Below are positions 1 to 64,000 of a DNA stretch of 64,000 nucleotides, one piece after another. The translations under genes and the position numbers were made by a program. The first letter of the stretch is position 1. Each line of letters starts with the position of its first letter. Source of the DNA: Trachythela sp. YZ-2020 (lineage: Eukaryota > Cnidaria > Anthozoa > Malacalcyonacea > Clavulariidae). The notes under the pieces were generated by a model that made no database searches, had not been told where the DNA came from, and worked only from the letters and a program-made list of their open reading frames with translations. The DNA lies in NCBI GenBank assembly GCA_016169945.1, contig JADLSH010000344.1, positions 930,001 through 994,000 of the forward strand, in the 5' to 3' direction.

Positions 1-259
1 AACTGACCATAGTATTATCAGTTCTGTCTGGCGAAATTTTTCCAGTAAGTGCAATCAATTAAGGGTTCAGTGTTACTCCAGGAGGAAACCGGAGTACCCA
101 GCCAGGGAGAAAACCAGCGAACTTTGGTCAAGGAGTACCTGCAGAATCAAACATAAACCTAACGAAATCAAAACTTATAGTAAGGATCATGCTATGTCTT
201 ATTGGTTCAGTGTTACGACGGGAGAAACACGGAATATCCGGTGAAAACTGTATCTGTGG

Positions 260-594
260 TACACACGTAAAATACTCACATCTTGTCAACAAGATGTGTT
301 CGCAACAGACTTATAGCAAGCTTGTCAACAACTTGTTACAATGTGGTCATTTTATCGATTTGCTACAAGGTTGTCGCTCACAACTTGTTAACAAGTTGTT
401 GAATTGCAGGACGATAACAAGTCGTTGGAACAACTTGTGACAAGTCTGTTAAGTCAACAACCTTGTGGCAAGTTCTCAACAAGCCGATGCCAACTTGTCA
501 ACAAGCCGGGAACAAGCAGTGCGAACACTTCCTGGCAACAAGTTGTTGAAGCAAGTCTGCAGGTTTGTCACAACTTGTGCGTTATTACGTGTGA
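260..594. repeat. ACACGTAAAAAC-ended element with CAAGTTGT-rich core, copy 1
   Basis: It begins with tacacacgtaaaa and ends with an inverted match (gcgttattacgtgtg). The core is a scrambled array of short inverted motifs such as caacttgttaacaagttg. It lies in the RBPMS-type gene's upstream intron. Other copies are at 8334, 21760, 52645 and 59673. No coding capacity is seen. Confidence 0.65.
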
Positions 595-1142
595 TTTGCC
601 GGTATAATTAATCTCGAAGCACTCTTCTCATATGCAGCAATTGCAAGAAGTTGAACTTCAGCTGTAGATGTGAAAAGCATATATATCACTGCACCACAGT
701 AGAAAACGCACGCTGAGACTTAAAAAAATTGGAATGCGGCCTGTATAATAGCTTCAGTACAGCCTACAGGCAACACAAAATAACTTCATAGAACAATGTG
801 ACAAACTGTGACTTAAATAGATGACAATACAACAACAACAACCCTGAAACCTTCAAATATATCATTCATCGCTATCTACACTGGAAGAAGGGCCATTAGG
901 CATTAGGTAGAATACTGTAAAGGTAGTAATGTAAATATATAATCTCACCCTCTTGAAATAAAGTTTTATTATTATTATTAGTAGTAGTACTAGTAGTAAT
1001 ACTATTTAATCAGGAAAACTTTTTCATTTTACAATGATTTTCAAAAAGGACCTGAATTAATTAATTTAACTACATTTAGGTTAATACAATAAAAATACAA
1101 AGACAAGATAACTATTAGCACAATACAAATTACAAAATTATT

Positions 1143-1556
1143 TTAGTAAAAATCTATGGAGACTACGTTTAAAAATTGAAATGTTTGGTGAGTTCCTATA
1201 TCAACGTTTAAAGAATTCCAGTCTTTGATCGCAGGATAACATGTTCTATATTTTCCCCAGTTACGTACAACGCGAGGCGACCTTAGATATTTATTCCGTA
1301 GATTGTAACTATATGTTTCACCTCCTGTTAAAAGCTCCATCGAATGATCTGTATAACCATTGACGCATTTATATAATATATCATACACGAGAAGGAGTTT
1401 ATTATAGTGATTTGAAACACCGAAACGTGTGTTGAAAAACAAGGCGCTAGCCGAGTTTTTTAACATACTTTGAGGTGTTTTTAAATCACTATAATAAACG
1501 ACTTCGAGTGTATGAAATAGCTTCTCAAACAAACCAGTATTTAAAGAGAAATTCAA
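1143..1556 (-). pseudogene. Relic of a non-LTR retrotransposon ORF2 C-terminus
   Basis: A 137-codon minus-strand frame has the layout of LINE ORF2 tails: a LVYDILYKCVNG stretch, a YNLRNKYLRSPRVVRNWGK stretch, then AIKDWNSLNVDI. Similar endings (YK-C-NG, then R-T-R, then W-NSLP) close many CR1/RTE-type ORF2 proteins. No reverse transcriptase core is present, so it is a 5'-truncated dead copy in an intron. An ATT-rich tract sits beside it at 966-985. The family assignment is tentative. Confidence 0.55.
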
Positions 1557-1813
1557 CGCGAAAGTTGAATTAATTTATGGGTGTTTATTACCGTGGTATC
1601 AAGACAACGATACGATGGTGATTTCCTTTGTGTTTTGCTCATGAATTATTAATGATTTGAGAAGTAATATTTACAAACGTCTGTGATAAAATCTTCTCTT
1701 TTCTAATGCTATCCAATTTAACGCAGTCAATGCTTCAGAAGACGAGGAGTGTAACGGTTTATTGCCACGCATTCAAAATGTTTATCACGTACTTATAATG
1801 TTCTGTTCTGTAG

Positions 1814-4800
1814 GGTTACGAAGGATTTCAACTAAAGCTTACAGATAAACAGGTATACCTTCATAGTACCACTACCATAAAATATCAATTGTTATTATCA
1901 AAATCATTAATAGATTTGAATTTAACATCAACTCTCATATGTTTGTTTCATTCCAGGGAAAGCCATCGGTAAGCATTGCTATTTTTGTTCTTTCAAGAGT
2001 TTCATCAGGCAATTTAACATCTTTGAAACCAAGGAACTTATCTTGGTAGAATTGAACTGATAGTTTGATGGTTTAATTCAAGTTTGGTATATATTTTCTC
2101 TTCAGCCTGTCGCGTTTGTTACATTTCTGGAAAGAGAAGATGCAGAGGAATGCAAGAGCGATCTACAGGTGAGCGGAGTTTAGTTTAGTTTAGTTTAGTT
2201 TAGTTTATAGTTTAGTTTGGTTTAGTTTAGCTTAGTTTAGTTTAGTTTAGTTTAGCTTAGCTTAGCTTAGTTTAGTTTAGTTTAGTTTAGTTTAGTTTAG
2301 CTTAGTTTAGTTTAGTTTAGTTTAGTTTAGTTAGTTTATTCGGCGGTTGACTGTTGTGTAAAACTACCTGAAAAATACAACAAGAACTTCGACGTTTCGA
2401 GCGAAGGCCCTTCGTCTGGAAGTTAGTGACTAACTTCCAGACTAACTTCCAGACGAAGGTCGAAACGTCGAAGTTCTTATTGTATTTTTCAGGTAGTTTT
2501 ACACAACAGTCAACCGCCGAATATTTGTTACACTCTACCCACACTGGCACCGCACGTTCGAGTTAGTTTAGTTTAGTTTTTTGTTATTAGTTAACAGGTT
2601 TTACAACCAAATTGACAAAGGTCTCCGAATTATAATTAGTTATGGTTAATGCATGCCTATAAGGGTTAGTTTTTAGTGAGGGATGAAAACCGGAGTACCC
2701 GGAGAGAATGCCTCGAAGCACAGGAGAAAATCAACCTCCTTACATGAGTTTATCAAGCACAGGGAAGTTACCCAACCTAAGTATATATCCCTGCCCTCGA
2801 CCTGCTGTATAGCCGGCTTAACTCAGAGGTAAGGGGCAGCGCGCTAACCGCATCTGCCACCAGTGCTTCCTTGATGTTAGCACTGTGCATGGTAGTAGTC
2901 TAAAGACTTGTTTATGCATCATGAAGTCATCTTATATTAAGAACTTGGTGCATTACATGGTGACATTACGTTATTAAATTCTAGGGTGTCCGTTTTGACC
3001 CTGAAGTAAATCAAGCGTTAAGAATCGAATTTGCCAGAACGAACACCAAAGTGAGCAAAATGGCGTACAGGAATGGTGCCACCAAGATGGCTTCACCGAC
3101 CGAGGCTTTAACACCACGTAAGACTATAAGTTTGCTAAAATGATGCAAGTGATATCATATGAAACTTTTAATATTAATAGCTGTTATATATATTTAACAA
3201 CTTCGTCCACCACACTTACCCGTTTGGATGGTGAGCCGGTTTAGGCCAGATAACCGAGGGGTGGTCTACTTGGGCTCGGTGGTGAATTGGTATCTTGAGC
3301 TGACCATCCCTTAAAGAGCTATAGCACCTTCACACCAATTATACCAATAGGTGGGTTTCACTAAGCATTATCGTGCAGCAAATTAAATGGTGGTCAACCT
3401 GCATTTATAAAAGTGAGAAAATAATGATAATTCTTTTCATTATGACATAGCAGTCTTGTATTTGAAGGTATATAAATAAAATTGAGAGATGTAATTCAAT
3501 TTTCTTGCTCCTATAAGTGTCAACATTTCTGAAGTTGACCACCATCTGTTGCCCTGTAACACGTGGTAAAACCCACCAATTGGTACAAATTTATAACGAA
3601 TCACGAAAACAAAAACTATTTGCTCCTGAATCGTTTGCTTCGCACGCAACGATATATCTTGGAAAGTCTTTCCCAAGTCAACTCCACGACTCTCTGAAGG
3701 GAAATAGAGTAATAGACCGTCTCTAAGTGGCTGTGATCTGCTCTTAGTCCTGTATATTGTATTGGGTTTCCTGTGGGTAAGAGACTGGGATTATAATATA
3801 TGGTGGTGTATACTCCCTTCCGATGATAGCGGTGTGCCCAAACTAGGTAAATCATGCAGTCTATATAGTTCATATGTGTAAATTGAAATTATAATTTACA
3901 CAATCAATCTACTGAAAAATACAATAAGAACTTCGACGACAAAGCATCTAATATCAACCTTGGATTTTAAACTATAGCCACATTACTATAAGCTACTTGT
4001 CTGCGATGATTGATAAATCAATTAATCTTTCAACCTTAAGTTTTGGTTGACGAACTCTGCTTTGAGAAACTTTTTGACACCAGCGCAAAACACAACTTAT
4101 GACTTATTACTCGGTCGGTCACGCAACATTACGTTTCTTATATAACAGGTTAAAAATTTATAATTAATATTTATTTTCATTAGTCAACAATATTTATTTG
4201 TCTGCCGATAGTCTAGGACCTGTATAGGAGTTTGTATGCGTTTCATTTAGCACAGGCAATCTCAACTGTTTTAGGGTAAAATGACCATGGCGGTCAACAT
4301 GGCATATGTGCCAAAACCTGAATCCGGGACGAAAGTCCTGAAAATGACCCCGCCCTGAAACGGCAGTGCCGACATAGCTCTACCTTCCGAAAAGCAAAAG
4401 CGACAGCCTTTCTGAAGTGCTTATAGTGTTTAGAAGGGTTGCTTTTAGGGGTGTTATTGGAAGGAAAAATTTGTCTAAATATAATATTTTACAAGAAAAT
4501 GACCATGCACCACCCCAGGTCAACTGCTAATTATGCATGAAATAACTCATATACCTGGCAGAGATTAAATTTTCTTATTTCCTATAAATTTTTATCATGG
4601 GATGAAAAACTATGTTTAATTTAATATAATTATTGTAGATTTCATAAGGATTGACGTTGTTTTGTTTAAATATGATACATTTTATTTCACTTACCCCCCA
4701 CCAAAACACGATTTCAGCCATATTTTGCCGTCTTGTTTGCTTTTTATCGCCGAGTCTTGCAAGTATCATCCAATTGTTGTACTTTTACATATTGATAGAT

Positions 4801-7800
4801 GGCTAAAGAAGATTTCAACCAAGTTTCGTCAAGTTTTGAAGCAGTGCAGTGTATTTTATCTTCGATGTTGTGTCCTTCGATATTTCGTCAAATATGCCGC
4901 CATTGCAAGCCTCGCAGCTTCTCTGCCCGATAAATGCCACTTCTTCGTCTTCATATGTATTTAGATTACAGTATCCAAGAGTGCTTCATTGTAGAATAGT
5001 CCCCATTGAAAAATTGAAAACATTAGTTGCACTTGAAAGGCAAAAACCTCCCATAACACATTTAGGACCAGAATCAAGAACACAAGTTTAAAAATAATTT
5101 GAAAGTCACGCGCAATCTTCGCGAAAACTCCTCGTGGGCTACTTAACAGGGGGGGGGAAATTTTCACGAAACGTTTGTTCGCCACCACAGAATGACAGAA
5201 GTACAGAACCCAAGTAAATATATTATATTTATTGTATTTTTATGATAAAAACAATAGAAAAAACGGCAAAAATTTATTGTTTTTATCATAAATCATAAAA
5301 ATACAATAAATATAATATATTTACTTTGGCGAACAAACGTTTTGTGAAAATATTCCCCTGTTAAGTAGGCCACGAGTTTTAAACTTGTGTTCTTGATTCT
5401 GGTCCTAAATGTGTTATTTTGCCTTTCAAGTGCAACTAATGTTTTCAATTTTTCAATTGGGACTATTCTACAATGAAGCTACTGTAATCTAAATACATAT
5501 GAAGACGAAGAAGTGGCATTTATCGGGCAGAGAAGCTGCGAGGCTTGCAATGGCGGCATATTTGACGAAATATCGAAGGACACAACATCGTAGATAAAAT
5601 ACACTGCACTGCGACGAAACTTGGTTGAAATCTTCTTTAGCCATCTATCCATATGTAAAGTACAACAATTGGATGATACTTGCAAGACTCGGCGATAAAA
5701 AGCAAACAAGACGGCAAAATATGGCTGAAATCGTGTTTTAAGTGAAATAAAATGTATCATATTTAAACAAAACAATGTCAATCCTTATGAAATCTACAAT
5801 AATTATATTAAATTAAACATAGTTTTTCATCCCATGATAAAAATTTATAGGAAATAAGAAAATTTAATCTCTGCCAGGTATATGAGTTATTTCATGCATA
5901 ATTAGCAGTTGACCTGGGGTGGTGCATGGTCATTTTCTTGTAAAATATTATATTTAGACAAATTTTTCCTTCCAATAAAAGCAACCCTTCTAAAGGCTGT
6001 CTCTTTGCTTTTTGGAAGCACTGGATTCAGGTTTTGGCACATATGCCATGTTGACTTACTACAAACTCCTATGCAGGTCCTAGACTACGACTAAAATAGC
6101 GGTTCTGCCGACTGAAGCTTCGAATAAAATTAGTGGGGGGGGGGGGTATCACACCCCCACACCCTCCGTAGCGCCGGGCCTGCTTCGCTCGAAACGTCGA
6201 AGTTCTTATTGTATTTTTCAGGTAGATAATGTAGATTGATCCGAAAGACCCGAAGTAATTATAAATTTTTACCTATTTCTTCAATTACAGTGGATCTTAC
6301 TGGCCTTAGCTTTTTTGCATCAGAACCAGTATGGCATCATGCTAGGTAGGTTTATTTAAGGTGGCTGCACACATGCATATACTAATGATTTAAGATTTAG
6401 AGGTTGTATTTTCACATACAGAGCGGTGTTAGGTAAAACGTATTCTGGAACTGTATTCGCTTAACAGTTGCAAGCAAGATCTCGTTTTACTTCATTGCCA
6501 ATATTTTTCCTGCTAAACGTGCCCAGAAGGCAACAAAGAAATGAATGAGAATGATAATAATATCGGTGGAGTGAAGCACGGACCATGTCCACCGCTGTTT
6601 CTCAGTGCGTGCATTTCTACATAACATGGCTCTGTGTGCAGAAATTGCCTCCTGTAAAATGGCCTTAAGATGAAATTACTTTTTTGTTTGTTTGACTTCC
6701 CATATTATTTGTATTTTCTAGAATTCCATACGTCGATAGTCCTACCTCCCCACTGCCTTCACCCATACATTCACCCGTCATCAATCACTTTCCACACACT
6801 TTACAGGTTTGTATGATGACACAAGATACTATTCTCTACTATAATTCCTGCCAGAGGGCCTAAGTTGCATTTTTCGCAACTGCTATTGGCTAGGTCTACA
6901 AAAATGTACATATATTTCCGTTCGAGTATTCCATCTACCAAAACCATTTACTATTAATCCTATCGAACGAGATGCCGAGCAAAATCTTGAATTTATCAAA
7001 AATGATGCCTTATGTACACTTTGGGGCTGTTTAGCGGGCCAGTTTAGTTCTAAAGCCGCGCACAGACGAGCAAGTTTTCCTTGACAAGTTTTATTTTCTT
7101 GTATGTATGACAACAAATTGACAAGTTTTACTTGACAAGGAGCCTTGTTTAAAAGCTAGTCATACCAGACTAAAAAAATTGATCGAAAAATCTTGTTTGC
7201 CGTACACTCGTCAAGGAACTTGTCAAGGAAAACTTGCTCGTCTGTACTGGGCGTAATAGTAAAGATTGACTGCTGAGCTTATTCATATACTTTTCTATTT
7301 TCCAGCACCACCCACTGTATCAACCACTCAATATGCAATCTGGTACCTTCTCGTTACGACCTCCTGCCATGGTAACCAGTGACAACACCATATGTTCCAC
7401 TTTGTTTGTGGCTAATTTAGGACAATCATGTACAGAAACAGAACTACATAATCTGTTCTCAAGGTAACGAAGATTGAGATTGAGTATTATTGTTGATGTG
7501 CATGATTGGTAAAGTTGATGAAGATAAGATACGATGGATTGTGTCTTCCCCCCCTGAAACGGGGCTCGATACGCTCCTTGTTACCTCCGCTAGCAGGCTA
7601 TGTTTTCACCTGGCCGGGTCTGTTTGTGTGTTTGTCACTTTGTCTCTAAGCATGCCCGATAACTAAAAAAATATCAAACATTTCAATACGAAAATTCGTA
7701 GAGTTAATGCCGACAAATCGATTAAATTGTGGTTCAATTTGGATGAAAATTGGATGTCAAATTTACAAATTGTAATGTCTAACATTTACCAAAAGAAACT

Positions 7801-9483
7801 AAAATTTTTTTAAAAAGTTGAATTTTTTCTGATGTTACTTTTTTTGTGCGTTTTTCACTCGCAATGTATCGTAGACATAGTATAGAATACTGGTCCTAAT
7901 TATCTTTTTTCGAACTTGTTCTTTTCTCTTTCGAACAAGGGGTTTGTTTGTGGCTTTAGTGCAAATATTATTGCACAACCCATGAGAACATTGAGAAGGT
8001 CTACGTAATATATAACACCCGGTATTTCCTGATATTCTGTTACAGAACTCAAGGTTTTAAGAGAATAAAGATGCTGAACAAAGGAAACGCTCCATGTTGT
8101 TTTGTAGAATATCAGGTAACAAAACATCTCAATTTCACGGTCACTAAAATGTTTTCACCATTAACCACGTACTGACAATAATGTTCTCTTTTCTTATCCA
8201 AGGATATTTATTCTGCGTCAATGGCGATGAATATGTTACAAGGGTAGGTCACTTTTTGTCCGTATTTCAATTTTCGGTGCACATTTTTCTCAACATGAAA
8301 GATAGGAATATTTTCATAAAGATGAAAAGAGAGAACACGCGTATAAAAACGCGCTGCAAGTTGTTACAGACCTGCATCAAACTTGTTACAAGGTTGTCGC
8401 AACCAGCTGGTAACAAGTCAGTGTATTTTCAATGCTGTTCCCAATCCCAGCCTGTTGACAAGTTGTCACTGGCCTCCATGAAACCTGCTACAAGATGATG
8501 ATTCCAAGTTCTTCGTCTTCCAGACGAAGGGTCTTCGCTCGAAACGTCGAAGTTCTTATTGTATTTTTCAGGTAGTTGTATCCGACTCTACCGCCGAATC
8601 TTCGTTAGACTCTACTTACACTGGCACCACGCGTTCGAGACATGTAACAAGTTGTTCCCACAACTTGTCGTCCTGCGATTCATCAACTATAGTCATGAGA
8701 AACGTGCAGCATTGTAATTGCCGGCAGGACAAACGAGGATGGGACTTGTCGAGAGTTGCATGATGAAAGTTGCGTGATGAAAGTCGCTCGCGTTTGATCG
8801 ACTCTCGTCAACCCTCTAATACTTTTAGCTCGTTCAAATTTTGTTGAGAGTTTTTGCTATGCGTGGAAATATCATTATCCGTTCAACTCTCATGCAACTC
8901 CTGTTCTCGTTTGACCAGAGGATGAGAGTTGTAAAAAATCTATCTAATTATCGACCTTGTTTGACCAGGGTTTTATAACTTGCTCAGGACTTGCTAATTC
9001 GCAAGTCTGTTGCGAACACATCTTGTTGAATAGATGTGAAATTTCTATATGTACACATTCATTTCATTTCATTCTTTTGTTGAAAATTGTTATTTTCTTT
9101 AGGCAAGTGATGCCATCTTCAGATGGAGTAAGAGGAGGAATCAGGATTGAATACGCAAGATCGAGAATGGGGGAGGTGAGTTTATTGGCAGGCTGCATCA
9201 TCACAATAGGGTTGCCTATATGGTAAAAGAGGCCCCAAAAGGCCCAATATTATATTTTTGTTTGATTCCTGTCATTGGATTTGATACGGAAATTGGCACC
9301 CAATGCACCCCCCCACTCCCGGTAAATCCATCCCTGAAAGAACCGCTAACTTCGAACTTAATATGCTTATTTGTTATCATTCCTTTTTACCAGCGTAGAT
9401 ATTCAGTGAATGGCGAAACAGTGATCACAAGTCACCCTATGAGTCCTATTGGACCACCTATCAGTATCTCTAGCTACAGCTGA
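1814..9483 (+). CDS. RBPMS/couch potato/MEC-8-type RNA-binding protein, two RRMs (5' end off window)
   Basis: Eleven exons join in one open frame: 1814-1852, 1957-1968, 2106-2168, 2985-3117, 6291-6345, 6722-6806, 7306-7463, 8046-8115, 8203-8243, 9103-9175, 9394-9483 (stop TGA). All have AG/GT borders and encode 272 residues. The first four exons are the second half of RRM1: GYEGFQLKLTDKQ, then RNP1-like PVAFVTF, then GVRFDPEVNQALRIEFARTN, close to RBPMS and Drosophila Cpo. A Pro/Ser-rich linker follows. Exons from 7306 form a second RRM with RNP2 TLFVANLG, RNP1-like CCFVEYQ and a final IRIEYARSRMGE. Vertebrate RBPMS has one RRM; C. elegans MEC-8 has two, so this matches the two-RRM form. By family it should bind RNA in nucleus or cytoplasm and act in splicing or mRNA control. 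The RNP2 half of RRM1 and the start codon are left of the window. The family call is strong; the exact orthologue is not settled. Confidence 0.9.
1957..1968 (+). other. 12-nt microexon (Gly-Lys-Pro-Ser) inside RRM1
   Basis: ttccag precedes and gtaagc follows the twelve bases GGAAAGCCATCG. The neighbouring exons are both phase 0, so including or skipping it keeps frame. It adds GKPS just before PVAFVTF. Drosophila Cpo has a similar Gly-Lys-x-x-Ser insertion at this point, while vertebrate RBPMS runs straight from KQ to PV. I infer a real, possibly alternative, microexon. Confidence 0.7.
2178..2337 (+). repeat. (GTTTA)n pentamer array
   Basis: About thirty copies of GTTTA/TTTAG with occasional gcttA variants start 10 bp after the donor of exon 2106-2168. 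On the sense strand each unit contains TTTAG, which resembles the end of a 3' splice site. Confidence 0.9.
2338..2523. mobile_element. Foldback MITE with near-perfect terminal inverted repeats
   Basis: attcggcggttgactgttg at the left is matched by its reverse complement at the right. The arms then continue through aaactacctgaaaaataca and the GAAACGTCGAAG motif to a centre near 2430. The same GAAACGTCGAAG-to-CAGGTAG segment recurs at 3910, 6185-6226, 8530-8575 and 15730-15836, so it marks a dispersed family. Confidence 0.8.
3345..3585. mobile_element. MITE with GGTGGGTTTCAC-like ends, copy 1
   Basis: The left end ggtgggtttcactaagca pairs with gtggtaaaacccacc at the right. The interior (cagtcttgtatttgaaggta, then gctcctataagtgtcaaca) recurs at 26205-26425 inverted and at 30287-30645, giving a three-copy family in this window. 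Confidence 0.6.
4211..6086. mobile_element. 1.9-kb foldback palindrome in an RBPMS-type gene intron
   Basis: Left arm 4211 to about 5257 (gtctaggacctgtatagga at its end) is the inverted repeat of right arm about 5277-6086 (ending tcctatgcaggtcctagac). The arms pair through several hundred bases, for example ccatgcaccaccccaggtc at about 4503 and its complement near 5920. The right arm lacks blocks present in the left. The centre is an AT-rich hairpin loop. Open frames on both arms are mirror images of each other, so they are not independent genes. Confidence 0.85.
6845..7010 (+). repeat. 5'-truncated tRNA-derived SINE remnant
   Basis: From ttcctgccagagggcctaag onward the sequence follows the SINE at 20281-20458 (gggcctaagttgcat, cgcaactgct, ctaggtct, ttccgttcgagtattccatc, cgaacgagatgccgag). 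The A-box half is missing. Confidence 0.5.
8334..8690. repeat. CAAGTTGT-core element, copy 2, split by another repeat
   Basis: The core runs 8334-8498 (gcaagttgttacagacctgc and similar) and resumes at about 8638 (catgtaacaagttgttccca). Between, 8505-8637 is a copy of the GAAACGTCGAAG family with the same tail as at 2520-2565 (accgccgaat, then cactggcaccac, then gttcgag). This is a younger repeat inside an older one. Confidence 0.55.
8700..8985. repeat. GTTTGACC/GAGAGTTG repeat, related to the element at 29341
   Basis: It has several gagagttgcatgatgaaag and caactctcatgcaactc motifs and ends with tgtttgaccagg. The same ends and motifs (gtcaaacga, ctctcgtttgacc) frame the 21-mer array at 29535-30010. 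Non-coding. Confidence 0.45.
9205..9345 (+). repeat. Dispersed repeat copy (GAGGCCCC...GGATTTGATAC)
   Basis: ggttgcctatatggtaaaag through ggtaaatccatccctg repeats at 28558-28720 with small changes (ggttgcctagatggttaaag). A diverged version is near 35025-35115. It lies in the last intron of the RBPMS-type gene. Confidence 0.5.
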
Positions 9484-10431
9484 GTAGTATATAAAGACAT
9501 ACATAAAGTACTGGAGAAGGTTATAAATATGCGTATAATTGTTTTATAATGTATACTTACATCAGTAATGAGAACTTTTATACTATTTATATAAAGAGAT
9601 TTTAAGGGTTTATGTACAAATTAATCAATCTTGATTTATACAAATTGGTGGAGTTTTTAATCAGTAATACGAACAATCGTGATTTATTCTTACGTCATAG
9701 TCAAATATAGTCCATTTATGTGATTGGTTAACTTGACACTTTGTCACATAACTGACCAATCACAACAAAATAACGGTATAAGTAATAACGATCAATGATC
9801 TATAAGTCTCAAGCAAGTTCAAGGACGCCAGGTATACCGTTTGCCATACAGGCTAAGACAAAATCGGTTAACTACATGCGCCCTACGAGAGGGTCTAGAT
9901 GGGGTTTAATTTGAAGTGTTATATGCCCCTATTTTATAATGTTTAATGTTGCTACGCTAAACATGTTGCTGTTTACTGTCATAGAAAAATGAGCTGTTCA
10001 GTGTTGTAATTACTACAAAAAGTCTAACACATTCCAAAAAATACTATCAAGCCTGCATGCAGGTTGCGTATTGAATGGGGCGAGAAATTGCATGGTTTTA
10101 ACATTTTCAGGAAATTAGCAAAATTTTACTGTTATGCGAAATTTCTTACTGTTAGGTGTTAAATTGCTAAAAAAATAATGTTTACTGTTTTGGGTACCCC
10201 CCCCATCTAGACCCTCCTACGAGGCAGCAGACGACGACGGTCAACAACAATATCTATCTTTTCACATATAATGAAAGAAATCATCTCACTCTGATGACTG
10301 TTGTTGTCCAGCATCTACTGCACGATTGTGAGTTAGTAAACTACTGAAATCTATACCCATGCAATTCACAACTTTGGATAACTCACATGACTTGAAACTA
10401 TTGTTCCAGTGTAAGAAAGCATAGAATAGAA
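9484..10431. other. Downstream flank of the RBPMS-type gene, no gene seen
   Basis: AT-rich sequence after the TGA; no canonical AATAAA was seen close to the stop. No ORF with family resemblance on either strand. Confidence 0.5.
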
Positions 10432-10608
10432 CAGTGGCGGAAATTTCGGTGGAGTTGACAAAATAGACAATTTGTGACCAAAAAGGGGCTAAAAACAGCC
10501 GATTTTGAGTGTAAATGGGGGGTTTGTCGGTAATCTACAAGTTTGTCGGAAATTTAGGAGGCTTGCCCCCCCCCACCGGAAAAGTCAATTCCCGCCACTG
10601 GAATAGAA
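10424..10608. mobile_element. hAT-like MITE, 8-bp target duplication GAATAGAA
   Basis: GAATAGAA at 10424-10431 and again at 10601-10608 flanks a 169-bp element starting cagtggcgg and ending ccgccactg. The 8-bp duplication and short CAGTGGCG ends are the hAT signature. No transposase. Compare 32482-32910. Confidence 0.85.
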
Positions 10609-11206
10609 CAAAAGTGATTTCAGCATATTTATCTATAATGCACTACTTGCACTACTTTTCATTCTCATGTAAAATTCGGGGCCAGATCTCAATTTTACTC
10701 TGAATACGTTTTAAAGTTGCATCGTGTAACATGGCCTTAACAAGGCATGTGAGTTATCCATGTGTGTGAATTGGGTTGAACCGAATATATCAAAAAGTGT
10801 TAGCTGATTTTATCTATGGGCTATAACTGGCGCCATTTTGATTAATATATTTGTAAAATGTGATTCTTATTTGATCGTCTAAAATCTTTAGATAATTTAT
10901 TTATTTATTTTAATAATGACCATTTGGTCAAGTTGATATTTGTTTACAAATAGAAATAATTGTTTATAAAGTTATGTTGTCATTTTTATGCCGGGTACAT
11001 GTCCAGAAATACGCGACATTTGAGTCCGCACGCCCCCCCCCCCCCCCATGTGTTGTGTTCAATATATTTGACATGCTTTGCCAGGTTAGCATTCTCTTCT
11101 TTTAACAAACTCTTCTCTTTTACAACCGCTGGGTGATAGTGAGTTAGTGACGGTTTTTACACAGAAACGAATGAATGTTTAACGACAGACATTCTCCTTT
11201 CCTTGT

Positions 11207-11301
11207 GGACACCTCTCTAAAAATAACCTATAATATGGACCCTCTCTTACGCGGACACCTCTCTAAAAATAACCTATAATATGGACCCTCTCTTACGCGG
11301 A
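11207..11301 (+). repeat. 46-bp tandem duplication
   Basis: ggacacctctctaaaaataa begins two adjacent identical units with a 46-bp period, about 600 bp upstream of the aconitase start codon. No functional motif recognised. Confidence 0.8.
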
Positions 11302-11895
11302 CAACAGACCGAAATGACTGAATTTGTCAGCGGGGGGCTAGATATGCATTTATTTCCTGTATTCTCAGTAACAATTTTTTTGGGTAACGGACTAAGCTTT
11401 CAATTCAATTATAAAAGCAAGGTGTTGTCATTGGAATATTATAACACTCTTCTGAATGAAGTTGTTCTTCAATTCTCTTTTTTGCTTGTATTTTAGACAA
11501 AAGTGTCCTTCACTTGGGGGGGGTAGTTTACTGGGGGGTTTTATATGTTAAAAAAGGCCCTGCAATCCATAGATGCAAATGACCGTATTTACCTCGACGC
11601 CTGTGCCTCGGTAAATATACACCGCTTCTTACTTGCACATTATTGGATAATATTTATTTATCCTGAGATATCCATATTGATCATACAATGTTATCTTTTA
11701 TCAATTAATACCACTATCAGTTCCTCATTATCATCGAGTATCCCATAACACCCTAGCAAAACCCAAAACATCCCCAACATTCCACATTTCAAGTCCAAAG
11801 GAAGTCCCAAAGGTCAATCACAGCAACCTCGTTCCCAGGTTTTCCTGCAATCACAGGTCTGATTAACAGCACGTACCAACTTCAAAACACACAAA

Positions 11896-14800
11896 ATGTC
11901 CGGTAAGTTTAATCTATTTTGTCTATTTTAAAACTCAACTACTGTTTCCTGAACCATTTTATGCTTTTTAGGTGAAAATCTATTCTCGAAACATCTTAAA
12001 ACCGTTGAAGTTAATGGCGAAAATCTACGTTTTTTTGACATCCCGAGTTTAGAAGATAAGCGCTACGGTAAGTTGAAAGTCATAAGTCAAGAATACAGCG
12101 AAGGTATTGTTATTTAAATAATAAAATTAAGCGTCTGTGACTGCCACGTTTCTCGTTTTTATATCTAAAACATAAAAAGCTTTTTAGTTTAATTTGTCTA
12201 AATTTTACTTGTTCGTGACTTTGGACGCGTTTTTCTGAATAGTTTGTCTGCAGCAAAAATACAAAATTATTTCCCTTTAGGACAGAAATTTAACCCTCGC
12301 TATTTAAAATTGTTACATGGTTAGTCACATTACATCAACAGCACATGTATAATACTATTATAGAATTGAATAAATACGTTTAATTATAAATTTTAGGTTG
12401 TAAAAGTTTCAAATGTGATTATATATAAATACATGTATTAAATACAATTTGCATTCCACCGGGTCATAAGCGACGTAATAATTGGAAGGAAATATGTTGT
12501 ATATTTCATTGATTTTTATTTCTAATTTATTGTGAAGGAAAGTATGGCAGTGCAAGGTGGTACCATTGTTTATTGTTTATAAATAAGCTATTGATGTGAA
12601 ATTTTAGAACTGAAAATGGATTTAAAATCTTTTTTGAAGTTTTTAATACAAATTGTGTGATTTGGAGGTGTGTCGTGGGTGTATGATATTAATGGCGTCC
12701 TGTATGACTTTAAAATAATTTAATTATTGAAATGTAATGTTTGGTTGCCTAGTTACATGTTACATAATACATTTTGTTAATTAATCACTCTTGAAGGAAA
12801 GGGGGATGGGGAGATATCTGGGGGTGAAATATCTGGGAGTGAAATATCTGGGAGTGAATGTAATCAGAACGTTCTACCATGCAACCTGGCAAGCTTAACA
12901 CCCAAGTAATATTATATAGGTCATGTCATATTTAAACCTGGTTCACACTAGCAATTTTGTCAGCGATTTTTCTCTTCCTGATCAATGTGATTGAGTGAAT
13001 GACATTCAATGTTTGCCTTTGTAAAAGCGATCCCATAATGGTCACATACCTTTGTTTGTGAGTCCACTCATTCTCATGCGTCAGGAGGAGAATAATTGCT
13101 GACAAAATTGCTAGTGTGAATCAGGCTTTAACTCATTAACTGGCAGTACCCTACCACTGAAGAGTAAAATAATCTGGCATTAGACAGAGTAAAATACTAA
13201 AGTAGGGCACATTGCCGGCTAATGGGTTAATGTTCATTTGTAACAGAATAAAAAGTGTGCAATGAGTGTGAGTGCAGTCAATCACTGGTGCAAGACAATA
13301 GGGGGGTTGAAGGAGAGGGTGACCACACCCAGTGGCGTGGTGGCTCCAAAATTTCAAGGGGGGGCCAGTGTTAAACTTGGCACCCCTAAGACTTATTTCG
13401 ATACTGGCGTCCCCCCCCAATAGTTCCCTATTCGGTATTGCCCGAATTTGAAGTTTCTAACTTAAGGCTGCTTTCCAGTCATGCGTTTTTTATACGTACG
13501 TACATGCACGGAAAAGTTTACATCTTTTTCAGTTTTTAATATTTCACAAATAAGTTAACAAATGCATACTAAAACTTACAGAACACTAAATTCTGTACAT
13601 TTATTCATTTGGTTATTTCATTAAATGAATTTAAACTTTTCTGTGCGTGTACGTGCATACATCTCAAAAACAGTTTTAATTTGTTTCATCCCATCTCTGT
13701 CATTGTTTACAACAGTAGTTTTTGCAGTCTCAGCTAAAACTGTTCGTCACATCTTTGTACTAGATTAAGCATTGCTTATAAGTTTGCCAACATATTTCAG
13801 GTAGATTGTTGTAACAGCATGAACTACATAAAAATATGTTGTTGTGCTGCAATAGTATTGTGTTTTATTACTAATCATTATTAATACTAATTAAATACTA
13901 AATTTATCTCTTCTTGGTGATTTTAACGCCCTACCTGCATTTCGGCGCCCTCCTCTTAAAACCACTGCTGGGGGCGGGCATGGCCACCCTGGCTCCCCCA
14001 GCCACCACACCACTGACCACACCCACTAATACGTCTCAAGACTCGAAAAGTTCTTTATTAAGCAAATTAGCATTTAATTTAACCAAAAAGGTTTGAGAAC
14101 CGAAATCTGCAGCAACAAAATGGTCGGAATGTGTTAGCATCCTAAATTTGCACCCTCGATCGATATTGTCTGTTAAATGTTTGTTAGATGAGAGCTCATT
14201 GAAAATTGCTGGGATCAGTCGCCTGAAGTCATCCTGTTAGCTATATCAAACTGTCATCTCGTTCCAACTCTCCCAATTTAAATCTGACCATCAAATAGAT
14301 GACATAATTACCCTTTAAAAAAAATATTTAAACTTGGTAACAAAATCCCAACAACATTTGAAGTAAAATCTAATTGCCAAACACATTCTCAAGGCAAAAT
14401 GCAAAGGTTTGAAAAAATGTTTTGCCAACCTCCTGATCTCAGGCTTCCTAAGGTTGCACCCTCTGATTTAAGTTTTTGTGTTATTTCCAGACAAACTGCC
14501 ATACTCAATCCGTGTTCTGTTGGAATCTGCAATAAGAAACTGTGATGGATTTCAAATCAAGTTAACAGATGTTGAGAAAATATTGAACTGGGAGAACAGT
14601 CAACATGATGCTGTGGAAATACCATTTAAACCCGCTCGGGTTATACTTCAAGATTTCACGTAATTAACATTTGTTACGTCTTTATGTCGTGTTTGAGGGG
14701 TAAATAAAGCTCTTGCCTTAGGCAGAGTTAAATAGAAAAATGCGACATTAGGGGGCATTGCAGCTTTCAAAATTTGTTATCAAAAAGTAGGTATTGTAAT

Positions 14801-17800
14801 CTGATAATTCTGATTACCCCATTAACACCCAACACAATACTTTTGATTGAGTAAAACAGTCTGGTGTTAGACAGATTAGAATAGTAATGTAGGCCATTGT
14901 AGGGTGCATTAAAATTGGTCAACAGCAGACATAGACAGATATCCTATTACCCCATCAATACCAAACACATTCTTGCCTTAGGCAGAGTTAAATAGCAAAA
15001 CAAGCAACGTTAGGGGGCATTGTAGACTTGCTCCAAGTCGACCTCTTAGGGGCATTGCAGCTTTCAAAATTTTGTTATCAAAAAGTAGGTATTGTAATCT
15101 GATAATTCTGATTACCCCATTGACACCCAACACAATACTTTTGATTGAGTAAAACAGTCTGCTGTTAGTTAGACAGATTAGAATAGCAATCTAGGGTGCA
15201 TTAAAATTGGTCAACAGCAGACATAGACAGATAATCCTATTACCCCATTAATACCAAACACATTCTTTTTGATGAGCAAAACAAAATGGGTCTGGGGTTA
15301 GAAATATTGAAATAGAAAAGTATGGTGCATATGAGAGCATTTTGACTTGTAAGCTACACAGCCCCAAACCTGCTCACACAACTGCAAACTATTTTTGGCT
15401 ACCTGCAAGAAAAGTAAAAGTATATATATATGGCCTATTAGGGCACATTGTGGCTTATGACATTGTGGCTTATGTGGTGATAGTATGTTTTGCAGGTAAT
15501 AATTGTTATGTAATTTTGTAGTGGTGTGCCTGCGGTGGTTGATTTTGCTGCAATGCGTGATGCTGTCAAGAGATTGGGAGGGGATCCTGCTTCAATAAAT
15601 CCACTTTGTCCTGTTGATCTGGTTATTGACCATTCAGTACAAGTTGATGTGACTAGAAAGTGAGTTGGGAATAGTTGCCGGTGTAGGTAGTGTCTTTACG
15701 AAATATGGCGGTTTAAATTGGATGAATCTACCTGAAAAATACAACAAGAACTTCAATGTTTTGAGCGAAGGCCCTTCTTCTGGAAGTTAGTAGCCACTTC
15801 ACTCGAAACGTTGAAGTTCTTATTGTATTTTTCAGGTAGATTGATCCAACTTAACTGCAGTATATTATAATATTATTACCATCACCACTACCACCATTAT
15901 CACTACCACCACCATCACCACTACCACCATCACCTACCACCACCATCACCACTACCACCATCACCTACCACCATCACCACTACCACCATTATCACTACCA
16001 CCACCATCACCACTACCACCATTATCACTACCACCACCATCACCACTACCACCATTATCACTACCACCACCATCACCACTACCACCACCATCACCACTAC
16101 CACCATCACCTACCACCATCACCACTACCACCATCACCACTACCACCACCATCACCACTACCACCATCACCACTACCACCATCACCACTACCACCATCAC
16201 CACTACCACCATCACCACTACCACCATCATCACTACCACCATCACCACTACCACCATCACCACTACCACCATCACCACTACCACCACCATCACCACTACC
16301 ACCATCACCACTACCACCATCACCTACCACCATCACCACTACCACCACTACCACCATCACCACTACCACCATCACCACTACCACCATCACCACTACCACC
16401 ATCACCACTACCACCATCACCTACCACCACTACCACCATCACCACTACCACCATTATCACTACCATCACCACTACCACCACCACCACGCTCATCGCTACC
16501 ACTGCCATAGTCACCACCATCATCACTATCATCATCATCATCATTACCACCACTGCCATAATTGTTGCTATCATCATCACCTTCACTATTACCATTACTA
16601 CCACATCGTCCTTGTTACCACCATCATCACTACCACCATCACCACTACCATTATCATCATGACCATCACCACAAACATCATCATGACTACTGCTATCACT
16701 ATCAGCATCATCACCTGACCATCACAACCATCATCACTATCATCATCATCACCATCACCAACATCACCACTCTCATCACTACCACTGCCATAGTCACCAC
16801 CATCATCACTATCATCATCATCATCACCATCACCACTCTCATCACTACCACTGCCATAATCACCACCATCATCACTATCATCATCATCATCATCATCATC
16901 ACCACCACGGCCATAATTGCTATCATCATCACCTTCACTACTACCAATCATGTAACTGTACATCATGTACTGTAATCATCATCTCCATATTACTACCATC
17001 ATTTACATGTTTCATTATGTACAAAGTTCAATGCCATTGCTAGATGTAATTTTTTACAACTATTCATATTTTTAAAAATTCTCATACTTGTAGTAAAGAT
17101 GCGATTGCAAGGAATCAAGATTTAGAATTTGAAAGAAACAAAGAAAGATTTCAGTTTTTGAGGGTAATTTATATATTATTCTTTCACTTGAAATTGAAAT
17201 ACAGTTATAGCATGCAGATATATCAGTATAATTTTTCATACCTTCATATAGTGGGGTTCGAAGGCTTTCAAGAATGTTACGATCGTTCCTCCCGGATCAG
17301 GAATAGTCCATCAGGTAACAGAGCGATGTTAGGTAAAAAGTATATTTGCAGAGAAATTGTGAGTTTTGTTACTTACGTTGTGGGGCTTAATGCATCGCAT
17401 TGCATATCTAGGTGAACTTGGAATATCTTGGTCGTGTGGTATTTAATACAGATGGTTTACTATATCCAGACAGTTTGGTTGGTACAGATTCTCACACAAC
17501 CATGATTAATGGTCTGGGTATATTAGGCTGGGGTAAGATACCAAATTTAGATCTATCTAATCTAGAATACATACAGAAAAATTGTTATATTTTTTCGCTA
17601 TTTTACAGATCTGTTTCTGCACATATTCTATATTTCTCCATACTGTTTGGTACTCAAACTGCCGTGGGTTTGTGTCTGAGCTACCGGAATACGATTAAAC
17701 CTTGACACTTCAACGTTTTTAAGCAAAGGCCCTTTGTGCAGGTGGTCAGTGATGAGATGAAAGGGCTTCGCTAGTCTGGATATTTAATGTTTAATGTAGT

Positions 17801-20800
17801 TCCCACACAAACCCACGGCAGTTTGTTGTAGAATACTATGCTGGACCCCCATGCACCGATGCACGTATTCAATCTGTTACAGTGGTCGAGTAAAATTTTC
17901 CTTTCTTCATTTAGGTGTTGGTGGTATCGAGGCAGAAGCAGTTATGCTTGGTCAAGCGGTCAGCATGGTTCTCCCCAAAGTTCTTGGCTACAAACTAACA
18001 GGTCAACTCAACAGTCTAGCCACCTCGACAGATGTCGTCTTAACCATCACCAAACACCTCCGACAGATTGGCGTCGTAGGAAAATTCGTGGAATTCTTCG
18101 GCCCGGGGTTGTCACAACTGTCAATAGCGGACCGGGCGACTATTGCCAACATGTGTCCCGAGTATGGAGCAACCGTAGGGTTCTTTGCCGTAGATGAGAC
18201 CAGCATGAAGTACCTGAGACAGACTGGTCGGGACGAAGAAAGAATTGCGTTCATTGAGAAGTACCTAAAAGCCAATAAAATGTTCCGACATTTTGAGGAT
18301 TCCGATGAAGATCCCGTCTTTTCTCAGGTAAAACACTCGTTCTACTCTATTGGTGGAACATTGGCAGATACAGTGTACATGTACCGGGAGATTTCTTGGT
18401 GGGCCGTGGCTGGAAAAAGTAGCGGACCATGGGACCATTGGTCCCTAGGTTAGAAGAAAATAGGAAATGTTCAAAATCAAAAGAAAAAGTCAGAATGGGA
18501 TATTGAATTTAAGCAGCCAAATGAACTATACAGTTTAAAAGATAGAAAGTATACCCTTAGGCGAGGGGCATATCATCCCAAAAACGTTTACGAGATTTTT
18601 CGGATTTTAAAATCCGCAGATTGTTTTTTGGATTTTTTCCGACTTTTTTGAGGATTTTTGAACGAAATTACAGGCCTTCCTGGGAATGGCGTGCGATCGC
18701 ACGCGCACACCTTGACACACGCCAGGGCTTCTCAAGAAGTGCGATTGATCGTACGCCTCGATAAGCTCGATTAGGCTACAACGCAAAACAACAAAACTAT
18801 AATATTTTATCTTTTCAGCTTAAAACCAGAAATGAGACGTCTTCTAAACTCTTTTATTTTTTTAGTGTTTACTTTGTCATATTCTCTGGTAGCTGTGCTT
18901 CATATTTTAACATTCTATATAACCAGATTTTAGTCTAGTCGCTAACCATTATTAAACACTTTTAAAAAAGCTGTGCGGCCTGCTGACCATGCAGGGAATG
19001 AAAAATTGATCACACTCCACTGCACGCCTAGATAGCTCAAGGAGTGTGATTGGTTGCACCCCTACCATATTCTTCCTGGGAAGGCCTGAAATTATGATGG
19101 ATTTTTTTTTACTTTCTTGGCTCTTTATGTAGAACCACGCCGTCATTGCACGATCGTCCCGCAATGCTCAATCGCATATGTCGCACATCTGAATGCACTT
19201 TTTGGGTGTTGGGAATTGAGGGTGTTCTTAAATGCATGGGCTTTTCACATCTGGGGAAGTAATGGATAATTCGCGAATTATTGCATGTCGAAATTTATTA
19301 TTTTGCTTAAGTGATAGACTATTGTGTTTTCGTAGCAGAGAGAACATCGTTACAACTTAGTACTCAGTTAATTGGTTATCGTTCAAAGTTTTTGTGAAAC
19401 CATTTGGGGGGGGGGGGGCAGTCGCCCACTAGTGCTCGCCACTGCTCTGCGACCAGGGCGACCCTTCGATTCCTGCATGTGAACATTGTTGTTTTATAAA
19501 GTTGCTATATGTACTTTAAAACATTTTCCCTAGGTTGTTGAGTTAGATCTTAGTACAGTTGTGTCGTGTGTCTCCGGGCCAAAGCGACCCCATGATAAAG
19601 TTGCCGTCGCTGAGATGCAGAAAGATTTCAAAGAATGTCTAAATAATAAAGTTGGCTTTAAAGGTTTTGGTCTGTCTGCAGAAAAACAGAAATCGGAGAG
19701 TGTGATGGATTACGAGGGTCAAAATTTCACACTAAAACATGGTAAGATGGGTTGTTTATGCTGTTTAGAATTAGAGCTATTTGACGAAAAGATCTGCATA
19801 CTCCTTATCTGAGATACGTATTTTCCTCAAGGAGCACCTCTGTGGGTGACTTATGAGTAGTATTTGGTGATATCAATCTGCCGGTCGGTCAGTCAGTCAC
19901 GAGGACGTATGTGCAGGTCGTGAAGTATAAAACGCACGGAGGAAAGACAAAAGACACTTTCAAGATTTAATCCTGCTGGCCGTAAACAAAGCTTATTAGA
20001 AATATCTTAGCGTTTTGTGCGATGTGTGATAATTTGTCTGGTTTGTCTTGTAAACATGCTATTTACTGTAGCTCGTTCGATTGGATTAATAGTAGAAGGT
20101 GTTAGTAGATGGAATACTCGAACGGAAATTTATATACATTTTCCGTTCGAGTATTCCATCTACTAACACCTACTATTATTCCAATCGAACGAGATGCCGA
20201 GAAAAATCTTGATATTTACCCATACACCATATACTGGCATCACTCCCATCATATATGCCGAACTTGCGGTTGATGCTCAGCAACTTGACTCTGTGGTTCA
20301 GTTGGTTGGAGCGCTGCACCGGAATCGCAGGGTTCAATTCCTGCCGGAGGGCCTAAGTTGCATTTCTCGCAACTGCTCCTTGCTAGGTCTAAAAAAGTAT
20401 ATAAATTTCCGTTCGAGTATTCCATCTACTAACACCTTCTACTATTTACTGTAGCCTATTTGATATGTCAAACTTTGCTGAAAAGTTGTGGCCAAGGCTT
20501 AATATGCTGTATCTTGCAACATTGACCCTCAATATTTAAATGATCAGAAGATAGGACGTGTATTTGGCATATGCACCGTGGAATAGTGCAGGCTTTGCGA
20601 CTATTTCCATAATTGCATTCTGTAGAGACTATGCTCTTCTTACTATGCAGCGAGTCCTTTAGTTCTCACGTCTTATTTTCCCTCCAGGTGCGGTTGTCAT
20701 AGCAGCAATCACGAGTTGTACCAACACCAGTAACCCCTCGGTAATGCTGGGAGCAGGGTTGCTGGCCAAGAATGCTGTGGAATGTGGGCTCAAAGTACGA

Positions 20801-23800
20801 CCATATATAAAGACCAGTTTATCACCGGGCTCTGGAGTCGTCACTTACTATCTACAAGAAAGTGGAGTCATACCAGCTTTAGAAAAATTAGGGTACGGTA
20901 TTAATTTTATTCTGTCTAACGCCAGATTATATTGCTCGTTACTGTTACCTGTGCAGGGTACGTCACGCATCCTAAAGCTGGTTTTCCACTAGGCGAATTT
21001 GTTCGCGCGAAGCAAAGTGAAACAAATTTCGACAATGTGATTGGTTAGCGAAAAAAAATTCGCGGCAATTTTTTTTGCCAACTAACCACATTGCAGAAAA
21101 TATATTTCGCTTCCCCCAAACAAATTCGCTTAATGGAAAACAGGGTTAAGTAATCCCCTAACCTCGATATTCAGTAGCAGACTTAACTCAGCAGCAAGGG
21201 GGCGGCGCCCACCTCGTCAGCCACCTCGTCAGCCACCCGCGCCCCCCTCTCATCTGCTCCCCTTTTCTCCTTCCTATCGATCCTCTTTCATCCCCCCCCA
21301 ATACTTTTCATCCTCACCCCCTGATACTCAAGTTAGCGCTTCTCTAATATATACAGTCTACAGTCGAAGAAAAGTATTAAATATATCTATGTTTTTCTAG
21401 ATTCGATATCGTTGGTTATGGCTGTATGACGTGTATTGGTAATAGTGGTCCATTACCCGAGCCCGTTGGAAAAGCTATTGAACAGGTAAGTTTCTCATCA
21501 TTTTTTAATTATAATTACAGAGCTTATAGTAATTTGTTATTCTATATTCCGCGAATATCAACTGAATTGTTTTCCAGTGCACATTACAATCGGTACCTTG
21601 CAGTAACAATAAGAATAGATCAGGAAAATGACTCTAAGAAAACTGGGTAATTGAAGAGATTGGAAAGATAATAAAACTATAATTAAATTATGCATATAGA
21701 TCTATGATCTAAATTTACAATTAAAATGTGTTCTTAAAATGGGAAGTCTTCGACGACCATGTACACACGTAAAAACGCACAAGTTGTAGCAAACCTGCAG
21801 TCGGACTTACCAATGCTGTTTCAACAACTTGTTATCAGGATGTGTTCGCACTGCTTGTTCACAAGTTGTCATCGGCTTGACGACAACTTTCTACAAGGTT
21901 GTTGACTCAGCAGACTTGTTACAAGTTGTTCCAACGACTTGTTATCGTCCTGCAATTCAGCAACTTGTTAACAAGTTGTAATGTGAGTGACAATCTTGTA
22001 GCAACTTGATAAGATGGCAACATTGTTACAATTTGTTGACGAGCTTGCTACAAATATGTTGCGAACACATCTTGTTGTTTGTGAGATTTTTACATGTGTA
22101 CCCCAATTTTGGGTGGGATACAAAGGTTCGGAAAAATTAACAGTGAAATTGCCAACCTGAGGTTGGAATGTCTGTTGCAGTCGCAGGCACACAAAAAGTT
22201 ATCGACCCTTGGTCTGACAAGATACTAGGTTTTTGCGAGAAAAAAATGTAGATTGTGCTTAAGCAACCCGCTGGTATGCAGTCTTGGAGTTGCGCTCTAT
22301 ATAGTTCAGTTAGGTTTTATCCTTTTGTGATAAAAATATTTGCATGGATACACACTATTGTTTTTCGAACTTGGTGAATTATTACGAACGGATTACAATT
22401 ACTGAAAAGCATATAAAAAGACAGCATAAAAACATATTTACTTGTAATCAGCTGCTATGCATTGTTTTTAAATAAGCAATAAATATACAAATAATGAATG
22501 TTTATGAGTGCAATGGTAAAAATATTTTCATGAGGTGAAAGATGGACTTTTCCATTCCTCGAGGCGACAGCCGAGTGGAATGGGAATTCCATCTTTCACC
22601 GAATGAAAATATTTTTTCCATTTCACGACTGAAAACATTCATTATTTGTTTTATATGACACCAAAATATATCAATGTTAATATGAAATATTTATTGGAAT
22701 GAATACAAAACAAAACAATACATACCAAAGTTACATGTATATGAAGTTCAAAATTGATATACCAATCAAATACACAAGTCCCAAAAATGTTTTAATGAAG
22801 AATGAATACGATAATGGCATTCATTTAACGAAAATTTATCGTAGGACATATTTTACATCCGCCATTTTGTTTGCATTTAAAAATTCCATCCACCTCATTT
22901 TGTGAAACTAGGATTAAAAAAGCTACGAACACGATACGATTAGGATTTTGACGTATGGAATTTATGAAAACCCAACCGTGCAATTTAATGGAAAGAATCG
23001 TGAGCGTGCAATAGTTCTTTCAACGTTTTAAAATTTTATTTCAACGTCACGTGATCATAATCAACCAATTAAATGACGAGAATCTACTAATAATACATAA
23101 TATGTATATCCATTTTGTTCTAATTTTCAGGGTGATTTGGTAGCGGTTGGTGTTCTATCAGGCAATAGAAATTTCGAAGGACGTATTCACCCGCTAACAC
23201 GTGCAAACTATCTGGCATCTCCACCTTTGGTCATTGCATATGCCATTGCCGGAACGGTCGACATTGATTTCGAGAAAGAACCGCTAGGTATATAATATGT
23301 AAACATCTTCTTTGTAAGTACATGCCTTAAGGCTATACAAAGACAAGTAAATCATTTTCGTTGCTTGTTGTCCTCAGTGCTGTGGCGGATACTTCGCGCA
23401 ATAATGGTGGGGGGATTTAGGTTGCTAAATTTCGACTTTGATTGGACACCTCAAGTACAAATTTTCTGACTAATTGTGATTAACTTGGTGCAAGCCGATT
23501 GCTTCCATGCCACTTTTAACATCTTTCCCTTTTTAAAACAGGCATTGGCAAAGATGGCAAAGAAATATTTTTGAGAGATATTTGGCCAAGTCGTGAAGAG
23601 ATTCAGGTATTGTTTGAGAAAAACAAGAGGAGATAATTAAAAGTTTCATATGTTACCTTTGTCTCCTCTTGAGATTATTCGGAGTCTACCATACCATACC
23701 ATTTCGTACCATACCATACCATACCATACTGTACTGTACTGTACTGTACTGTACTGTTTTTTCATGTTTTACAGGAGGTCGAAAGGAAGTTTGTCATTCC

Positions 23801-26800
23801 AGTTATGTTTAAAGAGGTCTATGCTAAAATCACGGTAATTTGTAAAAAATGCTTTTTCATTTGACTTCAAAAAAAACTAAACTAACTTTACTCAAACTGG
23901 ATATCTCTATCAGTCCTAAGCTGTTCTCTCTAGAGGTCCAGTAAGGGGCATCCCCAGGGGAATGCTGGACTACCCGGAGAAAGCATGCGATATTTCGTAA
24001 GTCAAAATGGCAGTACTTTCCTCACATGAGGCGAAATATTAATCATCCAGGAATCGAACCCCGCTAACAGAGATGAAAGGTACATGCACTAACCACTTTG
24101 CCAGCAACACCTTACCTGGGCGGGAGAAGAATGCCCGCAGCACTCCCGCCCGCAGCACTCCCGCCCGCAGCACTCCCGCCCGCAGCACTCCCGCCCGCAG
24201 CACTCCCGCCCGCAGCACTCCCGCCCGCAGCACTCCCGCCCGCAGCACTCCCGCCCGCAGCACTCCCGCCGGCAGCACTCTCGCCCGCAGCACTCCCGCC
24301 CGCAGCACTCCCGCCCGCAGCACTCCCGCCCGCAGCACTCCCGCCCGCAGCACTCCCGCCCGCATTTTCTAACAAATGCCTGCTAACAACACCTCGACAT
24401 TTTTTTGAATACGAACAAGACCTTTCTTTCACATCTGAGTATTTCGATTCCTACGGTATATATTTTTCCACCGTGCTAATTTAGTTCGTATTTTTTGTAT
24501 TTTTACAGGATGGAAACTCCAAGTGGAATTCCCTGGAAGCTCCGGAAACATTACTTTACCCTTGGGATGAAAAATCTACGTACATAAAAAGTCCGCCATT
24601 CTTTGACGAGATGGTAAGCGAAATGGTGAAAGTTTTAAGTTCATCATGAACGGGATCCAACATTTATCACGTTTCGTTTGCGTGAAGATTGGACATGTTA
24701 TTTTCATATACTCTACTTACTGATATTTGAAAAATACGTGGCAAACGTCATCTGACGACATCATCAACTGAAAATATTCGTCATTAACATTCAGCAAAAC
24801 CTGAAATCGGCCCGACAAATCGCAGGGTGTAAACGTACGTTTAGCAGGATTGCAATCAACCTCCCCACCCTAATAACGTCTCTGAAAACGTCCCGCATCA
24901 CATGTAGAACTGTCGGCAGTAATTGTATAATTGTGTTGTATCTTATTGCAGACGTCCAATCTTCCAGAAATGAAGAATATCGAGAATGCGGCTGTCTTAC
25001 TAAATCTTGGAGATTCCGTGACCACGGATCATATCTCTCCAGCTGGCAGTATCTCTAGAACTAGTCCCGCTGCTCGGTATTTATCCGCTAGGGGGTAAGG
25101 AAACTGGGCACGAAAATATATGTCCACCATATTTTACTACATGTTTGTAGATGTGTCATTTAATAGTTATCGTGTAAACTGTCCTCCCCCTTGAAGTACA
25201 GTAAATCCATCCTTAATTGTTTCAGTGTTACCACAGGAGGAAACCTAAACTATAAGCTAACTTTATTTATACTGGATAGCTCTATCATTTCTAAACTGTT
25301 CTTCCTCAAGATCAACTGTTATTGGTGCAGTTACTGAAACTGAAAACCTGACTACCCGGCGCTGTTTCGTAGGTTCAAACTGTAAGAACTATTCTCTCAT
25401 GCAACCAAGGCATATTTTAACATATAAACTGGTGGGCCAAATGGCCCACCAGACCCTACAAGTGGCCCACCACTGACAGACAATTGGCCCACCACTGCTT
25501 GGGCCCTCGTACCATCATTCTTTACATTCTGGCAAATTCAAAGAGTAAAAGATACTGTTTAGTGCACAGTGGAACACATCTTTTTTTTGTATTCTTAGAT
25601 CAATTCCATATTACAGCTGATCTATTCTTTACTACTGCACACTATAGCCTATATTAGGATACTGTACTGAAGACTAGATCACCAGACAATAGAGTACAGA
25701 CTGCTTTAACACAAATAGTAATATAGTATCAGACTATTAATTAAGCATTCCTTTTGTGCCCATATTATATGTCTGTTAAGCAATAAAACACAAATACAAA
25801 ATCGCATATCAATCTTTCAATAAGTTCAGGAGGCATTCAATATTACACAATCGTAATCAATACTCAGGGCTGAGTGCCCTAATTTTAGTTTTGGCCCACC
25901 ACTGTAAATTCCTTAAAATATGCCTTGCATGCAACATAGTTGAACTATAATCAGACAACTACATTGTGCCGAAATCGACTTCCAATACACCAACTTTGAC
26001 ATCGATGCTCGCAGTCAAAACCAGTTGTCAGATCTCGCTATTCATTAACCTGCCAAAAGCCTCGATAAATTAAAGCAACTGCAGTAAAAGTACATTGCTT
26101 TAACACCAAACAAAATATTGGAAAACGTCTGTCTCCGCCGAAAATTTCCATGGTTGCTTCAAAATGACTCTTTCAAATTTAAAATGAACCGTTATGTCGG
26201 CCTGTTGGTGGGTTGAAGTAAGTGTAACGGAGTAACAGATCGTGGTCAACCTAAGAGGTTTTGACACTCATAGGAGCAAGGAAATTAAATTGCGTCTCCC
26301 AATTCTATATATTTTCCTCCAAATACAAAACAATTACATATAATGAAAAGAATGAACACTATTTTTCCCCTGATAACTGCCAGTTGAGCACCATTTGTTT
26401 CACAATAGTTGAACCTGTCGATTTAACAACGACATCAATGACTCTTACCAATCCAACCATTTACCATTTTACTTTCATCCAGCCTAGTTCCACGTCAGTT
26501 CAACTCGTATGGTTCGCGAAGAGGAAATGACTCCGTCATGGCACGTGGTACATTTGCTAACATACGATTGGTTAACAAGTTTATAGGGAAGGCTGGACCA
26601 AAGACTGTTCACATCCCGTCAAACGAACAGGTACGATTTATACTCGTTTTGTAATACTTGCTTAGCTAACGGAAGGACGTTTTGTAATATTCTCGCCCAA
26701 CCACAGAAAAAGCCCTGGAAACGAGATACCCAGCAGTACTCCGCTATGGGGCCGTGCAACAATTACTTCATTATCGAGGGGGAGAGGTGGGTGTGTTCCC

Positions 26801-29800
26801 AATTCGATGACAGTAGATTACATAGGGGGAGGGGGGTTATTGGTGAAGACTATGTAATCAATAGAGGGGAACAAATTCATAAATTCATCAACTACGAGTC
26901 AGATTTTGCAGTCACTATTACTCATGATAATTACTTTATATCAGCATAAAAACAACAAACTATGAAAATATTTTCTTTCTAGTAATCACAATTGATAGTA
27001 CCACTTAATATTTTTAAAATTATAGGTTTCAAGCTTAGTTAAAACGTGATTGGTTTGAAGTTTTCAGCATAATAATTAATATACGCACATATATAATGAA
27101 TCCTTCCTAATAATTGCTTCTAGGAAAGGGGGGGGTGTTAGATGACAGTTACATAATCAATATGGGGGTAGGTTGGCTGATGACAAGTGATGACAGTGGG
27201 GGGAGGGGGGGGGGCTAAAAAACCCCCAAAAATTGATGACATAATTGTTGAACGGCCCCCATTTATAAAAGGCCATAATGTCAAGACGCTCTTGCTTCAT
27301 TGTGGTTTCCATTACACGCATGTAGAATAGTTGCTCTTGGTAATACGTATCGATGTCACGTAATGTGAAGGTTAGGGTTCGCTTTAGGATTGTATTATAT
27401 TGATACAATGTTTGCTTCTTAGATGTCTGTGTTTGATGCTGCTGAGAAATATCACTCGGAAGGACGTTCGTTAATTATCTTGGCTGGTAAGGATTATGGA
27501 TCTGGTTCATCACGTGACTGGGCTGCTAAAGGACCCTGGATGTTGGTAAGACTACCATTCATTTACGTCTGATTAGAACAAACATTGGTGTAGCAGTGTT
27601 GGCGCTGTTGTCTGGTTTTCTCCTGCAGTAACACTGGACCAATCAGAGACGACCCTTATTGAACCTCTATAAATGACTGTTTATAACTTTAACTTCCATT
27701 TTAAAGAAAGTCAGGTCAGGTCAGGTCAGGTCAGGTCAGGTCAGGTCCAGGTCAGGTCAGGTCAGGTCAGGTCAGGTCAGGTCAGGTCAGGTCAGGCCAG
27801 TCAGGTCAGGTCAGGTCAGGTCAGGTCAGGTCAGGTCAGGTCAGGTCAGGTCAGGGTCAGGTCAGGTCAGGTCAGGTCAGTCAGGGTTGTGGCCAGGTCA
27901 GGTCCAGGTCAGGTCAGGTCAGGTCAGGTCAGGTCAGGTCAGGTCAGGTCAGGTCAGGTCAGGTCAGGCTAGGTCAGGTGGTCCAGGTCAGGTCAGGTCA
28001 GGTCAGGTCAGGTCCAGGTCAGAGCAGGCCAGGTTCAGGTCAGGTGTGGTCAGGTCAGGTCAGGTCAGGTTGTGGGTCAGGTCAGGTCAGGCAGTGGTCA
28101 GGCCAGGTGTCAGGTCAGGTCAGGCCAGGTCAGGTCAGGTCAGTCAGGTCAGGTCAGGTCAGGTCAGGCTGGTCAGGTCAGGTCAGGTCAGGTCAGGTCC
28201 AGGTCAGGTCAGGTCAGGTCAGGTCAGGTACAGGATGTCCTTTACTAGACCTCTAGGGAGAACAGTTTGGAACTGATAAAGCTATCCAGTGTGAATAAAG
28301 TTTATAGTTCAGTTTTAGTAATTTGGTATTATGATTGATTGAAGCTACTCGCAGAGAGCTGGCAAATTCGTGCGATGGGTGAAAGTTTGTAGTTCTGCAG
28401 GGATGCATCCAGCTTGATCTGGGGGGGGGAGGGGGGGGGTTGTGGGCGCTGGTAATGAAGCACCGCGTGACCGTCGACTGAGACAGGGTGTATAATATAA
28501 TCACTGAGAACCCTGGGCGTTAAGGGAGTAAGCTTGTCACGAAATGTTTGAAAAATTAGGTTGCCTAGATGGTTAAAGAGGCCCCCAAAGGCCTAATATT
28601 GTACTTTTGTTTGATAATTGCTCTGCCAATTTCAAAATGTGGATTTGATACATATTCGGACCCCTCCTGCACCCCCCTGACCAAGGCTGGGGGGTCCGCA
28701 CCCCCAGGTAAATCCATCCCTGTTGTAATGCGGAACCAGGGGGCTGAGGGAATGCTCTCCCAAGAAGCAAATAGTATTTATATACACCCCTGCTTTACGA
28801 AAAGTTCAAACATCCTATTATGCATATATAATTTTAGGGCATCAAAGCAGTGATCGCTGAAAGCTATGAGCGAATTCATCGCAGTAATTTAGTCGGAATG
28901 GGTATTATACCGCTTCAATACATGCCCGAGCAGAACGCCGAGAGCTTGGGTCTGACCGGAAAAGAGGGCTACTCCATTGATATACCAAGTGATGTGAAGA
29001 CTGGACAAACATTGGAAGTTAAGGTAAAGGTTTTAGCAATGCCAAAAATGATTCAAATGTCAAGTATGCTGATTGGCGTCGTATTGAACTTCGGTTACTG
29101 TAGTATTATCACGTGTTACCCTCCTGCACTGCGACGCCTGCAATGTCCCATGTACATGTCCTGTCTTATGAAGAGATTCCCATGTGCGAAACGCTATTAA
29201 TAATAGTCTATAAAATTGTAAGACATTTCAAACAAGCATTGTTTGACAAAATCCGTAGGCGAGAACGATCAATGATGTGTTAAAACCTCTCGCCTATAGG
29301 GTTATCGACTTATCGTTGACTTTGTATCCAAAGTGTTTCTTAGGCCTTGTCAAACGAAGATGAGTGTTGATGAGAGCTGGCAAGCGAGAGTTTGCATGAG
29401 AGTTTCATCAACTCTCGTGCCCGGTCAAACGAAAACAAGAGTTGCATAAGAGTTGACTGGATATTACCACGCGTACCGGTCAAACGAGGGAAAACTCTCA
29501 TCAACCCCCATCGAAATTTGAACCAGCTCAAAGTTGATGAGAGTGAATGAGAGTTGAGTGAGAGTGAATGAGAGTTGAGTGAGAGTGAATGAGAGCTGAG
29601 TGAGAGTGAATGAGAGTTGAGTGAGAGTGAATGAGAGTTGAGTGAGAGTGAATGAGAGTTGATGAGAGTGAATGAGAGTTGAGTGAGAGTGAATGAGCGT
29701 TGAGTGAGAGTGAATGAGAGTTGATGAGAGTGAATGAGAGTTGAGTGAGAGTGAATGAGAGTTGATGAGAGTGAATGAGAGTTGAGTGAGAGTGAATGAG

Positions 29801-30250
29801 AGTTGAGTGAGAGTGAATGAGAGTTGATGAGAGTTGATGAGAGTCGATGAGAGTTGAGTGAGAGTTGATGAGAGTGAATGAGAGTTGAGTGAGAGTTGAG
29901 TGAGAGTGAATGAGAGTTGATGAGAGTGAATGAGAGTTGAGTGAGAGTGAATGAGAGTTGAGTGAGAGTGAATGAGAGTTGAGTGAGAGTGAATGAGAGT
30001 TGATGAGAGTGGGCGATCCAACGCGAGCGAGAAACTCATTGATTCTCATCAACTCTCGTTTGACCAGCTCGGTTCGACACTGTAAATTTCTTTATTTTCT
30101 TCATGTCACTGAGAAAAAATGTTCTCTTTATAGTTGGATAATAACAAGAGCTTTGAAGTGAAAGTACGCTTTGATACAGATGTGGAGCTAACGTTCTTCA
30201 AAAATGGTGGAATATTGAACTACATGATAAGAAGAATGGCTTGCAGTTGA
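11896..30250 (+). CDS. ACO1: Cytosolic aconitate hydratase / iron regulatory protein 1, complete 20-exon gene
   Basis: Exons: 11896-11902, 11972-12067, 14491-14659, 15522-15659, 17094-17163, 17252-17314, 17412-17532, 17915-18327, 19534-19741, 20688-20892, 21401-21485, 23131-23287, 23542-23606, 23775-23834, 24509-24613, 24952-25094, 26483-26630, 27423-27545, 28838-29023, 30134-30250. All have GT/AG borders and compatible phases; they join to 2679 nt, 892 residues plus TGA (human ACO1 is 889). The start is [11 protein letters not shown]. The three [4Fe-4S] ligands are C439 (in SCTNTSNPS), C505 and C508 (in [17 protein letters not shown]). R271, R538, R543, R701, R730 and R782 match human R269, R536, R541, R699, R728 and R780, used for substrate or IRE RNA. 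With the cluster it converts citrate to isocitrate in the cytosol; without it the family can bind iron-responsive elements. RNA binding here is inferred from retained residues. The C-terminus is RRMACS. The introns are full of repeats. Confidence 0.97.
12931..13131. mobile_element. MITE with TTTAA flanks and CCTGNTTCACACTAGCAA ends
   Basis: cctggttcacactagcaatt at the left is mirrored by attgctagtgtgaatcagg at the right, with TTTAA on both outer sides. About 190 bp, intron 2 of ACO1. Confidence 0.75.
14702..15275 (+). repeat. Two diverged tandem copies of a ~270-300 bp unit
   Basis: cttgccttaggcagagttaa, gttatcaaaaagtaggtatt, gattaccccatt and ggtcaacagcagacatagac appear in the same order twice, from about 14712 and 14973. 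The second copy has a small insertion. Intron 3 of ACO1. Confidence 0.75.
15730..15836. mobile_element. Short foldback of the GAAACGTCGAAG family
   Basis: ctacctgaaaaatacaacaa at the left pairs with ttattgtatttttcaggtag at the right, with ttctggaagttagtagcc at the centre. About 107 bp, just downstream of exon 15522-15659. Confidence 0.7.
15878..16950 (+). repeat. ~1.07-kb CCACCATCA/CATCAT satellite
   Basis: An imperfect array of accaccatc and atcatcatc triplets fills intron 4 of ACO1 between exons 15522-15659 and 17094-17163. Open frames read across it on both strands (His/Thr/Ile or Met/Val/Gly/Asp runs) only because the repeat has no stops. Confidence 0.95.
17655..17826. mobile_element. 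MITE with CAAACTGCCGTGGGTTTGTG ends
   Basis: caaactgccgtgggtttgtg at 17655 is matched by the inverted cacaaacccacggcagtttg at 17807-17826. It sits in the intron between exons 17412-17532 and 17915-18327. Confidence 0.75.
18664..19095. mobile_element. ~430-bp inverted-repeat element
   Basis: gaaattacaggccttcctgg at the left and ttcctgggaaggcctgaaat at the right are inverted matches. Inner motifs (gtgcgattgatcgta against gtgtgattggttgca) also pair loosely. No coding capacity. Confidence 0.55.
20068..20458 (+). repeat. tRNA-derived SINE next to a foldback of its own tail
   Basis: At 20290-20345 a tRNA-like head is readable: A box tggttcagttggttggagc, B box gggttcaattcc. It continues as gggcctaagttgcatttctc. 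The tail ttccgttcgagtattccatc at 20405-20430 also occurs at 20138-20165, inverted against 20105-20130, making a palindrome at 20068-20195. Pieces recur at 6845 and 59614. Confidence 0.65.
20973..21148. mobile_element. MITE with GTTTTCCACTAGGCGAA-like ends
   Basis: ctggttttccactaggcgaa at the left pairs with ttcgcttaatggaaaacagg at the right. The interior has a second inverted pair around gcgaaaaaaaattcgcggc. About 175 bp, immediately after exon 20688-20892. Confidence 0.65.
21760..22100. repeat. ACACGTAAAAAC-ended element, copy 3 (most regular)
   Basis: It starts tgtacacacgtaaaaacgca and ends gatttttacatgtgtac. Between are repeated caacttgttaacaagttg and cgacaactttctacaagg motifs. It lies in ACO1 intron 11. 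Confidence 0.7.
22487..22649. mobile_element. Palindromic MITE
   Basis: acaaataatgaatgtttatg at the left pairs with cattcattatttgt at the right. The inner arms taaaaatattttcatgaggt / accgaatgaaaatatttttt and a central ggaat/attcc core continue the hairpin. Confidence 0.75.
23692..23757 (+). repeat. Paired microsatellites (ACCAT)n and (GTACT)n
   Basis: Pentamer runs ccatacc/ataccatacc followed by tgtactgtactgtact sit 18 bp upstream of the short exon 23775-23834 and contribute to its pyrimidine-poor acceptor region. Confidence 0.7.
24133..24363 (+). repeat. 15-bp GC-rich minisatellite, ~15 copies
   Basis: The unit cccgcagcactcccg repeats almost perfectly for 231 bp (one ggcag and one tctcg variant) in an AT-rich intron between exons 23775-23834 and 24509-24613. 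It is far richer in GC than its surroundings. The unit is a multiple of three, so several frames stay open without being genes. Confidence 0.95.
25398..25935. mobile_element. hAT-like non-autonomous element, target duplication CATGCAAC
   Basis: CATGCAAC at 25398-25405 and 25928-25935 flanks a 522-bp element whose ends are caaggcatattttaa and its inverted copy. Inside are repeated ggcccaccactg motifs near both ends, as expected for subterminal binding repeats. No transposase. Confidence 0.85.
26205..26425. mobile_element. GGTGGGTTTCAC-family MITE, copy 2 (inverted, decayed)
   Basis: gtcaacctaagaggttttga, cactcataggagcaag and ccaaatacaaaacaatt are the reverse-orientation equivalents of motifs in 3345-3585. 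It ends about 60 bp before exon 26483-26630. Confidence 0.5.
27711..28235 (+). repeat. (CAGGT)n pentamer array, ~520 bp
   Basis: About one hundred tcagg units, with a few ccagg, gtgg and ggttgtgg interruptions, start 166 bp after the donor of exon 27423-27545. On the transcribed strand every unit is CAG|GT, the consensus 5' splice site core. It also yields spurious Val-Arg-Ser-Gly-Gln frames. Confidence 0.95.
28558..28720 (+). repeat. Dispersed repeat copy (see 9205-9345)
   Basis: aggttgcctagatggttaaa through ccaggtaaatccatccctg matches 9205-9345. It lies about 120 bp upstream of exon 28838-29023. Confidence 0.5.
29341..30075. mobile_element. Element with GTCAAACGA/GTTTGACC ends enclosing a 21-bp minisatellite
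   Basis: The left end ggccttgtcaaacgaag and right end tctcgtttgaccagctc are inverted counterparts. Between 29535 and 30010 lies an array of gagagtgaatgagagttgag units, alternating with a shorter gagagttgat form. It fills most of the last ACO1 intron and ends about 60 bp before exon 30134-30250. Confidence 0.7.
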
Positions 30251-30286
30251 GAAGATCTAAATGACTTGAATGGTATATATCTTGGT

Positions 30287-30645
30287 CTCACCAGTGGGTT
30301 TCACTAAGCACTGCCGTCGTTTGCAACTGACGATGAACAGTCGCAGTCTCGCAGATGAAAACATTGACTGATGAACCTGTCAAATACTGTCGACAAACAT
30401 TGAACTTAGACAAGGTTTTTATCTGTAGCTGTTCATCTTTAGATGATGGTTAACTGGTAATTACCAAAATGAGAAATAGTATTAATTATTTTCCTTTTAT
30501 GATGCAATAGTCTTTTATTTGGATGCAAATAGATATAATTCAGAGATGTAGTTTAGTTTGCTATCTCCTGTAAGTGTCGATAATTTTGGGTCACAACCAT
30601 CTATCTGCTGTTCCATAACGCTTACTGAAATCCACTGATGTGCCT
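30287..30645. mobile_element. GGTGGGTTTCAC-family MITE, copy 3
   Basis: cagtgggtttcactaagcac at the left pairs with cgcttactgaaatccactga at the right, and the interior matches copy 1 (gatgcaatagtcttttattt). It starts 37 bp after the ACO1 stop, so the 3' UTR probably includes part of it. Confidence 0.6.
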
Positions 30646-30886
30646 CGGGTATGATCAAATGAAACTAAAAGTCTGGAATATTTTCTCGAATTGTACTATA
30701 TGTTGTTGATCAAGGGACGATCATAGAAGATGGGGAACAGAACTATGCACAAATCTACAAACAACTAATATTAATAATTTAAAATGCTTTACCAATACAA
30801 TAGACAATTTCAAGTGGGTCTGGATAGGGTAACTGAAATATTGATATTTTTGACTGGAAACTACTTACTGACCGACAACAATCCTC

Positions 30887-32114
30887 TTAAGGAGGCTCCC
30901 TACAGTTTCCATTAGATATCAGTGTTTTGAATTGAAAGCTCTTTGAAAGGTTATAAGCTTAGAAAACTCAAATTTTTGCGTAAGCCCTTTATTCCTCGTA
31001 TATTAAGCAATAATTTCAACACAAGTTTTTTACTCTTGACGTTGCCATGGCGACATGACGTCATCATTTATCTTGGTAGTTTTAGCCAAAGAAAGTATGA
31101 TAGCGGAAAAATAAGGTCGGTGACCTACTCTTTTTTTTGCAGAAAGTAAATTATTATGAGATTCTGAGTTTTCTCAGAAATGTTTTTGAAAATCGCCAGT
31201 GTAGTTTTTTTTTAAAAGCCAAAATTTAGTTTCACGAAAACTACACTGGCGATTTTTTTTAAATTTAAGGATTTAATAGAACTTAGTACGTTGAATACGT
31301 AGTCAAATTTTGAGATATGGTCACCGGAGAAACGAACGAGAAAAACGAACCTCAAAATGCCATTTTCTGCTCGCGAAAAGCCTAAAAGTAATACTGGCCG
31401 ATCACGATATAGTGTTTGCGGGCGCGTGTTTGAGTCACTCGCTGGCTGTAAAACAGGCTGTTTTTTTCGAAATTATGTACAATTTCGAGCAAAATGCTCT
31501 TCGTTTTCGTTACCCTTGGTTTGTTGGACCCAAGATTGTTTGTTGGTGGTCTTTTTTCTGGTCTGGTTTGTCGGTGGTTTTCGCATTGAATTAATCCAAC
31601 GTCTCTTAAATTTGTTTTTATTGTTGAAATCGGTATGAAAACCATTCAAAACATTCAAACAAGTCCAAATTTTCATAAGACAACTCGTAAGTCCTAACTG
31701 TCTGTACTGTGGTTGTATGCAGTAGTTTTTAAACTTTTGATTGCTTTAAAGAATTATATTACTTCGACAGTTCTAGAGTGCCTTGACGAGAGTGTAAAAT
31801 ATCATTTTAGCATTTTTAGTCTGCAACAAGTCGAAGATTTTGAACATTATAAAAGATAATACTGAACATAAATACGTAAAAAACATACTAAAAGAAAGCT
31901 TAGAAACTGGTTAAGAACATACGTACTGTTTGAATTTCAAAGATTTACGATTATAATGAAAAAGTTGTGGTTTCTTCGCAGATAAGTCTCGAAAATAACT
32001 TCCCGTGGCTTGTTTCAAAATTTTACCGGGTCACGAAGATTCCACGCGAGTGTGACGTCTGATCTATATAGATCGTGTTTCAAACTGTACTATAACTGTA
32101 GGGAGCCTCCTTAA
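30887..32114. mobile_element. TTAA-flanked 1.2-kb non-autonomous element
   Basis: TTAA at 30887-30890 and 32111-32114 flanks ends ggaggctccctacagttt and actgtagggagcctcc. A separate hairpin sits inside at 31189-31262 (aatcgccagtgtagttttt / aactacactggcgattttt). TTAA duplication with short inverted ends is typical of piggyBac-type elements. No transposase is readable. Confidence 0.8.
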
Positions 32115-32279
32115 GGTACGCTTACACGCTGCGATTTGTCGGGCCGATTTTAGGTTTTGCTGAATGTTTATGACGAATGTTTTGAGTTGATGATGTCGTC
32201 ATGATGACGTATTTTTCAAACATCATTAACGTGCATCTGAAATCGGCCGGACAAATCGCTGTGTGTGAACGTACCTTAA
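32111..32279. mobile_element. TTAA-flanked MITE abutting the previous element
   Basis: The ends ggtacgcttacacgctgcg and tgtgtgtgaacgtacc are inverted repeats between TTAA at 32111-32114 and 32276-32279. The left TTAA is the right TTAA of the preceding element. A fragment of the same family is at about 24745-24835 (cctgaaatcggcccgacaaa). Confidence 0.8.
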
Positions 32280-32481
32280 CTGATAATCTGATGACATAAT
32301 AAAGAACTCTTCCAGTCACTGTAGATTTTTTTATGTTTTTCTTGTTTTATCAGACGTTGTCTGTCCATCCACCTGCCAATATCCTTGTGTTGCATTTGTA
32401 CATATCATGTTTGTTTGTTAGCACTAGCCGTCCTTATCGTTCAAGTAATTTGACTAATATACCTATAAAGGTTAACAATAC

Positions 32482-32910
32482 TCAATAGGCAGTGGCGTAC
32501 CCAGAACGTTTCCACTGAGGGGGTGCTCGTGGCAAAATTTCCCGACGACGCAGGGCAAAAAAAGGCGATGTTAGTTGCTAAGCCTCAACTAGAGCACAAC
32601 GTTATTATATTAGTCTGCCTCGCAGCAAATTGCTATTGGAGGGAGGGACATAGGGGGGGGGACATTTTTCATTTTTGAAACCTCAGAAGTGCGTTTTCCG
32701 TGTTTCCTGAGAGTCTGAGAGGTTTTTAATAAAAATTTTGAGGTTTTTACACCTTAGAATTGAAGATTTTTACCGTTTCTGAAATTTACCGACAAAGTTA
32801 CTTTCAAATTCTACGTTTTAACCGACGAAGATCAATTTACCGACAGTTTCCGTAAAAACTGGGGGTGTCGCACCCTCACACCCTCCGCTCGGTACGCCAC
32901 TGTCAATAGG
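32482..32910. mobile_element. hAT-like MITE, target duplication TCAATAGG
   Basis: TCAATAGG at 32482-32489 and 32903-32910 flanks a 413-bp element starting cagtggcgtaccc and ending ggtacgccactg. It shares the CAGTGGCG end with 10432-10600. Confidence 0.9.
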
Positions 32911-34555
32911 TCTTGCGTTTGGGTTGTTCAGACCTGGACACGATCAAAAACAATTTGACGTTTGCAGAATAATTGAATAGTCTAAAACAATGAGTGATTG
33001 GATGGCGTGGAGAACATTTCCAAAACACTGAAAACTGAGTAGTGTAATCACCAAGAGATATGTTTTTTTGCGCAACATTTACATCTTGCGCGTGACAAAA
33101 ATACACGCCCTGTTTTCTTATCACATTTTTCATGCTTTTTCTAATGCACGACCTGCAGTCCTTGGTGTTCTTTATGCAAGCACGAATATATCCTACCACT
33201 TGACATGTAATTTTGACTTTCTATCTAAAGATTTTGTGGCCTCTCGGTCTTCTTTTGACGCGAGGCACCCTCTAAAATTAATGTTTCGCGTGCATACATA
33301 ATTTCCGTTTCGAAAATTACAGCAATCGAACAACCAATCAGGTACCTGCATACTTCGTGCGAAAAATTCTTCAATAGATAATTTGGTAAATAATTGCAAC
33401 AACGAAGTGACGAATGCCAAATTCCAATCTCGCAAATTTCGAGTGATTTGGTGCTCCTATTTTTATCCTAAAACCATACGAAAGCCAATATATACAAGGA
33501 AATATAAAGAAGGTATGTAGCCTTATTTCATTTTGGATCTTTGTCGAAAATAACCACTTTAAATGTCTGATATTGAGAGCACTTTATACTATGTTTATAA
33601 CGATTAAGTTAATGTAAACTCGTATCGGTTCGGTTAGAAAGCAGCATGATTACATAAACAGTAGCAGTTTGTGGCCTTTATCGAGCTCTCTGCTGTTTTT
33701 GTTTTCAACTACATGTTGTGAATTGGTAAAATTTATAACCGACAAAAATTTAAGTGCTCGGCAATAGCTAAAAGGGCTTCTTTATAGTTCTTTGTACGTG
33801 TATTGATGCGTTTCAGACATAACTATATTTTGTGTATATTTCCCAGGTGAATTATAATACATTAAGACTAGTTTATAAAGGTTTAAATGTTTTCGGAATT
33901 GCCGTTTGTGTATGTTAAGCGAGTATGATTGAATTTGAGCGCACTAAGGGTGTCATTGTATGTATTATTAGAATATTGTTATGACTTTTTCAATTTAAAA
34001 TATTGGCTTTATCGTTACTGATATTAGTGATATATTAAATTAATATCACATACAAACCCCCTATTAAGATTAGGCACTTTAATAGAAGCACTTATGGCTC
34101 GATTTTAGCTAAATTTTACGTTTATTTGGAAATTATGTACGCCGTGAAAATTTCTGTAAAGTTTTCATATTTTAATACGCCAAGCCTTTCCTGTTTATGC
34201 AATTAAAATATTTCAGCCATTTTTATGACGCCAGTAGTTCATGTGTTATTGCATTCGTAATACAAGCCCCAAAATGACAAAAATAGATAGAAAAGAAATA
34301 TGTTTATGGTCCAAACTCTGAGATTGTATAAAAGAAACGCATATTTATAGCAGTAAAGTTTGAGAATGAAGTTAGGTGTGAGGAAGTCCCAACTCTGGGG
34401 TGTACCCCTCCTAATGTGTTTCATATACAATATGACAATTTCTTAACTCTCAATTGCCTAAGGACTGTTCGATTGATAAGTAAAGTTGTCTACCTTAGAG
34501 AGAGTAAAACAATATATCGAGTCATGTATGATTGATAAGAAATGGAAAATTAGTT
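32911..34555. other. Intergenic, no gene recognised
   Basis: AT-rich sequence with only short unrelated open frames on both strands. No splice-linked exons or known domains found. Confidence 0.5.
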
Positions 34556-34746
34556 AAAGATGCGGTACAGTCTGTGCGTATGTGTCAGCTTTGTTTACAT
34601 TTTGTATCCAAATAGTGAACTATATAAATGAAGTGGTGACAACTATATATATTTTCCTGCTTCCAGAGTAAAATATATTATCAAGGTAGCACGATCAGGC
34701 TTTGTAAGAACATAACGTGTGTATGCACGGACTGTACCGCATCTTT
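34556..34746. mobile_element. MITE upstream of the Ly6-type gene
   Basis: aaagatgcggtacagtctgt and the inverted acggactgtaccgcatcttt form the ends of a 190-bp hairpin finishing about 80 bp before the Ly6-type start codon. It may overlap that gene's promoter or 5' UTR. Confidence 0.75.
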
Positions 34747-34827
34747 GAACAATAGAATATTCAGGATATACTATTTAATAATTTATCAATATCTAATCCC
34801 ATACTTTTTGCACACATAGGTTTATTA

Positions 34828-35654
34828 ATGTTAAAAAAGATGTGTGTCTTGAAGTTGTTGGCCTTGCTTAGTATGGTTTGTCTGTGTAAGTATTAGATAT
34901 TTTTATTTACAGGAATGGATTGAGCTTGGTCCTTAGTCTGCTAGGGGTGGTGCTTGCATTGGAGTAAGGCATGAATATGCATCATCACTTAGGTAGCTTA
35001 ATTCTAAGCTTGTGAGAAACATTTTGCCTAAGGTTGGAGAGAAGTTCCCAAAGGCCCAAAAACAGGTGTTTAGTATTGGATTTGACAAGATGAAAAAATT
35101 GGATTTAATCCATCTCTAGTATTATAATCAATAGTATCAGATTTGCATTGTATATTAGCACTGCTTATTGTTGTGAAACAGTGGCAGCAGAAAATTGGTT
35201 TGGTTGGGGGGGGGGGGCTAGACAAACTGTAGGGGGCAAGACAAACTCGGGGGTAGGGGGGGCCCAGGGGCGTGCTCTCCCAAACCTTAACAAATTTGAT
35301 ACAAAATCTCTAGGTAATGCTGCTCTCAAGTGCTACTCCTGTGGTGGATTGGCTCTTGAAAAATGCCTAGAAACAACATCTAAATGTCGACCAGAGCAAA
35401 ATAGATGTATGTCATTCATGTTGGAGGGTGGAAACAGTGATAAAATATACTACAAGAGATGCGGCAGAAAGAATGAATGTTATGGTTATAAACTACAAGG
35501 AACGTGCGATTCCAAAGTGTACATCCATGGCTCGTCGTCTTGCCGACCTGCTTGCTGCGAGACAGACAATTGTAACCATAGCAACAGAGTACCATTGTCA
35601 TGGCTTACCGTGATTCCTGCCATTGCTTTTGTCATAAAGCTTATTTTCAGCTAA
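34828..35654 (+). CDS. Ly6/uPAR (three-finger) protein, probably GPI-anchored
   Basis: Two exons, 34828-34885 and 35314-35654, join in phase 1 to 132 residues. Residues 1-20 are a signal peptide (MLKKMCVLKLLALLSMVCLC); a second ATG four codons in could also serve. The mature part opens LKCYSCGG, the usual LU start, and ends CRPACCETDNCN, the usual CC-x4-C-N close. It has twelve cysteines against the common ten, so an extra disulphide is likely. The last ~18 residues (WLTVIPAIAFVIKLIFS) are hydrophobic after a Ser/Asn-rich stretch, as in a GPI transfer signal. Expected at the cell surface; ligand unknown. The exon-2 frame stays open upstream through the intron, but that part is G-rich, non-homologous and preceded by a good acceptor. 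Confidence 0.85.
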
Positions 35655-37514
35655 CTATTTGCAATATTGAAGTTTGTTGTATAATTATTTGAAATTTTCA
35701 TTTGTAAACACAATTGTTACATTTTTGGTTTAATATACTGATTGTATGTAAATTTAGCACTACCCTAAAATCCTTGAAAAACGTGGCAGTTTGAAGAATA
35801 TATTTTTGGAAGAAAGACATTAAAGTTAAACAGGGTGAACTTTAAAGCAGGGTAATATGGTATATTAGAGGGGGGAGAGCCACATAAAATTATCTAATGG
35901 TAGGATCAAAGTGGTCAACTACAGTTTCAAAGAACATTCCAGGTTAAGTTTATTCAATCTGCAAAATTATAGGGGGCTCAGCCGCCCCCCCCAAGTCGAC
36001 ATGGAATTTTAACAAGGGCCCCCTGAGCTCTCCCCCCCTCTCCACTACATCCCTGGTTATTAGTTTGTACTTTGTAGTTAATTAATTGCAGCATTTAATT
36101 ATAGAAGTGTGAAGGCCATGTTACACAAGGTAATTTTGTTGCAACTTGCAACACAATATCCGAAATAGAGCAGTGTTATGTTAAAACGTGTATCAACAGT
36201 AAATCAGTTAGCATGTCCTGCTTACCACTTTTCTGATACTTTTCATTCCCTAAATTCTCATTCATTTCTTTCATGAATGCCTTTATGGTATGTTACCAGG
36301 GATTATTGTAATGTGCAGTGATAACCAATTTGTGCTGTGATAAATCAGATTTGTGCAGTGATAAATGAGATTTTGTGCAGTAATAAATTTTTCTTTCATA
36401 TTTAAAAATAGGTGTTGTATTATAAGCAAAGATTCTCATAACCAAGCATTGCTTTTGTACCTAATATTCACGGTCTCTCTATATGGAATACATCAAAATT
36501 TGTGTCTGAAAATCAATCAAAATTTGTGTCTGAAATTCTTGAGCTCCAGAAGCTCAAGAATAGGAAAATATTCTGGGGGAGGACCCCCCAGACCCTCCAT
36601 TCAGTTCGATTATTTACCTCCTAGTTCGCTCCCTTGGCGTAAGTGTCAACTTTCGACTTCCAACACATCAGATAATATTTTCCTGTCTAATTGCTAGAAT
36701 ATCAAATAAGCTATCTTTAAAAGCAAAAGTGGACGCAATAACCAGAATAACATACCTTACTTGTATTTAAATTACGCTCAGTCTTAAATTATAATAATTA
36801 ATATTAAAATGTAATAATTTTCGCTCAGTCTTAAATTATAATAATTAATATTAAAATATAATAATTTTCGTTCAGTCTTAAATTCGCGCGATTTAATTTC
36901 GCGCACCTTAAATGCGATATTTTCACGTAGTTCTAATTTCACGCACCTTGAAATGGTACAAAACTAGAAAATCACACTTAAATGATGATCAAAATAACAT
37001 TTGGATACTTTCTGCCATATGGTTAATCCGGCACTGCGCAGTAGCGGTGATACTAATTACGTAGCGGTGACGCTAATTACGTAGGGGTGATATTTATCGC
37101 TGTCGTATCACCGCTTAAACATAGTGGTTTTATGCCAGCTGTGATATTAATTACGTAGCGGTGATACGGTTGTGTAGTAACAAACATCTATTCTCTTCAT
37201 GGGCCATAATTTCATGCTCTATTAAGTCTAAAATTTCGCGTCAGTTGATTTTCAATCAATATAAAATAACGAAAAAACTAAAAGTTTTAAAAGATAGAGT
37301 TCTGAGAGTAGAAGTCTCAGATTCTCATCAGAGTAAACAAAATTTAAATGCGCGCAAACAAACATGAATTGGCTGATACACATAAATTGCCCTATTAGCG
37401 TTAAAAATAATCCTGTTGCGCATTTGTTGACAATTTGAAATATTCGCGAAATTTTGCATGTTTTTTTTCTAAATAGAATGTTTAACTTTTTAGAACTTGT
37501 TTGAGATTCTGTGA
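35655..37514. other. Intergenic with a 47-bp tandem repeat and a short GTAGCGGTGA array
   Basis: 36776-36884 holds 2.3 copies of a 47-bp AT-rich unit (gctcagtcttaaattataat). 37040-37170 has four imperfect copies of gtagcggtgatactaattac. 36300-36545 has repeated gtgcagtgataa and aaaatttgtgtctgaaa. No gene recognised. Confidence 0.6.
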
Positions 37515-38809
37515 TTGGCTGCTCAAGACAATATACAAAAGAACGTGAGTTTAGTAGACGAAACTTTTTCTAAACTACTAATCAAATTATTTTCTTACTC
37601 CTCTTCTAAAAATATACAGTTATGCGCAATGACATTGAATGAAACTATCCGACCATTTTGTATTAGTTATAATGATTCAGACGTACGCATTTTGTGTTAT
37701 TCATCATTCTGGAAACGTTGCCTAATTCGTAAAGATCCTAAAGATTCTAATTCTCTGGGAGTCGTAAACATTGATACCCAGGAAAATGTAAGGCGACTGG
37801 ATGTTCCCGGAACGTTGCGGTTTGGAGATACAATAACACTCTCCTCTGACAGCTCTTCACTAGCACTCAGTTCTATTCACGAACCCAACACAAGAAGAGT
37901 ATTATCCATTTTACCGCTAAAGAGTTCTATCAAATTAGACGGAGGAACAGCGACACACATAGAACCACACTTTGGCAAAGATTTCATTTCCAGTGTCAAA
38001 CTCTTTCCAAGCGGGAAAAAAGTGGTCGTTGCAGTTGTTCCACCATACCGACCATTCGTTGGTGGTGCGACACACCAAGTTGTTGGTGTCGTGTAATTCA
38101 TCTTCCAGAGATAATATGGAATGGCAGTGAAACTGCTGGGGACTTTGAAGATGGTTTGCCAGGGAAGACAGAATATTGATGCCATTGAGCAAGGTTTTCC
38201 AATGGATAGGGAAGAAACATTGGCGAAAGAGAACGATGAAGACTACATGTCTCATTATGGAAGTATGCATAATTCAAGCTATGATGGCGGTTTCTATTGC
38301 TTGGCCATTTCTCCCGACACAAGACGTATACTAACCGGCAGCAATGCTTGAAGTTAGTGCAACGTATGCGTGCATACTAGTATTATACTGGAGCATTTGG
38401 CTGTGACGAATTTGCTACATGTGGTGATAGTGGGCTATTGAATATCTGGAGTGTAGAATATTCTCATTATGATTGTACGGCAAATGCACGTGTTGTTCAT
38501 CAGTTGATACTAAAGCCCCGTTCAGGAACAGATTCTACTTATTCAAATGGTGCAGGTTATTGTAGCTATTCTCCAGATGGTAAACTTATTGCAGTAACTG
38601 GTGAAAGTGAAGAAGTGAAGACGTACGTGATTAGTTCAAATTCTGGTGAAATTCTCGATACGTTGCTGCATAGGAATGAACCAATCAACTACTATTCTTC
38701 ATGTTTTCCTTTGTGCAAGAATTTGTTCTTTGGAAATTTGTGCCAAGTCGCTGTCATTAGCCAGGCAACAGTGTTTGTTTCTGGACGTTGCCTGTGGTTT
38801 ATAGTTTAG
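37515..38809 (+). pseudogene. WD40-like protein pseudogene with at least three frame changes
   Basis: Frame A is open 37515-38096, coding-like through HIEPHFGKDFISSVKLFPSG, preceded directly by TGA with no ATG. The sense then moves to another frame at about 38087-38180 (HLPEIIWNGSETAGDFEDG), back to the first at about 38180-38348 (GFYCLAISPDTRRILTGS), then to the second again at about 38390-38809 (CGDSGLLNIWSVEY, then YCSYSPDGKLIAVTGESEEV). The SPDxR/K-x-I-h-TG and GLLNIWSV pieces are WD40-blade signatures. There are no splice sites at the shifts, so it looks like a decayed intron-poor copy. Parent family unknown. Base-call errors could mimic this, but three shifts plus a missing start favour a pseudogene. 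Confidence 0.65.
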
Positions 38810-39686
38810 AAACTTTGTCTTTTCTGGTTATCAATTTTTTTTCATTTATTAAAAACCTGGAAGTTGTTAATATTCATCTGATTATGGGACATTTTTCTGA
38901 TATTAAGATAGACTCTTGGATCAATGGATCACAATGCCGGGGCATAATTATTACCTATTTGGTACTAGTACCGTAGGGTATTTATCCCGATAGGTCCGAA
39001 ACAAAGATGGAGACAATTTGTAATAAATTTTGTTCTTTTCAATTTCTGTTTGGACAAGCATTTCTGTTTGTACTGTACGTACTTTCATTATTATTTACAC
39101 GTTTACAAGTTTATTCTGGTAAGTATTCGTTTTCCTTTTGAATTTTTATACAGCCATTGGCATTGAAAGTTGCAAGTAGATATACACGTGTTTCTGCCAG
39201 TGTATTTAACAGTTATTCTACGAACTCGAGTCCCGTGGTAGCTCGGGGGGTAGGGTGTCCCTAGTACCCGAGATCATATAAACAGCACCTTAGTACTTGT
39301 AATTCACAGGTGAAATCGTTTGTACTGTGAACTAGAAATAAAATCAATCATGTAAAAGGACTTTATATTTATTACATACATCTCTGTAGTGTTTATGGCA
39401 AATAGTTGACAAAAATTTTTTTGTGAGGATCTATTGTAGGTACATAGGGTACATAGTCCTAGTATTCTACAAAGGCCTGCCGTAAAAGCAATAGAACAGT
39501 AACAGCTGCTCAAAACCTTTGATATTTTTCGGACGTGTCTGACCAAAAACCATGGCAACCTTTTGTAAAATAAACATCTCTTAATAATACACAAGTCTTA
39601 TACAAAACAATAACATTTTTATACAGTTAAATTACAACGGTACTATGGTAAAATGGTCTTTCCAATTTATAAGCAATCTTGAGATG

Positions 39687-40752
39687 TTACTCTGGTTGTA
39701 ATATGGCACCGCTAGGGTCACCATTAGCTTTAGGAGGCTGAGGGAAAATACAAGGACACGACACTCTGCTCATATAGTACATCCATGATCCTTGGATGAA
39801 ATACCCACTGAAACCCTGACGATACCATCCACGCCAACCACTGGATACGCCTGGAACTGAAAATACAGTATTGATTAGCAATCTCATTCCCCGAGCCTAA
39901 ACATCAGATTCTTCCTCTTCTGTATAAATAATCCCTCCAAATTGCTTAGAATTTTTTTCCCAATTCATTGGAGTGCTCTAACAGAACAATAAGATACAAA
40001 GGCCTGGTTGCAAAAACCAATGGAAGCTCCATGGTTTTACCTTTTACATATTCTTAGTCTTAGAACAGCTCAAAATTGTTTTGATTGTTGAAGAGATGAC
40101 CGAAATGTAGCGTTGCAAAACAAAAACAAGTGTGGCAATAGCTGTAGATAGGTGAGCTATCATGGGGCCTATTGGAGTTGCTTTTAATGGAATGTAACTG
40201 ATACATTTTGATAAAAAAATTTAAACTATATAAATTTGTACAAAATATCTTCTTGTGGATTTTGCATAGCAGGTTGCCAGAATCTGTTTACTCAGTGGCC
40301 AGCTGAGGCAAGCTTGTGCACTTCTTATAAAGTTGTACATTGCTTATTCAGTGCAATATCTATCCATGCAATCCAGGTGCCTTAAATTAGCCCCAACATA
40401 ACATGCCTTTGGCAGAAAGCTACAATAGTTATGCATTTATATCTAGAACTTTTTATTTTCTACATGACAGTTGCTTTATTGTGTCCTTTCCCAATTTGCC
40501 CCTGCCGTCCCTGAGCTTGCTCCAGCGCCCCTAATTGAAATAGTGAAATACTTCACAAAAAAGGACAAATAAATGATCTAACTTACCATAACATATCTTT
40601 CTGAAGTGGTAGCAAAAATATGGTGGTGGTTTTGCCGAGCTAAAGGTCACAGGAAAATACATTCCTTTCTTTACCATGGTTTCCCTTGTATGATTGGATG
40701 ATATCATGTTTGCTTGAAGCAACAGCAGTAAGACGCACACAAAATATGTCAT
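39687..40752 (-). CDS. Secreted 111-residue protein with the shared GWY/CPC domain, copy 1
   Basis: Two minus-strand coding exons, 40752-40587 and 39856-39687, join in phase 1 (TAT G|TT). An upstream non-coding exon probably ends at 42802 (ggcg|gtaagt). The acceptor tttttatag lies directly against the ATG. Residues 1-14 (MTYFVCVLLLLLQA) are a signal peptide. The body holds GMYFPVTF, then WRGWYRQGFSGYF, WMYYMSR and CPC. It aligns by eye with the C-terminal part of the proteins at 49971-55358 and 57668-63939, with the intron in the same place and phase, but has no collagen part; its tail differs (PKANGDPSGAILQPE). I do not recognise the domain. Extracellular by signal peptide; function unknown. 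Confidence 0.75.
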
Positions 40753-41274
40753 CTATAAAAATGGAATTTTAAGAAATGATTCAAAATTTAAAAGACACTC
40801 AAATACTTCTGTACTTGGTTGAAGTGCATGACTGCCTGGAAAATATAGGAAAAAAGTTCGACCTTTCATCTTGAAGTTTTTTTCGATGTCCCCATTGTCT
40901 TTATATATATTGTTTTGAAAATCCCACTTTTCTCCATGCCATCCAGTCATTGTTCCTATTTATATTTATTAGCAAAGGCCTATTTGTTGCACAACCTATA
41001 ATGTGTTCACACATGTTCTCACTATTGCATGAACATTTTCAGCACTTGCTATAACCAGGCCAGTTTCTTTACAGACTACAGTAGACATGGTTGAACATGA
41101 AGCTTAATGCGAACTTGATTATTGATGGTTCACACCTTCCCCCCCCCGGCCCCCCCCCCCCACCTACATATATTCAGAAGTGTCCACCAATGGTTGAATT
41201 GCCATAAGAAATTGCATAATATAGAGTAGGCCATCAAAATTGCCTCTGCAAAAAACCACGGTCCCAAAATTATC

Positions 41275-41885
41275 TTTGTATATGTGTAATATTTGTATCA
41301 TGAGAAGAAATGTAATATATCTTTATAGTAAAAATCCTCATCTTGATCAACTTTTCACTGTCAAAGCTACCGGATATGATGTCATTGGGTGAATTGTAAA
41401 TTAGTTTTCCTTTGTTTTTTTGCTAAAATTCATCTAATGACATCATATCCGGAAACTTTGACAGTGAAAAAGTTGATCAAGATGAGGATTTTTACTATAT
41501 AGAGAATAATACATGGGTGGGTGCGCGTAAATACCAGATTTATTTCGAGTGTTGAACATGATATCTCACAAGTCAGCGCAGCGAACGAGTGAGATATCAT
41601 GTTCAACACGAGAAATAAATCTGGTATTTCCAAGCATCTATGTATTATTCTGTTTATTATATAAAGGACAGTCTTTTCAAACATAATAAAATAAACAAGA
41701 AAAGCAGCTTGGTGATTGGTTGAAAAGCGATAATTTTCACATGTGAAATTATCATAAATAATCTCACATGTGAGATTATCAGTTTTATCAGTGCTCGAAA
41801 TCTGTATAAAGCACTATGCTTTATATAATAAAAAGATATATTACATTTCTTCTCAGAATGATACAAATATTACATATATACAAAA
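41275..41885. mobile_element. ~610-bp inverted-repeat element with nested hairpins (duplicated at 45473-46072)
   Basis: The ends ttgtatatgtgtaatatttg and its inverted copy bound two inner palindromes: aaaatcctcatcttgatcaa / ttgatcaagatgaggatttt and gttgaacatgatatctcac / gtgagatatcatgttcaac. It lies in the 5' intron of the 111-residue gene. The copy-2 version has lost part of its right terminus. Confidence 0.8.
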
Positions 41886-42801
41886 ATATTTTTGGGGGTC
41901 AGTAGCACTTTAAGCACTTTGGCAATGGTTGTTGCTTGTTAAGTGTTGAGGCCACCTAGACGATTTCTGAGCACTTTTCTGTTAATTACCGTATACCCTA
42001 CAGCCAACTGGTAGTAATTAAATGGAAACCACAAATGTTAGGATGCACTACTCATCTTTCAACGTTGTAAGTGAGGAAAATATTCAAGAATTTTAAAGTA
42101 TGTAAAATCACGGTATGTACTTGAGGGTTTTTAGTTAAAGTATATAAAGTCACGGTAAACTGTTTTGATTTTCAAAAACGTGAGTTTCCAGCAACCTTCA
42201 GGTGAATAAATTCTGTAGTAACATTGAAATATTTGTTGCGCATAGGACGATAACACGCGCAAAGACAACTGCCAACGGCAACGTGCTAATTTCAGAAGGT
42301 GTTAAGACAAGCGCATTTTGCGATTGAGAAGAATTCTACTTGTGCACGACAGTCCAATAAACCCCAGTTTTCGCGGCTTAAAATGTTGGTGGTGTATGCA
42401 AAACATTAAAAGTTGTGTTTTGTTGTTGTGTTCAGGGTATTTTGAACTCTATTATTCTAATAACCGTCGTCCACGTCAGTTTGCGATGCTGCTTACGCCA
42501 ATAGCCCAATACATCGGAGTCTTATCATTTTGGGGACTAAAATCTATGTGAAAATAGCTGATATTGTGTTTTGAATACTGTTAACATCATATTCTTGAAG
42601 TTATACAATGAATATACACATGACAATGAATTCAAACACAAACTTAGTTACACTTGTTACTTCTTTTCTTGAGCCACCGGAGATCTCCGGCATAGAGTAC
42701 ATGGAATGCAGTCTGGGTCACTTTAAGAGCGAAACAAAAATAGGCGACTACGTTGTGATACATGTAGAATGAGTTTGAATGACAATGAAAGGCTGACTTA
42801 C

Positions 42802-42868
42802 CGCCCGTATTTTTAAGTTCAGCAGATCGAATGTAAAGGCGCGCAAATTTCGACGGTCAGAATATATA
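42802..42868 (-). promoter_or_regulatory. Possible TATA promoter and 5' non-coding exon, copy 1
   Basis: On the minus strand a TATATA at about 42868-42863 is followed by about 60 nt ending at a ggcg|gtaagt donor (exon end 42802). Copy 2 keeps the TATATA (about 47032-47027) and the donor (exon end 46966, with gtaagtaagt). Inferred from conservation only; the splice to the ATG exon is not proven. Confidence 0.35.
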
Positions 42869-43516
42869 CCTTCCCTACCTCTAGGGTATATACCTTCCCT
42901 ACCTCTAGGGTCACCCTCTCTTGTAAACAGAGTGCCCCCACCCTCAGGGTAACCCTACCAGCCGAGACGAGTTTAAATCTTTCCAGTTTCCATGTAAACA
43001 CTTGCGTTTCAGCTGTTATATTAATATGAATGTAATTTTTCCTCTCCCGCGGTAGCTCGGGGGGTAGGGACACCCTAGCACCCGAGATCATATAAACAGC
43101 ACCTTAGTACTTGTAATTCACAGGTGAAATGGTTTGTAATGTGAACTGTGAACTAGAAATAAAATCAATCATGTAAAAGGACTTTATATTTATTACATAC
43201 ATCTCTATAGTGTTTGTGGCAAATAGTTGACAAAAACTTTTTGTGAGGATCTATTGTAGGTACATAGGGTACATAGTCCTAGTATTCTACAAAGGCCTGC
43301 CATAAAAGCAATAGAACAGTAACAGCTGCTCAAAACCTTGAAGTATTTTTGATATTTTTCGGACACGTCTGACCAAAAACCATGGCAACCTTTTGTAAAA
43401 TAAACATCTCTTAATAATACACAAGTCTTATACAAAACAATAACATTTTTATACAGTTAAATTACAACGGTACTATGGTAAAATGGTCTTTCCAATTTAT
43501 AAGCAATCTTGAGATG

Positions 43517-44520
43517 TTACTCTGGTTGTAATATGGCACCGCTGGGGTCACCATTAGCTTTAGGAGGCTGAGGGAAAATACAAGGACACGAGACTCTGCT
43601 CATATAGTACATCCATGATCCTTGGATGAAATACCCACTGAAACCCTGACGATACCATCCACGCCAACCACTGGATACGCCTGGAACTGAAAATACAGTA
43701 TTGATTAGGAATCTCATTCCCCGAGCCTAAACATCAGATTCTGCCTCTTCTGTATAAATAATCCCTCCAAATTGCTTAGAATTTTTTTCCCAATTCATTG
43801 GAGTGCTCTAACAGAACAATAAGATACAAAGGCCTGGTTGCAAAAACCAATGGAAGCTCCATGGTTTTACCTTTTACATATTCTTAGTCTTAGAACAGCT
43901 CAAAATTGTTTTGATTGTTGAAGAGATGACCGAAATGTAGCGTTGCAAAACAAAAACAAGTGTGGCAATAGCTGTAGATAGGTGAGCTATCATGGGGCCT
44001 ATTGGAGTTGCTTTTAATGGAATGTAATTGATACATTTTGATAAAAAAAATTTAAACTATATTTGTACAAAATATATACTTGTGCACTTCTTATAAAGTT
44101 GTACATTGCTTATTCAGTGCAATATCTATCCATGCAATCCAGGTGCCTTAAATTAGCCCCAACATAACATGCCTTTGGCAGAAAGCTACAGTAGTTATGC
44201 ATTTATATCTAGAACTTTTTATTTTCTAAATGACAGTTGCTTTATTGTGCCCTTTCCAAATTAGCCCCTGCCTTCCCTGAGCCTTTCCTGGGGGGTTCCA
44301 GCGCCCCTAATTGAAATAATTCAAAAAATAGGACAAACAAATTATTTAACTTACCATAACATATCTTTCTGAAGTGGTAGCAAAAATATGGTGGTGGTTT
44401 TGCCGAGCTGAAGGTCACAGGAAAATACATTCCTTTCTTTACCATGGTTTCTCTTGTATGATTGGATGATATCATGTTTGCTTGAAGCAACAGCAGTAAG
44501 ACACACACAAAATATGTCAT
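43517..44520 (-). CDS. Secreted 111-residue protein with the shared GWY/CPC domain, copy 2
   Basis: Exons 44520-44355 and 43686-43517 mirror copy 1 in length, phase and splice sites. Base changes in the coding exons (for example cgacac to cgagac near 43590 and gctaaa to gctgaa near 44410) appear silent, and I read the same 111-residue product. Conserved protein with diverged intron lengths suggests both copies may be used, unless the duplication is an assembly artefact. Transcription runs leftward, as for the other three family members. Confidence 0.75.
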
Positions 44521-47035
44521 CTATAAAAATGGAATTTTAAGAAATGATTCAAAATTTAAAAGACACTCAAATACTTGTGTACTTGGTTGAAGTGCGTGAC
44601 TGCCTGAAAAATATAGGAAAAAAGTTCGACCTTTCATCTGGAAGTTTTTTTCGATGTCCCCATTGTCTTTGTATATATTGTTTTGAAAATCCCACTTTTC
44701 TCCATGCCATCCAGTGAGTCATTGTTCCTATTTATATTTATTAGCAAAAGCCTATTTGTTCCACAACCTATAATGTGTTCACACTTGTTCTCGCTATTGC
44801 ATCAGCACTTGCTATAACCAGACCAGTTTCTTTACAGACTACAGTGGACCTGGTTGAGCATGAAGCTTAATGCGAACTTGATTATTGATGGGTTCACCCC
44901 TCCCCCCACCTACATATTTTCAGAAGTGTCCACCAATGGTTGAATTGCCATAAGCAATTGCATAATATAGAGTAGGCCATCAAAATTGTTGCAAAGACTT
45001 CAAACGCTTGCCTCTGCAAAATTTCAGGAAATGTTGGAAGAAACAGATTCCAAAGAATAAGGTCATCTTGTAAAACAAGACAAGTTTTTGAAAGTGTGAA
45101 TTTTTGACTATTTCAAAGTCACCATCAGAGACAGATTTCTGGGGGGGGGCACTTCTTCCTCAAGCTATAGGGGGATGAGCCCCCTTCTTTTTTGCAAGAA
45201 TGCTTGAAAATATATAATTTTTTCATAGTTTTCATTCTCCAAGCATCACTATATGACTATTTTAGGCATGAATATTGTATAAAGATGCGGCCATGGGATT
45301 TGGTGGGTTACTTATGACGTCCTCCATTTCTGAATGTTTTCACCCTTGGTAACATGCTCGTCTAGAGAGCCCCCCTGGCCCCTACTCCCTAGTTATGAAT
45401 TTAGTTCTACAGCACTGCATTCTGGACTCTTTCGATATCATCACTTAAGTGCCACTGATCCCCCAAATTATCTTTGTATATGTGTAATATTTGTATCATT
45501 CTGAGAAGAAATGTAATATATCTTTCTAGTAAAAATCCTCATCTTGATCAACTTTTTCACTGTCAAAGTTACCGGATATGATGTCATTGGGTGAATTGTA
45601 AATTAGTTTTCCTTTGGTTTTTTTTGCTAAAATTCATCTAATGACATCATATCCGGTAGCTTTGACAGTGAAAAAGTTGATCAAGATGAGGATTTTTACT
45701 ATATAGAGAATAATATATTCATGGGTGCACGGAAATACCGGATTTATTTCGAGTGTTGAACATGATATCTCACGAGTGAGCGCAGCGAACGAGTGAGATA
45801 TCATGTTCAACACGAGAAATAAATCTGGTATTTCCAAGCATCTATGTATTATTCTGTTTATTATATAAAGGACAGTCTTTTCAAACATAATAAAATAAAC
45901 AAGAAAAGCAGCTTGGTGATTGGTTGAAAAGCGATAATTTTCACATGTGAAATTATCATAAATAATCTCACATGTGAGATTATCAGTTTTATCGGTGCTC
46001 GAAATCTGTATAAAGCACTATGCTTTATATAATAAAAAGATATATTACATTTCTTCTCAGAATGATACAAATGGGGGTCAGTAGCACTTTGGCAATGGTT
46101 GTTGCTTGTTAAGTGTTGAGGCCACCTAGACGATTTCTGAGCACTTTTCTGTTAATTACCGTATACCCTACAGCCAACTGGTAGTAATTAAATGGAAACC
46201 ACAAATGTTAGGACGCACTGCTTATCTTTCAACGTGGTAAGTGAGGAAAATTCAAGAATTTTAAAGTATGTAAAATCACGGTATATACTTGAGGGTTTTT
46301 AGTTAAAGTATATAAAGTCACGGTAAACTGTTTTGATTTTCAAAAACGCGAGTTTCCAGCAACCTTCAGGTGAATACATTCTGTAGTAACATTGAAAGAT
46401 TTGTTGCGCATAGGACGATAACACGCGCAAAGGCAACGGCCAACGTGCTAATTTCAGAAGGTGTTAAGACAAGCGCATTTGCGATTGAGAAGAATTCTAC
46501 ACGTGCACGACAGTCCAATAAACCCCAGTTATCGCGGCTTAAAATGTTGGTGGTGTATGCAAAACATTAAAAGTTGTGTTTTGTTGTTGTGTTCAGGGTA
46601 TTTTGAACTCTATTATTCTAATAACCGTCGTCCACGTCAGTTTGCCCTGCTGCTTACGCCAATAGCCCAATACATCGGAGTTTTATAATTTTGGGGACTA
46701 AAATCTGTGTGAAAATAGCTAAGATTGTGTTTTGAATACTGTTAACATCATATTCTTGAAGTTATACAATGAATATACACATGACAATGAACTCAGGCAC
46801 AAACTTAGTTACACTTGTTACTTCTTTTCTTGAGCCACCGGAGATCTCCGGCATAGAGTACATGGAATGCAGTCTGGGTCACTTGAAGAGCGAAACAAAA
46901 ATAGGCGACTACGTTGTGATACTGTAGAATGAGTCTGAATGACAATGAAAGGCTGACTTACTTACCGCCCGTATTTTTAAGTTCAGCAGATCGAATGTAA
47001 AGGCGCGCAAATTTCGACGGTCAGAATATATACCT

Positions 47036-49970
47036 TTAGTGTTCTTGCAGACAAAGAGGGATTTATATAAGATTATAGCATTCATAGGAAATAACGCTTG
47101 CATTCAGCGCAAGTAACCCAAGTTGTTTTCCCAATTTCCCCCAAAAATTCGCGTTTACGTATTATGTAAATGTGTTGTAAGTCTAAGTGTCTAACTTTAT
47201 AATGACAAAATTAATGCGTGTTCAATGTTAACCATCGACGAAAGAGCATATTGAACATTCATAAAACGTATCCCAAATATAGTCCAAAAACATTAGAAAC
47301 GCATGTATACAACGCGCAAGTGGGTACATGACTATCATGTGTTATGCTGCAAAACGACGATCCGAGTTGTGAATTGTGTTTGACAATAGCAATACGTTTA
47401 TTTTGTCGGCGTCGACTGAAACACCAGTTGCTGTTAGATCTGATGTTGCGCATATTACTATCAGCGAACGCGCATGTTGAATAATTCATAAAACCTATTC
47501 CAAAAACAGGTCGAAAATAAACGCATAAAAGATGCAAGTGGACGAATAACTATAATTTGATTCTACTATAGAACAATGACATCGACTTTGTGAATTGTGT
47601 TTGACAATTATCAATATGTTTATTTTGTTACCATTTGTCTCAAACACCAATTGCACTCGAATCAAGCTCTCGCCAATATGGCAATATTATGGCCCTAAAA
47701 CAAGGCGTTTTATAGTCTGTTCTGCATAAGTTTTAAACACATCATTTGTATACTTACTTTAGGACTTGTATTTTTCCAAAGCTATGTATCTTCGTCCTTG
47801 TATTGTGTTGTATAACAATTAACAAAGATAGATCAAAACAATGTCTCATTCACTCTGAAGTCTAAACTGACACAATTTTAGTAATGAAATCTCAAGAATG
47901 TGTAAGACGATATTTTGTCAACGGAAACTGTCAACGTTAATAAGGTAGTCCTCATTTGTCAGTTACGTAGTGCCTGGTAAACTATTAACTGGTTACAATG
48001 GGGAACATGTAAAGATCTAAAGCAAGTTTAGTTGCTACACCTTTGGTCTTGTAAAAAATTTACAGCGACGATTAGACTGGAATCGGTAATGAGAACTTAA
48101 TAAGTATACACACCCAGGGGTGCAAAACAAGTAGCATTTTTATTGGGTGATTTTCCAGTAAATGCGTATTCTATGTCATTATATAGCAGAATGGTCGTAT
48201 TTGTAGTTGATAATTAACCATGCCAATCGCAAGGTCTGCGCGCTCATGTACGTTTGGGTGAACTCGACAATTTTTCGTTCCCTGAACTTGAATTTTCCGT
48301 TCCATTCAAATGACTCCGTCACCGTAGCCATTTACTTGCGTAGATGCATTGGCAACACGTGGGGGTCGACCGCCCTACCCCCCCCCCCCTCATTATAGAA
48401 TCCCTTTGAGATAGCGGATTCAACTAACTAAATTGAATTGAAACACTGTTCCTTTCAACCGTAGAAGCTTGAAATCCTTGAGCATTGTGAGCAAATAAGC
48501 ATTAAATTTGAACCCAAAAGGTTTGAGGACTGAAATTTGCAGCAATAAAACCACTCACCTTTAGCTTATGGGGCTTCGGTGGCGCAGTCGTCAGAGCATG
48601 CGCCTTTCACCTCTGAGATCGTGGGTTCGATTCTCGCTGGTGGAGTTTATGTGAAAAGAGTTAGTCAACGCTCTACCGAAAGTCGTGAGTTTTCTCCGGG
48701 TATTCCGGTTTCCTCCCACATGGAATGTTGACAGGGTGGGTTTGGATAATCCCCAAACTAGGTTCGATTCCCACTGCGGTCAAGCAATTTTCAGCTTGCG
48801 CGGTGTGGAGCCCTCCGAGTAGCGTCATCTCACCCGAGGGGAAAATCGCTGATTTCAATCTCGTACACCTTCAGAAAAATCACAAAAAAATCAGCAAAAA
48901 AATCACAAAAAAATCAGCAAAAAAATCAGCAAAAAATAGACAAATCACAAAAATATATAAAATTTCCCCCTCGATCTCACCTAGACGGACATATTTTTAA
49001 CCAATATTTTCCCACGTTGCACCCGACTATGGTTGCTGTGGTTGCACCAAGGTCGCCGTGGGTGATTATGAGTATTTAGTCAGTGGGTCGGTCGACCGGT
49101 AAGTCGGTCAATCAGCCTGTCAGTCACTAAGACATAGGATCACTTCGGATAGAAAGTTATAAAATTTGTGCTAATCATCCTTACTTGCAGCCTAGAGCTG
49201 AGCTGAATTACGAAGGACGCAGCTCGACTTGATCGAGTCGAAGGCTTATTAAAGGCGCCTCTGGCTGCCGTCGTTTGACTTATGTCTGATCATGCGGGAG
49301 CCCAGCTATGATCGAAGGGTTACGACCTTTTGTTTGATAATCGAATGAGTAATGCTCTACCTACTGAGCTACGATATCGAAGGAACCGAGGGGCAAATCA
49401 GATTTAAATCTCGTACACCTTCCGAAAAATCACAAAAAAATCAGAAAAAAAAAACAGGAAAAAAATCACAAAAAAATAGACAAATCACAAAATATAGAAA
49501 AATGTCAAAAAAAAATCGGTGGGGGGATCACAAAAAAATCACATAATTTTTTAATCTCGTACACTTTTTAGGAGTGATTTGCCCCTCGGAAGGAACCAGA
49601 CTCGGTTCCGACTTGACCTCGATTATTTTCAGCTGTACGGTCTGGAGTAGCCTAAGTGAGGGTATACACCGTAAGCTAGGTCTGGAGCCACTCGGAGTGA
49701 AGTCGTCTAATATAATTCCCCGAGTTATAATCCTCACCATCATTAGACATATACGTATATCCCTTTATACAATAAACCCACACTAGACGTTTTTTTACTT
49801 TAATATTAAAATTACATTACACGTGTATTTACTCTTTAAATAATAACGCACACATCTAAACGCAAGATTCAAGCACTAAACAAAACAAACATTTAGCATA
49901 CTATTCCAGCAAATTTCGACACAACCTAATACACGCAAGTTTTACGATATTGTTTTACTGTATTTCTTTT
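47036..49970. other. Intergenic between family members: degenerate duplication, SINE, A-rich tracts
   Basis: 47225-47440 and 47455-47680 share ttcataaaac, aagtgg, gtgaattgtgtttgacaat and tgtttattttgt in order, an old tandem duplication. 48850-48965 and 49400-49552 each carry aatctcgtacacctt followed by repeated gaaaaatcacaaaaaaatca; the second sits inside an inverted pair (aggggcaaatcagattt / agtgatttgcccct). No gene seen. Confidence 0.55.
48570..48845 (+). repeat. tRNA-derived SINE (family B), copy 1
   Basis: The tRNA-like head reads ggggcttcggtggcgcagtc, then cctttcacctctgag, then the B box gtgggttcgattctcgctgg. After it come gtcaacgctctaccgaaagt, cgtgagttttctccgggtat and ccggtttcctcccacatgga. 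The same order occurs at 51776 and 53367. Partial minus-strand pieces of the ccggtttcctc core lie at about 78-115 and 2686-2710. Confidence 0.8.
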
Positions 49971-52900
49971 TTATAGCAATCGCAATAGTTCTGCAGGGCT
50001 TGGTGTGGGACCGGGAGGGATTGGGACCGAGCATGGACATTGGAATCTCGAGGAGAAGTAAAGCCATTTGTCGAAGGTGAGATAACTGGATTTACCGGTT
50101 TCATACCAGCCAAGCCAGTCATGTGGTACGCCAGGGACTGTAAGAAAACAAAATCACGGTCGAGACTTCAACGCGCGAAATCACGCTTCAAAACGCTTTG
50201 AAACGCTTCAAAATCACGCGAAAATAAATATAATTGTGTTGTGTTGTTTGTGAACTACGTGTGTATATTCAGCAAAGTTTTCCAAGCGTAAACTCGGGTC
50301 TTCATCATATTATTTGCACTGATTGATTGAAATACTCACGTACGTACGTATGTAATAACCCAAGGGTGTATTTGCAATACTTACCATAAGCTTGTTTACT
50401 GATATGTTGACACATTGTTCTGGGTACTTTACCATGGAATGAGACCGGTATAAACATGGTATCAGGAACAGTGGGAGGATATCGGGGTAATGGAGGTGCT
50501 GGGACACCAGGTGTCCCGGGTGTCCCTCGTTCACCCTCATCACCCTTCAGTCCCCAGGGTCCAGGATAGCCCGGTGCGCCGACAGGTCCTGCTATACCAG
50601 GGTCTCCAAGTTCGCCTGAAATTGAAACAAAGAGAGGTCTCGGTTTAAGCTGGTTTTACACGATCAATCTTGCTGAGTTTCTGTGATCAAACTATGCTTT
50701 GATCTAAGTATGCTATGATGAAAATGTAACTGACACTGTAAACCCACTGATCTGAAACTAGAACTGGATAGAGCATCCTATTGAATTCAATGAGCCAATT
50801 TTGAAGCCAGAATATTTTTAATGAGATCAGATTTTTAAAGCTGTCAAATTCTTGACTAGTCAAATCGTTAGCTCTTTAAATTAGTTATGTTATGAAGCAA
50901 ATATATTTTTCTATGCAACGTGAAAAATATAGCTTCCAACATATCTTCTAATGAGTTTTAGAACGTTTTAAACACCACATGAGGCTTATGGCGGCCACAT
51001 CGGTGTGCCCTCATTAGTTATTCACCGGCACATTTAGGAAGAAAGAGAGGCCACTGATGACAAATTCTTATCGAGACAATATTTTTCCTTTCCCACCAAT
51101 AACTAGAACATGTTAGAACCTCTTTAAACATGTCCCCAACACCACAGTAGATTTGTTGTGGTCACCGATGTGGCCGCCATTGGCTTCATTTATGCATGGA
51201 GATGCACTATCCAGTCCTTGTTTTCAGATCAGTGTGTAAACCTCTCACGAAGACCAGTGTTTTCAATAAAAGGCGGTTACAGGCGGGTTTACCGCCGCCT
51301 ATTAGGCCTTTCACGGCCTCTTATGCAAAATCTATATTTGTCTTTCATCTGGAAATATTGAGCACAGACGCCTAGTTTTGAAATGCAGGGCCTGATATTA
51401 CAATAATTATTGAAAACACTGGAAGACACAATTTTACTTTAAAATTGTTTCTCTCAAAGCTCATTATAGATAAATAGAACTTATTTAAACACGCTGGCTG
51501 CTCAATATATAACTTTTTCCAAGACACGCCGCGTGTGATAAGATATATAGATTGTGCACACCAATAGTTCAACGATAATGTTGCATTTGGACGATGAATG
51601 TCAACATAGTGAATATAAAGATCAATCTTTACATCAATCATTATGTCATTTAACTTTGATGGGCAATGATTTCTCTTTTGAATAAAATAATAACTGGTTA
51701 GTTTTCTCTGGACATGATTTCGTAGGGTAAAGAGTTCCATATATCGGCCACATTATACAATACATGGGGCTTCGGTGGCGCAGTCGTCAAAGCAAGCCCT
51801 TTCACCTCTGAGTTGTGGGTTCGATTCTCGCTGGGAACTCTACTAAAAGAGCAAGTCAGCGCTCTACCGAAAGTCGTGCATGGGTTTCTCCGGGCACTCC
51901 GGTTTCCTCCCACAGGGAAAGCTGACTGGATGGGTTAGGATATACAGATTAGGAAAGTAATATCACAATTGTTGTAAAAATAGATAATGTAGGCTAAGTA
52001 CGAAATAAACAAACAAACAAACAAACAAACAAACAAACAAACAAACAAACAAACAAGCAAGCAAAGAAGCAAGCAAGCAATCAGGCGGGCGGGCGGACGG
52101 ACGGACGGACGGACAAAGCAGACAATCAAAGCTTATTTGTCACAGGAAGTAAATCATAATACCTTGGATTCCACTTGGACCTGGTGGACAGCGACATTCT
52201 TGACCAAAAGGGGGTCTGTCAAACGAAGACGCTGCCTCACCCTTTATGCCTTTCGGTCCATGATATCCCGGTATTCCTGGATCACCCGGGTCACCCACAA
52301 CACCTTGTGCACCGAGGGGACATTCCGGTCCAATTGCACCACCCGCGCCAGGAGGGTTCCTAAACACCGCTGAACATCCTGTGATAAACATCAGAAAAAG
52401 TACCTGGGAAAAAACGTGAAATATATTTAAGTGATTGTTTGGCTTTTTTTTATTTCCTATCTCAATAGACACTTCCCGAATTTGCTGGCTGACAATGAAA
52501 ACTGCTTATTTAACAATGGATTCCATTGTTCGCCTCGATTTCAAGCTATTGTTTCGTGTGCACTCAAGCAAATTCGGGAAGTGTCTATTGCAAATACTTG
52601 TGTGTAAATGATTAACATGCGTTCTTAACTTGTGGAGTCCAAATGTACACACGTAAAAACTCTCACATTTTGTCAACATGATATGCACCCAACAGACTCA
52701 GGGCCTGTTTATATGATCCTGGCTAGGCGAGACGGGACAGTTGCCGAGATCCCGCTTGTAATATAAACTCTATTGAGTGTTTATATGATCCCGCTTCTAT
52801 CCCGCCTAGACGGGATCCCGGCGTCTGTTGCCGGGATCCCGCCTAGCTGGGACGAAAATTCCCATATAAACACTCTATGAACTTTTCTTCTGAGCACGCG

Positions 52901-55358
52901 TAAACCCCTTTTCTGCAAGGAAATATGACGTCGAGAACCTAACTGGCTTCATCCCGGCAATGTATTTTGTCCATATAAACACGCCATCCCGCCTAGGCGA
53001 GTTTCCCGGTAAGACGGGATGAAAACTCTCTCCTCCGCAGAGGCTATTTATTTAATTTTTTTATTCAGCGGTTTCCTCATTATATTACCATTTAGCGCGT
53101 TTTATTATTACCATCTAGCGCATTATTTGACTTATTATCCAATATTAGCGTATCCTTTTATAATTTTTTTTATCCAAGCCTCTGCGAAAGAGAGAGGGAT
53201 GAAAACGTCCCGTCCCGCCTAGACGGGATCATATAAACAGGCCCTAATTGTAGAAAGCTTGTTTATCAAGATGCTACAAGGTTGTCACAACTTGTTGACA
53301 AGTTGTTGAATTGAAGGACGATAACAAGTTGTTGGAACAACTTGTAACAAGTTCTACTTGTAACAAGGGGCTTCGGTGGCGCAGTCGTCAGAGCAAGCGC
53401 CTTTCACCTCTGAGTCTTGAGTTCGATTCTCGTTGAGGACACTCATCACACTCATGTGAAAAGAGTAAGTCAACGCTCTGCCGAAAGTCGTGGGTTTTCT
53501 CCGGGCACTCCGGTTTCCTCCCACAGGGAAAGTTGACTGGGTGGGTTAGGATAGACAGATTAGGAAAGTAATATCACAATTGTAAAAATAAATAATGTAG
53601 GTTAAGTACACAATATAGGTAAGCTAGATACTTGATGTAATCGGTCACTGAAAAGCCCCAATGGGAAGTGAGGTGAATAATGTATGTATGTATGTATGTA
53701 TGTATGTATGTATGTATGTATGTATGTATGTATGTATGTATGTATGTATGTATGTATGTATGTATGTATGTATGTATGTATGTATGTATGTATGTATGTA
53801 TGTATGTATGTATGTATGTATGTATGTATGTATGTATGTATGTATGTATGTATGTATGTATGTATGTATGTATGTATGTATGTATGTATGTATGTATGTA
53901 TGTATGTATGTATGTATGTATGTATGTATGTATGTATGTATGTATGTATGTATGTATGTATGTATGTATGTATGTATGTATGTATGTATGTATGTATGTA
54001 TGTATGTATGTATGTATGTATGTATGTATGTATGTATGTATGTATGTATGTATGTATGTATGTATGTATGTATGTATGTATGTATGTATGTATGTATGTA
54101 TGTATGTATGTATGTATGTATGTATGTATGTATGTATGTATGTATGCATGCATGCATGCATGCATGCGTATGTATGTATGTTGAGTCAACAAGCAATGCA
54201 AGCGGCAATGCGAACACATCCTGATAACAAGTTTTTGAGACAGCAACCATTGGTACAAGTCTGCTGCAGGTTTGTTACTACTTTACAACTTGTGCGTTTT
54301 TACGTGTATAGTCGAAATACTTGCAGAAAATATATTTCTGAATTGCCCAACCGGCCGGGGATCGAACGCAAGGTCTCATTATATGTATACACCCAACGTG
54401 GGATATTCAACCACATATACGCATATACGAGCGTTCTTAACAAAGTGATTAATAGACTTTCTCAAAGTCCTTCGTCTTTAGAATCGTCTGTATGCCCGAT
54501 TTTTCTCTCGTTTGCTCTCGACTAGCAGAGGTCGACTTGGAGCAAGTCTACAAAGTGATAAAAAGCTCATACTTGTGAATTTTCACATACTTTAGTGTGA
54601 AGTACTCACTTTTAACGTTGACGGATAGCTATATAGCTATATAGGAATTTACTGAAAACAGTGACTGCTCTGAAACGTACATTGACTATGCGCAAATTTA
54701 GTATTATAATTGCATAAAGTATTCTTTGTCCATATTTATCGCTTACTTTATATAGAGTAAATACACACATTTCGTCGGCAATTACAGGTGTTTATTGTCA
54801 AACAATGTAATGTTACGAGAACATGAGCCCAAACCACAAACAAGTGCTGGCCGCTACAACCTTACAACGATGGGATCAATTGAAGTTAACGACCCCCCCC
54901 ACCCCAAGGGAGTCGTATACTTCAATGGCCATTGACATGATACAAAATAGCGCATTATGGCAAAATATTGCTATACTCATTTTTATACCGCGTTGGAATG
55001 CTTAATACTATGCGCGCAATACTTTTATATCTGCTGATTGTTCTAAAACGTTTTGTGTTAAAAACCTAACACTAGGCTACATTGTCAAGGTTAACCTAAG
55101 CGGGGTTTCAACTTGCATATTCACCGGTCTATATAAAATGCTCTTGCTTGCTCGGAATTTCGCTCGGAATTTCACTGTTGAAAATATGCTATCGAACCGC
55201 GAATGCTCTCAACTTCACCGTGTATAGACTCACGCAGTAAATGCGAACATATTAAGGAAATCTAGTCTATATAGTTTCATACAGTTTCATTGTTTATATA
55301 ATCAACATGGTTCCGTGAGAATCACGTATGGAGAAAAATAACATACCTTATAGAGCAT
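49971..55358 (-). CDS. Secreted short-chain collagen-like protein with the GWY/CPC domain (216 residues)
   Basis: Four minus-strand exons: 55358-55347 (MLYK), 52403-52163, 50615-50385, 50137-49971; phases 0, 1, 1; GT/AG throughout. Residues 1-17 are a signal peptide. Two Gly-X-Y stretches follow (about 32-57 and 80-125), separated by a linker with QECRCPPG. Then comes the shared domain: TMFIPVSFHGKVPRTMC, AYVPGVPHDWLGWYETGKS, KWLYFSSRF, CPC and a PPGPTPSP tail. Cysteines in the linker and domain could cross-link chains. By its collagen repeats it should trimerise outside the cell. It is not a classical minicollagen: the C-x3-C-x3-C-x3-C-x3-CC domain is absent. The 4-codon first exon, 2.9 kb upstream, is chosen on frame, donor and completion of a signal peptide, so it is less certain. 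Confidence 0.8.
51690..51760 (-). pseudogene. Tiny relic of a LINE ORF2 tail
   Basis: The minus strand reads NVADIWNSLPYEIMSREN, the common closing motif (W-NSLP-E-I) of non-LTR retrotransposon ORF2, followed after a frame change by YYFIQKRN. It adjoins the SINE at 51776, whose 3' end could derive from a partner LINE. Very short, so weak. Confidence 0.35.
51776..52060 (+). repeat. tRNA-derived SINE (family B), copy 2, with (CAAA)n tail
   Basis: Head ggggcttcggtggcgcagtc, shared body gtcagcgctctaccgaaagt and ggtttcctcccacagggaaa, then gattaggaaagtaatatcac and a caaacaaacaaac tail, followed by ggcgggcggacggacggac simple sequence to about 52115. In intron 2 of the 216-residue gene, opposite orientation. 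Confidence 0.85.
52464..52591. mobile_element. 128-bp MITE
   Basis: atagacacttcccgaatttg at the left is mirrored by caaattcgggaagtgtctat at the right, with a central ggattccattgttcg. It lies 60 bp upstream of exon 52403-52163. Confidence 0.8.
52700..53245. mobile_element. 546-bp element with AGGGCCTGTTTATATGATCC ends, nested
   Basis: agggcctgtttatatgatcc at the left and the inverted ggatcatataaacaggccct at the right are near-perfect. The interior repeats gcctagacgggatcccg and tcccgcctaggcgag, plus a second atataaacactctat pair. No ORF of note. It is inserted in the CAAGTTGT element. Confidence 0.85.
53367..53680 (+). repeat. tRNA-derived SINE (family B), copy 3, nested
   Basis: This is the fullest copy: the head at 53367-53435 has ggcgcagtcgtcagagcaag and B box ttgagttcgattctcgttg, then acactcatcacactcatgtg, gtcaacgctctgccgaaagt, the ccggtttcctcccacag core and gattaggaaagtaatatcac. 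Its 3' end runs into the TATG array. Confidence 0.85.
53681..54180 (+). repeat. (TATG)n microsatellite, ~115 perfect units, with CATG variants at one end
   Basis: An uninterrupted tatg run from 53681 to about 54145, then catgcatgcatg to 54167 and two more tatg units. It follows the SINE 3' end and probably grew from its tail. It is open in all frames on both strands (Met-Tyr-Val-Cys or His-Thr-Tyr-Ile), which is not coding. Confidence 0.97.
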
Positions 55359-56276
55359 CGTATCGGCTTTTCTCGTCGTGTTTATAGCGTGTTAAACTAC
55401 CGTATTTAACTAAAACTTGACCTCAAAATAGTGTAAAATACTGAGAGGAAAAGCAACAATGTCTGGGAGATGTCACCGAACAGTGGTGTAGTGTATTCGC
55501 TTAAATTTAAGAGTGATGATTGGTTAATTATAAAGGCGACTTTTCTAGTGTAGGATTTCACTTCCCGCCAATATTTGAGATTCCTCAGGATTAGCAGTGA
55601 TGAAAGATGGAAAAAGTGTCCCTTTTCTGAAAGTGCTCTCTTTTGCTGGATTGAATGTGCCCTTTTCCCATAGCCTGCGTAGCTGGCGGTTTTAAGATTT
55701 CCCATGATAGGTAAAATCTACGTACTTAACTTCCCGCAGAATGCAGGAAATGGTGTTGCTGAAACCTTAGAAATCCACATTTTCCGGCTGAGCATGTCCC
55801 CGGACCCTCGCAAATTCGCAATGCTCGGTCCTTACCGATTGTACCATCATGATATTGTCGACCCCACACACACCAAAAATTACCCTGGGTATGCCATTGA
55901 TAGGTTGCCCTTTCAGGCGGTGCGCCTCCACTTTTGAAATGCTTTACAGTTCCGCGGCGCTTTGAACGTTCCCCGTTCGTGTCCGGTAACTTATAAGAAT
56001 TTGGATCACACAGACACTTATTCAATTACTTTTTTACTAATATTAGAAAAACCCCTTTATTAACAATTAAAAGTGAACGATAAGCCTTAAGATAGAAAGT
56101 TATAATCGTGTTTGTCTAAAGAATATCGCAAACGTATAACATTAACTCAATAATTCTATTTTGAAAATATTATAATGTACCATTGTAAATGCTTTATGTA
56201 AAAATATTATGGAAGTCACCAACTTGAAGAATATCCTAATATCCATGAGAATTATTCGTCGAGTTTCGAAGCTAAA

Positions 56277-56970
56277 GGCTGTTTTCCACTTCAACTGTGT
56301 ATCGTAGCGTATTTCTTTGTTTCCTGAGCACTCGGGTAGAACCAGTGAACTGGATGTTCTAAGTAAACTGGAACGCTAACTCCTATGATCAAGTCCCATG
56401 ATTCGTTGAAGCCAAGCTAGTTTTTCTGAGGTTTGAGTTGAAATACTTAACGCCGAACATTGGGCTGTATATGAAATTGAAGCTATTAAAAAGTTCTATT
56501 TGATATAAAAATTATATTTTTATTTTTTTTATTATTTATTTTTTAATAGCGTAAGTAGTATATTTCCCCTTTTAAAAACGGGTTAAAAGTTTTTTTTCAA
56601 TTTCACACATTTTGTCTGCGCAAGAAATTTTGTCTGTTGAAACAATATGGCCGCCAACGTTCGGTTTCCGACTAATTCCGATTTAATAATAAATGAAAAA
56701 CTAAAAACTTTTTTTAATTGGCCTTAACCTAAAGTCTTGAAGTTTTTATATCAAATAGAACTTTTTAATAACTTCAATTTCATTTACAGCCCAATGTTCG
56801 GCGTTAAGTATTTCAACTCAAACCTCAAAAAAACTGAATTAAGCTGGCTTCAATTTCCCCCCCTGCGTTAGCGTTCCAGTCTATTATAGTTCACTGGGTA
56901 GAACTAATGACTTTGACACAAAAGAAAATGTTGCGTTACGATACGATGCGTTTGAAGTGGAAAACGGCCT
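56277..56970. mobile_element. ~690-bp inverted-repeat element
   Basis: aggctgttttccacttcaa at the left pairs with ttgaagtggaaaacggcct at the right. Inner arms cgaacattgggctgtatatg / cagcccaatgttcggcgtta and gttctatttgatataaaaa / atatcaaatagaacttttta form a long central hairpin. Confidence 0.8.
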
Positions 56971-57024
56971 TTTTTTCGTTACATTACAATATATTTAAAA
57001 GAACATCACGTAAAAGTGCATCCT

Positions 57025-57505
57025 TAAAGGGATGTGGCAATAAAAATTTAGTTTATCTCATTTGATAGAACTTTTAAAATTATATATAAAATCTCCCTTA
57101 CCGATTTTTCGTATATTGCTTAGTTCTTGAGATATTTTAACTGAAAACAATGAGCTGTCCTCCATCACGGTGGTTTAGTGACGTCACAAGCAGGATTTGC
57201 ACAATTAGTAGATGTTTAAAAAGTTGTTAGTCAATTTGTTATTTGAAATAGTGACCGAAGTATAATTTTGGGCTCATAATGACCATTGGCTTTCTGGGTA
57301 TAATACTTGCGTTACCCTGCTTGTGACGTAACATGCATATCCACAAAAATCCAAGATGGCGGACAGCTCGCTGATTTCTGATTATTTCTGTCAAAATATC
57401 TCAAGAACTAAGAAAGATATGAAAAATCGGTAAGGGAGATTTTCATATAATTTTAAAAGTTCTTTCAAATGAAACAAACTAAATTTTTATTGCCATATCC
57501 CTTTA
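57025..57505. mobile_element. ~480-bp MITE ending 160 bp from the last exon of the 218-residue gene
   Basis: taaagggatgtggcaataaa at the left pairs with attgccatatccctttaa at the right. The arms continue with aaaatctcccttaccgattt / aaatcggtaagggagatttt and gttcttgagatattttaac / aaatatctcaagaac. Confidence 0.8.
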
Positions 57506-57667
57506 ACTCATTCTATTAATTATAATAAGAAGTGCAGCATTAACCTGTTCATGTTTAGTTACATAAAAATATTATAAAAATCAACTTGAGGAAGATACTC
57601 TACTCTAAAGTCTATGATAATGTTAGGAGAATCAACTAAAGTCGATTCTAAACGTGATCTTATTTTC

Positions 57668-60600
57668 TTATTTCAGACGGCGCATCAGTTCTTCAGGACT
57701 CGGGGTTGGCCCAGGGGGAAGATGTACGCTACATGGACATATGAAACGTGATGCGTAGTATAACCATTTGTTATAGGTGAGGTAACCAGACTTGCCTGGT
57801 TCATACCATCCAACGAATTTGTTGGGGACCACTGGAACTGCAAGGAACAAGAATGTTTACAGTAAGTTAAAAACAATAGACAAAAGCGGCTATCAGTACA
57901 GGGTGTAAATCTAAATTTTGAAAAGACTACTAGAGTAAAATGGTCATTATTATATTCATTTTAAAGCGTAGCCATTCAGCTTTCTAACGGTGGGTTTCGT
58001 TTCAAATTTGAACGATTGGTTTGCGAATAATAATATTTTAAGTGACTGTGATTGGAGAATATAAAATTTGAGATGTAATAATAATTAATACTAATATCTT
58101 TTTATCAACAAAGCTATAAAATTGCATAATTATGCGGCATCTAAAACTGATAGGTTCTACAAAATGTTTTCGTGTTCAGTTATTTGAACTAAGGACACCA
58201 ATGACGACTTGTTCGAACAGGCTTTAAAATAAGACCTCGTTATATGGTCCAGTATTCCGAAAATTATTAAGTATAAAAGATGGACTCCGTTTTTTTATAC
58301 ACCTTGTAACTTCATTGATCTGAGCATTAGAATTATCTACAAGAGTGAATAGCTCTTATACATAATTCTAATGCTTGGTTACCTTTGTTTTATTCTATGT
58401 TTTCGCAAACTAAAACAATAGTAACTAGGCATGTGAGTTATCCGAAGTTGTGAAATGGGTAGCAACGATGTAAACAGCGTTAGTTAAATTTGTCTATTCT
58501 ATAGATTTATTCGCGAATTGAGTTTTGTACTTGGGTTTCAATAGTGAGCTGTCATTTGCGTTCTATATAAGGGTTACTCTACCGAGTCTATTTTTCAGAT
58601 CAGAGACACTAACCGTAGGCATGTCTTCTCAAATGATGACACATCACTCTCGGCATCTTGCCTGTGATGACGACGGGAACATACAGGGTATCTGGGGTTT
58701 CAGGGGGTTGTTTAGATACACGTGAGGATGGTGCTCCTGGTGTACCTGGAACACCTTGAGGTCCTCTATCCCCTATTTCTCCTGCTAGTCCCGGGTATCC
58801 CGGCATACCAACGTCACCTAGAAACATGAATTTGAATGTTAGTCAGAACGCGGTGATTCGTGATTTCTAGAAATAACATCTTTAAAAACGATGAACCTAT
58901 TTATCAGGCAATATCCTCTTTGAGTGTTTTAGATGATTTTAAATTTCATTGTCTCAAGCGAAAAAAAACGTTCAAAACTGCATGTAAAATAACTTCTACA
59001 CTTCGTTGTTGAAATATTCTATTTTAGTTGTTTAAAAAGGCATAAATAATAAATTTCGCATCATGTCACCTATAATATTCGGTGCGTTTGATACTGTAGG
59101 ATAGGGATGCGTTCGATTAAGATTCCTATCATGAATAAAATAGAAAATGACCAACCTTTGGGTCCAGGCACCCCCTCAATTCCTTTCTCTCCTTTGCGGC
59201 CTTCAGGACAATAACATGGTGTACCAGTGGGTGGTCTGAATTTCGAAAACGTACCATCCCCCTGGTCGCCTTTTTCACCCGGGAGCCCCTGCATACCCAT
59301 TTGCCCTGGCCATCCTTGTGGTCCGGGGTGACCTGGGAGGCAGTCTGATATTGGGCCAATATGTGTGTCAGCAATCACGTGTTGTACTACAACGAGACAG
59401 CTCAATGCCAGAATTCCAATAATCTAATGCAAAATAAAACGGAGAAATTTAGGAGTTATATATAATACTGTAAATCCTCTGCTAACCCCCCTCCCCTCCC
59501 CCCCCCCCCGAGGCTTATCTATTTCAGGGTAAATATTCTATAACACACACCGGTATTATCCCAGTACTGACAGTACATGTTCACGAACGTGTGGTTAGCT
59601 CTTGACAACTGGACTCTGTAGCTCAGTGGTCAGAGCGCCGCACCTGAATTGCAGGTCCGCAGATTCGATTCCTACACACGCAAAAATCTCACATCTTGTA
59701 ACAAGTCTGCCAACAAGCCGTCAACAAGTTGTCACCGCACTGCTTGTCCCAAGTTGTCAACAAGTATGGAACAACTTGTTAACAAATTGTGACAAGCTTG
59801 ATGGCATTATCAGACTTGTTACAAGGTTGTTCCAACAAGTCCGTTACATGCTTGATATAACAATGTTGTTACAACCTTGAGTTGTCAAACTTGTAACATT
59901 CTTGTTGTATCATGGCTGTGACAGACCTGTTAGAACAACCTTGTAACAGGTCTGATAATGCCATCAAGCTTGTTACAAGTTGTTAACAGCTTGTTCCAAA
60001 CTTGTTACAACAACTGGGAACAAGCAGTGCGAAGACAACTTGTTGACAGCTTGTGAACAGATTTGTAACAACTTGTTTGCAGACTTGTGTCAATTTGTGC
60101 GTTTTTACGTGTGTACCCAAGGGCCTATGGTTGCAATTTTCGCAACTGGTCCAGGTTAGGTCGAAAATATGTACATAATTTTCGCTCGAAATGTCGATCT
60201 ATAAAAAGCCTTGTTTATTTCAATGCACGTTTTAGAAGGCAGAATGAAAGGATTACTGAATGGTTTTCCGTGCAGGATCGTGTGATCCTAACACGCGGGA
60301 TGTCGCGAGACTTTCTGAAAGCATAAAGCGACAAAGAAACAACGGACATTTTAAGAACTCCGCGAAGCGCCTAACATTTTCCGTGCATGATTGTCTCATC
60401 CTGCACGGGTATTGACCAATCACAGCTCGCGTAGTAAACATGTTATTTTAGATTAATGCTTATTGAAGACGGGCGTTAACAGATAGGAAGTAAGAAGCGC
60501 CATCCACCTGCCATCCAACATGGCGGCCAAAATACAAGAAAAGATGTGTTTTCTAACAAATGTTTATATTCTGTTTACTATGATACTAGACATGGTTTTT

Positions 60601-63600
60601 AAAAGCTAAATTGAGTTTTCACGTTAGATTTGGAAAAAACGTAGTTTTTAACGGCATTAGAAAATATTGCTGACGTCAGCAATGCAAATTATTCAAACCT
60701 TTTTAACTCGCGAGAGAATAATTGTATCGACTTGAAATTTGTTATGAATACTTGTTATGATATACAAAATATGTTTAACAGACAGCTTGATAGGTTGCAC
60801 GTTGAAGATTTTCGAATTTGGTCACGTGATGGTGCAAAAACTCTACAAGGTGTCTTCAAAGGAGACCTTTAGAAATTAAAATATCCGGCTTTGTTTGATG
60901 CACGTAATTTATTACTATGCTGAACCCACGGGCACAGAATAAAGATGTATACAGAAGGGCCACTCAGCGGTGCAACGTGTCCTCGTTTTTTTATGCAAAA
61001 ATATGCAGTTTACTGGCCAGAGAAATGGCGGATCAGCCAGTTCGGCGTGCTTATTGGCCAGAAATGGCAATTGACTGGCCAGAGAAATGGCGGCCAACAT
61101 GCGTAATGCGATATGCGCGACCCCAAAATATTCAAAGGTTCCCAAGAGAATGAACCCTCTATATAATAGTTACTCTATGCCACGGGTGCGTAAAACAGAA
61201 TAGACTCTTTCGATAATTACGTCATTTGGCCTGGGAGCCTCACTCCCACGAAGAGTGGGCCAATCACGTTTCGTCTTGATGCACGAAAGCGAGGTTCCCA
61301 GGCCAAATAGGCGGATGTGACGTAATTATCGAAAGAGTGTATTGAATGGACTTTTAAGGTCAGTTCACACGGGCGATTTTTGCTGCGATTTCTAGTGCGA
61401 TTTTCCTCTTTTCATGGATGTGAACGAGTGGATTAGTTAACAATTAGACAACGAGGCCGAATTGTCTATGAGCGAATAGTCAACGAGGCGAAGCCGAGTT
61501 GACTATTCGCTCATAGACAATGAGGGCCATGAGGCCGAGTTGTCTAATTGTTTTAGTATAAACTATAACATTAATTTACACGTCTTGCTGGTTTGCAAAC
61601 CAATCTGAAATTTATATCCTATTAAGGAAGCAAATAGGTCAGTTTTTGTTTGCCTTAAATTGTGTTAAAATTCAACTTTAATTTTAAAATTTCATTGAGT
61701 GTATGTTGTTTTATCTATTTTCTTACCCTTAAAAATTGCCATTGCATATTTTGTTGCCGTTCTGGTTTTTTTTTCTGGTACGAAATAGTCCAAAAAGTCG
61801 TCCAAAAACATCATTAAACACTTCGGCAAAACGCGAATTTTCCGCCATTTTGAATTTTCCTACTAGTGGTCTATCACCAATAGACCATTAGTAGCTCAGC
61901 CAATCACAACGTTGAATTTGTAATAGACTACTAGTAAGTTTATACTAATTATGAATATTATGAGTATATGTACCATCATCTGACCATTCTAACTCATCCA
62001 CTCGTTCGCATCCATCAGAAGAAGAAAATCGCAGCAAAAATCGCCCGTGTGAACTGGCCTTTATGCATACCGAAGTTATTTAAAAGCGTACTTTGAGTCT
62101 GGGCACAGTATAGAGACGACCAGTAGGGCCACTCGTTTGTTTTTTTCTGGCCAATAAGCAAGCTGGACTAACTTTCCTGGCCAGTAAACTGCATATTTTT
62201 GCATAAAAAGCCGGCTACATGTTGCATCGCCGAGTGGCCCTACTGGTCGTCTTTATACTGTGGTCTGGGTCTAATTGTAAAACAGTACAAACTCGTTGCT
62301 CTGTGGTCAGTTGAACCATTTTTTCTCGAGCTGACGGTGTCACTGATTAGTAATTTGACCATTTTTGTGTAGTCACTCTCCTTTTATAATATTAGAAGCT
62401 ATTTTAAATTCCCAGGAGTAGAAAATATTGTACTTAACAAGATAGACTTATTACGCTTCCGTGGGCTCAGCATAATGCATTTTGCTCAGGCATTCAAATT
62501 ATTACAATAGGAAAATTTCAAAAGGTATACTTTTTTTTGAGACACCCTGTGGTACTCAGGCATTTAAATTATAACAATATAAAGGTGAATTTCTAAAGGT
62601 CTCCCTTTTTTTGAGACACCCTGTACAGGGTGTATCAAAAAACTGCAACCCTTTGAAATCAGATATTTTTAGAATTTGCATGACTCAGCACGTACTAATT
62701 GATCCCAAGGGTGCGTAAACACAATATATAGCTATACTGTAGAAAGGAATTTCATGCTTGGGGATGTACACAGTATAGCTATATATTGTGTTTACGCACC
62801 CTTGGGATCAATTAGTGCAGAATCATGCAAATTCTAAAAAATCTGATTTCAAAGGGTTGCAGTTTTTTTGATACACCCTGTATAGTGAACGCCAATAAAT
62901 ATATCGAATCAGTACACAAGTTGTACGTACTTACGGTACTTTTGGAATAGACAATTTCCAAGGAGTATTTAGAGAGTTTTCATTCAAGAAAGGATAAGAC
63001 AACGAACTTCTAAAAATTGAATACTTCTAAAAGTTTCCCCAAGAAGACAACCCCTGATAGGAAAACTGTTGAAACTTCGTGAAATTATGCCAACAAGCAA
63101 AATTTGATGCTGTAGGTTTTACTATTATTTGGAAAATACCAAGTAGTTTCAAGGGCTTTTCAAGTGCCGTTGAACGTCAGAATTTCATTCAAGTAGTATT
63201 CTATGTTTAAGGACTTCAAAGAGTAGCATGAACCATGTTATAAGAGGGGGAACTTATTTAACAGGAGAGGGTGGGAGGGGGGGCTAATAGATTTAAGGTA
63301 CACACTGAGTAATTAACCGTGTTTGAGATGTCTTAAAACTACAGTAAACGACTTCGAGTGTATATAATTATTTATATATATTTAATATTCTCTATTTAAT
63401 TTCTCATGCATTTATATAATAATCAAAGAGAAATGTGGGAATATTACAACAGGTTAACACTAATTACTACGGAATCTTTATTCGTTGCTTTAGATTACCC
63501 ACATGCCAAAGCATGTAAAACAATAAATAATGTACGTATACGACCAATACGAGAAAATTAGTGGCTGTATAAAGTCTGCATAAGTTTTGTAATTGATCAT

Positions 63601-63939
63601 TCTATTCACTGGTTGACACATCTCAGACATGTATATATCAAATTGGGTCAAATATTTACGACAGCCGCTATAAACTTGAACTTTTTTGACCTTCTAGATT
63701 CTAGAAGAAACATGTCTTAAATTAAAAATTCGCATTACTGTGGAAAATCACATTTGCGCAGACCACGTAGACAATGCGTTTCATGTGCGCTAAACTCAAT
63801 ATAAAATGCGCTGGTAAATCAGACTGGAATTTGTCTAGTATACAGCAAGCATTGTCGCTTGTCACCTTGTAAATTCTTACATGAATATCGTCCTTTAAAA
63901 ACCAATATTTTTATACAAACTTACCTGGCCTTTCCCCAT
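57668..63939 (-). CDS. Secreted short-chain collagen-like protein with the GWY/CPC domain (218 residues)
   Basis: Four minus-strand exons: 63939-63925 (MGKGQ), 59423-59156, 58817-58614, 57837-57668; phases 0, 1, 1, identical to the 216-residue paralogue. Exon 1 plus IIGILALSCLVVVQHVIA makes a signal peptide. A first Gly-X-Y run is at about residues 40-62 (GHPGPQGWPG onward), a linker holds GTPCYCPEG, and a second run covers about 83-124. The shared domain reads TLYVPVVITGKMPRVMC, then FVGWYEPGKSGYLTYNKW, LYYASRF, CPC and PPGPTPSPEEL. Domain architecture and intron positions match the 216-residue gene, so the two are tandem duplicates. Extracellular trimer expected from the collagen repeats. 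Exon 1 lies 4.5 kb upstream and is inferred from frame and donor. The sequence past 63939 would be its 5' UTR. Confidence 0.8.
59614..60210 (+). repeat. tRNA-derived SINE (family A) interrupted by CAAGTTGT element copy 5
   Basis: The head at 59614-59672 reads actctgtagctcagtggtca (A box), gcgccgcacctgaattgcag and B-box-like cagattcgattcc. At 59673 it breaks into tacacacgcaaaaatctcac, a CAAGTTGT array ending at 60115 with gcgtttttacgtgtgtac, and SINE sequence resumes (aagggcctatggttgcaatt, then cgcaactgg). It lies in intron 1 of the 218-residue gene. Confidence 0.75.
60909..62477. mobile_element. ~1.57-kb composite of nested inverted repeats
   Basis: The outer arms pair tatgctgaacccacgggcac (left) with ccgtgggctcagcata (right), and caaaaatatgcagtttactgg with ccagtaaactgcatattttt. 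Inside are a hairpin at 61199-61345 (actctttcgataattacgtc / gacgtaattatcgaaagagt) and a separate element at 61355-62062 (ggtcagttcacacgggcgat / atcgcccgtgtgaactggcc) that itself holds an acaattagacaacgaggc palindrome. No coding capacity. Confidence 0.7.
62626..62880. mobile_element. Mariner-like MITE with TA duplication
   Basis: TA on both sides flanks cagggtgtatcaaaaaactg and the inverted cagtttttttgatacaccctg. The arms extend through caaccctttgaaatcagat and a central tatagctata hairpin. Just upstream, 62490-62623 is a direct duplication of about 75 bp ending tttttttgagacaccctg, the end of a related element. Confidence 0.85.
62881..63924. other. Intron 1 end of the 218-residue gene, nothing further recognised
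   Basis: AT-rich sequence. A short taaacgacttcgagtgtat at 63342-63360 also occurs at 1494-1513. No second gene seen. Confidence 0.45.
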
Positions 63940-64000
63940 TGTATTTTGGAAGATTGCGCAGATTCAGTTGTCAAATGCAGTTGATTATTTACGCAGTTTC

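Follow-up and report, generated by a model that had tools for sequence, protein, structure and literature searches.

The sorting of animal collagens relies for the most part on domains outside the helix, and few of these non-collagenous domains are known to initiate triple-helix formation. Among the short collagens that have been described, the spongin short-chain collagens of several invertebrate phyla are presented as having a signal, a short collagen part, and a cysteine-bearing C-terminal domain (PMC5395295, PMC12549020). Cthrc1 is reported to be a secreted protein with a short collagen repeat and a C-terminal domain of 130 to 150 residues termed orphan, the 5' part of which holds a conserved intron, and cnidarians have close-lying paralogs (PMC7058181). 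Nematocyst minicollagens are described as carrying about 15 Gly-X-Y repeats flanked by proline-rich segments, and the same source credits the "collagen-like" sequences of Nematostella with short triple-helical stretches and no further domain motifs (PMC12549020).

Our analysis concerns a family of four genes, all on the minus strand of a 64,000-nucleotide stretch of DNA (the window), which we call A, B, C, and D by rising coordinate. Their products have in common a C-terminal domain of about 70 residues. By their Gly-X-Y repeats, C and D are collagens (Pfam Collagen, E 4.6e-13 and 1.4e-13, respectively), and their combination of short helices with this domain is what we set against the described systems.

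A domain in common among four genes

A profile that combined the domains of A, C, and D, run over the six frames of the window, matched only the four loci, in eight exon pieces. The E values were 2.4e-27 to 1.3e-25 for pieces of the C-terminal half and 2.2e-11 to 3.1e-10 for pieces of the N-terminal half, while the next-best match in the window had an E of 0.17. Because A, C, and D themselves built the profile, independent support for a shared domain comes from pairwise comparisons. Across the whole domain, A scored 176 against C and 161 against D, compared with means of about 29 over 2000 shuffles (z of 25.5 and 22.8). When the halves were compared separately, z reached 6.9 (A/C), 8.7 (A/D), and 15.5 (C/D) for the N-terminal half and 22.2, 18.2, and 38.9 for the C-terminal half, and in each of these six tests none of 5000 shuffles attained the observed score. 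Furthermore, all four genes carry a phase-1 intron with GT...AG borders at the same Tyr|Val codon within the domain. Chance resemblance is ruled out by the shuffles, this common intron, and the codon evolution described below.

The domain is marked by a Cys, GWY, W-x-Y-x2-SR, and CPC, with invariant Trp and Tyr positions, and it contains three cysteines in C and D and four in A. The results bear out the original prediction, which had placed four domain-sharing genes on the minus strand within 39687..63939, with a phase-1 intron at Tyr|Val in every one, and had divided them into two genes with a pair of Gly-X-Y runs around a Cys-x-Cys linker and two without collagen. Its order of motifs is likewise common to the four genes, but the first Trp of W-x-GWY, which is kept in A, B, and C, is Phe in D.

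Gene structure and codon evolution

In the collagen-less pair, the last exon (39687..39856 in A and 43517..43686 in B, minus strand) encodes the C-terminal half of the domain (VPGV...GWY...CPC) and a tail to the stop. The exon preceding it in transcription (40587..40752 in A, with its phase-1 donor at Tyr|Val, and 44355..44520 in B) encodes a hydrophobic N-terminus and the N-terminal half of the domain. Past the hydrophobic start, little of the protein lies outside the domain; the encoded proteins of A and B are identical, and that of A matched no Pfam family. Judged by their sequences, A and B arose by a recent duplication, and neither has collagen. The two coding regions differ by five synonymous and no amino-acid changes in 111 codons, which amounts to 5 of 69 synonymous sites (7.2%), and their introns differ at 24 of 658 aligned bases (3.6%). 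At the intron rate, about 9.6 amino-acid changes would be expected, and the finding of none rules out that A and B are pseudogenes. Given this pattern, both genes look functional and their exon joins are supported. Gene conversion is an unlikely reason for the identity of the proteins, because divergence at synonymous sites is no lower than in the intron. In both genes an acceptor-like AG lies immediately 5' of the ATG, so an upstream exon is possible.

The collagen-bearing genes, also on the minus strand, have a longer plan. Exon 2 (52163..52403 in C and 59156..59423 in D) encodes a hydrophobic stretch, a Cys, a first helix (COL1), a Cys-x-Cys linker, and the start of a second helix (COL2). 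Exon 3 continues with 13 of the 15 COL2 triplets in C (50385..50615) and 10 of 15 in D (58614..58817), a linker, and the N-terminal half of the domain. Exon 4 (49971..50137 in C and 57668..57837 in D) supplies the C-terminal half, a tail, which in C reads PPGPTPSP, and the stop. A tentative exon 1 of D at 63925..63939 would consist of five codons (MGKGQ) ending in a CAG|GTAAGT donor, and it is plausible that this five-codon first exon accounts for the end at 63939. The model of C begins at exon 2.

C and D align without gaps over 212 residues, of which 100 are identical, and share six cysteines in that alignment. COL1 has nine Gly-X-Y triplets in C and eight or nine in D, the Cys-x-Cys linker has 17 residues, and COL2 has 15 triplets. 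The intron inside the collagen splits a Gly codon in both genes at positions 27 nt apart, and yet exons 2 and 3 total 472 nt in each despite this shift. Over 182 codons, pS was 0.74, which is near saturation, and pN was 0.34; at the codon level, this comparison demonstrates selection against amino-acid change. A Pfam match to EGF_Tme5 in the linker of D was below threshold (E 0.13).

Relatives and proposed role

The original prediction had described the domain as unrecognised, and the library searches uphold that description. In Pfam, the domains of A, C, and D (B, being identical to A, was omitted) matched no family at E up to 10, and searches of NCBIfam, PHROGs, and the PDB returned nothing credible. 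We took the weak matches as chance: an AMP-dependent synthetase (E 0.27) and a C-type lectin (E 5.3) in the PDB profile search, aminotransferases in NCBIfam (E 0.071 and 0.17), and PHROG 32365 (E 2.7), each of which came from one of the three domains or from the profile only. The prediction had also distinguished the domain from the minicollagen cysteine domain, and the two do differ in cysteine number and spacing, the minicollagen terminal domain having a six-cysteine cluster pattern. Pattern searches gave 28 matches among viral contigs and 28 among bacterial and archaeal contigs, none confirmed as a relative, and phage records queried with the last exon of D only held no relative; each of these collections may omit the genome of the window itself. 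The domain's motif strings occurred in no paper, and among the matches listed, judged by titles and the starts of abstracts, no paper was tied to the domain. An AlphaFold2 model of just the exon-4 half, built on an alignment of four rows, had no readable fold (mean pLDDT 52.3, pTM 0.24).

A single outside relative, P0002, came from a protein search that covered proteins of about 48 to 152 residues by exact shared words, a scope outside which full-length collagen members fall. P0002 is a distinct sequence with the same collagen-plus-domain exon, and the match covers the N-terminal half of the domain only. Relative to exon 3 of D, it keeps 10 of 10 glycines, 35 of 38 residues of the linker and domain, and 10 of 20 X/Y residues, which indicates that the linker and domain half are under tighter conservation than the helix. 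Two of its ten triplets are GPP. C and D have none, and proline occupies the Y position in just 6 of their 15 COL2 triplets, so the stability of their helices is doubtful.

With roughly even confidence, we propose that this is a tandem family built on one domain lacking a credible library match, in which C and D are secreted short collagens, the domain likely nucleates the helix, and the cysteines likely form cross-links. The products are likely to be secreted building blocks of the extracellular matrix, and the role in matrix, cuticle, or capsule put forward in the original prediction is a fair guess. Hydrophobic N-termini suggest that C and D are secreted, and the collagen repeats suggest that their chains form trimers. 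The C-terminal position of the domain, together with helices of 8 to 9 and 15 triplets that are short to hold unaided, argues that it may nucleate the three-chain helix. Disulfide cross-links could then involve the Cys before COL1, the Cys-x-Cys between the helices, and the CPC of the domain. A and B may cap the collagen members, partner them, or regulate their assembly; since they have the domain without collagen, it must have a function besides helix nucleation. The loss in one step of everything between the signal peptide and the end of COL2 would be enough to derive an A/B-like gene from a C/D-like gene, but the change may have run in either direction.

Alternatively, the domain could chiefly bind sugar, matrix, or microbes, as a head carried by a short collagen stalk in the manner of collectins and ficolins; the helix would then provide multivalency only, and A and B would be soluble forms. 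The conservation of the linker and domain half over the collagen X/Y positions, the collagen-free domains of A and B, and the invariant Trp and Tyr, which could line a binding face, would all suit such a head. We nevertheless consider it unlikely: the absence of any Pfam match for the domain extends to the lectin, C1q, and fibrinogen-like families, the sole lectin match is the chance-level one from the PDB, and the constant length and layout of C and D fit a structural part more than a diversifying receptor. It is less probable still that the family evolved convergently with minicollagens as a capsule, cuticle, or skeleton component used in a single type of secretory cell, its main job being the disulfide polymerisation of very short collagens. 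The 15-triplet COL2, the proline-rich stretches, and the cysteines between and beside the helices are in keeping with this, but terminal cysteine-rich domains of the minicollagen type are missing. Finally, we regard as very improbable a much diverged spongin short-chain collagen with a shrunken collagen IV NC1 half-module, because, although the general plan is the same, with a signal, a short helix, and a C-terminal domain that bears cysteines, and PMC5395295 reports split glycine codons, as found here, for collagen IV genes and describes ctenophore genes with NC1 but without collagen, no Pfam family and hence no collagen IV C4 match was found at E up to 10, neither of the two PDB profile matches is a collagen IV chain, and the domain has three (C, D) or four (A) cysteines and about 70 residues versus the seven cysteines common to spongin and collagen IV NC1 and the roughly 230 residues of NC1 given in that text.

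Comparison with described collagens

Building on the proposed assembly role, a bolder reading, which we advance tentatively and hold to be somewhat doubtful, is that C and D represent a new animal class of short-chain collagen with its own C-terminal assembly domain, unrelated to the NC1, C1q, COLFI, Cthrc1, and minicollagen domains, whose collagen-less neighbours cap or tune assembly. At the level of Pfam families (E up to 10), the comparison with C1q/TNF, COLFI, and lectin-type heads turned up no match to the domain. If the reading is true, a compact domain of about 70 residues driving helices as short as 15 triplets would be both a minimal collagen tool of a new kind and a marker of how matrix evolved. 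Stand-alone copies of the domain in the same cluster make a helix-independent role directly testable.

With the spongin short-chain collagens, C and D have the general plan in common, whereas their domain is far shorter, has fewer cysteines, and showed no C4/NC1 domain in Pfam or the PDB profile search, which sets them apart from spongins and collagen IV. Cthrc1 is alike in its short collagen repeat, orphan C-terminal domain, domain intron, and close-lying paralogs, and a fold-level kinship of Cthrc1 to head-domain collagens has been proposed. Its domain, however, is about twice the size of the one described here, and C and D have two helices with a Cys-x-Cys linker; Pfam, which possibly holds a model of the Cthrc1 C-terminal region, gave no match, and NCBIfam gave chance-level matches only. 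The COL2 of C and D has the triplet number of the minicollagens, but its flanks are just partly proline-rich. Instead of terminal cysteine-rich domains, C and D have a larger C-terminal domain with its Cys and CPC and an extra first helix, and none of the seven cysteines that each has across exons 2 to 4 lies in a six-cysteine cluster. The Nematostella "collagen-like" sequences, compared by their published description, resemble C and D in their short triple-helical stretches. Taken together, these likenesses suggest by analogy that the family works like the spongin short-chain collagens, Cthrc1, and the minicollagens, a resemblance of working plan rather than established membership in any of the three.

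A domain shared by four tandem genes

Four genes lie in tandem on the minus strand and are transcribed in the order D (59423-57668, with an uncertain end at 63939), C (52403-49971), B (44520-43517), and A (40752-39687). In our models, exon borders carry AG acceptors and GT donors; the A and B proteins have 111 residues each, and exons 2 to 4 code for 212 residues in C and 213 in D. An 11-residue hydrophobic stretch (mean Kyte-Doolittle 2.2 to 2.9) near the start of A (hence B), C, and D is read from sequence as a putative signal peptide. For gene C, this stretch was taken as the start of exon 2, and there are several first-exon candidates.

The genes have a C-terminal domain of about 70 residues in common. 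When A, C, and D were aligned (B, identical to A, was omitted), 26 of 89 columns were invariant, including P-V, K, P, C, H, the Y-V-P joint, V, and G-W-Y, along with G, S, Y, W, Y, S-R, and C-P-C. The original prediction had described a W-x-GWY motif, of which GWY holds in A, C, and D, but the Trp two residues upstream is Phe in D. The phase-1 intron that it placed at one site in every gene was borne out: in all four, it cuts the domain inside the Val codon following the joint Tyr. On either side of this intron, A, C, and D were similar in every pairing (z of 6.9 to 15.5 against shuffles for N-terminal halves and 18.2 to 38.9 for C-terminal halves), and none of 5000 shuffles scored as high in any of the six half-domain tests. 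Beyond A-D, a profile search of the window returned no further copy better than E 0.17.

The domain had no match in Pfam, matches at chance level only in NCBIfam, PHROGs, and the PDB, and no relative in viral, prokaryotic, and phage collections. A search of 5.8 billion proteins, which covered relatives up to ~152 residues, gave two candidates, one of them reported. This protein, P0002 (109 residues, E 8.8e-10, 94% identity across 36% of the query), starts in an apparent intron, continues through an exon that codes for 10 triplets, a linker, and the domain's N-terminal half, and ends directly past the position matching the end of D exon 3. Relative to D, all 10 glycines are conserved in P0002, as are 10 of 20 X/Y residues and 35 of the remaining 38 residues. 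It is a distinct sequence, and the collagen-plus-domain exon therefore recurs beyond the window; P0002 may come from another species or another gene copy.

Copy history and collagen architecture

A and B lie within a tandem duplication (39231-42872 and 43045-47036) whose three main pieces are 91 to 96% identical. Their coding sequences differ at 5 sites in 111 codons, all synonymous (dS 0.076, dN 0; p 0.0004 by chance), and their introns at 24 of 658 aligned bases, a rate that predicts ~9.6 amino-acid changes (p 7e-5 for zero). The split between C and D is old (pS 0.74, pN 0.34 over 182 codons); in the 80 codons of domain and tail, pN is 0.24 and synonymous sites are saturated. These sequence comparisons by themselves make the exon models of A-D credible.

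An alignment of C and D that begins with the first residue of exon 2 and runs to the C-terminus needs no gaps; 100 of 212 residues are identical, and both proteins have cysteines at 28, 70, 72, 149, 191, and 193. The first Gly-X-Y run has nine triplets in C and eight in D plus a GDG countable as the ninth; in both genes a 17-residue linker with Cys-x-Cys leads to a second run of 15 triplets. An intron splits a Gly codon within this second run in each gene, at positions 27 nt apart, and exons 2 and 3 together total 472 nt in both. The offset reflects either a three-triplet intron slide or matching changes; whichever the cause, helix length is preserved.

Other features of the window

On the plus strand, exons of an aconitase-type gene (17412-29197; Pfam Aconitase in three ORFs, Aconitase_C in one) likely encode cytosolic aconitase/iron regulatory protein 1. 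A Ly-6/uPAR-like ORF (35109-35651, plus strand; E 4.4e-5, 24.3 bits, slightly below the Pfam cut-off of 24.8) has a hydrophobic C-terminus, and its product is perhaps GPI-anchored. Two plus-strand ORFs at 37515-38806 read like a WD-repeat protein; the first had no Pfam match, and the second a weak EML propeller match (E 7e-4) far under the cut-off. Taken with the collagen repeats and the long introns, the aconitase, Ly-6-like, and weakly propeller-like exons suggest an animal source. Repeats include arrays of ATGT (53680-54181; 125 copies, 98% matches, several frames open), GTCAG (27710-28234), and a 15-base unit (24133-24364). A dispersed, partly open repeat in three copies (48570-48748, 51762-52007, 53363-53615; ~84-85% identity) is likely a mobile element. 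Within the presumed first intron of D, long imperfect palindromes at 59696-60071 (378 aligned bases, 82%) and 62621-62885 (281 aligned bases, 85%) are likely hairpin-type mobile elements.

Possible function and comparison with known short collagens

The plan of C and D is consistent with a secreted short-chain collagen: a hydrophobic start, a Cys, a short helix, a Cys-x-Cys hinge, and a 15-triplet helix precede a compact C-terminal domain. Many collagens begin folding from a C-terminal nucleus, and for that reason we suggest that the domain of C and D would nucleate the helix. CPC and Cys-x-Cys are likely sites of intrachain or interchain disulfides. A and B retain the domain without a helix, and the most economical guess is that they would serve as caps or partners. 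Modelled alone, the exon-4 half had a mean pLDDT of 52.3, too low for its fold to be read.

Among short collagens, spongins carry NC1 domains of collagen IV origin, and seven cysteines are common to spongin and collagen IV (PMC5395295); four spongin-like and further "collagen-like" proteins are described in Nematostella (PMC12549020). In plan, the closest known system is Cthrc1 (PMC7058181). Like C and D, Cthrc1 has a short helix followed by a C-terminal domain; like A-D, it has close-lying paralogs and a domain with a conserved intron, in Cthrc1 located close to where the domain begins. The Cthrc1 domain has 130-150 residues, with no homology to other proteins by BLAST and likewise no significant HHpred match when taken alone; full-length HHpred and ab initio models led to the proposal of a C1q-like fold. 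The domain of A-D could also adopt a C1q-like fold, which, if true, would reduce its novelty.
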